A stretch of DNA of 64,000 bases from Trebouxia sp. TZW2008 (lineage: Eukaryota; Chlorophyta; Trebouxiophyceae; Trebouxiales; Trebouxiaceae): contig BDIU01000211.1 in the NCBI GenBank assembly GCA_002118135.1, positions 186,001 through 250,000 of the forward strand, read 5' to 3'. The notes under the pieces are model-generated. The model saw nothing but the letters and a program-made list of their open reading frames with translations, searched no databases and was not told where the DNA came from. Shown piece by piece: positions 1 through 64,000 of the stretch. Numbering within the stretch: position 1 is the stretch's first letter; the number at the start of each line of letters is the position of its first letter. A program made the translations under genes and the position numbers.

Positions 1-639
1 AGGTCTGCTGTGCAGAAGGAGGTTGCTGACTTGTGGGTGCAGCAGCTTGCTTGCGGGTGCTGCTGCTGCGACCTTTGGCTGATCTGACCAGACCTGGTCC
101 AGGCGTGACCTCCTGAACAACTCTGGGTGTGTGGGACCGCGTGCTTCGCCTTGGCTTGCTGTCAGCAGGAGCGTTTTCCTTGTCGTCTGGATTGTCATTG
201 CAGCTTTCAGGCTGACCAGAGGCCCTTTTCTGCTTTTTGGCTGAGCCTGTTTGGCGATCGACTGAAGGCCTCTTCTTCGCGTTAGATGTCACAGTACCGC
301 TGCTTTGTCGTGCTGTATCCTCCTCTGATACACCGGTGCTGGCACGGCGTTTGTTCCCTTGTGTGACAGGTTGTACTGACGTCCCATGCTGCCTTGTTTT
401 CGGCATGTTGACGGCAAGAGACAGGACGATGGGTGCACAGCGTCAGAGCATTAGCTAACTCACGCAAGCTGTGCTGAATGCTGGCAGCAGTGCTTCATCT
501 TATCCGAAGAGGGACACAAAAGTCGCATACTGCTCTTCAACAGCAGAGCGTAACGATCTGCAGGGTCGCCTTGCACCAAGCCACAAAGCCCTTCGTCGCA
601 GCTCCGTCTGAACTCGTGCCAATGCTTTGCTGTCAAGCG
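1..639 (-). CDS. Unidentified basic, nuclear-looking protein, 3' part beyond window
   Basis: I do not recognise this gene. The best-supported exon runs from 392 down to the window edge and stays open for about 130 codons. Its product is rich in Lys, Arg, Ser, Gln and Thr, with basic clusters (KKRPSVDR, KKQKR, PRRSTRSHTPR) that resemble nuclear localisation signals, and an acidic DNPDDKENAP stretch. An upstream exon at 464-639 fits: its donor reads GC|GTGAGT and it joins in phase with an acceptor ending ACAAG|GCAG. Further exons may lie near 700-800 but two frames are open there and I could not choose. The 5' end is therefore uncertain and the 3' end lies outside the window. A chromatin or centromere protein is possible but this is only composition-based inference. 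Confidence 0.45.
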
Positions 640-1595
640 CTGCAGATGCTTGCTGGACTTATGTCGCCACAGCTACTTATCAGCTTAAACGGATTGTCAA
701 GCTTGACCTGCTGCGACTGGGCTTTGAACTTTGAACTTGCTGTGCTGCCTCTGCTCTTTTGCTTTCTAGGGTTGGTCCTAGGGTCAACACTCACACAACC
801 AGCTTCGTCAGCCCAAAATGCAGCAATAGATGATCAGAGCCAGCGAATGTGATCAGTGCAATCAGATGTAGGTGTTGTTACTAGTGTCGGCCTGAAGGAC
901 GTTCCTGATATAGAGCGCCTGTGCATGTCATGCCTACTGCTTGATGGCATGCTTACTAACAATGACAGTGACTCAATGTACCATACACAATGCACTCTCT
1001 CTTGGTCAACATGGAAAATACCCAGTATCGCTGGGCATTTGCTGCATTTGTCAAGATGCTGACATCAAACATGCATTATGTGTTACAATTTGAGACGCAT
1101 ATGCACAAGCTCATTGTCGGCATTGCCAGCATGCATAGTGTGATGAATCATGTCAAGCAACACCTTCTTTACAGATGTATAATGCACATCTGTTGTTGCC
1201 ATTGGGGCCAAGCTTGACATCTATCAGCTGCTGAGCATTCAAGCTCAATTTCGCACATTGTTGTCTACCTGGTCGTCTGGCAGCCATTGCTACTTGCAGC
1301 TTTCTGCTTAGAGTGCACATGTCTGCAAAAGGCATTACATGCGCCTTTCTCTCCTGTGGGCTTCTGGATTGACAGTGCAAAATGCATTCAAGTCATCTCA
1401 TGTCTTGATGTGCAGCCCAGTGCAACATGCAACAAACATGAAGGCTGTTGACATGTCTGGCTGCTTGCTGGACCAATCGTGCGCGTGCAGTGCTCATTCC
1501 CACATCTACTAAGCTGCTCGATCAGTGATGCTGTCACGCGACCGGCTCTTGCTCGTCAGCTGTACAGCTGTCGGCACTGCAGTGATCACCTCTGC
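640..1595. other. Intergenic or 5' region
   Basis: This stretch separates the minus-strand basic protein from the plus-strand methyltransferase and probably contains both 5' ends. I see no convincing conserved exon in it. Unplaced 5' exons of the minus-strand gene may occupy 650-800, where Lys/Ser/Gln-rich reading frames continue. Confidence 0.4.
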
Positions 1596-3617
1596 ATGAG
1601 CACGGTCAGACACCATATAGCTGATGTCATCAAGACATCGTACAACTCAGACGTGTACGAGCCTTCTGACGTACGCATGGTCTTGCCTTCGGTCCACAGT
1701 ATGACGCTTCTACTCCCCACACCAGCTGACAGCCTTGCAGGACAGCTTCGCTCTGGTCGATGCCTTGCAGCAGGAGCTTGCCAGCATCTTAGCCTCTTCT
1801 CCCTGCCTGTGAGTGAGTAACGGCAGGCCAGGCCAGGCCAATGCTTGCATCGCCATCAGACAACATACAAACAATGAAACAAGTGCAGTTTTGTGGAGAT
1901 TGGAGCAGGCAGCGGATACATATCCTGCTCATTAGCCTGTCTGCTCAAGAAAGAGGGATGCAATGCAGTATGCATTGCCACGGACATCAGCCCTCATGCA
2001 GTTGAAGCCACAAAGGCAACTTTGGCTGCACATCAGGTACTGCGATCATGACCTCTGATGACTGAACATTACTGCTTTTGAATATACCAAAGCATATATC
2101 TTTAGCTTTTTTGACCAATAGATATGATGATTGAATGTTGCTGCTAATAAGCATATACCTCCTGGATCTGCAAACAAGCACCTTCAGCACAATCCAGTGC
2201 ACATGCAGGTGTCCTCAGTAGATGTGGTCCAGGCAAATCTTGTTTCGCCCCTGTTTGTCAGGCTCCAAGAGGCTGTTGATGTTCTGGTGAGTCCCCCTGA
2301 AATCACTCCAAGCTGCTACATCATGGAACGTGACAACACAGCACCCCTACGTGCTTGCAACCACTGCTTTTGCCTACCCTACAGCATATCCCACGCAGCC
2401 TGTGCTAGTGCATTGTGACCATCTATCAATAAATATCAATGCAGCCACCACAGCATGAAGTGCACTCATTCTCGGCTCTGTTGTGGATGTTGAGCATGCA
2501 ACATTGATTGACTCATCATCTGGCTGCATAATGTTAGGTCTTCAACCCTCCATATGTACCCACACCTGATGAAGAAGTTGCAAAGGGCGGGATTGCAGCT
2601 GCTTGGGCAGGTGGAAACGATGGGCGACGAGTCATTGACCAAGTGTTGCCCCAGGTCCTTTGTCTCTGCTATCATAACTGCTATCGCAACACGCACATGC
2701 CGCAATAGCATACCTACCGACACTGTCAGCACATGTCATTGATCAACATTTGCGCTAGGTGTGGTTTCCTCTCTATGGCTATCACTGTGATCACTCTCAG
2801 CGCGCATCATGCTCCACAGCAACATCTCCACTTCTAATTGCCACTTTCATTGTGACTTTTCCCAAATTATCAGCGCGCATCATGCTCCACAGCAACATCA
2901 CCACTCCTAACTGCAACTTTCATTGTGACTTTCCCAAGTTATCAGCCTGCGCAATCATGAGTTGTGTCAGCATCACCACGCTTAATGGTCTCAGCATCAT
3001 CACTGATCAGCAGGTCGTCAGAGCAGAGCTGCCTGGCCATGCATGTCTTGCTCAGCTTTTGTCAAAGTCTTGTTGGCTTTCAGTCAGCGATTTGCGTCAA
3101 AATTGATGTGTGCACTTGGTAGTGTAACGCAGTTGCAGCACGACTCAAGTTATGTCAGCAACTGCCACGCATCTGCCAGGGCTTCTTCATGAGCCTCAGA
3201 CCAACAAGCTTGGCGTGTCTGTTGCAGTGTCTCTGATTCATGCTGTGCCTGCATACCATGCAGGTGAAATCACTTTTGAGGCCTGGAGGACATTTCTTCC
3301 TTGTCACTGTCCCTGAAAACAAACCCAAAGGTAGGGAAAGTGACAGTTCGTGACCTGAGTTTGAGCTACAGCTATCGGTTGTTTCAATTTTTGAGGCGAC
3401 AAACTTGCTTTGCAGAGATTCTTGACATTTTGAGGCAAGATGGACTTCATGGTGAGTCATAGCGTGAATGTAGACATGTTGCAAACACACATAAGCAAGA
3501 ATTGCTGCGGTTGAACAGCTAAATCATGCAGGCTCAATAGTTCTCACCAGACGAGCTGATGAGGAGAATTTGCATATACTGCATGTGACCAAGGCTGCAA
3601 AACACTTGCAAGCCTGA
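1596..3617 (+). CDS. N6AMT1: eRF1 glutamine methyltransferase (N6AMT1/HEMK2/Mtq2 family)
   Basis: Eight exons: 1596-1670, 1741-1808, 1889-2036, 2209-2286, 2538-2654, 3264-3330, 3416-3451 and 3532-3617 (TGA). All introns are GT-AG, and the total is 675 nt, 224 residues, the usual size for the family. Visible landmarks are [17 protein letters not shown] near residue 14, the SAM-binding loop VEIGAGSGY (residues 50-58), TDISPHA after it, and the catalytic NPPYVPTP motif (126-133) that positions the substrate glutamine amide. The C-terminus shows [10 protein letters not shown] and [14 protein letters not shown]. The family, with its activator Trm112, methylates the GGQ glutamine of eRF1 in the cytosol; that role is family knowledge. 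The start was chosen as the ATG closest before the conserved N-terminal motif; an in-frame upstream GTG is ignored. It converges on the sigma-factor gene. Confidence 0.93.
2798..2950. repeat. Two-copy ~70 bp tandem repeat in an intron
   Basis: Inside intron 5 of the methyltransferase a unit beginning CAGCGCGCATCATGCTCCAC and ending in a CCCAAATTATCAG-like segment occurs twice in direct succession, with a third partial start at about 2940. It does not resemble the neighbouring exons. Confidence 0.75.
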
Positions 3618-4571
3618 TCGACCTCCATTGTAGGAAGACACATGTGCTCAAGTTGGCACTGCCATACTCCTCTGGAGTGGTCAAAACTGTGGCAACTCAA
3701 ATCAGTCGTCAGTCAGCAGAAGCGAGTCAGCAACTGAAAAGCAACATGAGCTTCTGCGGCAGTACTGATTGATGAATGATGCGTTGTGTGCCAAGAATCG
3801 TGCAGTGCGGCTGATGTGTGCGTTTAGGTCTGTCTTGTGCGAGGCTAATGATTTGACCGCAAGCTTTCCTGAAGTCAATCTCTGATGCTATGCCCAAAGC
3901 TGTGTTCAATGCAGCAGCTGATAAAGATCAGAATCTTTATCAGTGCAATGTCCAGTACAGACGCTATGAAATTTCATTATTGACATGGCCAAACACAGGT
4001 ACAGATGGCATCTACAATGAGGTTTGCTGCCTGCCTCTTTTACCTGAACCAGTTGGGAATTTGGAGGAAATCGTTGTGCTGCGGAGATGCCAACAATTGT
4101 GGTTTTGGTCCAAGGCAGAAATGTGGCATGCTGCACGAGCAAGCATGCACACGAAATCTGATGCACGCATGCAGCCAGACATGTGCTGCGTGGTTCTGAC
4201 TGCTAGGCCTATGCGAAGCACTCTTTTGGTAAAGACCGAATGTGAGGTATGTGTTGTAAACGTACAGCTGGCAATCATGTCAGAGCTGTAGTGGACACAA
4301 AACAGAACGCCTGTGCCCGGGTGTGTCGAATATAAAGTTCAGGTTTGGAGGCATATGTCTCCTGAACTAACTGTCAATAAAAGCATGCACTGTCAGAGCA
4401 CCTGTGTAAAGATACCATCACTCGCAGATACAAAAGGTGCACGCAAAAACAAGCAAGCTGCAAGCTGAAAACAAGGGTGCTGATGAGAAAATCTCACTCA
4501 AAACAACGAATCAAATAATCTGCTGTCCTGCTAGTGATTTATATGGGGATGCCCAAACGAAAAGGGGCAAT
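3618..4571. other. Convergent 3' intergenic region
   Basis: This lies between the stop codons of two convergent genes and should hold both 3' UTRs. One 133-codon plus-strand frame (3890-4291) exists, but it has no recognisable motif, so I do not call it a gene. A TGTAA motif, the common chlorophyte polyadenylation signal, occurs near 4254 and could serve the methyltransferase gene. Confidence 0.5.
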
Positions 4572-7500
4572 TCAAACAGATGATCTTTGCAGTAGCCTGA
4601 CTCGGCCAGGGTGTCTAAGCTTGACAAGGGCTTGGTCTTCTATTTGCCTCACGCGTTCTTTGGACAACCCATAAGCAGCGCCTATGTCTGTGAATGTCAT
4701 GCATGTGCCTTTGGCATCATGCAAACCATAGCGCATGCGTAGAACATTGCGCTCCCGGGGCAGCAAAGTCATCAACAATGCATTCAAGTTGATCCTGGCC
4801 CCATCGTTCTGATGCTGTATGTCTCGCTTGCCATCCTCTTCTTCCTCTTCTTCCTCATGCTGGCTGTCTGTTGTGAGGGTGTCCTGTAACGTCAACTCTG
4901 ACGGCTCTGCTTTCCCTGTGCTTATGGCATAGGCTGGCGCTTCTAGAGACTTTGTTTGTATTGATGCACGCAAGTATTCCTGAACCCTTGAAGGCTCGAG
5001 GCCAACTTTGTTCCCAAGTTCATGAAAATCTGGCTGGTATATGCCCTGTTTTACGAGCTGTGACCGCGCCCTGTGGATCTTGTTCACATAGTCTTGTATA
5101 TGTACCGGTATGATGACCGCCTGCACATCACAGAAACAATTGAATACAACCATATCTTGTGTAGTCTTGACTCAAACGAGCAGTCGTCACTTGTGTTACG
5201 CTGTTCCCCGATCAATTGCCACTGAACGTCTGCTTGCTTTGACTGGCTGCTGCTCATTTCTCAGCAACACAGGCACATGTCCAAAACTGGGAACGACAGT
5301 CAGCAGCTGCTTGGGAGGTGAGTGAGTGAGTGAGCGAGCGAGCGAGCGAGCGGGCATGAGTGGGCGAACGAGCAAGCCAGCCAGCGAGCAAATCAAAGAA
5401 GGACAAAGCGAAGGAAGGCTGGCATACCCGTGACTGATGCGCTACGCATCTTTGCAACGACTGCTTGATCCACAAATGGGCATAAGTGGAAAACTTGAAC
5501 CCCTTGGATCCGTCAAATTTCTGAATGGCTCTCAGCATGCCCAGCGTACCCGCTGTGACTAGATCTGCAAATGCTACCTCTTTGTCTAGATAATTCTTGG
5601 CCTGAGCATAAACCAGCCGCACATTGTATTGCAGCATTAGGGACTGGGCAAAATCCATGTTGCGTATCTGCAACACAACACAAAATGTGAGAAGCAGTGA
5701 CACAGAATTCATCAGAATCAGTAAATAAGTGCTATGCAGCGTATGTGAAGCAGGGTCATGCTACTCATCAGAAGCAGCAAAGTTGTGCTATTCATGGCAT
5801 ATGAAACAACTCATATCGATCATCATAAACAATCACTTTGCTCTGTACAGTGTATGCGAAGGTGTCATGCAACTCTTTGGGGTCAGCTGCTCTGTGGTGT
5901 ACATTGCAGATGCAGCAGTATCATGCCACTCTTTGGGATTCGACTAATAGGTTCCCCTGATGTAGAAATGTCTACAACATAAAGCTGATGCCAGGGTTGT
6001 GCAAATGTTGACATTAATTACAGCGTGATATGCATTCGGTTTGGTCTGTAATTGAAGCTGTATTCCACTCTTTGGGGTCAGCAGCATTTGGCAATGCAGT
6101 ACATGAAGATAAGATGCGCAACGTTGATGAACTACATTGAGGGCATCAGTGAGCATGACTGCAATCACCATTGCATTTGCCTAAATGCAATGACAATTAC
6201 ACTTAAGCAGAATCAAGCAGGCTATGGCATCTGTGCAGCAATCGTTATGCAATGCACACAGCAAGCCTTTCGCAGTGCAGTTGTTCCACAGTTGCAGTGT
6301 GTCCATGCTCACAGTAGCGCCTATTGCATTTGTCGAGACAAACTTCTGTGTGCTGACAGCAGAAATGCTTTCTGAAATTGGCAGTGTTTGCTGAAAGTGC
6401 CGATATCTTGAAGTTGTACCTGCTGCATCTCAGCTGCAGAGAACTCTTGGGAGTCTACAAACGGGGGCACCAAATCCGCCTTTGCGCTCTCTTGTTCTTC
6501 TGGAAGATTGCTTGCAGGGACTTTGCTGGATGAGGGTGACACCTGCTTCAGCGTGTAACCTTTCTGGAAGATCTCGGACAGTCGCGCTTCTTCGCGCCGT
6601 GACAGCAAGCTTCTGTCTCGTTTCTTGCTTGTGTCTGTGTCTGGTTCTGAATCTGCTGAGTCTGCATACCTGTGGAAACGGGACAAGATGCAGTCAGTTG
6701 CAAGTTTCTGGTGATGCCTTTGTGAGGCAGTTTCCATTCGTTCTCTTGCTGCTGCCTAGAAGTCAAGCTGTCATAACATTTCAGGAACTTGGCACGAGAG
6801 TCACATGGCCCTGTGCTGCTCAGTGCATGTTTGAGTGATGCATTGCATATCAGCCAACTGTGCTTTGCGAGTGCGCTGCATATCTTCATGCACTAGGTGC
6901 GCATCAAGACATGAAGAGAGCTGTGCAGGACCAACAATGATTCACGTATTTGCTCAAGTGCTTGAATTGCTGCGTGGTTGCCAGCGCAATTGCAGTGCTA
7001 TACGTCAATGCTGTATACAGCACAGCTTGATGATGACATGCGCATTGCCACATGCAGAGCCATAGCTGCAAGCGTTGAAAGCTGTTTGGACAGAAGGCTG
7101 ACCTGCGTGCTCCCTTCTGATGGCGCTGCAACCTGTGTTTGAGAGTCAAGCAGTACTGTCTATCAGGGTCGCTGGTGGTTGCTGCACTACTGCTGCTGCT
7201 ATGTATAACAACACCCTGTGTCTGTGCTTGCCTCCGGTGTGGTGTACCGGGAGACCTGCTAGACCGCGGGGAGTTCTTTGTTCTAGGCTTGCGTCGCCGC
7301 TTTGGCGCAGATGCAGTGGTAGGGCTGGTCTCGCTTCTGCCAGACACTGACGCTTCTGCTTGTGCTTGTGCTTGTGCTTGCCAACTGCGTTCAAGCTGTA
7401 CAAAATGTCCGTCTCGGTCTGAAGCATCGTCGGCAGATTGAGGCTGCTCCTCGCTCGCTGCAACCTGAGCTGCGGACTGAGCTAAGTAGCTGGCTTCCAG

Positions 7501-7764
7501 CTGGCTTAGCCGATCATCGCGCCTTAGGAGTAAGTCCCTCTGTTGAGGTTCAGCATCCGCAACAAGCGAGGCTGCCGCAATGAGCTGTCTAGTATGTGGC
7601 CCGAGCGAAGCACAGCGGCAAGGTCGCTCTGAGCTGCTGAAGGCTCGATGCTCTCTTTGAAGCAAAGACCAGCTGCGCACTGCTGCTATATGTCTAGGTA
7701 TACACGTGCTCGTGTAAGAATCAGACTGACCGTGAAGGAATGGAGAAGATCCTGCGACAAACAT
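4572..7764 (-). CDS. SIG: Plastid RNA polymerase sigma-70 factor
   Basis: Four exons: 7764-7157, 6669-6420, 5667-5428 and 5120-4572 (TGA), 1647 nt, 548 residues. It should direct the bacterial-type plastid RNA polymerase to -10/-35 promoters. The first ~50 residues are Ser/Arg-rich and lack acids, as in a transit peptide; the next ~200 are low-complexity, with Gln/Ala repeats and a basic patch. LLSRREEARLSEIF (exon 2) fits region 1.2. Region 2 fills exon 3 (residues 287-366): ADLVTAGTLGMLRAIQKFD followed by KGFKFSTYAHLWIKQSL and AHQSR. Region 3 opens exon 4 (VIIPVHIQDYVNKI). Region 4 has LLPRERNVLRMRYGL and the helix-turn-helix around residues 513-539 (LSKERVRQIEDQALVKLR). An acidic run of seven Glu plus Asp near residue 455-462 separates regions 3 and 4. 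The start is the first ATG after an in-frame TAG. Confidence 0.94.
5319..5353. repeat. GAGT/GAGC tetranucleotide microsatellite
   Basis: A run of GTGA/GAGT units turning into GAGC units lies in the last intron of the sigma-factor gene. Confidence 0.8.
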
Positions 7765-8474
7765 TTCACTGACACATAGGCCACTGCTCCTGCCTGTTGC
7801 GAATAGCAATGCTCGAGATGTCGGACAGCAGCGAGGATACTATTACAAGTGCGATGGTCAGTGAAATCTTCGTGCCATCGTGATTCGGGTTAAACGTTTT
7901 TTAATGCCTTTTTTTGCCGTAAATTGCAGTCATTCGTTCATTTGCTCACTCATTTGCCTCTTCTTCAGGGCCAAACGCAAGGTTGAATACTTCATCTACA
8001 GCTCGCTGCCGTCATGCAGACATTGGACCTCACCGAGTCATTACACCCTGCGCACAACTACCACGGGCATTCCACAGACCGTCAAACAAACTGTCATGAA
8101 CTAGCAAAAAATTAATGCGTCACGGTATCCAAAATTGTTCCTGTTAACACAGCAGCATCAGGACCACTTGAAATGGCTGACAGCATCTGCGCATGCAGCG
8201 AGGGATGGTCATAACACCTGCTAGGTCTGTGTTACCTGTACTAAGCCATGTAATGAAGTGTCATCTGTATCACACTATGTAACGAACCCGACAGCAGGCC
8301 TAACAACCTATAGCAACACTACTTTGTGACATATCTGGCTGCACATGAAGTGCTTGCTTGACAGCCCATCATTCCTGACGCCTTTGATCGAGGCCCAAGC
8401 GCGATGCCCTGAACTCCCATCAGCAAGACAAGCAAAAGAGCACACAGGGCATTTGCGCCAATGCATGATCTACA
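7765..8474. other. Intergenic region between tandem minus-strand genes
   Basis: It should hold the promoter of the sigma-factor gene and the 3' UTR of RadA. I see no coding exon or conserved element. Confidence 0.5.
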
Positions 8475-11400
8475 CTAAAGATCATCCTCCTCATCTGGAT
8501 CATTCGGATCATCCAAACTGTGCTCAGAGGATTCAGCAGGCACAGTTGCAGCAGATTGTCCAGAGCCAAGAACAGCCCGTAATGCGTCGTTGATGTGCTT
8601 GCATCTGATGATGCGTACATTAGCCAGCCTAGCATGACTTGGTGTTGTGTGTGATGCAGGTATCACAAATGTGGTGAAGCCCAGCTTTGCAGCCTCGACC
8701 AGACGCTGCTCAATCCGGCCTATCTCACGCAACTCACCACCCAATCCTGCACAGCATAAAATAATGATAAGAATCATGACACTTTCTCGCATGCATTACT
8801 GGGTGGGTGTGTTCCACCAATCCTGTCTTGCGAGGCAGGCTTGTCTTGAGCGTCATCAATTGGACTGTACAGCATGAACGCTCTGCGTGGCTGATCACTG
8901 CTTGCTTGTGTTGCGATGCAGAATTTGTCTGCCTATTGTGAGCAGAGGTGCAATGCAGTAGTTGCTACTGGGGCGGCAACATCATGTGAGCGTCCCCATG
9001 GTTTTGTGATGTCTTATTGCAAGCATGAGTGGTGAACTAAGACTGCTGATGCTTCTGCACTTTAGCATTTGCTATGCACTTAACGATGCAAACTCAGCAA
9101 AGTCAACCTGGCAGATCAACGCCTGTACATTCAATCCAGCAACTGCAGACAGTTGTGCTGACTTTGCCAACACCGATGTCATCAGTATCATTTACTAACA
9201 TGCTTGCTGTTAAGGTTGCATGACCTCACAGTGCACCAAGGGAGGTGGACTGTGGGGGGCTGGCATGGGGAGGCGGGGGCGGCGGCAATGACAGCTAGAG
9301 GCTTTACCTATTTCACCAATACAAGCAACGTCTCTTGCAATGGGCTGCTCATAGTAGCTGCTAGCAATGGCTACAGCAACAGCCAAGTCAGTGGCAGGCT
9401 CTGACATCGACATGCCTCCCACCACATTTGTATGGATTGCAACCGCATGCATCTGCAACGCAGCAACCAAGATCAAAACAAGCAAAGAGAGATTGCAGCC
9501 TTCATCGACATGAAATGCAATTTGAAAGCAATGCGATGCTGAACAACTGTGAAGAAGAGGAAGCTTGACAGTGCAGAGACTTGATCTTTGGCTGTACATC
9601 CAGACAGGCATGCCAGGCCTGCTGTGGTGCAAACGAAGTCAGAAGAAGCAGACAAAGAGGAGGCAGAAGAAGAGAAGGAAGAAGAACAAAAGCAAGCGAG
9701 AATAGGAAGCTTACAACATTTATCTTGCGGCAAGCATTTTTGGCCAACACAGCTGTGATGAGATTGGACCTGTCCCTGTTGCGAGATATTGCCTAAGGAA
9801 GCCAATCAAACAAACACTGGAATACACAGACGAAGCGAGGAAGGCACTGCACGAGTGAGAAGGTGAGGAAGAGCAAGAAGACAAAGAAGAAGTGAAAAAG
9901 AGTGTACATACCTTAAGGCGAGCATGTTTGGCCAAAACGGCTGTAATGAGGTTGAATCTGTCCCTTGAGACGCCTGTGGGGAATCTGATGGGGCCGCCAC
10001 CTTCCTTGCTCTGCCAACCACAATACACTGTCAGACGACATGGAAAAGGCTTGGATGACGACTAAGCAACACCTGCCCTTGACTTTGCAAGGCCGCAGGT
10101 GCATCAAGTGAAGCAGCAACAAGTGGTGCTGAACATATGTCTGTGGGAAATTTGATGAAACCGCCGCCATCCTATCTGTGCAGTGACAGGAAAGTGCTTT
10201 GCAAACTTCTCAAATCACTTCTCGAATCACTACTTTTGGAGCGAAAAACACTGCAAAGCAACAAACAGTCCAGGCACTGCAAGTGCATGGTTGCAGCAAG
10301 CAACAAGTTGATGTCGACGATATCCTTGTGGGGAAACTGTTAGGACCACCTCTTTTCTTGCTCTGGAACCACAGCGCGCCCACTGGGCAAAGAGGGCTTT
10401 TGGAGTTGCAATGTGTAAATGTTTACCTATCAACCGCAAACATTAGGCAGCTCAAGCGCAACATGAATTGCTTGACATGCACATATCACAGTGCGCATGT
10501 CCAGCGCTTAGGTGATTCATGTGCTGTGAAACACCACTGGGCTTTGAGTATGAAGGACACGCATGACGTGCACAAGATGGGTCACAATAAAGCAGGACTG
10601 CTGCCAAGCATTGGCTGTGTCAATAGTGGTACCTGGGTCATGTTCAAGCAGGACGGCTGTCAGACACTAGATCTGTCAACAGCGCAGCACAGCTCAGAAC
10701 ATCCTTGGCTGCAGACAGCTTCAGATCTACTCAACTTGACTCGACTCATTTGCTGAGGCGTAGATCGTTCGCGATTCACGTCACGGGACATCAACAAACA
10801 CTAGATATGTCAACAGCATGACTTGGACCTGGAATGGCAAGAAAGCACACACCCATGCTAGATTTTTCAACCAACCTTCAACATCACACTATTGTCTCGA
10901 TGTAAGGACATTCTCGATATACACAGAATGCAACTGGTGACCAATCACTGCATCTTGACTGCACTGGTATCTCTGAGTAATGACAGCTGAACATACAGAC
11001 AATTCTCGGGAACCAAAGCAGCTGTCATCAAGAGAGCCACTGTAGTTTCACAGTTGCCAAGTGATAACTTTTACCTGAACTGGACTGCATAGGGCTTGCA
11101 CTTCCAGCAGCAAGGGTCTGGTTCCCTCCATCTGAACCGTGACTGCACTGCTTACGCCAGGGCTGGAGTCACGATTAGTCAAGAACAGGGCACTTGGGTT
11201 GGGAACTGCCTCCAGCCCTCGTTGAGTCATAGAGAAGACGCCCACCTCCTCAATGGCACCATATCTATTCTTAATGCCTCTGATCAGCCTGTGCAGCACA
11301 AATGCTCATTGATTGATCATGCATCTTGGAGACCATATGCTGGTATTAGCATGTGTTTCAGGCATAGTGTTTCCGGCACAAAGCAACATTGAAGAACAGG

Positions 11401-14400
11401 TAGCAACAGCATGTGCTGGCAGCATGCTGGCAAAGCATGGTCTACTCGTGAAGTCAGACTGTACAAACCAAAGGACTCTGTTTGCCTTTTGTAAGACCAA
11501 AAGCCATCTGCTCTGTCCGTGGTCTCAGACCAACCAGAAAAAGAAAAACAGGCAACAAAGGGACAGGCAAAGCATGTCTATTCTAGAAACATCTGAAGTC
11601 AGACTGCACACATCAGGTCTCATCATGCAGAGGACTCTGTTTGCCTTCTGTAAGACCAAAAGCCAACTGCTCTGTCCCATGGTCTCAAGCAGATGAAGAA
11701 GAAGAAGAAGTAGAAGAACAGCACACAGCAAAGGTATGCAACAAAGGGGTTACAAAGGATCAGAAACTGTGAGAACACAGAGCAGGCACTCAGGCCCTGC
11801 TCTGTGTGACTTGCCTGAACGACTGGTGTCTCTCCCCTTCCATGTCCAGCACCACATTAACAACGTGCTGCAATACCTTAGGCCCAGCAACATCGAGAGG
11901 CTTGATACACGAATGATCAGACCAGGCACCACTGAACAGGTACTTTCTGAGAAACTGACCTGAAGGACTGGTGCTTCTCGCCTTCCATGTACAGCACCAC
12001 ATCAACAATGTGCTCCAACACCTTTGGACCAGCAATGTCCCCAGACTTGGTCACGTGGCCCACCAGGAAGATGGGTATGTCATACTTCTTGGCAATGTGA
12101 AGAAGAGCTGTTGCACACTCCCTCACCTGCATTTACAAACCTCATATTAGTAATCACAATCATAATTCCTTATTTTACTTTGCAAGTTGTAGAAAGGCTG
12201 TTGCACATCATTTTGCCTACCCTTTCATGAAGCCAGACCTTCATGTGAGCCATGGTGGTGACATTCTGTATGCACCTAGCAGCAAGATAGCACCTTGCCA
12301 GCAGGCATGTAAACAGTCAAGGATGCTGATGATGAGTAAGTGGTGACTGATGAAAGGTCAGCAATGACGATGATCATGACTGATTTGTAGTGGTGCGTGA
12401 TGACTGACGAGAATGTATACATAATGCAAGATGATCAATGAGCACTGAATTCTGACTGCTGCTGATGATGATGATGATGATGATGATGCCAGAGAATGGT
12501 ATTTGATGCCGCATGATGACTTGTCATGGGACCAATTCTGCATGACAAATGTCAAATGTGATCATGTCACCTGGCTGACGCTGGCAGCGCTGCCATTCAC
12601 ATCATCAAGGTATACAGTCTGAATGGAGTCCACAATGACTGCCATTGGCTGATGTCAAATGATGACTAAAAAATGGCGAATGCTAAATGATGATGATGAT
12701 CATCATAATGCAATGATGATACCTGGCTGACGCTACCGGCGCTACCGTTCACATCATCAAGGTACACAGTCTGGATGGAGTCCACAATGACTGCCCTTGG
12801 CTGCATGTCAATGATCTCTGCCAGCACGTCTTGAAGCCGTGTGGCGCTGAACAGGAAAATGCTGGCATTACTTGCCAAGCCCATGCGGTCTGCTCGGCTT
12901 CCTACCTGCACAAAACATTCAGCCTGACTTTCAGACTGACGTCATCTGCTGCATTCATGACTGCCCGAGGTTGCATGTCAATGATCTCTGCCAGCACGTC
13001 TTGAAGCCGTGTGGCGCTGAACAGGAAAATACTGGCGTTTGATGCCAAGCCCATGCGATCTGCTCGACTTCCTACCTCCAAATCACATCAAACTGCAGCA
13101 TTGAGAAGCATGATGCCTTGACATTGCTCATGCCATACCTGCTCAAGCTCATGCCATGGCAGGCAGGCAAGCAGGCAGGCAGGTAGGCCGGCCAGTAGGC
13201 AAGCAGGCACTATGCTTCCTACTTTTATACTGCCGTGAAAAGTCGTGCGACCAAGGCAGGCTTTCAAGCAGGCACTATGTTTGCTGTTGTGAAACCACAT
13301 GAGGTCCAAAGCCTGCAGCAGAGGCAGCATTGGAAGCCCAGACTGGCAAATTAGACAAATCGCTGATGTCTCCCCGTATGACTGTCGATTCAATTGAATT
13401 TGCACTGTCATCAATGTGAAAAGAATTGTCAGGTGTCATCAGTGTCTGGCAGACACACTGGCAGGCATCAAGGCACTGATTGTGCCTGCTGTACACTTAC
13501 TTCTCCTGACACAAACAGCACTGGCAAATGACAAACTCAAGGCAGCATGATGCAGGCAGACAGTGAAAAACAGGCATACAAGAATATTGGGCATACCTGC
13601 TGTATGTTTTCTTCTCCTGACACATACAGCATTGGCAGCAAATGACAAATTCAAGACAGCATGATGCAGGCAGACAGTATATAACAGGCTCAAAGACATT
13701 GGCCTATCTGCTGTATGCTTTTTGCTCCTAACACATACAGCATTGGCAGCAAATGACAAATTCAAGGCAGCATGATGCAGGCAGACAGTGAAAACCAGGC
13801 AGACAAAAACATTGGGCATACCTGCTGTACGTTTGCTTCTCCTGACACATACAGCATCGGCAGCAAGTGACGGATTCAAGGCAGCAGGATGCAGGCAGAC
13901 AGTGAAAACCAGGCAGACAAAAACATTGGGCATACCTGCTGTACGCTTTCTTCTCCTGACACATACAGCATCGGCAGCAAGTGACGGAGTCAAGGCAGCA
14001 GGATGCAGGCAGACAGTGAAAACCAGGCAGACAAAAACACTGGGCATACCTGCTGAACGCTTTCTTCTCCTGACACATACAAAATTGACTTCAGCTCTGT
14101 GCTCACATCCCCTGTTATGTCATTGGCACCATTTACTTGAGCTGTTGGAACCGCTGCAACTGTTCTTGGGAGGTCAGCAAGCATCCCGCAAACCTGCAAG
14201 GTATATGCATGGCAATAGCAGAGAGAGCCAATGGAAACATGAAAAGAGACCATGAAAGGGAGCATGGAAGCACATAAATTGTTGTGAATAATTGTGAGGT
14301 ACATATTTGTGTAAAGTATGTCAATCATGGATACTAGCGATGCGCATGAACTGCCATACACTCACAAGCCCACTTTGTTTTGTTGCAACAGGCTGGTCCT

Positions 14401-17218
14401 GACACCTGACATTGCTTGCTGTACACCTGCAGTAGGAGGGGACTGTTGCGCGCTCCAGGGTTTGTGCCAATCAAAGTCGTGTATCTTTAAAGTTGTTTAT
14501 GGATACTCCTGTCAGCGAACTGGAAGCGACAGCTGGAAGCAAACACTGCTTACCTGCAGTAGAAGGGTACTTTTGCCCACTCCAGGGTCTCCGCCAATCA
14601 AGATCATAGACCCTGGAACCACACCGCCCCCCAGCACCCGCCCCAGCTCAGCCCCCCCAGACCCACTTAAGGGTAGCCGCCAGGTGTCGCCAAAGCCTGC
14701 CTTGCCCACGTCTGTCAAACGCTGCGGCCCTGTGTGCATGTGCAAATTTCAGCTCAAAGAATGAATAAGAAAGACCGTGTGCTTCACCTGCTGTAACCCT
14801 TCGTACATGCGTTATGGTGTTCACTATTTCAGCAAACCTAATCAACTATTGACAGGTGCGTTGTGTCATGGCTTAGTCATGATATAGTGCCAGGTGGCGC
14901 CAAACCCTGCCTTGCCCACATCAGTCAAACGCTTCGGCCCTGCACATCACAGCTAACAGCAAACTACTATTGGAGACTTCGTCAGATCCACTTGAACCAG
15001 CAGGTGAGATATACAAGCTGCTGAGTGGTCTACATCACAGGATACCATCAAGGGCTGCGGCCCCGTGTGCATGCGACAAATGCAGTGTGACCTGTGCCAG
15101 CCTGTTAAGCTTGCAGCATGCGCACAGCATGATGCCAAAGATTACAGTAGATTCCTGCTACCAGAAGTTGTACGCCTCAACTGCAATGTACTCAAAGGAT
15201 CAGGCTTGAGCTTGCTTGAGGGTGTGGCCTGGAACCTACTTGCTTGACAGTCTCTGCTTCACAAACACCATCTGCAGGCTTATGGATGTCTTGTTTTGAG
15301 CCATCAGTTCTGATAGGTGAAGCAACTCGGCCATTGTTGCTTGTGAGACCCACAGCAACCCCTGACCCCACCGTCTCAAAACTTGCTTTGCCATTGGACA
15401 CTGTTGCTTCACGGTCTCAGCTTTGCCAGAGCCTTGTTTTGCATCTCAATGCTGACTTACTGTTTGCGCCGGTCACCCATGCACCCGTTCTGATAGGGGG
15501 AGCAACTAGGCCATGCAAGCTTGCTGGACCCCCTTGTAGCCCCAAGCCAACCCCGACCCCTACCCCCTCCCCTGCTGCCCTGGCGGCCCTAGCCCCCCCA
15601 CCTCCCCCAGCTGTGGGGTTGCTGGGCTCTGGCGCATAGGTAAACTTCTTGAGCCTGTGCAAACGATAAAACGTGCAGGTTTGTGGCGAAGTTTGGCCTG
15701 CTTGTGTGACCAGCATTAGCTGCTGAGGTTGTGTTGGTGTATGGAACTGGTGATTCAATTGCCATCAATAATTTTGATGCAAGCTAGCAAACAGGCTACA
15801 GCTACAAGTGATGGCATCCGCACAGAGAATGGCTTGCCTGTTCCAAGCAATTTCTTCTGTGAACAGATGTACAGCCATTTGGAAAATGCATGTCATGGCA
15901 AACTGTGGGTTGCAGCCTTCACAGCTAGATGTGGACCAGCTGTGTTCTGTTTGCAAATGCACAGCCTTTTGCAAACTGCATTCCATGACATTGATGCATG
16001 TACATGTCTCTTGCAACCACCACAGCTAGGCTTGAGCCACTGGTGCACTGATTGCAAATGCACAGCCACTTGAACGAAGCATTTCATGGCAAAGCATGCT
16101 AGCATACGTGTTGCAGCCTTCACAGCTAGATATGGAGCATCTGGCTTCTGTTTACTAATGCACAGCCACTTGCAAAAATGCATATTGAGGAAGCAATGTG
16201 TGTCAGAGCCCTCGTAGGTAGGTTTGATGCATCTGCGTGCTATTTAAATAAGCACAACAGTTTGCAAGATTCATGTCATGGCATCTTTGTGCTTTACCAA
16301 CGTACAGGAATGCAAGATGCATGTCGTGGCATCTTTGCGCCATTCATGAGCGCACGGTCTTTTGCAAGATGCATGTCATGGCAGCGTACGGCAGCATACA
16401 GGTCACAACCTTCACAGTCAGGGCTGGAACATCTGTGTTTTGTTTGCAGATACACAGCTACATGGACAATGCATGTCATGGCAGACTATGGGAGCGTACG
16501 TATTCCAGCCTTCACAGCTAGGGTTGGGGCATCTGCCCTTCCACTGAGGAGAAATCTCCCCGCACTCACTGCATTTCCATGACTGCTTGACCTTGATGGG
16601 AGCTGCGTTGCCTGTGATCACACAGCTGTAATCAGACAGTGCATGTATATTGGCAAAACAAGCTGTCACAGGTCTCCCAGCACACGCTGCACTGCCATAA
16701 CTGCTTGGCCCTGGCAGAAGTTGAAGAGCCTGTGATCAAGCACTTGCACTCGCACAGGGCATGTGCGACCATAGAACAATGATCACAGCCCCCGTGACGC
16801 AACTATAACATAGCCGTGATGGTCGCTTTCTGTTCATGCACAACTGTTCAGTTGACCAACTTGGTAGAATTGCAAGTCTGGTGCTTGTTTCTGTGTTGTG
16901 CTAACGTTCAAAGAGCAAGTGGTGAAAACGGTGCTAGGCGACATACACAGCGCAATTTCACTTGTGCCTGTCGTTCAGTGAAGCCAGAGTAAAGTGGAAA
17001 CGCGTACCAGAGGCGGCAGTGACTACAGTGTGCAATCTCCGTCCACTTCGACGTGAGCTATTCAATTCAAGTTGAGCCGGCCACAGCTGTCTAGACACCC
17101 AGCTTGTTTTGCATGTCAATGAACTCAGCGCCGATGGACGTAGTAAATTGGCGTGGGCTTTGTGCTGATTAAAGGCCAGTCTTAACGCTTGCTTGCAAAG
17201 GCTTGAGGCTGCGGTCAT
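8475..17218 (-). CDS. RADA: DNA repair protein RadA/Sms, probably plastid targeted
   Basis: Eleven exons: 17218-17008, 16611-16500, 15654-15461, 14729-14554, 14193-14050, 12905-12723, 12126-11960, 11288-11075, 10010-9912, 9452-9308 and 8746-8475 (TAG); 1917 nt, 638 residues, longer than the bacterial ~460 because of a transit-like N-terminus and a linker. RadA is a RecA-like DnaB-type helicase that extends recombination intermediates. Seen: zinc finger (Cys84, 87, 98, 103, in a C-x2-C-x10-C-x4-C array), a Gly/Ala/Val linker (109-172), Walker [11 protein letters not shown] (218-227), VYVSGEES-type signature, Walker [12 protein letters not shown] (317-327), [11 protein letters not shown], the RadA-specific KNRYG (402-406), [13 protein letters not shown] and the Lon-like C-terminal domain. 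The tail is acidic ([12 protein letters not shown]). Most introns carry decayed copies of adjoining exon edges, listed separately. Confidence 0.95.
9717..9786 (-). repeat. Decayed copy of the 3' edge of RadA exon 9912-10010
   Basis: It matches the end of the exon ([12 protein letters not shown]) and runs past its donor side. It lies downstream of the parent exon in the intron, so it reproduces exon 3' edge plus intron start. The donor GT is preserved in weak form. Confidence 0.8.
10137..10372 (-). repeat. Two decayed copies of the 5' edge of RadA exon 9912-10010
   Basis: Segments at about 10142-10180 and 10326-10370 resemble the first ~35 bases of the exon (GGGP-I-FPT in translation) together with the preceding intron end. 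Both lie upstream of the parent exon. Confidence 0.65.
11812..11910 (-). repeat. Copy of the 3' edge of RadA exon 11960-12126
   Basis: It reads [20 protein letters not shown] and HQSF, against [21 protein letters not shown] in the real exon. The copy ends AG|GCAAGT, so it would offer a GC-type donor. It lies downstream of the parent exon. Confidence 0.88.
12463..12487. repeat. GAT trinucleotide microsatellite
   Basis: About eight GAT units in a RadA intron. Confidence 0.85.
12572..13078 (-). repeat. Partial copies on both sides of RadA exon 12723-12905
   Basis: The segment 12572-12650 repeats the 3' half of the exon (Walker B strand to SVSQ and the donor). The segment 12960-13078 repeats the 5' half ([14 protein letters not shown] to DMQPRA) including the acceptor side. 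Both are over 85 percent identical by eye to the real exon between them. Confidence 0.9.
13155..13210. repeat. GCAG/GTAG-type tetranucleotide tract
   Basis: Imperfect (GGCA)n and (GTAG/GCCG) units in a RadA intron. Confidence 0.7.
13489..14049 (-). repeat. Five tandem ~113 bp copies of a RadA exon-end plus intron-start unit
   Basis: Each unit contains the exon end [10 protein letters not shown], the donor CAG|GTATGCCCA, and about 75 bases of intron. They follow the real exon 14050-14193 head to tail. Similarity to the real exon edge is highest in the nearest unit and falls with distance. One unit has lost a base change in SGEE and the farthest has a changed donor. The intron part of the units (GATGCAGGCAGACAGTGAAA) is also conserved. 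Confidence 0.93.
14419..14490 (-). repeat. Copy of the 3' edge of the RadA Walker A exon
   Basis: It repeats the Walker A coding end and donor of exon 14554-14729 with many changes (for example CTCCAGGG and CCAATCAA are kept). It lies downstream of the exon. Confidence 0.75.
14881..15078 (-). repeat. Copies of the 5' edge of the RadA Walker A exon
   Basis: 14881-14945 repeats the exon start ([14 protein letters not shown]), and 15050-15078 repeats a shorter start including the acceptor side. Both lie upstream of the real exon. Confidence 0.8.
15298..15372 (-). repeat. Copy of the 3' edge of the RadA linker exon
   Basis: It repeats GTTCTGATAGG-GAAGCAACT and the flanking proline-rich complement of exon 15461-15654. 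It lies downstream of that exon. Confidence 0.75.
15910..16458 (-). repeat. Four or more copies of the 3' edge of the RadA zinc-finger exon
   Basis: Copies at about 15910-15966, 16011-16067, 16111-16166 and 16402-16458 each repeat the CCTTCACAGCTAG-type segment that codes for PSCEGWN in the real exon (16500-16611), followed by similar intron sequence. All lie downstream of the exon. Further weak CATGTCATGGCA repeats fill 16270-16400. Confidence 0.85.
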
Positions 17219-18142
17219 GCACAAGGGCTAGGCCGCTCGCGCGGGCATGAACTCCCGCTTAATGTTTAGTGTGATTATAAGGCAAAGCCTTTGGAGTGCA
17301 GTCAGGTCACTGCTCGGTAGGGGTGTCGTGGAGGTCGTCGCTGTGCGTGTAGACAAGTTTGATCACAAAGTCTCGGAGGCAAGTCAAAGGAAGTCGGCAA
17401 CTTGATGAGCTTATCGTCGCTCGCGCGACTGTGTAATCCTTTTCACGACGTCGAGCTTTTTCGTTGCGCAACACTGCCTGCGCAATGACCAGCTTGGAGT
17501 TCTCTTGCTTGCACGTGGAGCATGTGGGTTTAGACGTGACTAAATTAGTAGAAGAAGGAAGGGGAGAAAATTATTCGGTTGTGGCCCAGCAATGCATGGC
17601 AAAGTGTATGCTACACAAGTTGCCATGGTGGTGTCTTCAATTACTTATGCATAAGCTGAAAGCCGGCCTCGATCACTGCGTCTTTGGCCTGCTATAGTTT
17701 TGCAACACTGACCACCCTCAAAAGGCTGGCAGACGCGCGCTACACGCGCACCACCCCTCCTGGGCGCCTTGCGAGCCGGCCGGCGTACTCATTCTAGATC
17801 TTGCCGATAGGTTTCATGCAGTAGATAAGCGGATTATAGCTTAGTGATCGCGAGGAAATTTAGTAATAACGGGTAATCAACCCTCACTGATAGAATCTCT
17901 GGAATATAAATGCATGTCGCAGGCAATGATCATTGCAGCCTGAAGGTACTGTACAAGCTAATCAATGGGGTTCCTCAGGCGCTATGCGCAGAGTATATCA
18001 GCTTCTGGTGCCTCTGATGTCCTACTCGCGGGGGTGATGCACAGATCCGCCCAATTGTGAGCCAGTTCGGCGCCTGCTTTCGTGCGTGCAACCTCTCGGC
18101 AGCTTTCGACAGCTCAACATCTGCGACGTCTAGCAGTGCGTC
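17219..18142. promoter_or_regulatory. Shared divergent intergenic region of RadA and bZIP
   Basis: RadA starts leftward at 17218 and the bZIP gene starts rightward at 18143, so both promoters should be here. I see a TATAAA at 17905-17910, about 230 bases before the bZIP ATG. A 77-codon plus-strand frame (17464-17697) has no recognisable motif and is not called. Confidence 0.45.
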
Positions 18143-21100
18143 ATGCTGAACGATACAAAGCACCCCACTCTCGACTTCACTGAAGCTGAGTTCGTGCAAG
18201 CTGGTCTGCTGTCTGCGACAAGCTTTTCGTCTGATACGCTTGCGCAATCGCCAAGCTGCTTGCCAGCCTCGGAGCAGTTCCCCAACGCGCTCGGCGATAC
18301 AGCAGGCCAACAGTGTCAGTCCGGCAGTCTCTCAGGTCACTCACGGTCACCTGTGGAGCAGGTGACACACCGGCAAGTACAACCTCTTGACACAGCGCGC
18401 GGGTGCAATGACAAGAAACAAATGAACCGCGATCATCAGCGGAAATTTCGTGAACGTCAAAGGGTATGTTTCGCATTGCGACGCACGTTTTCAACTACCA
18501 GGTTGGACATTGGGTTGAGATCATCCAAGAACAACTTGAGCTGTGCAGCAAGTCCTTGGCATGTCCATGTGTCAGGTGCAAGCTCAGGCACTGAAAGCTC
18601 AGCTCGTAAGCACTGTCAAAGAATTAGAAGCCATGAAAGTTCACAAGCAGGAGCTAGAGATTCGCCTCATCCAACGCAGCGGTCAGGTATGCCTTCAAAA
18701 CCCTGCCACAGCATTTCACCAACCAGTGTATTGAGCTGTTGCTGAATCTCAAGAAATATTTCACTTCAAGCACCTGAAGCTGAGATTGAGCAAATAAACA
18801 AGGATGTCGCTGAAAGGACTCCGGACAGTGTTTACATTGCTGGCCAAGAATTCAAGCTGAGCATTGAGCCTTGGCGCAGCACACCTGTCGGAGGTTTCCA
18901 CACAAGATGGAAGGTCAGGACACTGTTGTCACCCATGTTTTGTGTGGAAATATCTGCAGAAGGCTTATGGCATCATCATTAATACATGTCAAGATGCTAA
19001 ATACGGATGCTTGCAAGCCACTCTACCAACAGAACGCCAGCATTTGCCTGCTGTATTGTGTGCTTGTGAACAAGGCTATAAGCAAGATCCTGACATATGC
19101 ACCCGGCTAGCATACGCCTCCTGTACGGTGTGCTCATGAACAAGGCTACAAGCAAGATTGTGATACATGCAACAGGCTAGCATATGTCTCCAGTATTATT
19201 GGCTTGCAAACAAGGCTCAAAGCAAGATCTTGATACATGGACCACATCAGCATATGTCTCCTATAATTGTGCGCTTGCAAAATGGCCCAAAACAAGAACC
19301 TGGTAATTATCTTAGAGCGAAGACACCATGACAAGCTGCTTGCTCAGCAATTGGGTCAGGTGAATTTCACGCATACCAATGAATTCACACGCATAATGTT
19401 ACCCTCAAAACAAGCCAGCATTGTCAAATTTTTTTGTAGTATGTGTTTAGAAGTTGTATATAGTTGTGGCTTGCACGCGTCAAGCTGCACATTGGAAGTC
19501 AAGGGCACATGATCAACAAAGGAATCAGTAGTCTCTGGATATGATATGTGTCTGGCAGCAGTCAAACAATCCTGTATACCGGCAGTGTTCCTCCAATCTG
19601 CACAACTTGCAATGATTGGGTACCCGACCAATCATGCAAGAAACAACACTGGGAAAAGAAACCCACAGATGTGCCTCTAAGCACAGGGTTGAGGTAGCAA
19701 CAGCCAAACAAGATGTCAGTGGTTTCGGTTGTTGGAAATCTTTGATCAAATGGCCCAAGTGTTACATTGCAGGATTGCATTCAGAAGCTATAGAGCTGTC
19801 CAAATGCGATTGTAGAAGGTATTGCTGAAGTGTGGTTCTGTTGCATTGCAAGCCCATATCCAGAAGGTACAGGTCTGTCTCAATGCGATTCTTAGAAGGA
19901 TTTGCTCAAGTGGTTGTCTCGTTGCATTGCAGGACCATATCCAAAACTTACACAGCTGTCTAAATGCATTGCAAGAAGGTCCGTACAGAAGCGCTACCGA
20001 GGTCAGACTGGCAAAACTTGTGTTTGAGGTCATGCGCTTACGAGCACAACATCCTCCACCTGGCAATGCCAGTTTGGGCCCATCCAATGCCACTTGGCTG
20101 CCTGGCTCTGGTGTTTCTCAACCAACTGCTCACCTCCTGGTGAGCTGTCTTGTGAACTATATATCTGACAGAGTTGACCATAAGAGTCTTCTCAGATCCT
20201 TCAAAAGTTGTTGAATGTCTCCTGAATTAACCTTTCAGAAAAAGGTTGGGATGTTTATTGAAAAGTTACCATGCCAGGAGGGTATTAGACAACTGTTACT
20301 TTGGAGCTTGTGATTCTTACCAAGCTGTCCACCTCCTCAAAGACTTGCGCTGGCAAGCAAAGCAATCGTATGGCAATGGCAGCTTGATACGATTCAGCCA
20401 CTCAGCGGCTGACTTGTTGATCATATGCCCGTTGCCTAGTGAGTTGTCTTGTCAATCGTTTGATGCGCTGGATTTTGTCAGCACTCACTAAAGAGCAAAT
20501 GCACCCATCTTAGACTCACCTCATCATTGTTTTGTTGGAAAATTGGTCACAATTTCCATCCTTTTTAAGCACCGTTTCCCTCTCGTTCCTTTCCTTTCTC
20601 TTCCAGTGTAAGCTGCCTTGCCTGAGGTTGGACGCTGCTTGCTTCTTTATGCTCATGGCTCACTCTACTGCTCTTCTGTTGGCAGAGTGCCTTGTCACCG
20701 GGCAAACAAGCCTTTTTGCCTTCTCATCCTTCCTTGAGCTTGAAACTTTATATGGAGTGGTCACGCATGGCAGCGACTGCTAGGGATGCCTTCACATCTT
20801 AGTTTGTGAATGAAGAGCTGCATGCAGGGACGCTTGGACTTGTCCGGGAGGCAATTGCAGGACCTGCTACTTGTGCAGCGCGTGTAGCCCAAGCTGCATG
20901 AGCTAGACCAACAGCAAGCAGCCTTGGCAATTCAGATGCCTAGTCCCTCCTCGTGGCCTCTCTCTGACGCCATCACGGTCACAAACATCACTGCCCAAGT
21001 GAGGCGCAATGCTGCAGAACGCTACCAGTTGGTCCATAGTTTCATAAAAGCTATGTACTTTGGGGTAAGGCTTCATCTCATTTTTTCTGGGAGCAAAGCA

Positions 21101-22075
21101 AAGCACAAGCAATGCTGATCACTCAATACTGGCCCACTGCGTCTCACACAAGCCCACCAGGGAATGTGCCAGTGTCTCTCAACCTGCTCAAAGTGTTTTT
21201 GTATGCGAACATGTGCAGATTTTTTGCGGGAAAGCTAACACTACATCAATCTTGGTGTTGTCAAGAGTTACCTTTTGAAGGGCAAATTGCCTTGTATGAA
21301 AGACAGAAAGAAGTACCATTGATATTGCATTTCGAGAGATCAAGGTAAACAACGGAGTTTTGGCTCATGCTTGCATGGGTAGCATGTTTTGTTGGTCTGG
21401 TGCTGCTGACTTGTGAAGGCCACGCAAAAAGGCTAGAGCATGTGCCAAACTGAATCACACTGACTTCTCTTTGTACCAAATGCTTTGGTTATCAAGAACA
21501 TTGTCCTTATCTAGAGGTACCACCGCTGTCAGAAAGCAGTGTTCAGTTCCCAAATGCATTGTCCAACACATCAAAAATGTGCTGACATCAAGAGTCTGAG
21601 AAAGGGAAGTTACCGAGCGCTGATGCGTCGCTCTCAGGTGGCTTGCCCACTCATCACTACCGACCATGAGGAGCGAATGCAAAAATGGCAGGTATTACAG
21701 TTACAAGCACAAATTGATACACTGTTCAAGATAGACGATGTATACCATCAAACAAGAATGTAGCCGCTGTAGTTACGGTACTAAACTGTGTATGGCTTGC
21801 AGGTGTTCACAATGCAGCAAACTGCAACAATTCTATTGGAGTGTGCACCTGACCAGCCCCCGGACCATCCAATTGAGCTCATAGCAGAGGAGTCAGGTCT
21901 ACCATGCAAGCAAAACATGCTTGCGGATGCTGCTGAGCGCCTTTCAGAACAGGACTGGACAATATTTGTGCAATATGCCAAGCGCGTTGACTGCTTCAAG
22001 CATTTGTATTCTGACTCTGTCCCAATTGCCACACTTGCAAGGTCAAAAATTGACTCAAGACTGACTCTGTATTGA
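18143..22075 (+). CDS. bZIP transcription factor with an in-frame TAG
   Basis: Supported exons: 18143-18463, 18576-18686, 19933-20139, 20828-21064 and 21803-22075 (TGA), all joined in phase 0. One more exon at about 18780-18920 (EAEIEQINKDV...) is likely but its edges are unsure. The basic region NRDHQRKFRERQR obeys N-x7-R-x9-L across the first junction (L in ALKAQL), and the zipper follows (LVSTVKEL, KQELEIRL). Later exons give a helical region LDLSGRQLQDLLLVQRV / KLHELDQQQAALA and NAAERYQLVHSFIKAMYFG then VFTMQQTATILLECAP, a layout I know from algal bZIP factors. The exon 20828-21064 contains TAG at 20885-20887 in the middle of this conserved block. That means a nonsense allele, a sequence error, or a decaying gene. 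Decayed 5'-edge copies of exon 19933-20139 lie at 19761 and 19841. Confidence 0.7.
19755..19915 (+). repeat. Two copies of the 5' edge of bZIP exon 19933-20139
   Basis: Segments near 19761-19830 and 19841-19915 repeat GTTGCATTGCA(G)-CCATATCCA and the following CTGTC-AATGC stretch of the exon start. Both lie upstream of the real exon and include the acceptor side. Confidence 0.8.
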
Positions 22076-22140
22076 GTCCTTATATTTTTCTGCCTCTTTG
22101 CATGAGGAAAGCTCTTCAGTTGGACATCAATCTTACTGCG

Positions 22141-23110
22141 CTGTCTAGCTGCTGCAGCTGACGTTCTCTTCCAAGGCAGAAAGGTGGCCCGTGACGAGGA
22201 GTACAGATGTCAGGGCTTTGTGTGTCATGCAACGCTCAACATGGCACATGGGGCAAAGACTCTGATTGCTGCAATAAAGAAAGATATGCATGTCATGCGA
22301 CGGCGCCGCATTATCTTGGGCTTGTTTGATACGGCAGCTATCTGCAAGCTCCTTAACACACTGATTCTGCCAATCTTGTGCTATGCCTGTCAGGTCTAGG
22401 CTGTTGATCTCAAAGCAATTGACATTGCTGAGAAGCTACATAGGTAGTTTTTGAAGCAGTTGCTTGGGAGTACAAACAGCATCAACGGCCCATTTTTTTT
22501 GCAGATTTGGCTGGTCTCTGGTAGGCTTGTGTTCCTAACAGCATGCCTGCATTTTTGTTTTGTTCAGTTGCCCAATAGCCGCAGTGTGAAACTTGCTTTG
22601 TTACATGCTTTTTGTGATGTCGAGAGCAACATGCCATGTACAGAAGATCTGACAGAATCTGACAATCAGAGATCAAGTGTACATCGAATCATTGTGATGC
22701 AGGTCGAGCAGCCATTCTTTCCTAATAGACGCTTCAGCCTTCATTTATAGGTAGGGGAATGGACGTTGCCGAGATAATGGACGTTGCATTATCTTAGGAC
22801 AAGCTTGCACAAGTATAGGAATTTGAACCCTGAGCACCAAATTGCTAAATGTCTTGCAATTGGTCGCATTGCTTGCTATGCTAGTAGGAGATTACTGTCC
22901 CGTGCTAGGTGTCAATTTAATGGCCATGGATTGCTCATAGACACTGACCAGTATTACCTGAACCGATCTCTCAACCATTTGCCATTCAACAGGGGATAAA
23001 GGGTCAAAAACGGGAGAGACCCCAGCCTGACTTACAACGACATCACAGTGTCGCTGTGCATACAGCATTCAGATGTGGATAGGCATTTTGTTCTGTTCCT
23101 GGATGCACAG
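22141..23110 (+). mobile_element. Decayed non-LTR retrotransposon fragment (reverse transcriptase C-terminus)
   Basis: Plus-strand frames between 22184 and 22480 read GFVCHATLNMAHGAKTLI, LILPILCYACQV and LKQLLG, interrupted by at least two stops. This is the thumb/connection part of a LINE-type reverse transcriptase (compare LVLPILSYACEVW). Further on are KLALL near 22595 and a zinc-finger-like RARC-HGL-DT segment near 22900, typical of the C-terminal end of such ORFs. No complete frame remains and no target duplication was recognised. Confidence 0.65.
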
Positions 23111-23289
23111 ATTGCATTAAGTTGCCAACTGCGTGGTGTACCCTCCTATGGCACCAAATGGTCCTGGAGCATATGCCGAGGCCGTGATGGATTGACGTAC
23201 AGCTGCGGCGTAAAGTCTGTATCCAAGCATTTGCATTCCAGAAGTTCTGCATCCCAGCCAAGTGAACCTACGAGTCGAATCTCAGCCAA

Positions 23290-23619
23290 GTGAGCGGCAT
23301 CCCGAAAAGTCATTGCGTCATAGTCAGCAACCTTTGGGTATCACCATCACTGAGTTTGAATCTGCAAACTGTGGGCTATGTCCCTGCTGTTGCGTTTGGC
23401 GCAGCTGAAAGCACAGGAGCACTGCGGCAGGAACAGGAGCTTGGGAGGCTTGTAGGTTTGTCTCTGTGTTTGTCTGCCGTCAAAGTCATAAAGTTGTAAA
23501 GGCAGACTATGGACCAAGTCTGTGCTGTTGCAAGTGTTTCGGCAGAAAACAGAGCAGTGCCTGTTGCACAAGCCTTGCTGGACTTCACAGCAGAGCTTGC
23601 TCAACAGGCATTTCCCTGA
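23290..23619 (+). CDS. Two orphan 3'-terminal exons of an unknown gene
   Basis: An exon ending at 23451 (AVAFGAAESTGALRQEQELG) has a donor CTT|GTAGGT. It joins in phase to 23506-23619, which reads MDQVCAVASVSAENRAVPVA, ALLDFTAELAQQAFP and TGA. The codon use and clean splice signals look like real coding sequence, but I do not recognise the family. The 5' limit given is only the open frame. Upstream lies retroelement debris, so the rest of the gene may have been lost or displaced. Confidence 0.4.
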
Positions 23620-23662
23620 CATCCTCTGAAAACACTGCTGCTGGCAGCACACTACTTCTCAG

Positions 23663-23923
23663 GAAAAACTGGATACTAGGCAAGCAAGCTGGCCTGGTTT
23701 GCCAGACAGCTCAGGCTTTTCAAGGTCTGCTTGTGTATAGCCTCGGTGAGCTGCATAGCAGCAAAGCTGGCACCCTCTCTGAGGCAGCTTTGCTAGGTCA
23801 AAGTGACGCGCCAGTCAATGCACTGCTGCAACCGCTACAAGCGTTATCTGGCGCAAGCGACACTTTGATTGTGTACATATGGTGCTTGAGCAACCCTGCG
23901 TAGCGTCACCGCCAGCAAGACTG
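23663..23923 (+). repeat. Direct repeat, left copy (~265 bp)
   Basis: It begins near CTGGATACTAGGCAAGCAAG and ends near GTAGCGTCACCGCCAGCAAG. The right copy at 25611-25879 matches it almost base for base, with about 10 percent differences by eye and a short insertion in the right copy. Its right end overlaps the 3' end of the SNF2 exon. Confidence 0.9.
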
Positions 23924-24024
23924 GGAGCAGTGGGCTTACTCATGCTGCTGTTTGGTGCTGCCGTGCCAGTTTTGGCCAACAGCGCTGCACAAAAAGCTAT
24001 GGTCTGCACAGTCTTCCCCAAACC
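23895..24024 (-). CDS. Single exon of a SNF2-family helicase (motif I)
   Basis: An exon of 43 codons plus one base, with acceptor GCACAG|GG and donor CAGG|GTTGC. It reads GLGKTVQTIAFCAALLAKTG, which is the nucleotide-binding motif I of SNF2 chromatin-remodelling ATPases, then a Ser/Thr/Ala-rich tail. No other helicase motif (DExH, motif III-VI) is visible on this strand nearby, so the exon looks orphaned, perhaps a gene fragment moved with repeats. Decayed copies follow upstream. Confidence 0.5.
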
Positions 24025-24450
24025 CTGTGCACAGCAGAGCATCAAATCATAAGTATGACAGGCCCCATGATTGCATAAGCAGCGCTGTGTTAAAAGCTGT
24101 GATGTCCACAAGTTTGCTCAAACCCTGTACACAGCCAAACAAGAAGTTATGCAAAATCAAGCAAAGCAGTATAGTGACTAGCACAGTCATTGCACAAGCA
24201 GCAGGAGATTGTGGTGTGCACAGTCTGGCCCAAGGCCTGCTCACAGAATCTCACGCACTTGTCAACAATAACATCGGTGCAGCATGACTGGCACAGGGAT
24301 TGCATAGGCAGCGCTGCACAGAAGCCTATGGTCTGCACAGTCTTTCCTGGTCCCTGCTCATAGAACATGATGCACTTGTCAGCAATGGTTTCCAAGCGGC
24401 GTTGACGGCACAAGGCAGGACTCACCAGGGAGTGCATAAGCAGTACCATG
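24025..24450 (-). repeat. Three or four decayed copies of the SNF2 motif I exon
   Basis: Copies near 24060-24130 (GLSKLVDITAFNTALL), 24170-24240 (ALGQTVHTTI), 24280-24360 (GPGKTVQTIGFCAALPMQS) and a weak one near 24370-24440. Each carries the acceptor side. All lie upstream of the best copy, as 5'-edge copies do elsewhere in this window. Confidence 0.8.
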
Positions 24451-24584
24451 GGCTCAGCTTGCTTGATACTGCCCGTAAGAGAGCACTCAAGTCAAGGCGG
24501 CATTCTGCACAGCTTGCAAAGATCAGCTGGTCAAAGGCAGGCTTGACCAAAGGTTTCGACAAGTGCTGCTGACACTGCAGTGGC

Positions 24585-25604
24585 GTGGATCATTCCAAAA
24601 ACACACCAGCACCTCACAGGGACAGGTGGCAAGCTGTACACATCCATCAGCTGTATCCTGACTGGAATGTCAGGAAGATTGCTCACAGAATTGGCAGAAG
24701 TCATGGCTTTGACATCAAGTGGCTGAAGCTTTACCAGCAACATGGCACAGTGTCAGACCAGCCCAGATCAGGCAGATCGTCCAAAGTTAGTACAGAGGCA
24801 GTGCATCAAGCTCTGACAGCAGCACAGCTGCAGTCATGCAAGACCTCAGCTGCAGTTGCCAGCCAAGTGTATGACAGCACAGGCATCAAACTGACGGCCA
24901 GAACCTCCCGAGGCTTGCTCAGTAAACATGGCCTGAGACACTTCAGGCCACAGGTTGTGCCCATTTTGACAACAGCCCAGAACACAGAAGGCTCACGTTT
25001 GCCAGGCAAGCATTGAGGACAGAGCTTGTCTCATGGCGGCGCGTCACGATTACTAACAGCTGCATCTTCAGACTGGGCCCCAGAGGCAAGCCAGCTGGCC
25101 ATTGGTGTACCCAGGCAATCAGAGGCAGCATTGGCAAGGCCAATCACAGCCATGGTGCACATGTGTACATGAGCATGACATCGTGGGGGGTCACCAAGCT
25201 GATGTTTGTGACAGGCAATCACAAGCAAGTCAGCAAATATGTCAACCCAAAAACTGGTCAATTGTACATTGGAGTTGGCTCCATGGAGTATACTGATGTC
25301 TTGGAGCAGCAGCATCCCAGAAGGCAACAGGCTGTTTCAGCATGCTGGCAAATGGGTCAACCATTGGCAGCTGCAGCAAGACAATGCACCTGCCCACAAA
25401 ACCAAGACAAATCTGGAATACATTGCTGCCGACGTGCCTGGAGGCGCTTTTCTGGAATGGCCCTCCAACTCTCCTGATCTGTCCCCCATTGAGAACTTAT
25501 GGGAGTGGATGCAGCAGCAGTTTGAGCTGAAAGGCCCATGCAGCACCACTCATAGGCTGAAAGCAAGATTGGTGGACACCAGGGACTCTATCACACCACA
25601 GTAA
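24585..25604 (+). pseudogene. Broken Tc1/mariner-type transposase
   Basis: Three overlapping frames make one transposase with frameshifts. The N-terminal part (24585-25016) has helix-turn-helix features, with DQPRSGRSSKVS. The middle part (25013-about 25320) includes HWCTQAIRGSIGKA-like and YTDVLEQQ text. The C-terminal part (about 25330-25604) shows DNAPAHKTK, FLEWPSNSPDLSPIENLWEW and the closing Asp/Glu of the DDE triad. At least two frameshifts mean it is not active. I could not identify terminal inverted repeats or a TA duplication with certainty. It sits between the ~265 bp direct repeats. Confidence 0.88.
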
Positions 25605-25610
25605 AGCTGG

Positions 25611-25879
25611 AAAACCTGGATACTAGGCAAGCAAGCTGGCCTGTTTTGCCAGACAGCTGAGGCTCTTCAAGGTCTGCTTGTGTATAGCCTTTGTGAGCTG
25701 CATAGCAGCAAAGTTGGCACCCTCTCTGACTCAGAGAGGCAGCTTTGCTAGGTCAAAGTAACACGCCAGTCAACGCATTGCTGCAAGCGCTACAAGCGTT
25801 AACTGGCGCAAGCGACACTTTGATCGTGTAAATACGGTGCTTGAGCAACCTTGCGTAGCGTCACCGCCACCAAGACTGC
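25611..25879 (+). repeat. Direct repeat, right copy (~265 bp)
   Basis: Matches 23663-23923 in the same orientation. It starts just after the transposase stop codon and lacks the SNF2 motif I part beyond the exon's 3' end. Confidence 0.9.
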
Positions 25880-26150
25880 GTATTTGCAATTGACGAGCTG
25901 TTTGCCTGAGCAGTCAACGTTTTTGGGTACAGAGTGTCAGGTCAGGACACTTGCTTTGCATTAATTGAGCTGCATTCTGGCACAGCATTGAACGTGCTGT
26001 GTGCACAACAGAAATATTGCTGAGTCTTACACTTGCCCCCTTTTCAGATTGACAGGAAGCCCTGCAAGCAAGTGCTGCATGCCCTGAAGTGCTCTCTCAG
26101 GTTGCGATGCCCTAACCTCAGTCTGGTCATTTTGCAGCGTGGTACCTGCC

Positions 26151-26909
26151 ATGGCAGCAATTGAGGTAACACATGCAGCGCTTGACAAAGAGAAAGTTGT
26201 TGGTGACCATTTGTCTGGAGCTTCGCCATACTTTGCCAGCCAAGCAGACACTTTCTTGATTGTGGAGGACAAACACTTACCTGTACACACAACAATATTG
26301 GCTGCAACCTCGCCAATCCTTGCAGAGATGTTTGATGCTACGCGAGCCAAGCTAACCCAAAATCCCAATCAGACAAAAAGCATGCCTATATTGTGTCCAG
26401 ACGAGACACTTGCTGACCTCAGCAAAGTCTTGAAGTTTCTATACCAAAGAATCGTCATGCCAAACCCAGACAGTCCATTCAAGCAGCTTTGCAGCTCTCC
26501 TGATGACATCTATCCTATTCTGAGATTTGCACACACAAGTGGAATGCAAGTTATACTAGATGAATGTGACAAAAGCTTGGCAGCGGCAGCTAAAGGAGAG
26601 CCCGAGGCAGGCGCTGGGACACTTGCCGAGTCTCTCAAAACTGCTGAAAAGGCCGTCAAGTGGGCCATTATGGCCGAGCAGTATGACCTCAAAGAGTTTA
26701 TGTGTCATGTGGAACTTGCCCTGATATCAAATAACAGCCCACAAAGTTGGCAGAGCAAGGACCTTCCAGTGGAAAAGCTCAGCAGAGAATGCCTCTGCAG
26801 ACTCTTCCAAGGACTTCAGTGTGCAGTTCGCAGCACACAGAACCGTCTCTTTGCTGTGAAGGATTACTACGCACCTAGCATTGGGACATACACCACAAGT
26901 CATTGTTGA
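26151..26909 (+). CDS. BTB/POZ domain protein, intronless
   Basis: A single 759 nt frame ending in TGA, 252 residues. The BTB fold is visible from about residue 24 to 130: ADTFLIVEDKHLPVHTTIL, ATSPILAEMFD, then LKFLYQRIV and PILRFAHTSGMQVILDECDK. A BACK-like helical tail follows (AVKWAIMAEQYDLKEFMCHV). BTB proteins often bring substrates to Cullin-3 ubiquitin ligases or form dimers, but no partner domain (MATH, Kelch) is present, so the target is unknown. The ATG at 26151 was chosen because the BTB core follows; an in-frame GTG lies 12 bases upstream. A TTTGCAG acceptor just upstream suggests a spliced 5' leader. Its lack of introns contrasts with its neighbours. Confidence 0.85.
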   Translation: MAAIEVTHAALDKEKVVGDHLSGASPYFASQADTFLIVEDKHLPVHTTILAATSPILAEMFDATRAKLTQNPNQTKSMPILCPDETLADLSKVLKFLYQRIVMPNPDSPFKQLCSSPDDIYPILRFAHTSGMQVILDECDKSLAAAAKGEPEAGAGTLAESLKTAEKAVKWAIMAEQYDLKEFMCHVELALISNNSPQSWQSKDLPVEKLSRECLCRLFQGLQCAVRSTQNRLFAVKDYYAPSIGTYTTSHC

Positions 26910-28019
26910 CGTTCTGCAAAAGTGGAGGCAGCAGCAGGAGTCTTGAACACAACCTGGTTGTCAATGTTTCTGCATTTCTGCTCAGCCATGTCTTGCTCAA
27001 GTCACAGGATGCACATGCATGATGCCTAAGTTGAACACACATATGGTGCTGTTTGTCACCTGTTTGCTTTTGAAGCACAGCATTGCTGCTTCTGAGCACC
27101 TCCTCAGCACAGAAATGCCAACACCCGTTGTCAATCATGATGGCAGGTCTTGGTCTATTTTTGTCATTTGGACGTTCGCACAAGTGCTGAATAAGGCAGT
27201 GCCGAGTTCTGGTGCGTACACTCAGACTGTGATACTTTGTCATGTATGTCATAGCGTTTCACAACTGTACATATTAGTCAGGTACCATTTAGCTGCAGTT
27301 TACTAGCCTGCAAGGCAGTGTCCAGCAGCCTGTTGAGGACAAAACATAGCTCAGCTGATTGAACACACAGTGTCTAAAACGTCTGTTTGTAAGCATGTGC
27401 TGTTGCATTGCAAGATTTGCACAGGTTTGCTCAACAGGCAGCTTGCACTTGGCTAGACGATGCTTGTGCCATGCACACATGGCATTGTGATGTAATGTGC
27501 ACGCATTTTACTCTCACTGCCAGTACTGCAACACGTGTGACTCGTGATGCACAGTGGCTGTGCATGTGTGCAAGCAGTCATTCAATTTGCATATTAGAAA
27601 GTGCAGAAGCTCATGCTGCTTGAATGGCCAAACAGGCCTTGAACTTTGATCTGCTAAAAAAGGCTCATGCCTACATAATTACAGAACAATGTTACTCATA
27701 CTGATTGTGGCAGACCCTCATCACATAAAAACATCTAGACCTCTGCCTGAGAAGAGGTAACACACAGCCAGAACTCATTCGACTATTGTCACAGAAATAG
27801 CATGTGCATCATGTCTGTTATACAAGACAAACGCATGCATACAACCACTGTTCCTGATGGAGCAAAACAGTGAACAGTCATGCCAAAGGTGGTTGACATA
27901 GGACCCAAGCTGCTTCGACGGCCCCAGGCCTGGGCCACATTGCACACACACGTTCTGAGCAGTGCCACTCTGACACTGGCAGAGCTACAGTGGCAGAGCT
28001 TCATTGCCAGAACACAACG
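26910..28019. other. Convergent 3' intergenic region
   Basis: This lies between the stop codons of the BTB gene and the EsV-1-7-like gene. I see only 3' UTR-like sequence with short AT-rich patches and no coding signal. Confidence 0.5.
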
Positions 28020-31000
28020 CTACTCAGCCTTGACTTCAGCCACCATGCTGGGCAAAGGCTCCTGCAAGTGATGTTGCAAGTGCTGCTGCTGCTCCTGTGA
28101 GTAGTGATGCACATCCGGCTGATGCTGCTGCTGCTGAGACGACTGCTGCTGGAATTGCTGGTGTGACTGATCATGCAGCTGCTGCTGAAGTTGCTGGTGC
28201 GACTGCTCATGCAGGTGCTGCTGCAGCTGCTGGTGCGCCTGCTCATGCAGCTGGTGTGACTGATCGTGCAGCTGCTGCTGAAGCTGCTGGTGTGACTGAT
28301 CATGCAGCTGTTGCTGAAGCTGCTGATGTGACTGATCATGCAGCTGTTGCTGCAGCTGTTGCGGCTGTGCATGCAGCTGCATCTGCAGGCTGAGAGGCTG
28401 TAGCTGCTGCATGTGGTGATGATCGATGGCAATGGGTTGATGTGGCATCGGCTGCTGAGCTACTTGGTTCAGAGGCTGACTCACATGATCATGATGATCC
28501 AGTGGGTGCTGATGCATCTGTAGGCAAAGCAAGGCATGTGTCAGATAGCAAGCACAGGCAGCTGTCATGACCATCTCTAAAGTCTTGATGGCTCACATGA
28601 TCATGATTCAGCGGGTGCTGATGCATCTGTAGTGCAGAGCAGAGCTGATGTCATATCGCAATAGCAGTCAGCAGTCAATGCATGTGTCCCTGGACTGACA
28701 GGCTTGCATGGCCATGATTTGAGTTGTGCATGCTGATGTACATCTGCAAACACGCTTGACTGAGCGTGTACTGATTCTGGCTTCCTAATGCAAGCCTGGA
28801 ATATGGTGGAGCATGGGTTTGGTTGCTGTCATGAATCACAAGGTGAAAAGAGCAAGTCCAGGTCAGCATGTGCAACTCATAAAGGGCATGATGAAGCAGG
28901 AAGAACTGCTTGGTGCAGACATGTTGTGCAATTGTACAAGCCAACATCACGAGTACGGATCATGCACTTGACAGGTTCGCTTGGGAACAGCTCATGACGT
29001 GGCAGAGACGTCAACAGTGCCAAAGACGTCTGTGTCTGCATGATCAGACGAGTGTAGCACGCTCACCTGACAATGCTCGAACATGTTCACATACAATAAC
29101 ACAAGGCAACTGAAGACAATGGGCTACTCAGCTAGCAGGCGTAACGGCACTGATACCCTACTAAGCTGGCGTCAACAGAGCATTCACAAGAGTGTATCTC
29201 TGGGTGTTTCTTGTGAGTCAATACAGCCAAATAGCCATGAAGAAGAAGTATCCCAACTGCTGGCCAATGCTGACTTGGTGGTAGGAGTGCAGAACCATGA
29301 GGTGGTCCTGGGGTCCCATCATCAAGGATGCAAGGCAAGCATTGAATCAAATGCAGCGAATCAGCCAGGAAGAAGGAGTGTCGCACCTGCTGGCCCATGC
29401 TGACTTGGTGGTGGGAGTGCAGAGCCATGAGGTGGTCCTGAGGTCCCATCATCATTGGTGGGGGCACAGGAATCTGAGGCAGGGGTTGCCTAGCTGCTGG
29501 GTTCTTGGACAGATTGACCATGCCTGGCTCCTTGCACTGCAGCCAAACAATCAAATGATCATTAATCAATCCATCCTCCGGACAATCAGTCAGTCAGAAT
29601 GTCAATCAAGAAGGATACAATCACTTATCAGTGAAGTACATGGGGGCCTCTTGAGACCTGAAAGGAGATCCACAACAAAGTCGAAGTCAGTCTTGGTGTG
29701 GCGTACACAGCAAGAAGCGTGGCACAGTGCAACACTCTGCTCTGACCCCTTTCCCCACAATTTCAGAGTGCACGGCAGCGCCCACAACAAGGACACCAGT
29801 ACTTAAAATAAGGCCATGACAGGTTCGCATTGGGTCTGGCCAGCTGTGAACTGGGTGGTGACAATAACTGCAATCCACTACACAGCAGGACTTCTACACA
29901 ATGTCAATATGCTACTGCAAACTTAAGCAATGTTCACCGCATGCAATGAGACCTCCAGGGGTTTCTCTTAAATCCTGAGCTATCAATGCTGTTGTGTGCA
30001 AACAGACAGGGCCTGAGTTTTTTTGCATGAAACTCAAAACTAACATCTGAAGGTCTTTAACAATCAGATTGGCGCCATCAAATAGTGTAACTGAGCACAG
30101 CGGGTGCGCTTTGAACAGCATATGGTGCATCTGAAAGATGCTGGCACCTGAGCAGTATTAGCAGCAGCACTTGGAGATGTACCTGAGCGCAGTGGGTCCG
30201 CTTCTTCTGTCCAGCTGCCCCAAAGTTGGGCACTGCTCTGCCGCAGTGGCACTTGCGGGAGACCACATTGACCATGCCCTCCTCCTTGCAAGCCATGCAG
30301 TGGGTAGCCTTGGGCGCCCCTGCATGCCATTTACTTGAGTTAATTGTGCATTGCTCAGTGCCTTTAGGCAGCACTCATGGAAAGCATGCAGAGGGTAGCC
30401 TTGGGCGCTCCTGCAAACCGCACTTTCTTCAGCAGTAGTGCCAAGCAAGCAGCAGCAGCGGCAACCTCCATGCCGTCAGGCGTCATGATAGGAGCCTTTG
30501 AAAGTAGCAAAAGCCCAAAATACTGCAGATCACTTGTTTCGCAACACTGCATGAGCATTCACTCACTGAGACATCCTGACGTGGCCAGACATTGATGCAT
30601 GCAACAGGTGCTGACAAGCACAAAAGGTGCAGTGGCCAAGACTCATGCTGTTGCGCTTAGGATGGGATCAAGCCCATGTCATGAAGAGCACACACTCCAC
30701 AAGGGGCACAGGTCAGAGGCAAGAAATGCCTTGCATGAAGGGTCCTCAAGCGTCAACTTTACACAGACACTTTTGCAACAACATTTCTTGCCAGGCCATA
30801 AGCAACAAGCAAATGTATACTGCTGCGGGTCACGTCTGTCTCAAATTGGATCGTTCATCTCATGACATGCTATATGGCTGGCTTGTAGGCTTAAAGCTGG
30901 ATAGTAGTCGTCAGACGCAAAGAGGCAGCACTGCTCAGCACGTACGCATGCACATGACACAGCACTCTGTGGTTACTGACGTAGGAACATGTAGTCAAGC

Positions 31001-32066
31001 CACAAGTCTTGTTGATTGCTTTTGTATGTAACCAAGTCAGGAGTTCACAGCCCAAGCGCACATGAGAAGCGCCTAGCATGCACAAGTACAGGGATCAGAG
31101 CCTAAGTCAGCAAGCAATTGACTGCAGTACACAACTGGTACACCAAAGCTGGGGACAGCCTTTCCACAACAGCAGGGGCTTGCCCTGATGTTGACCTTGC
31201 TGGCCTCCTTGCACTTGGCGCAACGAGTGAAAGCAAGCAAGCAAGTGACTGCAGTACGCACCTGGTACACCAAAGCTGGGCACTGCCTTGCCGCAGTAGC
31301 AGGTGCTGGCCCTGATGTTGACCATGCCAGCCTCCTTGCACTTAGCACAGTGGGTCGGCTTCTGCTGACCTCTGTGTGCAAAGTTGGGCTGCGCCCGTCC
31401 ACAGAAACACTTGCGTGGTGTGGAACCCACATTGATCATGTCATCAGCCTTGCACCTGTACAAGCACAAGAAGGCATGTCACCATGAGCTGCAGTGACTG
31501 CGGCAACCATCAATATTCGCCTCAGAAGGCATGCAGCATCTGCGTGACAGGAACCCAGCAGCATATCAGTAAGAGAATGCTTGGGAATCGTGGCGCAAGC
31601 AACGGTGTTGCACAAATAAAGCTGTTTGCACAAACAGAAGACTGGATGTTGCCTTGCATTGCTGTGCATGCACATCAACTGCGATTTGTTGACTGTTGCT
31701 TACAAGCTGATGTCCTGTGCAAGCATTGACGCTTTGCTGCAGCATGGCTGGCTGCTTGTCCTGGAAACAAGTGAACAATGGAACAGTGGCTCACCTTGCA
31801 CAGTGAGTGGCTTCAGATACGCCTGGCATGGCATAGCTAGGCCTGGCTTTGCCACAGACACACTTCTTGACCTCCATCATGCCAGGCTCTCTGTGAGCCA
31901 TGCAGTGCGTTGGCCTGCAGCTGCCTGTCATGGCAAAGGTTGCCAAATCGCCACAAGCGCACAAGGGAGGATCCATGGGAGGCAGGTGCTGTGGCTGGAT
32001 CGGTTGCAAGGGCTGAAGATGGTGCGAAATGCCTACGTCCGCCATGTTTGGTCCCTGATCGCCCAT
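28020..32066 (-). CDS. EsV-1-7-like cysteine-repeat protein with Gln/His-rich tail
   Basis: Five exons: 32066-31795, 31455-31262, 30319-30183, 29536-29387 and 28517-28020 (TAG); 1251 nt, 416 residues. The first 240 residues hold five repeats of a module of the type C-x-C-G-x-A-x-P-x-[FY] ... T-H-C-x2-[CH]-x5-M-x2-[VL] (for example KCHCGRAVPNFGAAGQ then THCAQCKEPGMVNL). This resembles the EsV-1-7 motif known from Ectocarpus IMMEDIATE UPRIGHT and large algal DNA viruses (C-x4-C-x16-C-x2-H), but with C-x-C in place of C-x4-C and Cys often in place of the last His. Four conserved Cys/His suggest metal binding. A Pro/Met linker follows, then 166 residues of Gln/His repeats (QLQQQLHDQSHQ units), as in activation or condensation domains. 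A regulatory nuclear role is inference. Confidence 0.82.
28590..28632 (-). repeat. Copy of the 5' edge of the Gln-rich exon
   Basis: It repeats CTACAG|ATGCATCAGCACCC and the next bases of exon 28517-28020, including the acceptor, and lies upstream of it. Confidence 0.85.
29250..29345 (-). repeat. Copy of the 3' edge of EsV-1-7-like exon 29387-29536
   Basis: It repeats MMGPQDHLM-LHS-HQVS-GQQ and then a damaged donor (TTG in place of GTG). It lies downstream of the exon. Confidence 0.88.
30370..30425 (-). repeat. Copy of the 5' edge of EsV-1-7-like exon 30183-30319
   Basis: It repeats TGCAG|GAGCGCCCAAGGCTAC and the next 30 bases, with the acceptor, upstream of the real exon. Confidence 0.85.
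31133..31225 (-). repeat. Near-complete extra EsV-1-7-like module in an intron
   Basis: It reads RCAKCKEASKVNIRAS and CGKAVPSFGVP, against HCAKCKEAGMVNIRAS and CGKAVPSFGVPG in the exon just upstream. It ends CCAG|TTGTGT, so the donor GT is lost. It has all cysteines of the module except one changed neighbour, so it is a young duplicate. Confidence 0.88.
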
Positions 32067-33519
32067 GAGTGCTGTGAATCTGCAGCAGACACAGCTCCGC
32101 TGTCGCTGATCAGGCTTGAACCTCAACCCGGATTCGTTTGACTTCGAACCCTGAGCCTAAGGTCCGCCCGTGAAGGCGAGTGCTCGCAGATGCAGCAAAT
32201 GACATTCTGAGTGCCACAGGGCATAGCGCACAAGGCTAGTCGGAACTGGTGCAATTTTTCGTACCGTCTTTCTAGAGGCTTTCTGACTTCACTTTCAACA
32301 AGACACCTCAGGTCCAGCAGGGTGGTGAGAGCAGTTCAAGAGGGCACAGAAGTTGGCGACTCCCGGAACAAGACCTATCCACAGACTGAGAGAACCCTTT
32401 AACTTTCACCAAGCTTCTGCTTGCTGGTAACAACGTCGAGAGGGAAGAAGTCGAACAGCTGCTTACACCTTAGACCCACCACACAACAGCGCTATCGCCC
32501 AACGAAACACGAACCTCGTCAGCGAGTCGTCAAGCACGCGGTGCCGGAGCTTGCAGGTTGCGGATGTCTGTAACAAATTCTGAAACAAGACGCAAAAGTG
32601 AAGTCTAGAGCGTCGGCCAGAATACTTTGCTAGCATCCACCGGCTTTTGCTTCAGCTTTGTCCTTCTAGATTCCTTCCGTCCAGATTCCCAACGCATGTG
32701 TCCCAATTAGCTAACGACTGCTGCGGGACTAGTGCGGCAACCCTAGCACAAGGCAAATTTGCCAATTGGCAGCAGAAGTCTGAGGTAACGGGAGCAAAGT
32801 CGCTCGATGCGCGTCGCGTGAGAGGCTGTTAGGGCGGCAAAAAAGGCTTTCAAGTAACACTGCAGTGGCCATCACTTGTGCCGCAGCTGTTGCAAATTGA
32901 TTCGTCAGGTCCCCGCACCTTTGATTGCATGGCACCCGCCTGATGCGGCGGATGGTTTTCGGGAACGCTCGGAGTGTGGCGATGGCACACCCAAATTCAA
33001 ATCAGGGGTATCGAGTAATTTGACTAGTGTGCATAGGACGTAACGCGTCTGTCCGGACGTGCATGTGTTGTGGTCTCAGGCTCACACAAGGTTCTGCACG
33101 TTTTGATGATACACATCAAGACGGCTTTGACTACGACTCGACACACATTAATAACGCGAACAGCTGAGTGCTTTGTGCAATGTGCTGCAAGCTCGGCAAT
33201 GCAGTGCTCAATACATGTACATGTGTGTGTACTTGCGTGTGTGTCAGGCGCAGGGCTGATTAAATTCAAATGATAATCATCAGCGCTGAAAGAATGAACT
33301 ACATCAAAAGTGAATGCTGAGTTGAATGCCAAATCGGGCAGACATCTTACGAGGTGTCTGCCAGGAGGCACTGCTACATCACACTGCGCATGCAAGCACT
33401 TAGGCGGCTTTAGCCACAGCCATGATGCATCTGGGAGCCGACTATGATGCAGAACTTACAATGAACGTGGACACACATGCACAAAGCCTTTCAGAGTTCG
33501 AGCACCCAGCACACAGCAA
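32067..33519. other. Intergenic region upstream of the EsV-1-7-like gene
   Basis: It lies between two minus-strand genes and should hold the EsV-1-7-like promoter and the 3' UTR of UFD2. No exon was recognised. A short TG/CA-rich patch (TACATGTACATGTGTGTG) occurs near 33215. Confidence 0.5.
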
Positions 33520-36500
33520 TCACTTTTGGCGATGCTGCTGTACCCAGATGTCAATCTTGGCTTTCAGTTCTGTATCATCCACAAGGTCTTCCTGAGACAG
33601 TGGCGCCCTGCAGCAGCAACCCCAATCAACTGAAAAGAAGGCCTTGTGTCACTATCAGCCACATTGATATCCATGCGACTACAACCTACCGTGATTGCTC
33701 ACAGATGCTCCACACAGCATGTCCATCAGAACGCGAAGCTAGACACAGAGGAGGTGAGCTTCAACAGCAGCGCATGCAGTCCATTTGACAATCTAGAGGG
33801 CCGTTTGCATCACATCCTGCCAAAACGCGCAGCTTTGAATCTTGACTATGCTGTAACATGCGACCTAGTTGTGGAGGTAGCGACATCTAGAAATGGGCTC
33901 TCTAGGATCTGACAGCAGTATTGGAATGGTCAAAACAGCTCCAGAGAGCGGCTTGATTGACTTGTAGTTGAGGCAAATTGAGTCCTGCTGATGGAAGCTC
34001 TATGGTGGCAGCTTTACCTGGTAGTCGGGTCTCTTGGGTCTGAAAGCAGCATGCGCAGCACATTGGGGCGGTCCAGAACAGCCCCAGAGGGCAGCTTGAC
34101 TGGGTCCCTCATGAGGGTGTAGGTGATGGGGTCCAGGAAATCATCAGGGGCATCAGCCATCTCTACATCTTCTTCTGCGCCCTGCAATCATTGAGAAATG
34201 GTCAGGGGAGCAGTCTGATTTTTTCATTATGTTCAATTTGTGGATATGAAATGGGGTCTAGATCATATTGCGCTTGTGACTATGCACAGGGTGAGTCTGG
34301 CAGCGGGTCAGACGTAAAGATGGCAGTTGCTCTCCATGGAGAGGCCATCAAGAGCAGACACCATGTGAAGATCTTCTTCTTCAACCTGCCTCCACAGCAA
34401 GGTTCTCGGAACAACGACGTTGTTGTTGTCTCCCTTTGGGACTGTGGCTATGCAAGGGTTGAGTCAGAGGCTCAGACAGAAGATGTAGCCATGGCAGACA
34501 GTCTTGATAGAGCAGCTATCAAAAGCATTGACCAGGCGCACATCGGCCGCTGAACTCTGATCTCACCTCAGACTTGCTTGTCAGACAACTTTGAGATGGG
34601 TGCAAATCAACTGCTGATGTGCGCTGATGCACAGAGATCAAAACAATGGCTTTGTTTCTGACGCCTGGAGCTTGTGGCTATACAAGCGGTGAGTCAAAGG
34701 TTGAGTCAAGAGGGGAAGGGGGAAGATATGAGATGACAACTGCTCTGGATGCAGGAGCCAGCAAGAGCAGAGACCATCTTTATGGCTTCTTCTTTGCCTT
34801 GCGTCATCTCACTGAGGCTGTGGCTATGCAGAGGCTGATGCATGGGGAAAGGAGCCAGATGTGAAGCTGACAGATGATCTGAATGAGGCAGCTATCAGGA
34901 GCAGAAGGAATGCCCACATCTTCTCTTTTGCCCTGCGCTCAGAGTAGCATTGCCAGAGCAAAGGCCTTGCTGTGGCAATTGTGGCTATGCAAAGATTGAG
35001 TCAGGGGGAAAGGAGCCAGAAGTGAGGCTGGCAGTTGCTCTTGCCTCACACCTGTCTCTGAGGCCTGTAGTCACCTCAGGATCGCTCGCCTCACACTTGC
35101 TCAGCAGACAAATGTGAGGTGGGTGCATCAGTGCACATTAGTGTTTGATGTGCACTGATGCACTCACGTCACATCTGTCTGGTCTGCACTGATGGACAGA
35201 AATCACACCGATGGTCTTGCATTTCTCGCCTCAGGCTTGTGGCTATGCAAGAGGTGCGTCAAAGGCTGAGTCAAGAGAGAAGCGGGGGGATATGAAGATG
35301 ACGAATGCTCTAGATGCAAACGCCACCAAGAGCAGAGACCATCTTCATGGCTTCTGCTTTGCCCTGCGTCATCTCACTTTGAGACTCAGGATATGCAAAG
35401 GCTGAATCAGGGGAAAAGAAGCCAGATGGGAGGCTGGCAGATGCTCTTGATAGAGCAGCTATCAGGAGTTTCAGCCTGCCTCACACCTGTCTCTGAGCCC
35501 TGCAGTCACCTCAGGACTGCTCACCAGACAAATGTGGGGCAACTCAATGCACATCAATCACTGATGTGCACTGATGGACAAATATCAGAACGATGGTCTT
35601 ATGTTTCTTGCCTCAGGCTATGCAAGAGGTGAGCCAAAGGCTGAGTCAAGAGGAAAAGGGGCAAGATATGAAGATGACAACTGCTCTGGATGCAGAAGCC
35701 AGCAAGAGTAGCAACCATCTTCGTTTCTTCTCCTTTGCCCTGCATCAAATCGCTTTTTTGCCTGCTAGATTGCTAGAATGATAGGTTTGTGGAGCTTTTG
35801 TGTCTGTTTCTTCAAGTGGGGCTTGACAGGACTGCAGCAGCTCTATCTGACAATGATGAGCATGAGCCAAGGTATGAACAGCAGCATGCTTGAGGTGTAA
35901 GTAGTTGCTTGAATGAGCATGAGAATGGCAAAAGAGCCTGACAGCGGTCTACTGCCCATGCATTCCCCATGCTCATGCAAGCACACAATCCACACCTCAG
36001 GCATCATGCTGTGAATGACACGCACCAAGACCAAGACAGCTGTCATGCATGATGAACAAGTATGTGCATGCATCAAGCTGCACAAATGCAGGCTTTGATG
36101 CAATCCATGCGCTTGTCTAAGCGCACATACCCAGACCTCAGATGTGACGCTGTGCATGTCATGTACCAAGGCCAACTCACCTGTCATGCATGATGAACAA
36201 GGATGTGCATGCATCAAGCTGCACAGATGCAGGCTTTGATGCAGCCCCCACGCTCATTTCAGTGCACGTACCCAGACCTCAGATATGACGCTGTGCATGC
36301 CATGTACCAAGGCCAATCCAACGTCATGTGCAATGAACAAGTATGTGCGGTGTCAAGCTGTGCACAATAGCAGGTCTTGCAGTTTCTAGAATTCCAAGAC
36401 AGGTGCACCCAGAGTAGAATATGCCAATAATCAGAATGTGATGATACTTTGCATGAGGACCAAATATTGGAAACACAGTTAGTTGTACCTGATGCTTGGC

Positions 36501-39500
36501 CTGCTCCACCCTCTGAGCCAGATTTTCAAGCTCGTCTATGTCCAAGTCTGACATCAACCCCAGCTTCCTCAGCACCTGCAGGCCAGCACAGATCTATTGT
36601 CAACATAAGCTCTTGGTATAGATTTGCCTGAATAAATTTATTAGTCTGATGTTGTTCCAGACCAGGCTAGCCTGGCAAGACAGGACTTGGGGCAGACATG
36701 CAGTGTCTAAGCTGAAATACTCCACCTATTGTCCGTGAATGACATTCTAACTTTGCAAGCCTTTGAGAACCTGTCTTGGCAATAGCGACCAGCAATAGCT
36801 GCAGCAGATTACGCTCATAGCTGCAGCTTTCCATGCTTCCTCTACAAGTCTCTGGGGTTGTAGCTTGGCGGTGTCTGCCAGCGCTGAAACCGCTGCGCTC
36901 TCCAGGTGCATGTATAGACAGGCCATGGGACAGCAATGGCCACAGCAGTACACGCTCAGAGGCAGTCAGATTTGCACTTGGACAAGCTTACCTCGCAAGT
37001 CTCTGGGAACATGTCTTGGCAATAGCGGTCAGAAGCAGCAATATCAGCACGCAAAGCCCTCTTGGCATCTTGCCAATCTCTGGTTGATTTATCTTGGCAT
37101 CATTGGTCAAAACCAGTGTCAGTCATTGACAGCAACAAATGCAGTTGTGCGTGCTCACCTCGCAAGTCTCTGTGAACACGCCTTTGGCGGTATTTGTCAG
37201 AGGCAGCAATAGCAGCCCTGAAAGCGCCCTTGGCATCTGCCCTCTCCAGGTGCAAGTAGATATTGGGCAGCTGGGGCAGCAATAGCCACAGCAGTAAAAG
37301 CTCACAGGCAGTCAGATCTGCACTTGGGGATGTGCTCACCTCGCAAGTCTCTGGGGAACATGTCTTGGCAGCAGCAAACAGCGGCAGCAATGGCAGCACT
37401 GAAGAAAGCCCTTGCTATCTGCCCTTTCTACTCATGCGCCTTGGCAATCTGAGCCACAGGCAAGATTGGTCACAGGCAGTGTCAGTCTCAGGCAGCAACA
37501 GCTGCAGTTGCGCACCTCACAAGTCTCAGGGAACATGTCTTGGCGGTATCTGTCAGAAGCAGCAATGGCAGCACTGAAAGCGCCTTGGGCGTCTGCCCTC
37601 TCCAGGTGCAAGTAGATGTTAGCCAGCTGTGGCAGCAGCTCCTTGGGTCGCCAGTTGAATTTCAGCGGGTCCCTCACCTTCAGCTGCCTCCTGTTTGGCC
37701 CTGCACAAGCGTCAGCTTTCAGTTTGTAGCCTTTGAGAATGCCGAGAAGCAGCCAGCAAGTCTTTGGCGATGGACATGATTTGAAGTTCAGTGGGTCTTC
37801 AACTTTCAGCGGCCGCCAGTGTGACCCTGCAACAGCTGAAGGTTAGCTGGCTGGGTTCAAGGGAGTTGTCTTGGGTTCCGAATTGCAGCACTGAAAGCGC
37901 ACTTTGCATCTGCCCTCTCCAGGTGCAGGTAGATGTTGGCCAGCTGGGGCAGCAGCTCCTTGGGTTGCCAGTCGGGGTCTTTGACCTTCAGCTGCTGCCA
38001 ATTGGGCCTGCAGCTTTGCAGGGCCAATAATACATTGCGCAGCTTGACCTAAGCCGCTGTTTGAGCTTCGCTGCTGTTTTTGTTAATTTTTCAGCATTTT
38101 GAAAAGAACCAATGACTTTTTGACACAAAAATGGCATATATTATGTGATACAACATTGTGTGCCCTGCATTGTGTACGGTCCAGTTGCAACCAGCAAGTG
38201 GGCGATGCTGAATCGTCAAGAAATGCAGGTAGCACTTGAGCATGTTGCCCACTCAGATGACCATTCTTAGCAGCAGCAACAGACAGGTAAGCTGTGGTGT
38301 CGTGTACTGCATGCGGCGTGTAGAGAACCTTAACACGACGTGCAGAGAACCCGTACACGGCCGGCAATCAGAGAATACTCACCAGTGAGGAACTGCAAGA
38401 AGTAGTTGAGCATGTTGGCCACCCGCAGAACCATCTCTGGCAAAAGCCAGGTGGAGGTGACTTGTGTGGTGGTGTACTCCAGGGTCTTTACAGCAATAGA
38501 TGCGCTGGTTAAGTGGTGCTTGATGATCTGACCTGCAGCACAGCATGTACTGAGACAGCAGTGGTCTCTGGCAGCAGTCAAGTAATGGTCTCTGGCATCA
38601 GCCAATTTGAGCACAGGTGAAAGCTAACTTAAGATGCACATGACTTGTGTGGAGGTTGTACTCCAGGGTCTTTCCAGCAATGGGGGCGCTGGTCAGATGG
38701 CGCTTGATCACCTGACCTATAGCACAGCGTGCAGTTGACAATGATAATGTGCAGAATTGTCTTAAAACTGCATGTGGGTACAGAAAATCATCTCTGGCAA
38801 CAGCCATGTGGAGGTGACTTGGGTGGTGGTGTACTCCACCTTCTTCTTTACAGCAATAGATGCGCTGGTGAAGTGGTGCTTGACCTGCAGCACAGCTTGT
38901 ATTGAGACACCAGTTGCCTCTGGCATCAATCAACCCAGGACAACAAACCCAAGTCAAGTGGTGTGTGCCTTGTGTGGTGGTGCACTCCAGGGTCTCTACA
39001 GCAACAGAAGCGCTGGTCAAGTGGTCCCTGATGACCTGGCCTGCAGACAAAATGTATGTAAGACACATTGTCTGTTTGTCATAACATGGAGCTTGATGAC
39101 TTGGACAGCAGCGTAGCATGTTGGTGAGTGCATCCTAGAACGTGGAGGTGACCTGTGTTGTGGTGTACTCCAGAGTCTTTACAGCAATGGAGGTACACGT
39201 CAAGTCGTGCTTGATGACCTCACCTGCACCATAGCATGTAGTGAACATGTTGTGCAGGACAACAGTCATCTGCAGGCAAGCAAAACTCTAAGTATGACTT
39301 GATACAGGCAGACACTTTTTTTACCGTTGCGAAACATCCCCCTTGTTCCTGTTGCTTCTTGCAATGAGAAGCACAGAGCACAAAGGCAACACTCAAACTG
39401 AGCCCCGGTTTATACCTGGTCAAAATCAGACACTAATGTTCTTGCTGCGGCATGGCCTGTTTGTGTTGCAGCACTTTGCAAGAAATAGCATTGCACACAA

Positions 39501-41784
39501 AAGGATTGCACACATAGCAACTGCGCATAGCTAGTCACAAGCAGAAAATCATTCCTTTGCCACAAGAATGTGTTTCCTTGCCTTCAGGAAAAGGTACAAG
39601 CGAAATGCATACCAACCCATCTACTTATAAAGCAAATATAAAATGCTTACTTTCTTGCCGCAAGACAGCCTCCTTTTCTTGCTGCTCCCTTTTGGAAAGA
39701 GCATCCCAAGCGGTTTTATCCTCCATCAAAACCTCCAAGTCTCTGACCTGGGGCAGCTTCTCCAGAGCTTCGCCCAGCAGGTAAGTGCTGTCATTGATGA
39801 TCATGTTACAGAATTGCAGGTGCACGTGCTGCCCCTCAGCCGCCCCCCTGGGGTCTGGAGGGCCCCTACCTGTTGCCAAAGCCTTCCAGCTTTCCCTGTA
39901 ATCAGAAAACATGGGCTTGTGACTTGAACGCAGTCCTGACAACTCATTATTTAATGCTGGTATTCTCTGTATTGAAGAGTTGCAGGTGCACATGCTGCCC
40001 CTCAGCCGCCCCCTGGGGTCTGGAGGACCCCGACCTGCTGCCAAGGCCTTCCAGCTTTCCCTGCGACCAAGCAGCATGAGCTTGTGAGATTGGTGCAGTC
40101 CCCAGATTGAAATCAGTCAAATGTAGATCAGATCTGACAACAAAGCTAAAATGCCGGCAGGTGTTGTCTCAGGCCCTGCAAGCGCAACACAATGCATTAG
40201 GCTTGGGTAATGACTATGGTCTGTCAAAATTTGCAAGCAATGATAACATTGGCAATCTGGCTACAGCAACCCACTGTGAGACAAAGCCTGTCAAGTTTTC
40301 ACATTACCTGAATCTGCAATAAAGCTTTAATGAGGCTAATCTCTGTGTCGCCGGGTCCACAGCAGCTCCAACAGCATGCCCACATTATCACACGCGAACT
40401 CAGTCTCGCAGAAATGGCAGTGTAGCCATGGCATGTTGCTTTGATACAGATGTGCAGAGCTTTCACATGCATGAGCAGGGTTTGCCTACAAGGGTTCCAA
40501 GCACCCACAAGCAACGGAATTTGGGTAATAACGCACCTGTGTGAAGGCATGTTCCACAGCAGCTCCAGTAACATGCCTGCATAGAGAAGTCTTTCACAGA
40601 AATGGCAGTGTGGCCATTTAAGATTGTCAGCATGAATAATGCAGAGCTTTGACATACTTGTGCAGCCAAAGCCGACAAAAGAACCTCAAGAGCCCACAAG
40701 CAGCTCAGGCTTGGCAAAAAGGCTGACCTGTGTGCTGGCATGTTCCACAGCAGCTCCAGTGGCATGCCGACATTGGCACTCAGGATTTTCAAGCATCAAC
40801 AGTCTACCAATTGTCTTGACCATTCAGATGTACATGGGTCATTGCATTCGACAAGCCTCTGCCACTTTCAAAGACAGACCAGTGTGCAGGCATGCTCCAC
40901 AGCAGCTCCAGAAGCATGCACACATTGGCCCTCAGAACTTTCAAGCATTTGGCATTAACAGTCTGTCAATTGTCTCGGCCATGCAGGGTCACATGGTTTA
41001 TCTCATTCAACAAACCTGAAACAATTTGGAAGACTGACCTGTGTGCAGGCATGTTCCACAGCAGCTCCAGTAGCATGCCCACATTGGCACGCGTGGAGAA
41101 CTTCTCGTAGAAGGAGTTGCTGCGATCTGTGAACTCAATATCTACATACAGCTTCATCAGACTGCGCACCTGCATATCAAGCATAAACAGCTGTTGCATG
41201 TCCTAGAGCTTGTAGTGATGGTATTGCACAGGGACAATTTGAGATTTGACACATACTTCACAAGAGCCTTGCAATCAGGCATGATTACAAATGCTGCGGT
41301 CTGTGAACCCAATGTCAACAAACAGCTTCATCAGACTGCACGTCTGCATACAAAGATACTACCCATTGAAGACAGCTGCAATCCTAGCACTCCCTCATAC
41401 TGGACTCCCATGACAGCAGAGTCTTTGATGCACTGTTGAACAGAACAAAAGCTTGCCCACCAGGCAAATGCTGCTCAAGTCTTGTATAAATATGTTGGCG
41501 TACTCGATGCAACGACAATGCAATTGTGAATCTATCACTGCATTCTGACTGCAGTGGTGCCCTCAAGTAAGGGCAGCTTGACACAAGACCAATGCTGTTG
41601 GTGATCACACCACCTACTATACAGACAAATGACTGTACCAGGTACTGCTGCACCATGGGGTCTCCTTCAATGAGGGTCTGTATGGACGCCGCTACTGGCG
41701 GCCTACGCCGGTCAGCTCCAGCATGCGGTTGCAGCAGCACACACAGCACCTGCAAAATGCACCAGACCACGTGAGTTGCCTGCG

Positions 41785-41826
<42 letters not shown>

Positions 41827-44800
41827 GTGGCAAACAGTTGATAGGTGTGTGAGCAGCATGCATTATCAACAGATAGGCGCTGGTGCAACAAGGTGCTGCC
41901 TTCTATCAGCATGTGTTTGGAACTTCACTTTAACAATATGCAAGTGAATTCATCGCCAGTGCGGCCCATCAATAGTGCGTATCAATTGTATTGCAGAAAC
42001 TTGCAGCGTCAACCACACTACAGCATCTGTGTTGCACCTCTGAGATGCGGGAGCGAACAAAGGGGTTCTTGACGTAGCCTGGGCTGCCCATAAAGACCAC
42101 CATGAAGGTCATGATCTCCTGCAGCTGCAACCCCTCCAGGGCCTTGGGGGATGTCTGACCCACATACAGCATCAGCTCGCACAGATCATCCACAAAGTAC
42201 TCCTACATCAGTAGACACAACTGAGCGGACAAATAAATTCCCTGACAAAACCTGGGTCGCCCATGGAAACCACCATATCTCCTGCAGCTGCTGCCCCGCC
42301 AGGGCTCGGGGGGATATCTGGCCCACATACAGCATCAGCTCATACAGGTCATCCGCAAAATACTCCTGCATCAGGTGACATCAAAATCAGTGGACTAATA
42401 GACTGGTTCTTGACATGGCATGGCCTGCCAATGGAGACCACCGTGAAGCTCATGATCTCCTGCAGCTGCAAACCTTCCAGGGCCTTGGGCGATATCTGAC
42501 CCACATACAGCATCAGCTCGTTTCCCTGTGCAAACACACAAGTGCTCAATCAAAACTTGCGACCCTTTCATTCTAATGAACCACAGGTCTCTAGGCATCA
42601 CCTCAAAGACCCTCCTACATCAGGAGATGTTGCAGGTGTCACATCCAAAGGTACCCTTTGCCGTTTGAGTCTGTTTGCATGCAGCTTTCATGGCATCAGC
42701 TTGACACATCAGCTTGAAATCGGCTCTGAAGTCACCTAATGTCAAATGGAGAAGGTGCACATTTAGTAAAGCGAAAGCTGAACATGTCGTCTTTTGCTTG
42801 TTCCCTTCAATGCAACAACAACATGTCAGAAGCTCTTGCCAGCACACACGGCAAAGAACACAATTCAGATGGCATGCTTTTGATGGCACACACCAGATCA
42901 CAACCCAAAGCCAAGAAAGTGGTCTGCCTGACCTCTGACTGACTCAGATAAAGTGCTCACGTTGGGCAAGACACACGCTCAACCAATCCAAGGCATCAAC
43001 ATTCATGCAGATCAAGTTTGCTCACTGGCTTGCAATGCATGCAGCATTCAAAGCTGGCTGTGATGCAGACTGCTTGCTGGCAGGCATCTGAGTTGAGTTG
43101 GAGCAGGCTATAGGAAGGGCATCAAAAGCCTATGCCCTTAGACTAAGGGAAAGCGTCAATAAGGCAGACAAGCTTGGAGTAGACAAAGTATGACCAGTGT
43201 CATGCAATGCATACAACGAGTGGAGACAACAGCTGCAGCCCTGCCATGCATGCAGCCATGCAATGCAATGCAGTTAATGCACACAACAATCAATTGGGGC
43301 ACTGCGTGCTTACTGGCAGGCATCTGAACTGAATTGGGGCTGGCTCAGGCAAGGGCACAAAGGGCATCTGCCCTTGCACCAAGGGGGGATATGCCAACCT
43401 AAGCAGCCAGGTTGCAAGCAGCCGGTAGTACGCCACTGCATTTCTCAGCAGATTTGGCTCCTGGCATCAGCACAACAAATCAGTATGCACTGATGACAAG
43501 TGGCTGCTGGACTGAGTAATGAGACAAAAATTCAAGCAGTCAGGCTGCAAGCAGCCAGTAGTGTGCTACTGCATGTATCAGCAGGTTTGGCTCCTGGCAT
43601 CAGCACAGTATTTCATGAGCCGATATATATACCGCTGCGTCTGCAGAAGATGAGTGCACAACTTTTGCTGCTCAAGCAAACATCAGCAGGTGCATGGTTG
43701 AAGCTGGCCTACGACAGAGGCGCCTTTGATTGGCACAGCAAGTTGTCATGGTTATTGCATCAATACAAGGGGCATCTACTCTTGGACCAGAAAGGACTAT
43801 GCCAACTCAAGCAGCCAGATTGTAAGCAGGCGGTAGTGAGCCTCAGATACACATATCGCAGCAAAGTATCGTATTGGGGTCTCACTCAAGGTTTCAGGGG
43901 TTGCTGAAGGAGGTGGGGTCTAGCGTCTCGGACTCTTAAGTATTTGGCTAGCCAGACAAAGGCAAACCCTATGCCCCTGAATTCTACATCTTGAAAGCCA
44001 TTTTGCATCCCATACAATACTATGATATGATACGTGTGTCTCAGGGGTATTAACCCCTGCATTTCTCAGCAGGTTTGGCTCCTGCCGACGCACCTCAATC
44101 GTCACTGCTAAGCTCTTTGGAGCATTTATATGATGAACAGGGGTGGCTACTGTCATTGAGCTACGTCTCAGGCACATCTCACAAACGGCATGACCATATG
44201 TGATCTACAACATGCACCAAAATGCTTGCTCTTCAAGTCTCATAGCATAGTCTGAGCTGATTTTTGGCTTCATCAGTACTGACAAACAGTTCAATATAGG
44301 TTGCAGAACAGACCTGTAGTACTGTCTCATAGCATAGTCTGAGCTGATTCTTGGCATCCAAGAGCTGCTTGATGCGCGTCAATTGGGATTGCATGTGAGC
44401 CAGGGCAGCTCCTGAAAGCCTGCATGAAATGCAATGAAAGCTTTGGGTTTAACAACTGACTTTGCAGAGCTACTTCTGTTGAACTGGGTTATACGCATTT
44501 TGAACCAATTATTGGCATTCAGCAGTTGCTTGATGCATGTTGACTGAGATTTCGTGTCAGCTACGTCAGCTCCTGATAGCCTGCATGACATGCAATGATA
44601 AGTTAGGGTCTGACAACTGAATTTGCATAGCTACTTCTGTTGAAATGGGTTATACGCATTCTGAACCAATTCTTGGCATTAAGCAGTTGCTTGATGCATG
44701 TTGACTGGGATTGCATGCGAGATACGGCAGCTCCTGATAGCCTGCATGCACCAAATTAATATTAAAAAAAAAATCATTGATACAAGACAATGAAGGTGCT

Positions 44801-47800
44801 GATGACACAGAATGTGCACACTTGTGACGCAACCTTTATTTATGTGAATTTGCATCAGTGCAAGGATAAGCCGGATTGGACAGTAATTCGGCCGCTTGAT
44901 GCAATAGCCGCTGCATATGCAGCTTTATGCATGCTATGTAACACACGCACCAGGTCAGTACGCCTGCATGTAATGTTGCTGTCAGCAACGCTCCATATGT
45001 ACTTGGTCATTCACAAACTGATTGTTCATCACCATCGATGCAGATTTAATCAATCATGGGCCCAACCTCATTTAATGAAACACTGCGCTCTGCACACTGA
45101 ACCGCATGCATTGAAAGACACAATGCGCTGCATGTGTCACGACTGCTATGCATGCTATGGATGACTCACCCTTGGCAGGCTGCTTCAGCGTCCTGATGCG
45201 CCCTTGCATAATGTGGCAGCTCCTGCATGCACACCCAGAAAGCACGGTTATGCTTGCATAAGCCGTGAAGTTGTTTGCATCATTTGCATTGTAAGTGCTG
45301 CTGGGATGTCAATGCATGCAAGGCTTTGATGCTAAGGCACAATGCAAACTCTCGGGCTGCCCTTTTAGACAGAGGCTCCCGCTATGACGCCTCAAAGTGT
45401 AGACGTTACTTTTCTTTTCAGAATCGAAACTGAAACAGCAGTCAGACGCTGCCTGCGAAGCTGTGTTGTGACTTTAGCACAAGATTGACACCCTCATGCT
45501 TCCTCAACTTTTCGGGCTAGTCTGACAATTCAAAGCAGTCATCATCAGACAGGTGCAATGTGATCAGAGAACTTGCACTAACTTGACGTCACAATCTTAG
45601 CTGAAGCCCACTGAAAAGCCCACTAACAAGACTGTCTGCAGTGGTGCAGACAGTGACAATGACCATGTTCAGAACAAGATAGGCCAAATGTGCACCTGAC
45701 AAGCGTAGCGCAGCATGACTCACCCTCAGTTCTTCAGAAGCCTGGCCACTTCAGACAGCCATCATCAGACAGGAACAGTGTGATATAAAGAATTGCACTT
45801 GAATTTGATGTCACAATCTTAGCTGGAGCCAACTGAACCACTGCCTACAGTGGTTCACACAGTGACAGTGACAATAAATCCAGAATAAGACAGGCCAGAC
45901 TTTCAGCTGACATGCCTAGCGCAGCATGACTGACCCTCAGTACTTCAGAAGACTCTGTAATGACTTTGATAAGGCCCAGGTGCAACGCCTTAGCAGTCAA
46001 GAAGAAGGACTCGCAGATGAAGTGATAGCCAGGGCTGGCGCCAGCTGACCCAGGGCGGTTGCTGGCAGCCGCAGGGCTGGGGGCAACAGCCCCGGCCTGA
46101 CCACTGCTGGAAGCGCCCTCCTGAGACGACCTGCGCTGCTCCAGGTACTGTTTCTCTTCTTCTGCTTCCAGATTCAGCTTGGTTTCGCTCTTGAAATCAA
46201 TCCGCTTGTTGTCTGTGATGTACCTGCATGCAGCACAAACAACAGGATCAGAGGTCAGAAAACAGCTCAGCGCCAATGTTTGTGACACCCATACTTGCTC
46301 CAAAGACAGCTTGATATGTGCAACTGCTGAGTACAGACAGCAAACATGTAGCAATGCTGCCCAAATACACTCGTTAGTTGCTGAAGGTAGTGCCTATTAT
46401 GGCTGTAAGAGGCCTTTGCAGCGTGCACAAGGAGTGTTTAGCTACAAGACATTGTGTGTGCAGCAGATCAAAAGACATGAGCAGAGAAGCACAACAAAGG
46501 GGCTGACCCTGCGTCTACTTTTGGCCACGCTTTGCCAGAAAGAGGCTCCAAAAAGGGCTCACACATCTTGAGCAGAACAGCATCCAGGTTCATGAAGAAG
46601 CCGTGAGAGGCAGCGTGTGTGTGGTCCATTTTCATCTTGGACCGCTCTTTGGAGTTCCATTCTAGGCAGGTTGCAATCCATTGCAGCATGTGCTCCCTTG
46701 TATCCTGTTACAGCAACAGCACAATCAGAGACATGTCAGTACTCTAGGTGACAAAAAACTACAGGCAAACAACTGCATGCTGACTTCACACAGCATGAAT
46801 ACGGTCCAAGGATTATTTGTTACTGCATGGAATGCATGCTGACTTTGTGTGGTGAGATGACATGAGTGCTGATGCTGAGCCCCTAAGAGCTTTTTGCAGA
46901 ACCAGCATCAACACTGACACTTGCATCAGCATCAGCGCCACTACAAGCACCATCATGTGATCTGCAAGCATGAGTGCTGTCTTCCAGCAGCAAGGCAACA
47001 CAGTGCAAATGACAAAGAAGCACTTGACGTTGCCTTAGTTGCATCTCCTTCCTTGGCAGCTGTGTTAGCTTGCTGCCTGATAACAGCACACTCGCTTCAG
47101 GTGCAAGCTGGTGATGCTGATAATACTGCCTGTTGCAAAGCCAGTACAAACATAAGCACCAGCTCTAGCATTGTTCTGTGCTTTGCAGAAGCATGTCTGC
47201 TGAATTCAGGTAGCAAGCCAGCACAGTTCCAGCAGCAAAAAAGCACTTGACGTCACCTCAATTGCATCTTCCTGCTTGGCAGCTGTGTTAGCTTGCTGCC
47301 TGATTTCAGCACTGCACACTCGCTTGACATGCAAGCTGATGAAGCTGATGATGCTGACAATACTGCCTGTTGCAAAGCCAGCACAAGCACAAGCATCAGC
47401 TCTAGCACTGTTCTGTGATTTGCGGAAGCACGTCCGCTGATTGCAGGTAGCAAGCCAACGCGAGACAAGGGAGGAAGAGGCACTTGACGCTGCCTCAGTT
47501 GCATCTTGTTGCTTGGCTGCTGTGTTAGCTTGCTGCCTGATCTCAGGACTGTACACTCGCTTCACATGCCAGCTGATGATGCTGAGGGTTCTGCCTGTTG
47601 CGAAGTCATTACAAGCACAAGCACCAGCTCTAGCACCGTTCAGTGCTTTGCAGAAGCATGTCCGCTGATTTCAGTTTAGCAAGACAACACAACACAAGGG
47701 ATGAAGAACCACTTGATGTTGCCTCAATTGCATCTTCTGCCTTGGTCGCTGTGTTGGCTTGCTGCTTGACATCAGCACTGCATGCTCTTGCAAATCAACC

Positions 47801-50800
47801 ATGGCGCTTCTGATGACGATGAGTAACTGTGATGATGACACCAACAACATTGGTGAGAGTGACCGAGCATGCTTGTTTTCACGTTCATTTGAGCAGAGGT
47901 GCTAAGTGTCTGTGCCCCGATGCTTGTTTGCCAGGCCAGCTTGTTATGACATTGGTCATGATGATGATCAGCCATGGTGATTTCATTGATCAACAATGAT
48001 TGACTGGTTTGAGACATGTCCTGAGGCTCAGCGTGGGCCAGCAGTGCCAACTTGCCGCATGACATGAGCCAAAGATGGATACAAAATCGGCTGCCCCTGA
48101 TTCTGAAGCGCCTGAGCTTGTATGCATTGTCGGCTGATGACATGCAGCATGTTGACACTGCTGCCACACACAAGATCAGGTGAAATCGTCAAAACCAGGC
48201 TGTCTTGCATTGCTCAATGCGCTTTTCAATATGCAGGACCAGAAATTATCACAACTCACATGGGCCTCAAACCGCAAGGACTGCATGCAAATCTCAGACA
48301 GAGGTTTGACACCACGCCATTTACCATGGAGCAATGCCCTCCTCAATCAGCAGGGCAAGCAGAATCACAGGATGGACACAAGCTGGTTTTGCATGAACTG
48401 CATGCTGGCCTCGTGCAGGATGTCTTGAGACTGTGTCATTTTGCATCAATCGATGCATTTTGGGAGCAGCAAGGTGACAGAGTCCTGAGGCAGGCCACTA
48501 TTCATGGGACTGATGAAAAAGACCGAAACCCCACCTGGTTCCGCATGAACTGCATGCTAATTTCGTGCAGCAGGCTAACAATGCTGCTCATGCCAAGCCT
48601 TAAAGACTGTATGTCAGCCATGACGTCTCCTGGCTGCGTGCTCTGACAGTCTGAGAAGCACTGCTTGACAACAGCATTATTGTAGCAAGGCCAAGAAAAC
48701 CATTCTAAGACAGAAAGATCACCTGATTCCGCATGAACTGCATGCTGATCTCGTGCAGCAGGCTAACAATGCTGCTCATGCTCAGCCTCAGGGACTGTAT
48801 TGAGGCCATGACGTCTCCTGGTCGCCTGCTTTGGTAGTCTGAGAAGCACTGCTCACCAACATCTGGCTGCGGCTTCTCAAGGAGAAGAATGAACTGGGAG
48901 TCTTGCAGAACAGCTAGGGCAAAGGCCGGCCCTAGCAGCGTCATTACAACCTGAAGTCACGAGGTGATGTTGAAAGTCCTGATGGTGGTCATGAAAGTTA
49001 GAATCATGTTGGTAGCGTGAAAAGCATTGCTTGCCGACATCTGCCGGCAGCTTCTCAAGAATGAGATTGAACTGGGAGTCTTGCTGAACAGCTAGGGCAA
49101 AGGCTGGCCCTAGCAGTGTCATCAGCACCTGAAACCACAAGCTTGTTTTAGGCCCATTTAACAGCTGAGCTTGCAGTATGATTCAGACCCAAGAGTGCGC
49201 CTGGTAGCCCACACTGGCAGTCTGAGAAGCACTGCTTGCCAATGCTTGACTGCTGCTTCTCAGGAAGCAGAATGAACATGGAGTCTTTCAGGACCACTAG
49301 AGCAAAGGCCAGCCCTAGCAGCGTCATTGACTCCTGACCCCACAAGCTGATGTCAAAAATTGGCGCTAGCACAGTCACTAGAATCTGAATCCCACTATCA
49401 CAACAGCTGAGACACAGCGTCAGCGATAGCAAATGCCCGCAACTCAAAGCTGATGTCACAGATTTGAAGTGCTTGGTCATGGCAACTATGCAAGGATCAA
49501 TTCAGACTGTGGGTGTGCAAATTGCAATGATACAAGTAAGTCTTCAGCCCTGCATGAGTGTGAGTTTCACATGACTGAGGGCAGTGCGTGTCACAATCAA
49601 CAAGATATTAGCATAATATGGTATGAGCACAATATGGGTACACAAAACTGTCATTCCTCCTCCTCAGGGTTTCAAAAGTTGAGCGTCTGTGACTCTGCCC
49701 AATCAAGCAGGGAGATCACAAGGGCTTTTGCAATGGGCTTGATGCAGACTGGATATAAAGTGCTCAGCGACGCAATGTAGCACAGTGCAATATGGTCAGA
49801 GGCAATCTGACCTGTCGTCCCTCATCAGCTTTCAAGATTTGGGCATCTGTGACTTTGCCCAGCCATGCAGGCGATGTGACCAGGGCTTTGGCAATGGGTT
49901 TCATGGAGACTAGACGAAGGATGCCGCGCAAAAGCCCCTCCCACGGCCCCAGTGGTGATGTGATTCTGATCTTCTGACCAATGGCTGTCACTGCGTCAGC
50001 CCACAAGAAGTGTTTGCATGTCCAAGCTAATCAACATGGGTTGCAAGCTGTACAGTACAAGCTCAAAGGGCGCTGATGCAACGATCCCGCATAAAAGCCC
50101 GTCACAGCGTCACTCATGGGCATGGCGGTGATGTAGCCTTCAGCTTTTTACCGATGGCCGTCACGGCATCAACCAACAAGAGGTGTGTGTTTGTATCCTG
50201 CTGGTGAGCTCAGTGGGTGAGGCAGTCTGATGCTGAGATTGCACTGGGTGTGTTTTCCACCGCTTGCTGGGCTGCTGCTGGCAGTCAAGAGCGATGATGC
50301 ACAGCCACTTGTTCCCAACAGAAGGCGACTTCAGGTATGAGCTAGCCAGCATGTCTGCTGTTGTTCCAAGCTGGAAGTTGACAAGCTCAGCGCAAATTGC
50401 TGCATACAGTGCAGATGATGCATATGAGCAACGGCTGGTATGCAGCAGGCCATGTCAAAAAAAAAAACACACGCGTGGCGGCCAGCAGGGTCACCACTGT
50501 GTTGAAGATAGCTACAAGGGTATGCAACGTGAGGTGCTACAACAACTCTCTAATAACTGTAGTGTTGCGCTGCCTGTGCTGGCAGATGGGTGTGCCTGAC
50601 TGAGCAGACCAGCACAAAAAGGTAGGATATGACATGAGTTGCAGCTTGAGACCTCTGCAAAGGGCCATGCTGCTAAAAGTCAGCCCGCCATGTGAGTGCC
50701 AGATGTGCTATAGCAACAAGAAGTGGACTTACTCAAGGGCACAACCACATTCTGTAAATCAGGCGCCTCCATTCTGCTAAGTAAGTCCTCAAGAAAGCCA

Positions 50801-51655
50801 GCAGGCAATGATGACTCTGAGCTGGTCAGACCCTCAAGAAGCTGAAGAGGCCCTTGCGCCCTAGCTTGCTCTGGCTGCATATCAAATATGCCCAATGTGA
50901 ACTAATGCTAGATGAGTCTGTGCAGAAGGATGTAAGATGCACCAAATGTGAATCACAGGCCACACAGATCCATGTTGAGCATGCTGTACATTGTCTGTTG
51001 ACACTGGATGTGTTGATTGCCATTGCAGCAGATATCACAGGGAGAATACTGCCATACGCAAGTTTGACCTAGCATGGTCTGCAGTGTTCCAACGCCAGGA
51101 AACAACAGCGCATGCAAGCAATAGGAGGCAGGCTGACCTGAGGAAACAGACTGTCTGACATGGTCAACAAGAGCCCAGCGTTTGCTGCAATGAGCTCCTT
51201 GCAGTATTGCAAATCCTGCTGTATTCTACTGGCTGCATCCTTGTCCTTGAGGCTTGACAAGGATCGAGCCTCGGTTGTTGCCCGTCCATAGCAGCCGATG
51301 AGGTAGTGCAAAGGCCATTGTGGGTATTGGTCAGGTGCGTCCAGCAATCGAGCCATGATGGCACGGTCCACGGTTTCCTTGCCAAGAAGCGTGGGGACTG
51401 ACTCTGTCTGCAGCTCCTGCGGTGTAAAGCGAAACTGAGCCCTGTGCTCTCTTGGTCACATCATTCATTGAAGATGCATTCATCATGCAGAATGCATGCC
51501 GCCGACGAGGTCAGCAGCGCGTAAAGACTAACCTCGGCCAGTCCCTGCAGGCAGATCACTGGAGGGTTGGCAGATGCGTTTGCATTCTGCTGAGAGAGGG
51601 AGACTGCGAACACCCTGCGTAGAGTCTGATCTTCAAGCTTTGCTATGTCCGTCAT
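33520..51655 (-). CDS. UFD2: Ubiquitin conjugation factor E4 (UFD2/UBE4, U-box E3/E4 ligase)
   Basis: Nineteen exons: 51655-51533, 51434-51138, 50874-50733, 49990-49812, 48950-48723, 46704-46508, 46223-45935, 45222-45170, 44419-44314, 43460-43314, 42202-42038, 41749-41639, 41169-41039, 39895-39651, 38532-38383, 37700-37516, 36575-36489, 34181-34018 and 33607-33520 (TGA). All are phase-consistent: 3087 nt, 1028 residues, the usual UFD2 length. Core-domain landmarks: HYLIGCYGRA, LLGPAFALAV, HGFFMNLDAVLLKMCEPFL, RIDFKSETKLN, AVAYYRLLATWLLRLA, KLYVDIEFTDRSNSFYEKF, FLLPEMV-like WLLPEMVLRVANMLNYFLQF. The U-box fills the last two exons: DDFLDPITYTLMRDPVKLPS, LLSDPRDPTT, then TELKAKIDIWVQQH. The family extends ubiquitin chains for Cdc48/proteasome delivery. 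The exon 49990 acceptor has an alternative 6 bases inside. Introns are large and full of exon-edge copies. Confidence 0.95.
34195..35765 (-). repeat. About seven decayed 5'-edge copies of the U-box exon
   Basis: Repeated segments (near 34350, 34510, 34780, 34915, 35335, 35440 and 35710) each carry a GGCAAAGAAGAAG-like acceptor side and a following 60-base stretch similar to the start of exon 34018-34181 (its GGCGCAGAAGAAGATGTAGA). The spacers between them (GTGGCTATGCAAG-GGTGAGTCA-type) are repeated as well. All lie upstream of the exon. Confidence 0.7.
35935..36375. repeat. Three-copy ~120-140 bp tandem repeat in a UFD2 intron
   Basis: Each copy has GATGAACAAG-ATGTG, CATCAAGCTGCAC, CAGACCTCAG-TATGACGCTGTG and TACCAAGGCCAA. 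It does not match the neighbouring exons. Confidence 0.8.
36840..37426 (-). repeat. Four copies of the 3' edge of UFD2 exon 37516-37700
   Basis: Copies near 36840-36910, 36990-37075, 37157-37278 and 37338-37426 repeat the exon end (coding for GAFSAAIAASDRYRQ and PETCE) with the donor CGAG|GTGAGC or a variant. All lie downstream of the exon. Confidence 0.92.
37740..38020 (-). repeat. Two copies of the 5' edge of UFD2 exon 37516-37700
   Basis: 37740-37830 and 37890-38020 repeat the start (N-RQLKV-DP, PKELLPQLANIYLHLERADA) with the TGCAG|G acceptor, upstream of the real exon. Confidence 0.92.
38640..39228 (-). repeat. Four copies of the 5' edge of UFD2 exon 38383-38532
   Basis: Copies near 38640-38717, 38813-38892, 38960-39045 and 39148-39228 repeat CAGGTCA-ATCA-GCACCACTT and the TSASIAVKTLEYTTTQ coding stretch. 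All lie upstream of the real exon and keep the acceptor. Confidence 0.92.
39975..40077 (-). repeat. Copy of the 5' edge of UFD2 exon 39651-39895
   Basis: It repeats ESWKALA-GRGPPDPRG and then loses the frame (RLRGSM in place of AAEGQH). It lies upstream of the real exon. Confidence 0.92.
40345..40945 (-). repeat. Four copies of the 3' edge of UFD2 exon 41039-41169
   Basis: Copies near 40345-40420, 40537-40612, 40725-40795 and 40870-40945 repeat NVGMLLELLWNMPAHR and the donor. The farthest (LLELLWTRRH) is the most changed. All lie downstream of the exon. Confidence 0.93.
41790..41825. repeat. CAG trinucleotide microsatellite
   Basis: About twelve CAG/GCA units in the UFD2 intron between exons 41639-41749 and 42038-42202. 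Confidence 0.95.
42262..42525 (-). repeat. Two copies of the 5' part of UFD2 exon 42038-42202
   Basis: 42262-42372 reads EYFADDLYELMLYVGQISPR and loses the frame; 42415-42525 reads ELMLYVGQISPKALEGLQLQ and then decays. Both lie upstream of the real exon. Confidence 0.9.
43070..43140 (-). repeat. Copy of the 3' edge of UFD2 exon 43314-43460
   Basis: It repeats the sequence coding for the P-P-IQFRCLP end with CTGCCA followed by GCAAGC in place of GTAAGC. It lies downstream of the exon. Confidence 0.75.
43526..44095 (-). repeat. Copies of the 5' edge of UFD2 exon 43314-43460
   Basis: Near 43526-43625, 43798-43850 and 44055-44095. They repeat GATGCCAGGAGCCAAA-CTGCTGA and/or the HY-LL--WLL stretch, with stops in frame. 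All lie upstream of the exon. Confidence 0.8.
44235..44275 (-). repeat. Copy of the 3' edge of UFD2 exon 44314-44419
   Basis: It repeats CAGCTCAGACTATGCTATGA of the exon end. It lies downstream of the exon. Confidence 0.85.
44500..44750 (-). repeat. Two copies of the 5' edge of UFD2 exon 44314-44419
   Basis: Near 44500-44590 and 44650-44750. Each repeats CATGCAG|GCTATCAGGAGCTG and then the SQL-RIKQLLDAKN coding stretch with in-frame damage. Both lie upstream of the exon. Confidence 0.9.
46975..47800. repeat. Four-copy ~235 bp tandem repeat in UFD2 intron 5
   Basis: Each unit contains CACTTGACG-TGCCT-A-TTGCATCTT, GCTGTGTTAGCTTGCTGCCTG, and CAAGCACCAGCTCTAGCA-TGTTC followed by GCAGAAGCATGTC-GCTGA. 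The units do not resemble flanking exons. They make up nearly half of this 2 kb intron. Confidence 0.9.
48365..48645 (-). repeat. Two copies of the 3' edge of UFD2 exon 48723-48950
   Basis: 48525-48645 repeats GDVM-IQSLRL-MSSIVSLLHEISMQFMRNQ and its donor almost unchanged. A shorter, more changed copy lies at 48365-48430. Both lie downstream of the exon. Confidence 0.92.
49010..49400 (-). repeat. Two or three copies of the 5' part of UFD2 exon 48723-48950
   Basis: 49010-49135 reads MTLLGPAFALAVQQDSQFN and DVGKQCFS; 49210-49345 reads MTLLGLAFALVVLKDS and IGKQCFSD; a weak third start lies near 49350-49400. All lie upstream of the exon. Confidence 0.92.
49685..49745 (-). repeat. Copy of the 3' part of UFD2 exon 49812-49990
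   Basis: It repeats KPIAKALV-S and the following bases (SMKPIAKALVTS in the real exon), downstream of the exon. Confidence 0.85.
50085..50175 (-). repeat. Copy of the 5' edge of UFD2 exon 49812-49990
   Basis: It reads VDAVTAIGKKLKATSP, similar to ADAVTAIGQKIRITSP at the real junction, and lies upstream of it. Confidence 0.85.
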
Positions 51656-52375
51656 CGCGCGATAACCGCACGACTCAGCAGTTGGCTTCGCAGTAAAGTG
51701 GTACGATGGAACACAGTGATCGACACAAGTCGTGCTGCGCTGGTCGTACTACGATATTGTGTATCCTCGGCAATGGCGATCTGAGGTGTCCAAAGCAGAA
51801 ATGCGACTCTACTTCGCGATGCCTGGCAATGTTCCGACACCAAAGCAGCAGGGAACCTGGCAGAGAACGTAAGCCTGCTGGAGTACGAACGAGAACAACA
51901 TTGATCTTCGGCTTGCATGCAGAGATGCATCACCAAGCATACACAGCTGCAACAACAGAGGGTGTGCATGGTCGTCAAGCAAACAGACTAAAGTTATGAC
52001 AGATCTCCGGGGGGCGAGGCGTTCACAGCAGCGAAGGCTGCCACAAATTTATTGAAAGCAAAACACAGAGGTGTCAATGCTGAGTTTATATATGCGATGT
52101 AGCGCAGCAGGACCGTTTAAAGTTGTCAGCACAGATAGCATGTCAATATTTCAGCATACATAACATGCCAACTTTAGAAGATTAACAAGCAAGCTTGTGC
52201 TTCACTTGCTTTGTCATGATTTACTGCATTGTGCTCATTTGCCGCATGAAATGGCAAACTCTCAAAGCAACCTTTCAATGGTTAGCACACATCATGTGTA
52301 CGTTTGAAGGTCCATGATGATTGGCCATAAAATCAAATGTAGGCTAGTGTGTAAAGCTGAAAAGGTGTGACAGCA
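51656..52375. other. Intergenic region upstream of UFD2
   Basis: It lies between two minus-strand genes and should hold the UFD2 promoter and the 3' UTR of the DUF6737-like gene. The 3' half is AT-richer. No exon recognised. Confidence 0.5.
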
Positions 52376-53191
52376 CTAGCTGTCTTCAGCATACTTGCGG
52401 AAGTCTCGGGGTACTAACACAAGGAACAGGTACCACCACGCAAGAATTGGAAGGGCAGCTACGCCCGTAGCAATGTCAGAACCACCAGTGATCCACCTTG
52501 CTCCCGCTATGAATGCCGTCCCTGACAGCAATATGCTCCACGGCTGACACCAGACAGGTTTGTATGCCCAAAAGTTTGGGTTTGCAGGTCGGCCCTGCTG
52601 TCTGAAATATTGATCAGATGATGGCCGAAACTGCACACTTTTGTCATCGCCAGTGTCAAACATGTTTGTGATGTCAAAGTCATCTTGAGGCTGATTGCTG
52701 CTTGAGCTACGATGCTTCCTGTCACGGCGATGTCCGTGACTCCTGTGTGAGTGGTTGCCATCGCTTTCATAACTATGATTGGAGTGGTCATGACTGTGGT
52801 GAGAATGGTCGTGGCTGTGGCTTGTGTCATGGTCAGAATCACCACCATGACAAGACAAGATCCAAGACCGCACACGCCGCGAAGGTCTGCTGTAACAAGA
52901 CTGTGTTTGGAGACATGTGTGACCTGCATGGCATGACATGCTTCAGCATGCTGAAGCATGGTAAGGGGTGCAGTGATGGGGGCATGCACTGAACAGCAGT
53001 GTTTTGAGAGCGTGAATGCTGACGCTATGGTCGAAGCTAAGCATGCAAGGCCTGCTGCATGTAATGGAAAGAGCCTCACCTTCACTTGCTTGATGTGTGC
53101 TTGCTTGGGCGTTCACAAAGCTGAGACATCTTGCCTGCGGCGGTGCAACCGGCAGTGATTGGCAGCACCAGCGGCAAGGCATGCTCAGCAT
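52376..53191 (-). CDS. Plastid membrane protein resembling DUF6737
   Basis: Two exons: 53191-53080 and 52923-52376 (TAG), joined in phase 1; 660 nt, 219 residues. The N-terminus (MLSMPCRWCCQSLPVAPPQA, Arg/Ser/Cys-rich, no acids at first) looks like a transit peptide. A His/Ser/Asp-rich stretch follows (about residues 55-95, with SHDHSHHSHDHS). The conserved part is NPNFWAYKPVWCQPWSILLS and two hydrophobic segments (SGTAFIAGARWITGG and AALPILAWWYLFLVLVP), which resembles the cyanobacterial and plastid DUF6737 family of small membrane proteins; function is unknown. The His-rich part could bind metal, but that is inference. The start was taken at the first of two close ATGs after upstream non-ATG frame. 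It is divergent from the MATE gene. Confidence 0.8.
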
Positions 53192-53776
53192 GGTGCCTCG
53201 GTCTCCTGCCGCTCTGACGTCCAAGCCTTTGGGTCGAGCTTGTTGCAAGCGTTCCCCGTATACGCTCACACAGGCTATGATAGGTCAGTCAGCGCGGTCG
53301 GTCAGGCGTTCATGCTTGCTTCAGCGATGCTTTGTGTTCGTCAAATCAAGGCAGTTTCATTCAGAACCACTGCATGCAGCTGAAGGGCCACAAACAACGC
53401 GAAATGGCTTTTGCTCGAAGTTGCTCCCGCAGTTCCCAGAATATGAACAGACTCATAGCAGGCTTTAGGCACTTGCGTTCGTAACGAAGCGAGGGTGGCA
53501 ATCGACCGCGTATCGACTGCAACCCCGTGATTTTCTTTGCTGATGCGAAGCACGTATTCGGGGCAAGGGCTGAGGTGACTTGAGCACCAGACTGCGAGCA
53601 CCAACCGCAGACTGATCACTTGGTACGACAGCGCTGCGACCTCATTTGACGCCATACCGGGACCTGCTCTAGTCGGTAGGCATGCCAGTCAGGCGATAAA
53701 TTCTACGTTGACAGCGTAAAGCGCCGGGCGAGGTCCTGCGGACGGTCGCAGACCAGCCGTGCATGCCGTCGAGGGG
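53192..53776. promoter_or_regulatory. Divergent promoter region (DUF6737-like / MATE)
   Basis: The two genes start back to back 585 bases apart, so both promoters should be here. No TATA box or repeated motif was recognised. Confidence 0.4.
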
Positions 53777-56700
53777 ATGGAGGGCCTGCAGCGAGTCTGG
53801 ACGGACAACAAGGGGGAAACGCTCACCATCGCTCGCTTGTCGATTCCAGTGTCAACAGGCTTCCTGCTCAACAAGCTTGTATCCTTCGTCAGTGTTATCA
53901 TCGTGGGTCACTTGGGCCCTGCTGAACTGGCAGCAGCAGCGCTTGGCAGCTCACTGATCAATGTCATTGGCAACAGTGTCCTGGCTGGTCTTGCTGGTGC
54001 TATGTCTACCTTGTGCGGACAGGTATGGGTTCTGCTGCAAAGATCACATCATGCACTGCATCCTGCTGCTACGATGATTGCCTGGCCTGAAATGCGCATA
54101 TATGCATGGCATGCGCATGTATGCATGGCAGCATCGCACCTTCTATCCTGAAGCTGTCTTACTGATGTCTGTTCTACAATTGACATGTGAATGGGTGTGC
54201 TTGTTGCTACGTACCTGCTGCCATGTACTACATGATGCTTCTCCAAAATTAGCCTGACCTGACATGCAATCACATGCGTCGCAGCATCATCAATGGATGT
54301 TTGTACTCAGTCACTCCATCTAAGCTTTGTGCTGAATCAATCCTGTGAGCTGGCCAATATAGGCATTTGGAGCCAAGAACTATGATTTGGTGGGGCATGT
54401 GTGGCAGCGGGCCATGATTATCTTGGGACTGGTCTGTGTGCCAATCTGTGGAATCCTGCTGTCCACAGAGAAACTGCTTCTGCTGGGTGGTCAGACCCCA
54501 GCTGTTGCTGCAATGACAGCAGCATATGTCAGGTATGGGAACTATGTCTCCAAGCATGCTATTGTTGCAATGAGCGATATGATGTGGCTGAGCCAGTGAA
54601 CATGAGCATATCTGAACTATTTCTCCAAACCTCCAGCTGGTGACATCTGACTTACTGATGCCAGCAATTGCTGCAATGACAGCAGAATGGGTTAGGTCTG
54701 GGTCTCTGGTCTCTGAGCATACCTGTGCTGTGACAAGCAGTGTACTATGGTCGACAAACTCAGCAGCAACATGTTTGGGCCCTGAGATCATGTCTTACTG
54801 GGCATCAAAACACCAACCAACTGGTCTGCTTTTGGCTTCTAACCATACAGAGTCAGGACTCTCTGTTTCATTCTTTAGTTAGCATACCTTTGGTCCATTG
54901 ACTGAGTGCATGTGGTGTGGTGAGCATGGTATTGTGCTGCTTCAGTCAGCAAACATGTGTGTCTGAGCTTTTGTTCGAGTACCTGCTCTATCTGCATCGC
55001 TATGCAAACGTGCAACATTGCACAAATTAGCTGTGTGAAAGTGACACCTTTTCTCTTGCTTAGGTGAACCCTGCCTGGGATTTGGGCTCATGCAGCTTTC
55101 ATCACAGCCAACAATCTACCTGCAGGCTCAGAAGGTTGTCCAGCCTCAAGTAGCATCAACACTAATCTAAAAAAATTGACCAGAGATGCTTGCTTGCTAT
55201 GGTCAGGTGGACCCTTCCAAGATTTTGGGCATATGCTGCCTTCAACAGTACTTGGCAAAAGCACTGACAAGGCAACAGCCTAAGTCACACAAACCACTTA
55301 TCCTATATTCAGGTGGACATTACCTGGGATTTGGGCTTATGCAGCTTTCATCACAGCAAACAACTACCTGCAGGCTCAGAAGATCGTTCAGCCTCAAGTA
55401 GTGACCAGTGCTGTTGTTCTGGCAGTGCATCCACCCCTCAACTGGCTCTGTATATATACCCTGGGTAAGCTGCACTATTGCATGCTCACTCCCTCACCCA
55501 TCCATGCACTCCCTCCGTCACTCACTCACTCACTCACTCACGCACACACTTACTCATTCCCTCACCAACTCACACCACTCACACCACCCCCCGCCCACCA
55601 GCCCGCCCGCCTGCCCACTGATTCATAACACTTGCTAGGGAGGCTTTGAGCTTCAGTGACTGGGTCCAAACAGACAAAATCAACTCCCTCCATGCAATAC
55701 TGTCATGCTGACTGCTGCAGTCTCAGTTTGCTACGTAAGCAGCATCATGTGTCTTTCTTTGCCTTGTGAAAACGCTAGTGCTTGTGGTGCTGGCTGTGTA
55801 TCCCCCTCTGAACTGGCTCTGTACACACGCCCTGGAGACAGCATTGCCATCCTAATTGCCGCAGTCCTGAATTGGTTTGTCAGCAGAATAATATGTTTCT
55901 CCCGTCCATGTGGACCCTAGTATGCACACACAGAAGCACTGAACTGCTTTCAAACAATTTCTTCAAGTACACCATATCATGCAAGCGCAAGTTGATCATG
56001 ATGATGTTTGCAGGGCTCGGGTACCTTGGAGCAGCACTCGCCACCTGTATTTCTTTGTGGCTGCAGTTCTTCACACTGCTTGTGTACATTGTATACTACA
56101 AGGTAAGCAGCTGTCTCTGCTGTGCTGCACTCTCAAACAAGACTAAAGCACAACACGATATTATGCAACGCAGGACACAGCATCATCAGGACGACTACTG
56201 TGTTGCAAATGCACTAGTCAATCAGGCAATCAATTCATGTTACTGTCTTTGGGACCCAGCAGCGGGCTCAACAGACAATGTCAACAATGCATCAATACAA
56301 AACAGACATGCACTCAATTGTCTTGGCAGAGTTTGGCCGTTTCCCTCTGCAAAACCATTTTTGGCAACAGGTTACTCAGAGACCTTTTTTGGGCTGTCAT
56401 GCTTGCATAAAGCCATGTGCTTTCCACGTCATTGCAATACAGCTTATCATTGCTCATTTACAGGCCTCATCTTCTAGTATGTGCATGTGCAACTGTCAAT
56501 CTGGCCATGACAGCGATGTGTGTCCAGACTTCAGTGGATCATTTACAGTGACTGACACGCAATTGGCGGACACTCAGTGCAAGGGATCAAATTCCACAAC
56601 TGCAGCTTGACTTTGTCAGTGTACGTGGTCATGCAGTACAGCCATGTCACAGTCTGTTTCACCATGCAGAAAGGGGAGTCAACATGGCCTGGCTGGTCTC

Positions 56701-59700
56701 AAGAGTGCCTGGTGGACTGGCTGCCCTTTGTCAAGCTAGCTGTCCCAAGTGAGTAAATCAAACTCATTTTGCCTGTTTTGTGTATTGCACGCTTGTCTCC
56801 TCTGACCAAACTTGTTTGCGCACAAGTAAGTCTGCTTAACCCAGAGCTCATTGATTGCAACTTCAGAGTCGCGTCAGAGCTTTTCCATCAGCTGCGCCTT
56901 GTTAAGCTGCCTCTGCCATGCGACTCTCTTGATTAAAGCTTGCTTGGCTACCAGAGCTTGCATTATAGCGACCTCAAAGCTTATATTTGGATCCTGACCC
57001 AACAAGTCTGTTGGGTGGCTGCCCTTTCTATGTTGTTGTTGGATCAAGCAAGCATGCTGTTGGTATCAGAGTGGTGGGCAAGTGAGACAGCTGTAATCAT
57101 GGGCAGGCTTTTGCCAGATGCTCAGCGCCGGCTTTCAACCATGAATTTCATGATTCCACAACTTGTTTCTTGTTTTCTCATGTGATGACTGCACTCAATC
57201 AACTTGGTAATGCAGGCATGCTGTTGACATCAGAGCGATGGGCAAGTGAGATGGCTGTGCTGATGGGAGGCCAAACGCTCAGCATCTCATCTCAGCGTTC
57301 ATTGGCCTTGCGATTGCATCGATCAAACCTGATGGTGCAGGCTTGCTATTGAAATCAGAGCGGTGGGCAAATGAGACTGCTGTGATGATGGGCAGATGCC
57401 CACTGCTAGCTGTCAGCCAGCAATCCAGCAATCACTCAAAAGTTAGTTTTCTTGTATCATGATTGCACACAAAGCAATCTGGCGATGCAGGCATGCTTTT
57501 GATGTCAGAGTGGTGGGCGAGTGAGACTGCTGTCATGATGGGAGGTCTGTTGCCAGATGCCCAGCACCAGCTGTCAGCCATCAACCCATCAATCAGTCAC
57601 TCAAGAGTCAGTATTCTTGTATCATTACTGCATAGAACCAATCTGGCAATGCAGGCATGCTGTTCATGTCAGAGTGGTGGGCAAGTGAGACAGCTGTAGT
57701 CATGAGCAGGCCTTTGTCAGATGCTCAGCTCCAGCTTTCAACCATGGAATTCATGACTCAACAACTTATTCTTGTTTTCTCCATGTGATGACTATACACA
57801 ATCAACTTGGCAATGCAGGCATGCTGTCGATATCAAAGTGATGGGCAAGTGAGACTGCTGTCATTGGATGAGTTTGCTGCCAGGTGCTGAGTGATAGCTG
57901 TCAGCCACCAATCAGTCACTCAAATGTGTGTTTTACTTACTAGTGTGCTCAGTGCACACTATCAAATTGGCATTGCAGGCATGCTGTTGATATCAGAGTG
58001 GTGGGCAAGTGAGACTGCTGTCATGATGGGAGGCCTGTTGCCAGATGCTCAGCGCCAGCTGTCAGCCATGGCTATCTACCAAACCACCAATGCCATGTGC
58101 TTCATGCTGCCCCTTGGCATTGCTGTCGCTGTTTCTACCAGGCAAGTATGGGCTGCCCCACTACCCTAAACATTAGTTGCTGGGTTCACCAGTACAGTTC
58201 CTGTTCCCTGATGTATTCCCTGCACCACTCCTCCAAAGCCTAAGCGCCAGCTGTTGGCCAAGGCTATCTCACAGGCAACCAATGCCATTTGCTTCATGCT
58301 GCCCCTTGGCATTGCTGTTGCGGTGTCCACAAGGCAAATATGGGTTGCACCACTTGTGTAAACCCTAAGTCCCACTAGGCAAACGCAGCTTGTGTCAGAA
58401 CTCTAAGCCGTAAGCCCCAGCTTTCAGCCATGGCTATCTACCAGAACACCAATGCCATATGCTTCATGCTGCCCCTTGGTACTGCTGTTGCTGTGTCTAC
58501 TAGGCAAGTACGGGCAAGGGTCAACCCTACAACGCCACTCTAAACCCAATAACCTGCAAAGTCTCGATGTCTCAAGCTCTAATATGAACTCACAACTCCG
58601 TCAAACACAACTTCCAAAGACACACGCACAGAAGCACTGTACACAAAATTGCTGTGTGCAAGCCCTCACAATTGACAGCAATGGTTGTGCTCTCAAACAA
58701 CAGCAAAGGAGCTCTTGTGACCCTTGAAAGAAATGCACACACGCACAGAAGCACTTTACACAAACTTGCTGTGTGCAAGCCCTCTCAGTTGACAGCATTG
58801 GGTTTGCTGTCAGACAGCAGCAAAACAGCACTTGCAATATTTTCTGAGGCTGTCAAGATACGTCAACTTGCACATGCACTGTTGTGCATGGATTGCTGCA
58901 GCAAAAACTGGAAAGACACACATGCAATTCTGATTAATTTTCTTTTTGCTGCCGTTTGGGTGCAGGTCTTTTGCTGTCATTGACCAATCGATTAAAAGTT
59001 GTGGCCCCGTTGTTGCAGCGTGAGCGTGGTGTAATTTGAGGTCCATAGATTGTATAGCAACGGTCATTACGGTTGAGGTTGTATGTCCTGAACAGGTTTG
59101 CAAAATTGCCGATTTATGGATTTCTACACGTGCAATTGGTTTATTACAATATTACGCCTCAAAGCAAGACAGAGACTGTTTTTGCTGCTTTTATAGGGTT
59201 TCCAACGAGCTAGGAGCAGGCAACCCTGAGACTGCCCAGCACACAACACAAGTGGGATTGCTGCTGACCCTAACGACCACTGCCTGCCTCAATATTCCCA
59301 TGTTCATATTCAGGTGAGTATTAGACTGGTCGGAACAACACTAGAATGCGGCAAGGTCACTGAATGGTATGAGTGCAGTGTCATGTCTTTTCCTGACGTA
59401 TTCGCTTGTACATGCTGTTGCATTGCATTTCTGTGAATCCGTATTGGCTGTGAAAGCATGCAAGTGAGTGGCTGCTCTGTCCATGCCCATGTCTAGAGAG
59501 GGAGAGAGAGTGATTTCACATGCTTTAGCCAACCAACAAGGCTGATCACATGTGCCGCACCGTGGCAATGACTGTAACTCCATGAATTTCAGGCAGCCTA
59601 TGACATAGTGAAACACCCCCAAATGATCATGTATTTACCTGACAGTGTCTGCCTCAGTGTTTAAACCTGTATGTGCAATTCTCAAGAGGCAGTGGCAGTT

Positions 59701-60676
59701 AGCCTCAAGATGTTGACACAAGCTGACGGCCTTGCACACGCAGCATGCATGCATTGATGCAGATGACAAGCTGACTCATTGTGACTCACTGCCTTAGTGA
59801 CTCAGTAGCTTGTAGGCAGTTGCACAGCAGCTGCTGTGACTATGCCTGCACTCTTAACATCTCAGCTCAAAGAACTCATGTCTCACGGTCAACAGCATCA
59901 TCCATGATAGCGGTGGCACCTTGCTTTCGCATCTGTTCCTGTAGCACTCTGCATCGAAAAGCGAACCAAAACAAAAAGGCTGCAAAAGTTACTGTCGGTG
60001 CAGGTATCAGTGGGGAGCGCTGTTCAGCAATGACCCACAGCTAGCGAATTTGATCGCTCAAACTCTGACCGTCTTAGCCTTTTACATTCCCTTAGATGGC
60101 CTATCAGTGGTCCTAGGAGGAGTCATAAGGGGAGCTGGCAAGCAGCTGATGGCAGCGCCGTTAGTCATCATTAGCTACTACCTGGTTGGGCTGCCAGCAG
60201 CTGCCCTGTTTGCATTCAAATTTGGGCTGGGGGTAAGGGGGTTGTGCATGGGTACCCTTCTGGGGACTGCCACCCATGCTGGCAGCTTCTTCTTCCTCGT
60301 GTGGAAGCTGGACTGGAAGCAGGAATCTCACAGAGCAGCTGCCAGGGTCAAAGGGACTAAGGCTGTTGCGCTACAAAGCATTCTGAATCTGAACGTGAGT
60401 ACTGATGAAGATCTGTCTGGTCCTCAAAGCTCAGTGACAAGGTCTGATGACACCAATGCCGGGCATGAGCATCATATTGGCAACTCAACAATTGCTCACA
60501 TGACTATTTTGGATAGAGATGGTACATTGACGGGAGAAGAGGAACAGGAACATGATGAAGAGGAAGCGCTGCTTTCAGGCGTCATTGCTGACAGTGTCCT
60601 GGGCGTCAGAACAGATACTGTTGACAATGTTGATATGAAATTGCCAGATGTGCATCAGCATAGGACAGATGTGTAA
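53777..60676 (+). CDS. MATE family efflux transporter
   Basis: Eight exons: 53777-54022, 54363-54532, 55313-55464, 56014-56102, 56670-56748, 57979-58141, 59197-59313 and 60004-60676 (TAA); 1689 nt, 562 residues. MATE proteins export cationic or organic compounds in exchange for H+ or Na+. Family marks: IIVGHLGPAELAAAALGSSL, GLAGAMSTLCGQAFGAKNY, NNYLQAQKIVQPQ, EWWASETAVMMGGLLPDAQ, VSTRVSNELGAGNPETAQ and LDGLSVVLGGVIRGAGKQ, with about twelve hydrophobic segments. The C-terminal ~110 residues are hydrophilic and acidic (GEEEQEHDEEEALL), likely cytosolic. All introns are GT-AG except the one after 58141, which begins AG|GCAAGT. The start is the ATG closest to the first conserved segment. The plant-type sequence suggests a vacuolar or plasma-membrane location, which cannot be decided here. 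Confidence 0.95.
54640..54705 (+). repeat. Copy of the 3' edge of MATE exon 54363-54532
   Basis: It repeats the PA-AAMTA--VR coding end and a GT donor, downstream of the exon. Confidence 0.85.
55060..55265 (+). repeat. Two copies of the 5' edge of MATE exon 55313-55464
   Basis: 55060-55165 repeats PAWDLGS-like frame-shifted text of TLPGIWAYAAFITANNYLQA; its DNA is about 85 percent identical. 55195-55265 is a shorter copy. Both lie upstream. Confidence 0.88.
55517..55545. repeat. CACT tetranucleotide microsatellite
   Basis: About six CACT units within a CA/CT-rich tract in a MATE intron. Confidence 0.9.
55695..55880 (+). repeat. Copies of the 3' edge of MATE exon 55313-55464
   Basis: Segments near 55790-55845 (PPLNWLC-like, CCCCTCTGAACTGGCTCTGT) and weaker ones near 55710 and 55855 repeat the exon end. 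They lie downstream of the exon. Confidence 0.75.
56285..56460 (+). mobile_element. Fragment of a non-LTR retrotransposon in a MATE intron
   Basis: The plus frame reads SIVLAEFGRFPLQNHFWQQV, a segment that follows the thumb of LINE-type reverse transcriptases in this group. It belongs to the part that the fragment at 22141-23110 continues. No other part is present in this intron. Confidence 0.6.
57040..57905 (+). repeat. Six copies of the 5' part of MATE exon 57979-58141
   Basis: Copies near 57048-57143, 57215-57305, 57335-57425, 57485-57585, 57648-57750 and 57815-57905. Each repeats GCAGGCATGCTGTTGATATC and the SEWWASETAVMMGG coding stretch with its acceptor, spaced about 110-170 bases. All lie upstream of the real exon. 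Confidence 0.95.
58236..58510 (+). repeat. Two copies of the 3' part of MATE exon 57979-58141
   Basis: 58236-58345 and 58408-58510 repeat NAMCFMLPLGIAVAVST and the GC donor (AG|GCAAAT and AG|GCAAGT). Both lie downstream of the exon. Confidence 0.95.
58650..58830 (+). repeat. Two-copy ~115 bp tandem repeat in a MATE intron
   Basis: The unit ACACACGCACAGAAGCACT ... CAGCAATGG/CAGCATTGG-TTG occurs at about 58620 and 58735 (GCTGTGTGCAAGCCCTC kept in both). It does not match an exon. Confidence 0.8.
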
Positions 60677-61740
60677 CAGTTCTGCTTTTTAGATCTTCAT
60701 TGGTGGTAGTCTGTAGCTGTTCAGCGGTTGTACTACGAGTGAGCGACAAATGCCTACGAGGCATCACCCTAGTGTCACAGCCTTCCATAGACTACTGCTG
60801 TCACCAGTGAACATGTAGCAAGCCGAATTTGTTTTGCCATGCTGAGCAACAATTCCTGCTGCTGCATACAGTGGCCTCAACAATATATTTTGAGGTCCAG
60901 TTCCCATGTTGCTTTTCCCCTTTTCTCTGTACGTGTCACGCTGTGCAACACATTACCGTACCGCTTTGAATGATCGTCGGCTTCGAATGATGGTCGGCAC
61001 TTCCAATAATAAAATAATACGATTAGATCGTCGTTTCGATTATTTATTAAGTTTATCTATGGTTGGGCCGCCCTGGAATAAACTTGAACGACTTTAATGC
61101 AGGCCGGGCACTGCAAATCGCCCTGCAAATTGCCCTGCAAATGACCCTGCAATGGCTGTCTGAACCTGACTTGATCGCTTGCGCATGCAGACGCCTTGGC
61201 GCGCGGCCGCAACAAGCCCTCATGGTCCTGGATCACTACAGAAGCTCGTTGCAAGCTTTTGCCTCCAGAAATGTGAATATTCCATATCTTTAATGAAGGT
61301 CGGCGGAGTTAGTAATTGATTTAATATCCTTTTACAACGTCGGCGCTTCAAAGAATTATTTATTAAAATGACCAACATGCAAAGCGGAAAGTCTCGAAAT
61401 ATTACATTATAAATAAATACAGCAGAGTGAGGCGGTGACAATGGCGGAGTGGTGCAGTAATGTTGCTGAAGGTGACACAGGGCGGGAAATTAATGAAAAG
61501 ATTGTGTTGATCTCATGAGGTCACGTGCGTCGAGCGCAAGGGACAGATTTCGGGGTGAATCAAGGTGAGCAGAGTGTGCAATGAATGCACAACAGACGGC
61601 GTATACGTTGAGGTCGCACTGATCGTCAACGGAAGACACAAGCTTGACTGGTAACCTTCAGCACTGTTCAGAATGATTGCACAAGCTTGCAGACCATAGG
61701 CTACAGCAATGCTGTGCTGTGCAGCCATTCTGTGGGTCAG
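60677..61740. other. Region 3' of MATE with an AT-rich island
   Basis: The first 300 bases should be the MATE 3' UTR. From about 60985 to 61070 and 61280 to 61430 the sequence is much richer in AT (AATAATAAAATAATACG, TTATTTATTAAGTTTAT) than the rest of the window. Between them a three-fold GCCCTGCAAAT repeat occurs at about 61110-61150. I see no gene. Confidence 0.5.
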
Positions 61741-62115
61741 GACTAACTCACGAAAATGTAGAGGACTGTCTGGAGGGAACGCTTGGGATTCTCAGGTCAA
61801 CATTGACTGTAAATGGAGTCACTTGACAGCCCTATGCACCATGAAATGAAATACTTTGCCAGCTATGCAACACAATGCATAGCATACATCCTGCAATTAT
61901 GCAAAAGGGGGTCTTGCTGTCATTCCTCTCATGTTGTCAAGCTGATGTGGTGTGTAGCTGACTTGACCCACTGTGATGTTGCAGATACAAGTTGTATGTG
62001 TTGGACATGGCTCGTGCACATCTTGCACAGCTTATTGGACTTGTGGAGACATGCACGCCCAAACATGTGCAGACAAAATGTGGAAACTTCATCACAGTCA
62101 TCATCACAGCATTTG
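61741..62115 (+). CDS. Two orphan internal exons of an unknown gene
   Basis: An exon ending at 61795 (LTHENVEDCLEGTLGILR, donor CTCAG|GTCAAC) joins in phase to 61985-62115 (acceptor TTGCAG, YKLYVLDMARAHLAQLIGLV, then ETCTPKHVQTKCGN, donor TTTG|GTAAGC). The fit of phase and splice signals on both sides suggests a real gene or a recently dead one. I do not recognise the family. No start or stop could be assigned, and the flanks hold no more clear exons. Confidence 0.4.
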
Positions 62116-62776
62116 GTAAGCTTAGACTTGCAATTGTTATACTTTAGATTGTCATCCCATTTCCTGCATGCAAAGCATCAGCCTGACCTTCTTGACCATC
62201 GGCATGGGCTGGGGGCGAGACAGTACAGACATACATAGTCGGTGTCCGTATTTTGTCATTGCTTCAGCATTGATATCACTGCAATGTGTAGCAGTGCAAA
62301 ACCAAAAACAAAGCAATCTGCTATGCCACACGACTTTCATGATAGCTAAGCATTCTAATAGAACCACAAGACTTGATAACAACACGAGACACAATCAGGT
62401 GTAAGAAAATTCTATAGACAACCCCCACAGGTCTAAAGGTGTCTTATCCAATTGGCTCAGCTTGTCTTGTCAATCTTAAGGATCGTAACAATGCACTCAA
62501 GCTTAGTGCCCTGCAACTCCTTCACGCTTCCTCGAGAGTCTGCCAGTCGGTTCGCAGTCTTAGCACAGTCTCCAAGACTGCGCATCTCTGATCAGTCATC
62601 AAACTGGTGGTAAATCAAGGATACTAGCACTTGATTAGGCTTGAGCAAGAGCCTGCGATAGTGTGAGCTGGGTTGGTGCCTTCTAGCATCAAACCAACGG
62701 TGATCTCTTGTGATCACTGCTGCCCTACAACAAATGTTGTTGCACTTACCATCAAAGCTGGGTCTCAAATCAGCTT
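62116..62776. other. Region between orphan exons and the DUF2358 gene
   Basis: It probably holds the 3' UTR of the DUF2358 gene. Short open frames on both strands at 62150-62400 have no recognisable motif and are not called. Confidence 0.4.
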
Positions 62777-63969
62777 TCACACCTTACGAGGCGTCAGAGC
62801 CAGTTTGATACCCTCCAATGCCGTCATGTTGGTCCAGATCTGCTTGTGGGCACAAACCAGACCAGCATCATTAAGCGTGTACAACTGCAGTTCAGTAAGC
62901 AACCAATCAGCATGTCAAAGATTGCTCAAGTTTGGCTTTGTGTACCTGTTGCAGGCTGAGACACAACAGCAACAGAGATGCAGTAGCGTTGCCTGCATCC
63001 AGGCTATTGCCAAGACACTATTTGTAGTTTGCTGCCACGATAGGCGTAACAAGGGCGGGCTTAGTCATTTCACACCCGAACTGCGATCTTGAGCTGCAAA
63101 GAGTAAGGCCAGAATGCACAGGTGCCATGAGTATGCAAGCACTGCAGCTAGCGTACACCGAATGGGGCAAGACAACCGAAGCAGGAACAGGGTATGTTGC
63201 CCAGCAGCTCACTGTTTTGCCTTCCTGTCTTGTCAAATATGGGTTCCAAGGCAATTGCAGGAAACCCTCCTTGGTCCAAACAGCCTCTATGCTAGTTGGA
63301 CCAAGGACTCTGATCTTCTTCAGCTTCACACTGCTGCGCTGGGGGTCGAACAGATTAGCAAGAATGATTTGATAGAGTATTGTGCCCCATATGACACCTG
63401 TTGGATCAGACACCCTGCATAATGTCAATGCTTGCGCACATTCTGGAAACCTGCCTGCAGGTGGGTCTTGACATATTGCCTGCTGCTGACTCGTGTTGAG
63501 AACACTATTAGTGTTTGTGCAGCATGTGCTGGCAGAGATGGTTGTCCTTTGCAGCAAATGCCAAAACGCAGCGCGGATTCAAGTCACACCTGCACCATTT
63601 CGTGTAGATGGCTTCTGTGAGGTTGCCAGTGACCAGATACTGCCGCTGTTTGAAGTCTTGAGTTATGACATCCTGTCAGACCTGAAACAAGAGTCTGGTG
63701 ACGCCATCACTTGTGCCTACACTTCACGCTGCATAGCTCAGACAGACAACCTTGACGTGCTCAGCAGTCTTTCTTCCACGAGATGCTGGCTTTTGCATCG
63801 CCTTGCAGACTATGCATGGGGTGGATTTGTGCGGCCGAGACCTTCTGCTGGCTCTTGCAATATAAGAGGTATGTGCAACACGAGCACGGCATGGTAAGCA
63901 TCCATGCGGAAAGGCGCAGGGCTGAATCAAGCTTGGATTACACCCATGTCCGATGGCAAGCGTGGTCAT
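62777..63969 (-). CDS. DUF2358 / SnoaL-like plastid protein
   Basis: Four exons: 63969-63751, 63672-63590, 63414-63213 and 62884-62777 (TGA); 612 nt, 203 residues. The first ~50 residues are Arg/Ser/Cys/His-rich without acids (RASRRSRPHKSTP), as in a transit peptide. The rest matches the plant SnoaL-like DUF2358 pattern: DFKQRQYLVTGNLTEAIY, DPTGVIWGTILYQIILANLF, a tryptophan-rich strand IEAVWTKEGFLQLPWNPYL, then LYTLNDAGLVCAHKQIW and a TP near the C-terminus. These NTF2-like folds are found in chloroplasts; the biochemical role is unknown. The stop could instead be a donor (AAG|GTGTGA), so one more short exon is possible. The opposite-strand frames across this region are shadows. Confidence 0.85.
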
Positions 63970-64000
63970 CGAGAACGCTCCTGAGCTAGCAGATCTAGCT

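What the first reader, a model, noticed from the sequence alone, without database searches (positions are those of the whole stretch)
9717..58510. Splice-junction echoes: exon edges are copied into neighbouring introns in a fixed order
At more than twenty exons in at least five unrelated genes, introns hold partial exon copies. Copies upstream of an exon repeat its 5' edge with the acceptor. Copies downstream repeat its 3' edge with the donor. I saw no clear reverse case apart from the repeat pair around the transposase. This is what tandem duplication of a segment spanning a splice junction leaves: the innermost-to-exon copy or the original keeps splicing and the rest decay. It suggests introns here grow mainly by junction-spanning duplication, and it creates many cryptic sites. 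I do not know of this being described as a genome-wide rule in green algae.
Basis: seen in the sequence. Interest (0 to 1): 0.92.

Follow-up and report, generated by a model that had tools for sequence, protein, structure and literature searches.

The report
Exon edges echoed in neighbouring introns
In a lichen alga close to Trebouxia, introns of the genes examined hold decayed partial copies of the exon next to them: start-of-exon copies lie before the exon and end-of-exon copies lie after it, which points to short local duplication as a recurring source of intron DNA.

Summary
I built protein-supported exon maps of seven genes (three in the window, four elsewhere in the genome; five families) and searched each exon with its flanks against its two adjacent introns. 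All 90 aligned pieces (78 after merging overlaps) obey the rule: 39 upstream pieces carry the exon's 5' edge, 51 downstream pieces its 3' edge. They lie on 49 of 128 exon sides. None is reversed or inverted; 20 shuffled intron sets gave no hit, and 620 non-adjacent exon-intron pairs gave one. Two transcript-like proteins, apparently of the same species (517 of 517 and 393 of 394 residues identical), join the real exons and skip the copies.

The copies decay like neutral DNA. Local direct repeats at a median offset of 158 bp are common in the sampled genome; inverted ones are few. Short direct duplication, filtered to keep the mRNA intact, explains the order.

The simple form of that model fails in one respect: homology usually stops within 30 bp of the splice junction, and the spacer up to the exon is mostly unrelated. 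"Introns grow mainly this way" is not shown: the copies are 19% of intron bases in these genes.

The parts
33523..51655 (-). UFD2 / ubiquitin conjugation factor E4 gene, 19 exons; 10 exons carry echoes (33 aligned pieces)
   Evidence: Pfam; spliced alignment; transcript-like P0004 identical at 517 of 517 residues over 11 exons; counts
48723..48950 (-). UFD2 exon 5, flanked on both sides by echoes
49009..49353 (-). two upstream 5'-edge copies of UFD2 exon 5 (49009-49141, 49200-49353)
48383..48673 (-). two downstream 3'-edge copies of UFD2 exon 5 (48519-48673, 48383-48418)
44476..44748 (-). two upstream 5'-edge copies of UFD2 exon 9 (44314-44419); the nearest one abuts
43534..44084 (-). three upstream 5'-edge copies of UFD2 exon 10 (43314-43460)
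42223..42520 (-). two upstream 5'-edge copies of UFD2 exon 11 (42038-42202)
40356..40929 (-). four downstream 3'-edge copies of UFD2 exon 13 (41039-41169)
39976..40087 (-). upstream 5'-edge copy of UFD2 exon 14 (39651-39895)
38641..39244 (-). four upstream 5'-edge copies of UFD2 exon 15 (38383-38532), spacings 183/156/168/184 bp
37781..38012 (-). two upstream 5'-edge copies of UFD2 exon 16 (37516-37700)
36893..37428 (-). four downstream 3'-edge copies of UFD2 exon 16, spacings 176/181/167/176 bp
8484..15653 (-). RadA/Sms-like gene, 9 exons mapped (its first exons not found); 6 carry echoes (14 pieces)
   Evidence: spliced alignment of Trebouxia sp. C0006 protein P0128; counts
13485..13967 (-). 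array of 3'-edge copies downstream of RadA exon 3 (14050-14193), spacings 114/114/114/111/111 bp; nearest copy 98% identical and abutting
12957..13088 (-). upstream 5'-edge copy of RadA exon 4 (12723-12905), 89% identical
12555..12663 (-). downstream 3'-edge copy of RadA exon 4
53777..60673 (+). MATE-family transporter gene, 8 exons; 3 carry echoes (12 pieces)
   Evidence: Pfam; spliced alignment of P0122 and P0126; P0126 identical at 393 of 394 residues over six exons
57048..57907 (+). six 5'-edge pieces upstream of MATE exon 6 (57979-58141), spacings 125-164 bp
55062..55247 (+). two 5'-edge copies upstream of MATE exon 3 (55313-55464)

Best explanation
The echoes are remnants of short-range direct duplications, with offsets mostly 75-225 bp, of a kind common in the parts of this genome sampled. 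A duplication reaching across a splice junction leaves a partial exon copy plus a second splice site in the intron, on the side of the edge that was copied (the arrangement is shown; that a duplication made it is inferred). Inferred: events that extend, interrupt or repeat the exon in the mRNA are lost, because only copies with one junction can be spliced around. Shown: the surviving copies decay as neutral DNA while the exon stays constrained, and two transcript-like proteins skip them. Inferred: the duplications arise in DNA break repair or replication at about nucleosome or Okazaki-fragment scale. Not settled: whether the exon-derived part is copied by itself (a spaced duplication), or the whole period was duplicated and the exon part later kept alike by gene conversion from the exon.
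For: Rule 90 of 90, 0 inverted, 1 hit in 620 non-adjacent pairs; the mirror position was available for 49 of 90. Mismatch exon-versus-copy by codon position is 0.116/0.096/0.222, the pattern of a neutral copy against a constrained exon; mismatch shows no clear trend with distance from the junction and no clustering. Direct local repeats outnumber inverted ones, 349 to 22 in 304 kb, with 0 and 0 in one shuffled version. Median offset 158 bp over 214 non-redundant pairs, 153 bp for the 157 outside the window. Contiguous tandem cases exist: RadA exon 3 (98% identical), GDH exon 6, ARI exon 4 and UFD2 exon 9 are among 6 abutting. By alignment score each of the 27 pieces in the three MATE genes matches its own exon better than the same exon of either paralogue, so they arose, or were reset, separately in each gene. 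Random placement of units of the observed lengths gives 32% one-junction units among tolerable ones, so no special targeting is needed for the class to exist.
Against: Homology stops within 30 bp of the junction in 24 of 34 nearest-copy cases (those of the 41 with at least 40 bp of expected flank and an alignment reaching the junction); a contiguous unit with neutral decay gives 4% (19% and 50% with three- and six-fold indels, 45% with 1.5-fold substitutions and three-fold indels). In 29 of 41 nearest copies the spacer matches neither flank nor exon continuation. Copy-to-copy, the exon-derived part is more alike than the spacer in 23 of 24 arrays although both are intronic. Near-identical young pairs are scarce: 7 of 214 at 93% or more. 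None of the 90 pieces carries both junctions, although whole-exon units should be 3% of random units; loss by selection is my reading of that.
Confidence: 0.6

Rival explanations
1. Old full-period tandem arrays whose exon-derived parts are kept alike by gene conversion, with the constrained exon acting as the master template while the spacers drift beyond recognition.
For: Nearly constant spacings in some arrays (164/125/150/164/164/160; 176/181/167/176; 114/114/114/111/111); spacer identity between copies above control in 15 of 22 arrays, mean excess 0.06; the exon-derived part is more alike than the spacer between copies in 23 of 24 arrays; differences from the exon are mostly private to each copy (30 shared at codon positions 1 and 2, of 261 and 233).
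Against: No clustering of mismatches that would mark conversion tracts (60 alignments, 5% at p<0.05). The 30 shared differences exceed the 8 expected by chance, and one pair (UFD2 exon 9) shares 13 of 15-22, so some copies derive from copies. A mostly star-like shape is also expected of one burst of duplication. Other arrays have irregular spacings.
Confidence: 0.25
2. Templated insertion in break repair: a broken intron end copies a short stretch starting at a nearby splice motif and rejoins, leaving a spaced direct repeat from the start.
For: Unrelated spacers in 29 of 41 nearest copies; homology ending 0-30 bp outside the junction in 24 of 34; partial-period repeats also among pure intron pairs.
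Against: Such repair is recalled to make inverted copies too; none is seen here. It does not predict that the copy always lies on the side of its own edge, nor even spacing within arrays.
Confidence: 0.2
3. Functional copies: alternative exon ends or decoy sites kept by selection.
For: Splice dinucleotides are mostly intact (AG 32 of 35, GT 26 of 38 reached).
Against: AG and GT are kept about as neutral decay predicts (p 0.14 and 0.10 against 0.80); the codon-position pattern is neutral; two transcript-like proteins skip the copies in the 15 introns they cross.
Confidence: 0.05
4. Assembly artefact: alleles or read errors laid out in tandem.
For: None found; read data were not available, so this is not directly excluded.
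Against: Pieces are 72-98% identical and partial, obey a strict side rule, occur on five contigs, and the flanking exons are joined exactly in independent transcript-like proteins.
Confidence: 0.02

Closest known systems
Tandem genomic duplication crossing an intron-exon boundary (potato RdRp gene, PMC4974935; abstract and outline read)
   Same: A duplicated segment crosses an acceptor junction, so that formerly exonic sequence of the upstream copy becomes intronic.
   Different: That abstract reports one recent case that made a new intron; here the copies sit inside existing introns, recur at many exons and occur at both exon edges; I saw no new intron made by them.
Intron gain by tandem duplication of an AGGT-containing exon segment (passages of PMC2891723 read)
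   Same: Local direct duplication of exon sequence turns a copy into intron.
   Different: There the intron is the stretch between two duplicated proto-splice sites and has the size of the duplication, so its copies touch the intron's ends. Here no piece comes within 10 bp of the far end of its intron (0 of 39 and 0 of 51).
Small tandem duplications from Pol alpha-primase/CST fill-in at DNA breaks (PMC8355091, abstract and outline read)
   Same: Short, local, direct-orientation duplications; a possible mutational source.
   Different: That work is on mouse and human cells; most nearest copies here do not abut. Mechanism untested in this alga.
Tandem exon duplication / mutually exclusive exons (recalled)
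   Same: Exon-like copies next to an exon.
   Different: Those copies have both splice sites and are spliced; none of the 90 pieces here spans both junctions.
Introners (PMC9860276; search listing only)
   Same: Large-scale source of intron DNA in some lineages.
   Different: Introners are elements copied into many genes; echoes match their own neighbouring exon.

Membership tests
Junction-spanning tandem duplication | Copy in direct orientation, next to its source | tested here: met
   0 inverted; 90 pieces in adjacent introns against 1 in 620 non-adjacent pairs
Junction-spanning tandem duplication | Copy lies on the side of the duplicated edge | tested here: met
   90 of 90
Junction-spanning tandem duplication | Copies abut, with the flank duplicated along with the exon edge | tested here: not met
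   6 of 41 nearest copies abut and 6 more show some spacer homology; 29 do not. Met for a minority only, so the set as a whole is not filed here
Exonic AGGT intron gain | Copies touch the ends of the host intron | tested here: not met
   0 of 39 upstream pieces start within 10 bp of the intron start (nearest 229 bp); 0 of 51 downstream pieces end within 10 bp of the intron end (nearest 116 bp)
Tandem exon duplication / mutually exclusive exons | Copy has both acceptor and donor | tested here: not met
   0 of 90 pieces span both
Introner | Same sequence in many genes | tested here: not met
   Adjacent-intron specificity; the 27 MATE-gene pieces score best against their own exon. Not tested by a whole-genome search of each echo
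DNA-break fill-in duplication (Pol alpha-primase/CST type) | Arises at breaks with 3' overhangs, dependent on CST and Shieldin | not testable with these tools
   Needs experiments in the alga

The most novel reading that the evidence does not exclude
Exons in this alga keep writing partial copies of their own edges into the adjoining introns, one after another at a spacing near 160 bp. The copying is anchored at the splice junction, and the exon serves as a lasting template (by junction-anchored copying or by gene conversion), so that intron length is largely set by how many echoes an exon has shed.
Probability: 0.22. Interest if true: 0.85.

Novelty: new variant of a known kind. Interest (0 to 1): 0.66.

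Why it matters
How introns gain length other than by mobile elements is, as far as I know, poorly documented. Here a strict positional rule gives a readable record: each echo's decay can be measured against a constrained exon, and retained AG and GT sites are potential cryptic splice sites in number. It makes the questions 'what fraction of intron DNA is exon-derived' and 'what mutation process made it' directly countable in any Trebouxia genome, and it warns gene finders and protein searches that intronic exon fragments are common here. Two Trebouxia genome papers searched by word do not treat it: PMC11523091 has 0 occurrences of 'intron' and of 'tandem' in the main text; PMC12712428 has 'tandem' 0 and 'intron' once, in a reference. 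Among the titles and abstract openings listed by my searches (each shows only part of its hits, and one search found none) I saw no report of it as a genome-wide rule; the library holds open-licence papers only.

Tried and rejected
Ab initio exon finding by codon statistics was too weak to trust: it called a RadA exon region (14594-14758) on the wrong strand. RadA exons at 17002-17218 and 16500-16602 proposed by the aligner were dropped as poorly supported before any count. P0133 did not match the window. Selection against cryptic sites as the cause of truncated flanks was set aside: donors show the same truncation as acceptors, and AG/GT are kept about as neutral decay predicts. Uniform neutral decay of contiguous units was rejected for most cases by simulation. 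Spacers as dispersed repeats: of 39 spacers of 30 bp or more, 4 had another match in the sequence held (well under 1% of the genome), 2 of these only within their own gene, so a genome-wide origin is not excluded. E. coli gdhA and radA loci were fetched but not used. Its 74 pieces in five genes became 75 for the same genes, presumably because the E-value search space was set differently. Array tests left out arrays with copies closer than 60 bp or with spacings under 80 or over 260 bp.
Full report
What the organism is. The window is bases 186001-250000 of contig C203 of a 68.5 Mb, 527-contig genome. Its proteins are closest to Trebouxia among the named organisms returned: P0003 of Trebouxia sp. 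C0010, 77% identity in the best local alignment; P0124, P0125 and P0128 of Trebouxia sp. A1-2 and C0006. Size and GC (about 49%) fit published Trebouxia genomes (63-74 Mb, 49.6-51% GC; PMC11523091, passages read). I call it a Trebouxia or very close relative.

Exon maps. Pfam and structure searches identified a ubiquitin conjugation factor E4 (UFD2) gene and a MATE transporter gene in the window; the RadA gene was recognised by eye in a frame translation and supported. Three protein searches brought in proteins of Trebouxia and of unnamed contigs. P0004, an ORF from a 1,909-base contig, equals the spliced product of 11 UFD2 exons at 517 of 517 residues; P0126, from a 2,240-base contig, equals six MATE exons at 393 of 394, the one difference being the first residue. 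Contigs that short covering 10.9 and 5.3 kb of genome must come from spliced RNA (inference; the source tag is not explained), apparently of the same species. They support 15 introns; by the list, 33 echo pieces lie in those introns and none is in the proteins.

The rule. Each exon with 100 bp flanks was compared with its two adjacent introns at E<=1e-4. Of 128 exon sides, 49 have at least one copy, at 33 of 71 exons, with 90 aligned pieces; 12 overlap another, 78 stretches remain after merging, and the exon-side count is the safer one. All 39 upstream pieces carry the 5' part of the exon (30 span the acceptor, 9 lie inside nearer the 5' edge); all 51 downstream pieces carry the 3' part (31 span the donor, 20 lie inside nearer the 3' edge). 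There is no reverse case, no piece with both junctions, no inverted copy, no hit in 20 shuffled intron sets, and one hit in 620 non-adjacent exon-intron pairs. Mirrored about the exon, 49 of 90 pieces would still fall wholly in an intron of the gene, so room was available. Window genes: UFD2 10 of 19 exons, RadA 6 of 9, MATE 3 of 8. Outside: ARI 4 of 10, GDH 3 of 10, MATE_C340 2 of 7, MATE_C192 5 of 8.

Decay. Exon-copy mismatch is 0.116, 0.096 and 0.222 at codon positions 1, 2 and 3: the copy drifts freely and the exon adds mostly silent changes. Mismatch shows no clear trend with distance from the junction and is not clustered. AG is intact in 32 of the 35 upstream pieces that reach it (4 more do not), GT in 26 of the 38 downstream pieces that reach it with 6 more GC (13 do not reach), about as expected. 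Each of the 27 pieces in the three MATE genes scores better against its own exon than against the same exon of either paralogue, so the process recurs, or the copies are reset, gene by gene.

Genome background. In the window plus 24 stretches of 10 kb, direct repeats within 1 kb number 349 and inverted ones 22 (10 of these in one stretch); one shuffled version gives none. Stretches vary widely: one of 25 has none. Among 214 non-redundant pairs the median offset is 158 bp and the median identity 80%; only 7 are 93% or more. In the seven genes, exon-edge copies cover 18.9% of 44,204 intron bases (3% to 27% by gene) and any local direct repeat 36.3%. Introns with echoes are longer (median 742 against 309 bp; 38 of 64; Spearman 0.69), which is expected in part simply because longer introns have more room.

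What does not fit. If each copy were one contiguous tandem unit, the intron flank should be duplicated too and remain alignable at this age. Simulation with the measured rates says 4% of cases should lose homology within 30 bp of the junction; 24 of 34 do. Raising the indel rate three- or six-fold gives 19% or 50%; 1.5-fold substitutions with three-fold indels give 45%. In 29 of 41 nearest copies the spacer matches neither the flank nor the exon's continuation. Between copies of one array the exon-derived part is more alike than the spacer in 23 of 24 arrays, yet some arrays have nearly constant spacings and spacer identity is above control in 15 of 22. Differences from the exon are mostly private to each copy: 30 shared at positions 1 and 2, of 261 and 233, though chance predicts 8, and one pair (UFD2 exon 9) shares 13; at position 3, 81 are shared against 18 expected, as when the exon itself has changed. 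So most arrays look as if their copies derive straight from the exon, with some copies of copies. Gene conversion from the exon, copying of exon edges alone, or strongly uneven decay could each do this; I cannot choose between them.

Comparison with what is known. A tandem duplication crossing an intron-exon boundary is on record as a single event in potato that gave a new intron (PMC4974935, abstract). The classical model turns the stretch between two duplicated proto-splice sites into an intron (PMC2891723, passages); here no piece lies within 10 bp of the far end of its intron. Small tandem duplications at breaks are explained in mouse and human cells by Pol alpha-primase fill-in (PMC8355091, abstract and outline). 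In what I read, none describes recurrent edge copies inside existing introns with a side rule. My paper searches covered an open-licence library and showed only the top of each list, so absence there is weak evidence.

Verdict.

Noticed in passing
58142-59196: The window MATE gene has an intron with a GC donor that splits a 280-bp exon left whole in both paralogues (L035, L036); L036 in turn has an extra intron in its last exon. Paralogue-specific introns in a gene family rich in echoes.
   Followed up: partly
23662-25878: DDE_3 transposase match (25365-25547, +) between two direct repeats (23662-23923 and 25609-25878, 90% identical); repeats in direct rather than inverted orientation.
   Followed up: no
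10669-10802: A dispersed element of about 130 bp inside a RadA intron, matched at 38 other places in the genome at 79-96% identity; a second segment (about 10895-10988) has 3 matches (counts are lower bounds).
   Followed up: no
31311-31391: EsV-1-7 cysteine-rich motif on the minus strand, best of three stretches, next to a two-copy 127-bp tandem repeat at 31109-31343.
   Followed up: no
window and L009-L032: Near-identical local repeats are almost absent (7 of 214 pairs at 93% or more): the process may have slowed, young copies may be removed, or the assembly may collapse them.
   Followed up: partly
4593-5757: Two minus-strand open frames look by eye like a plastid sigma factor; not tested by a family search.
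   Followed up: no
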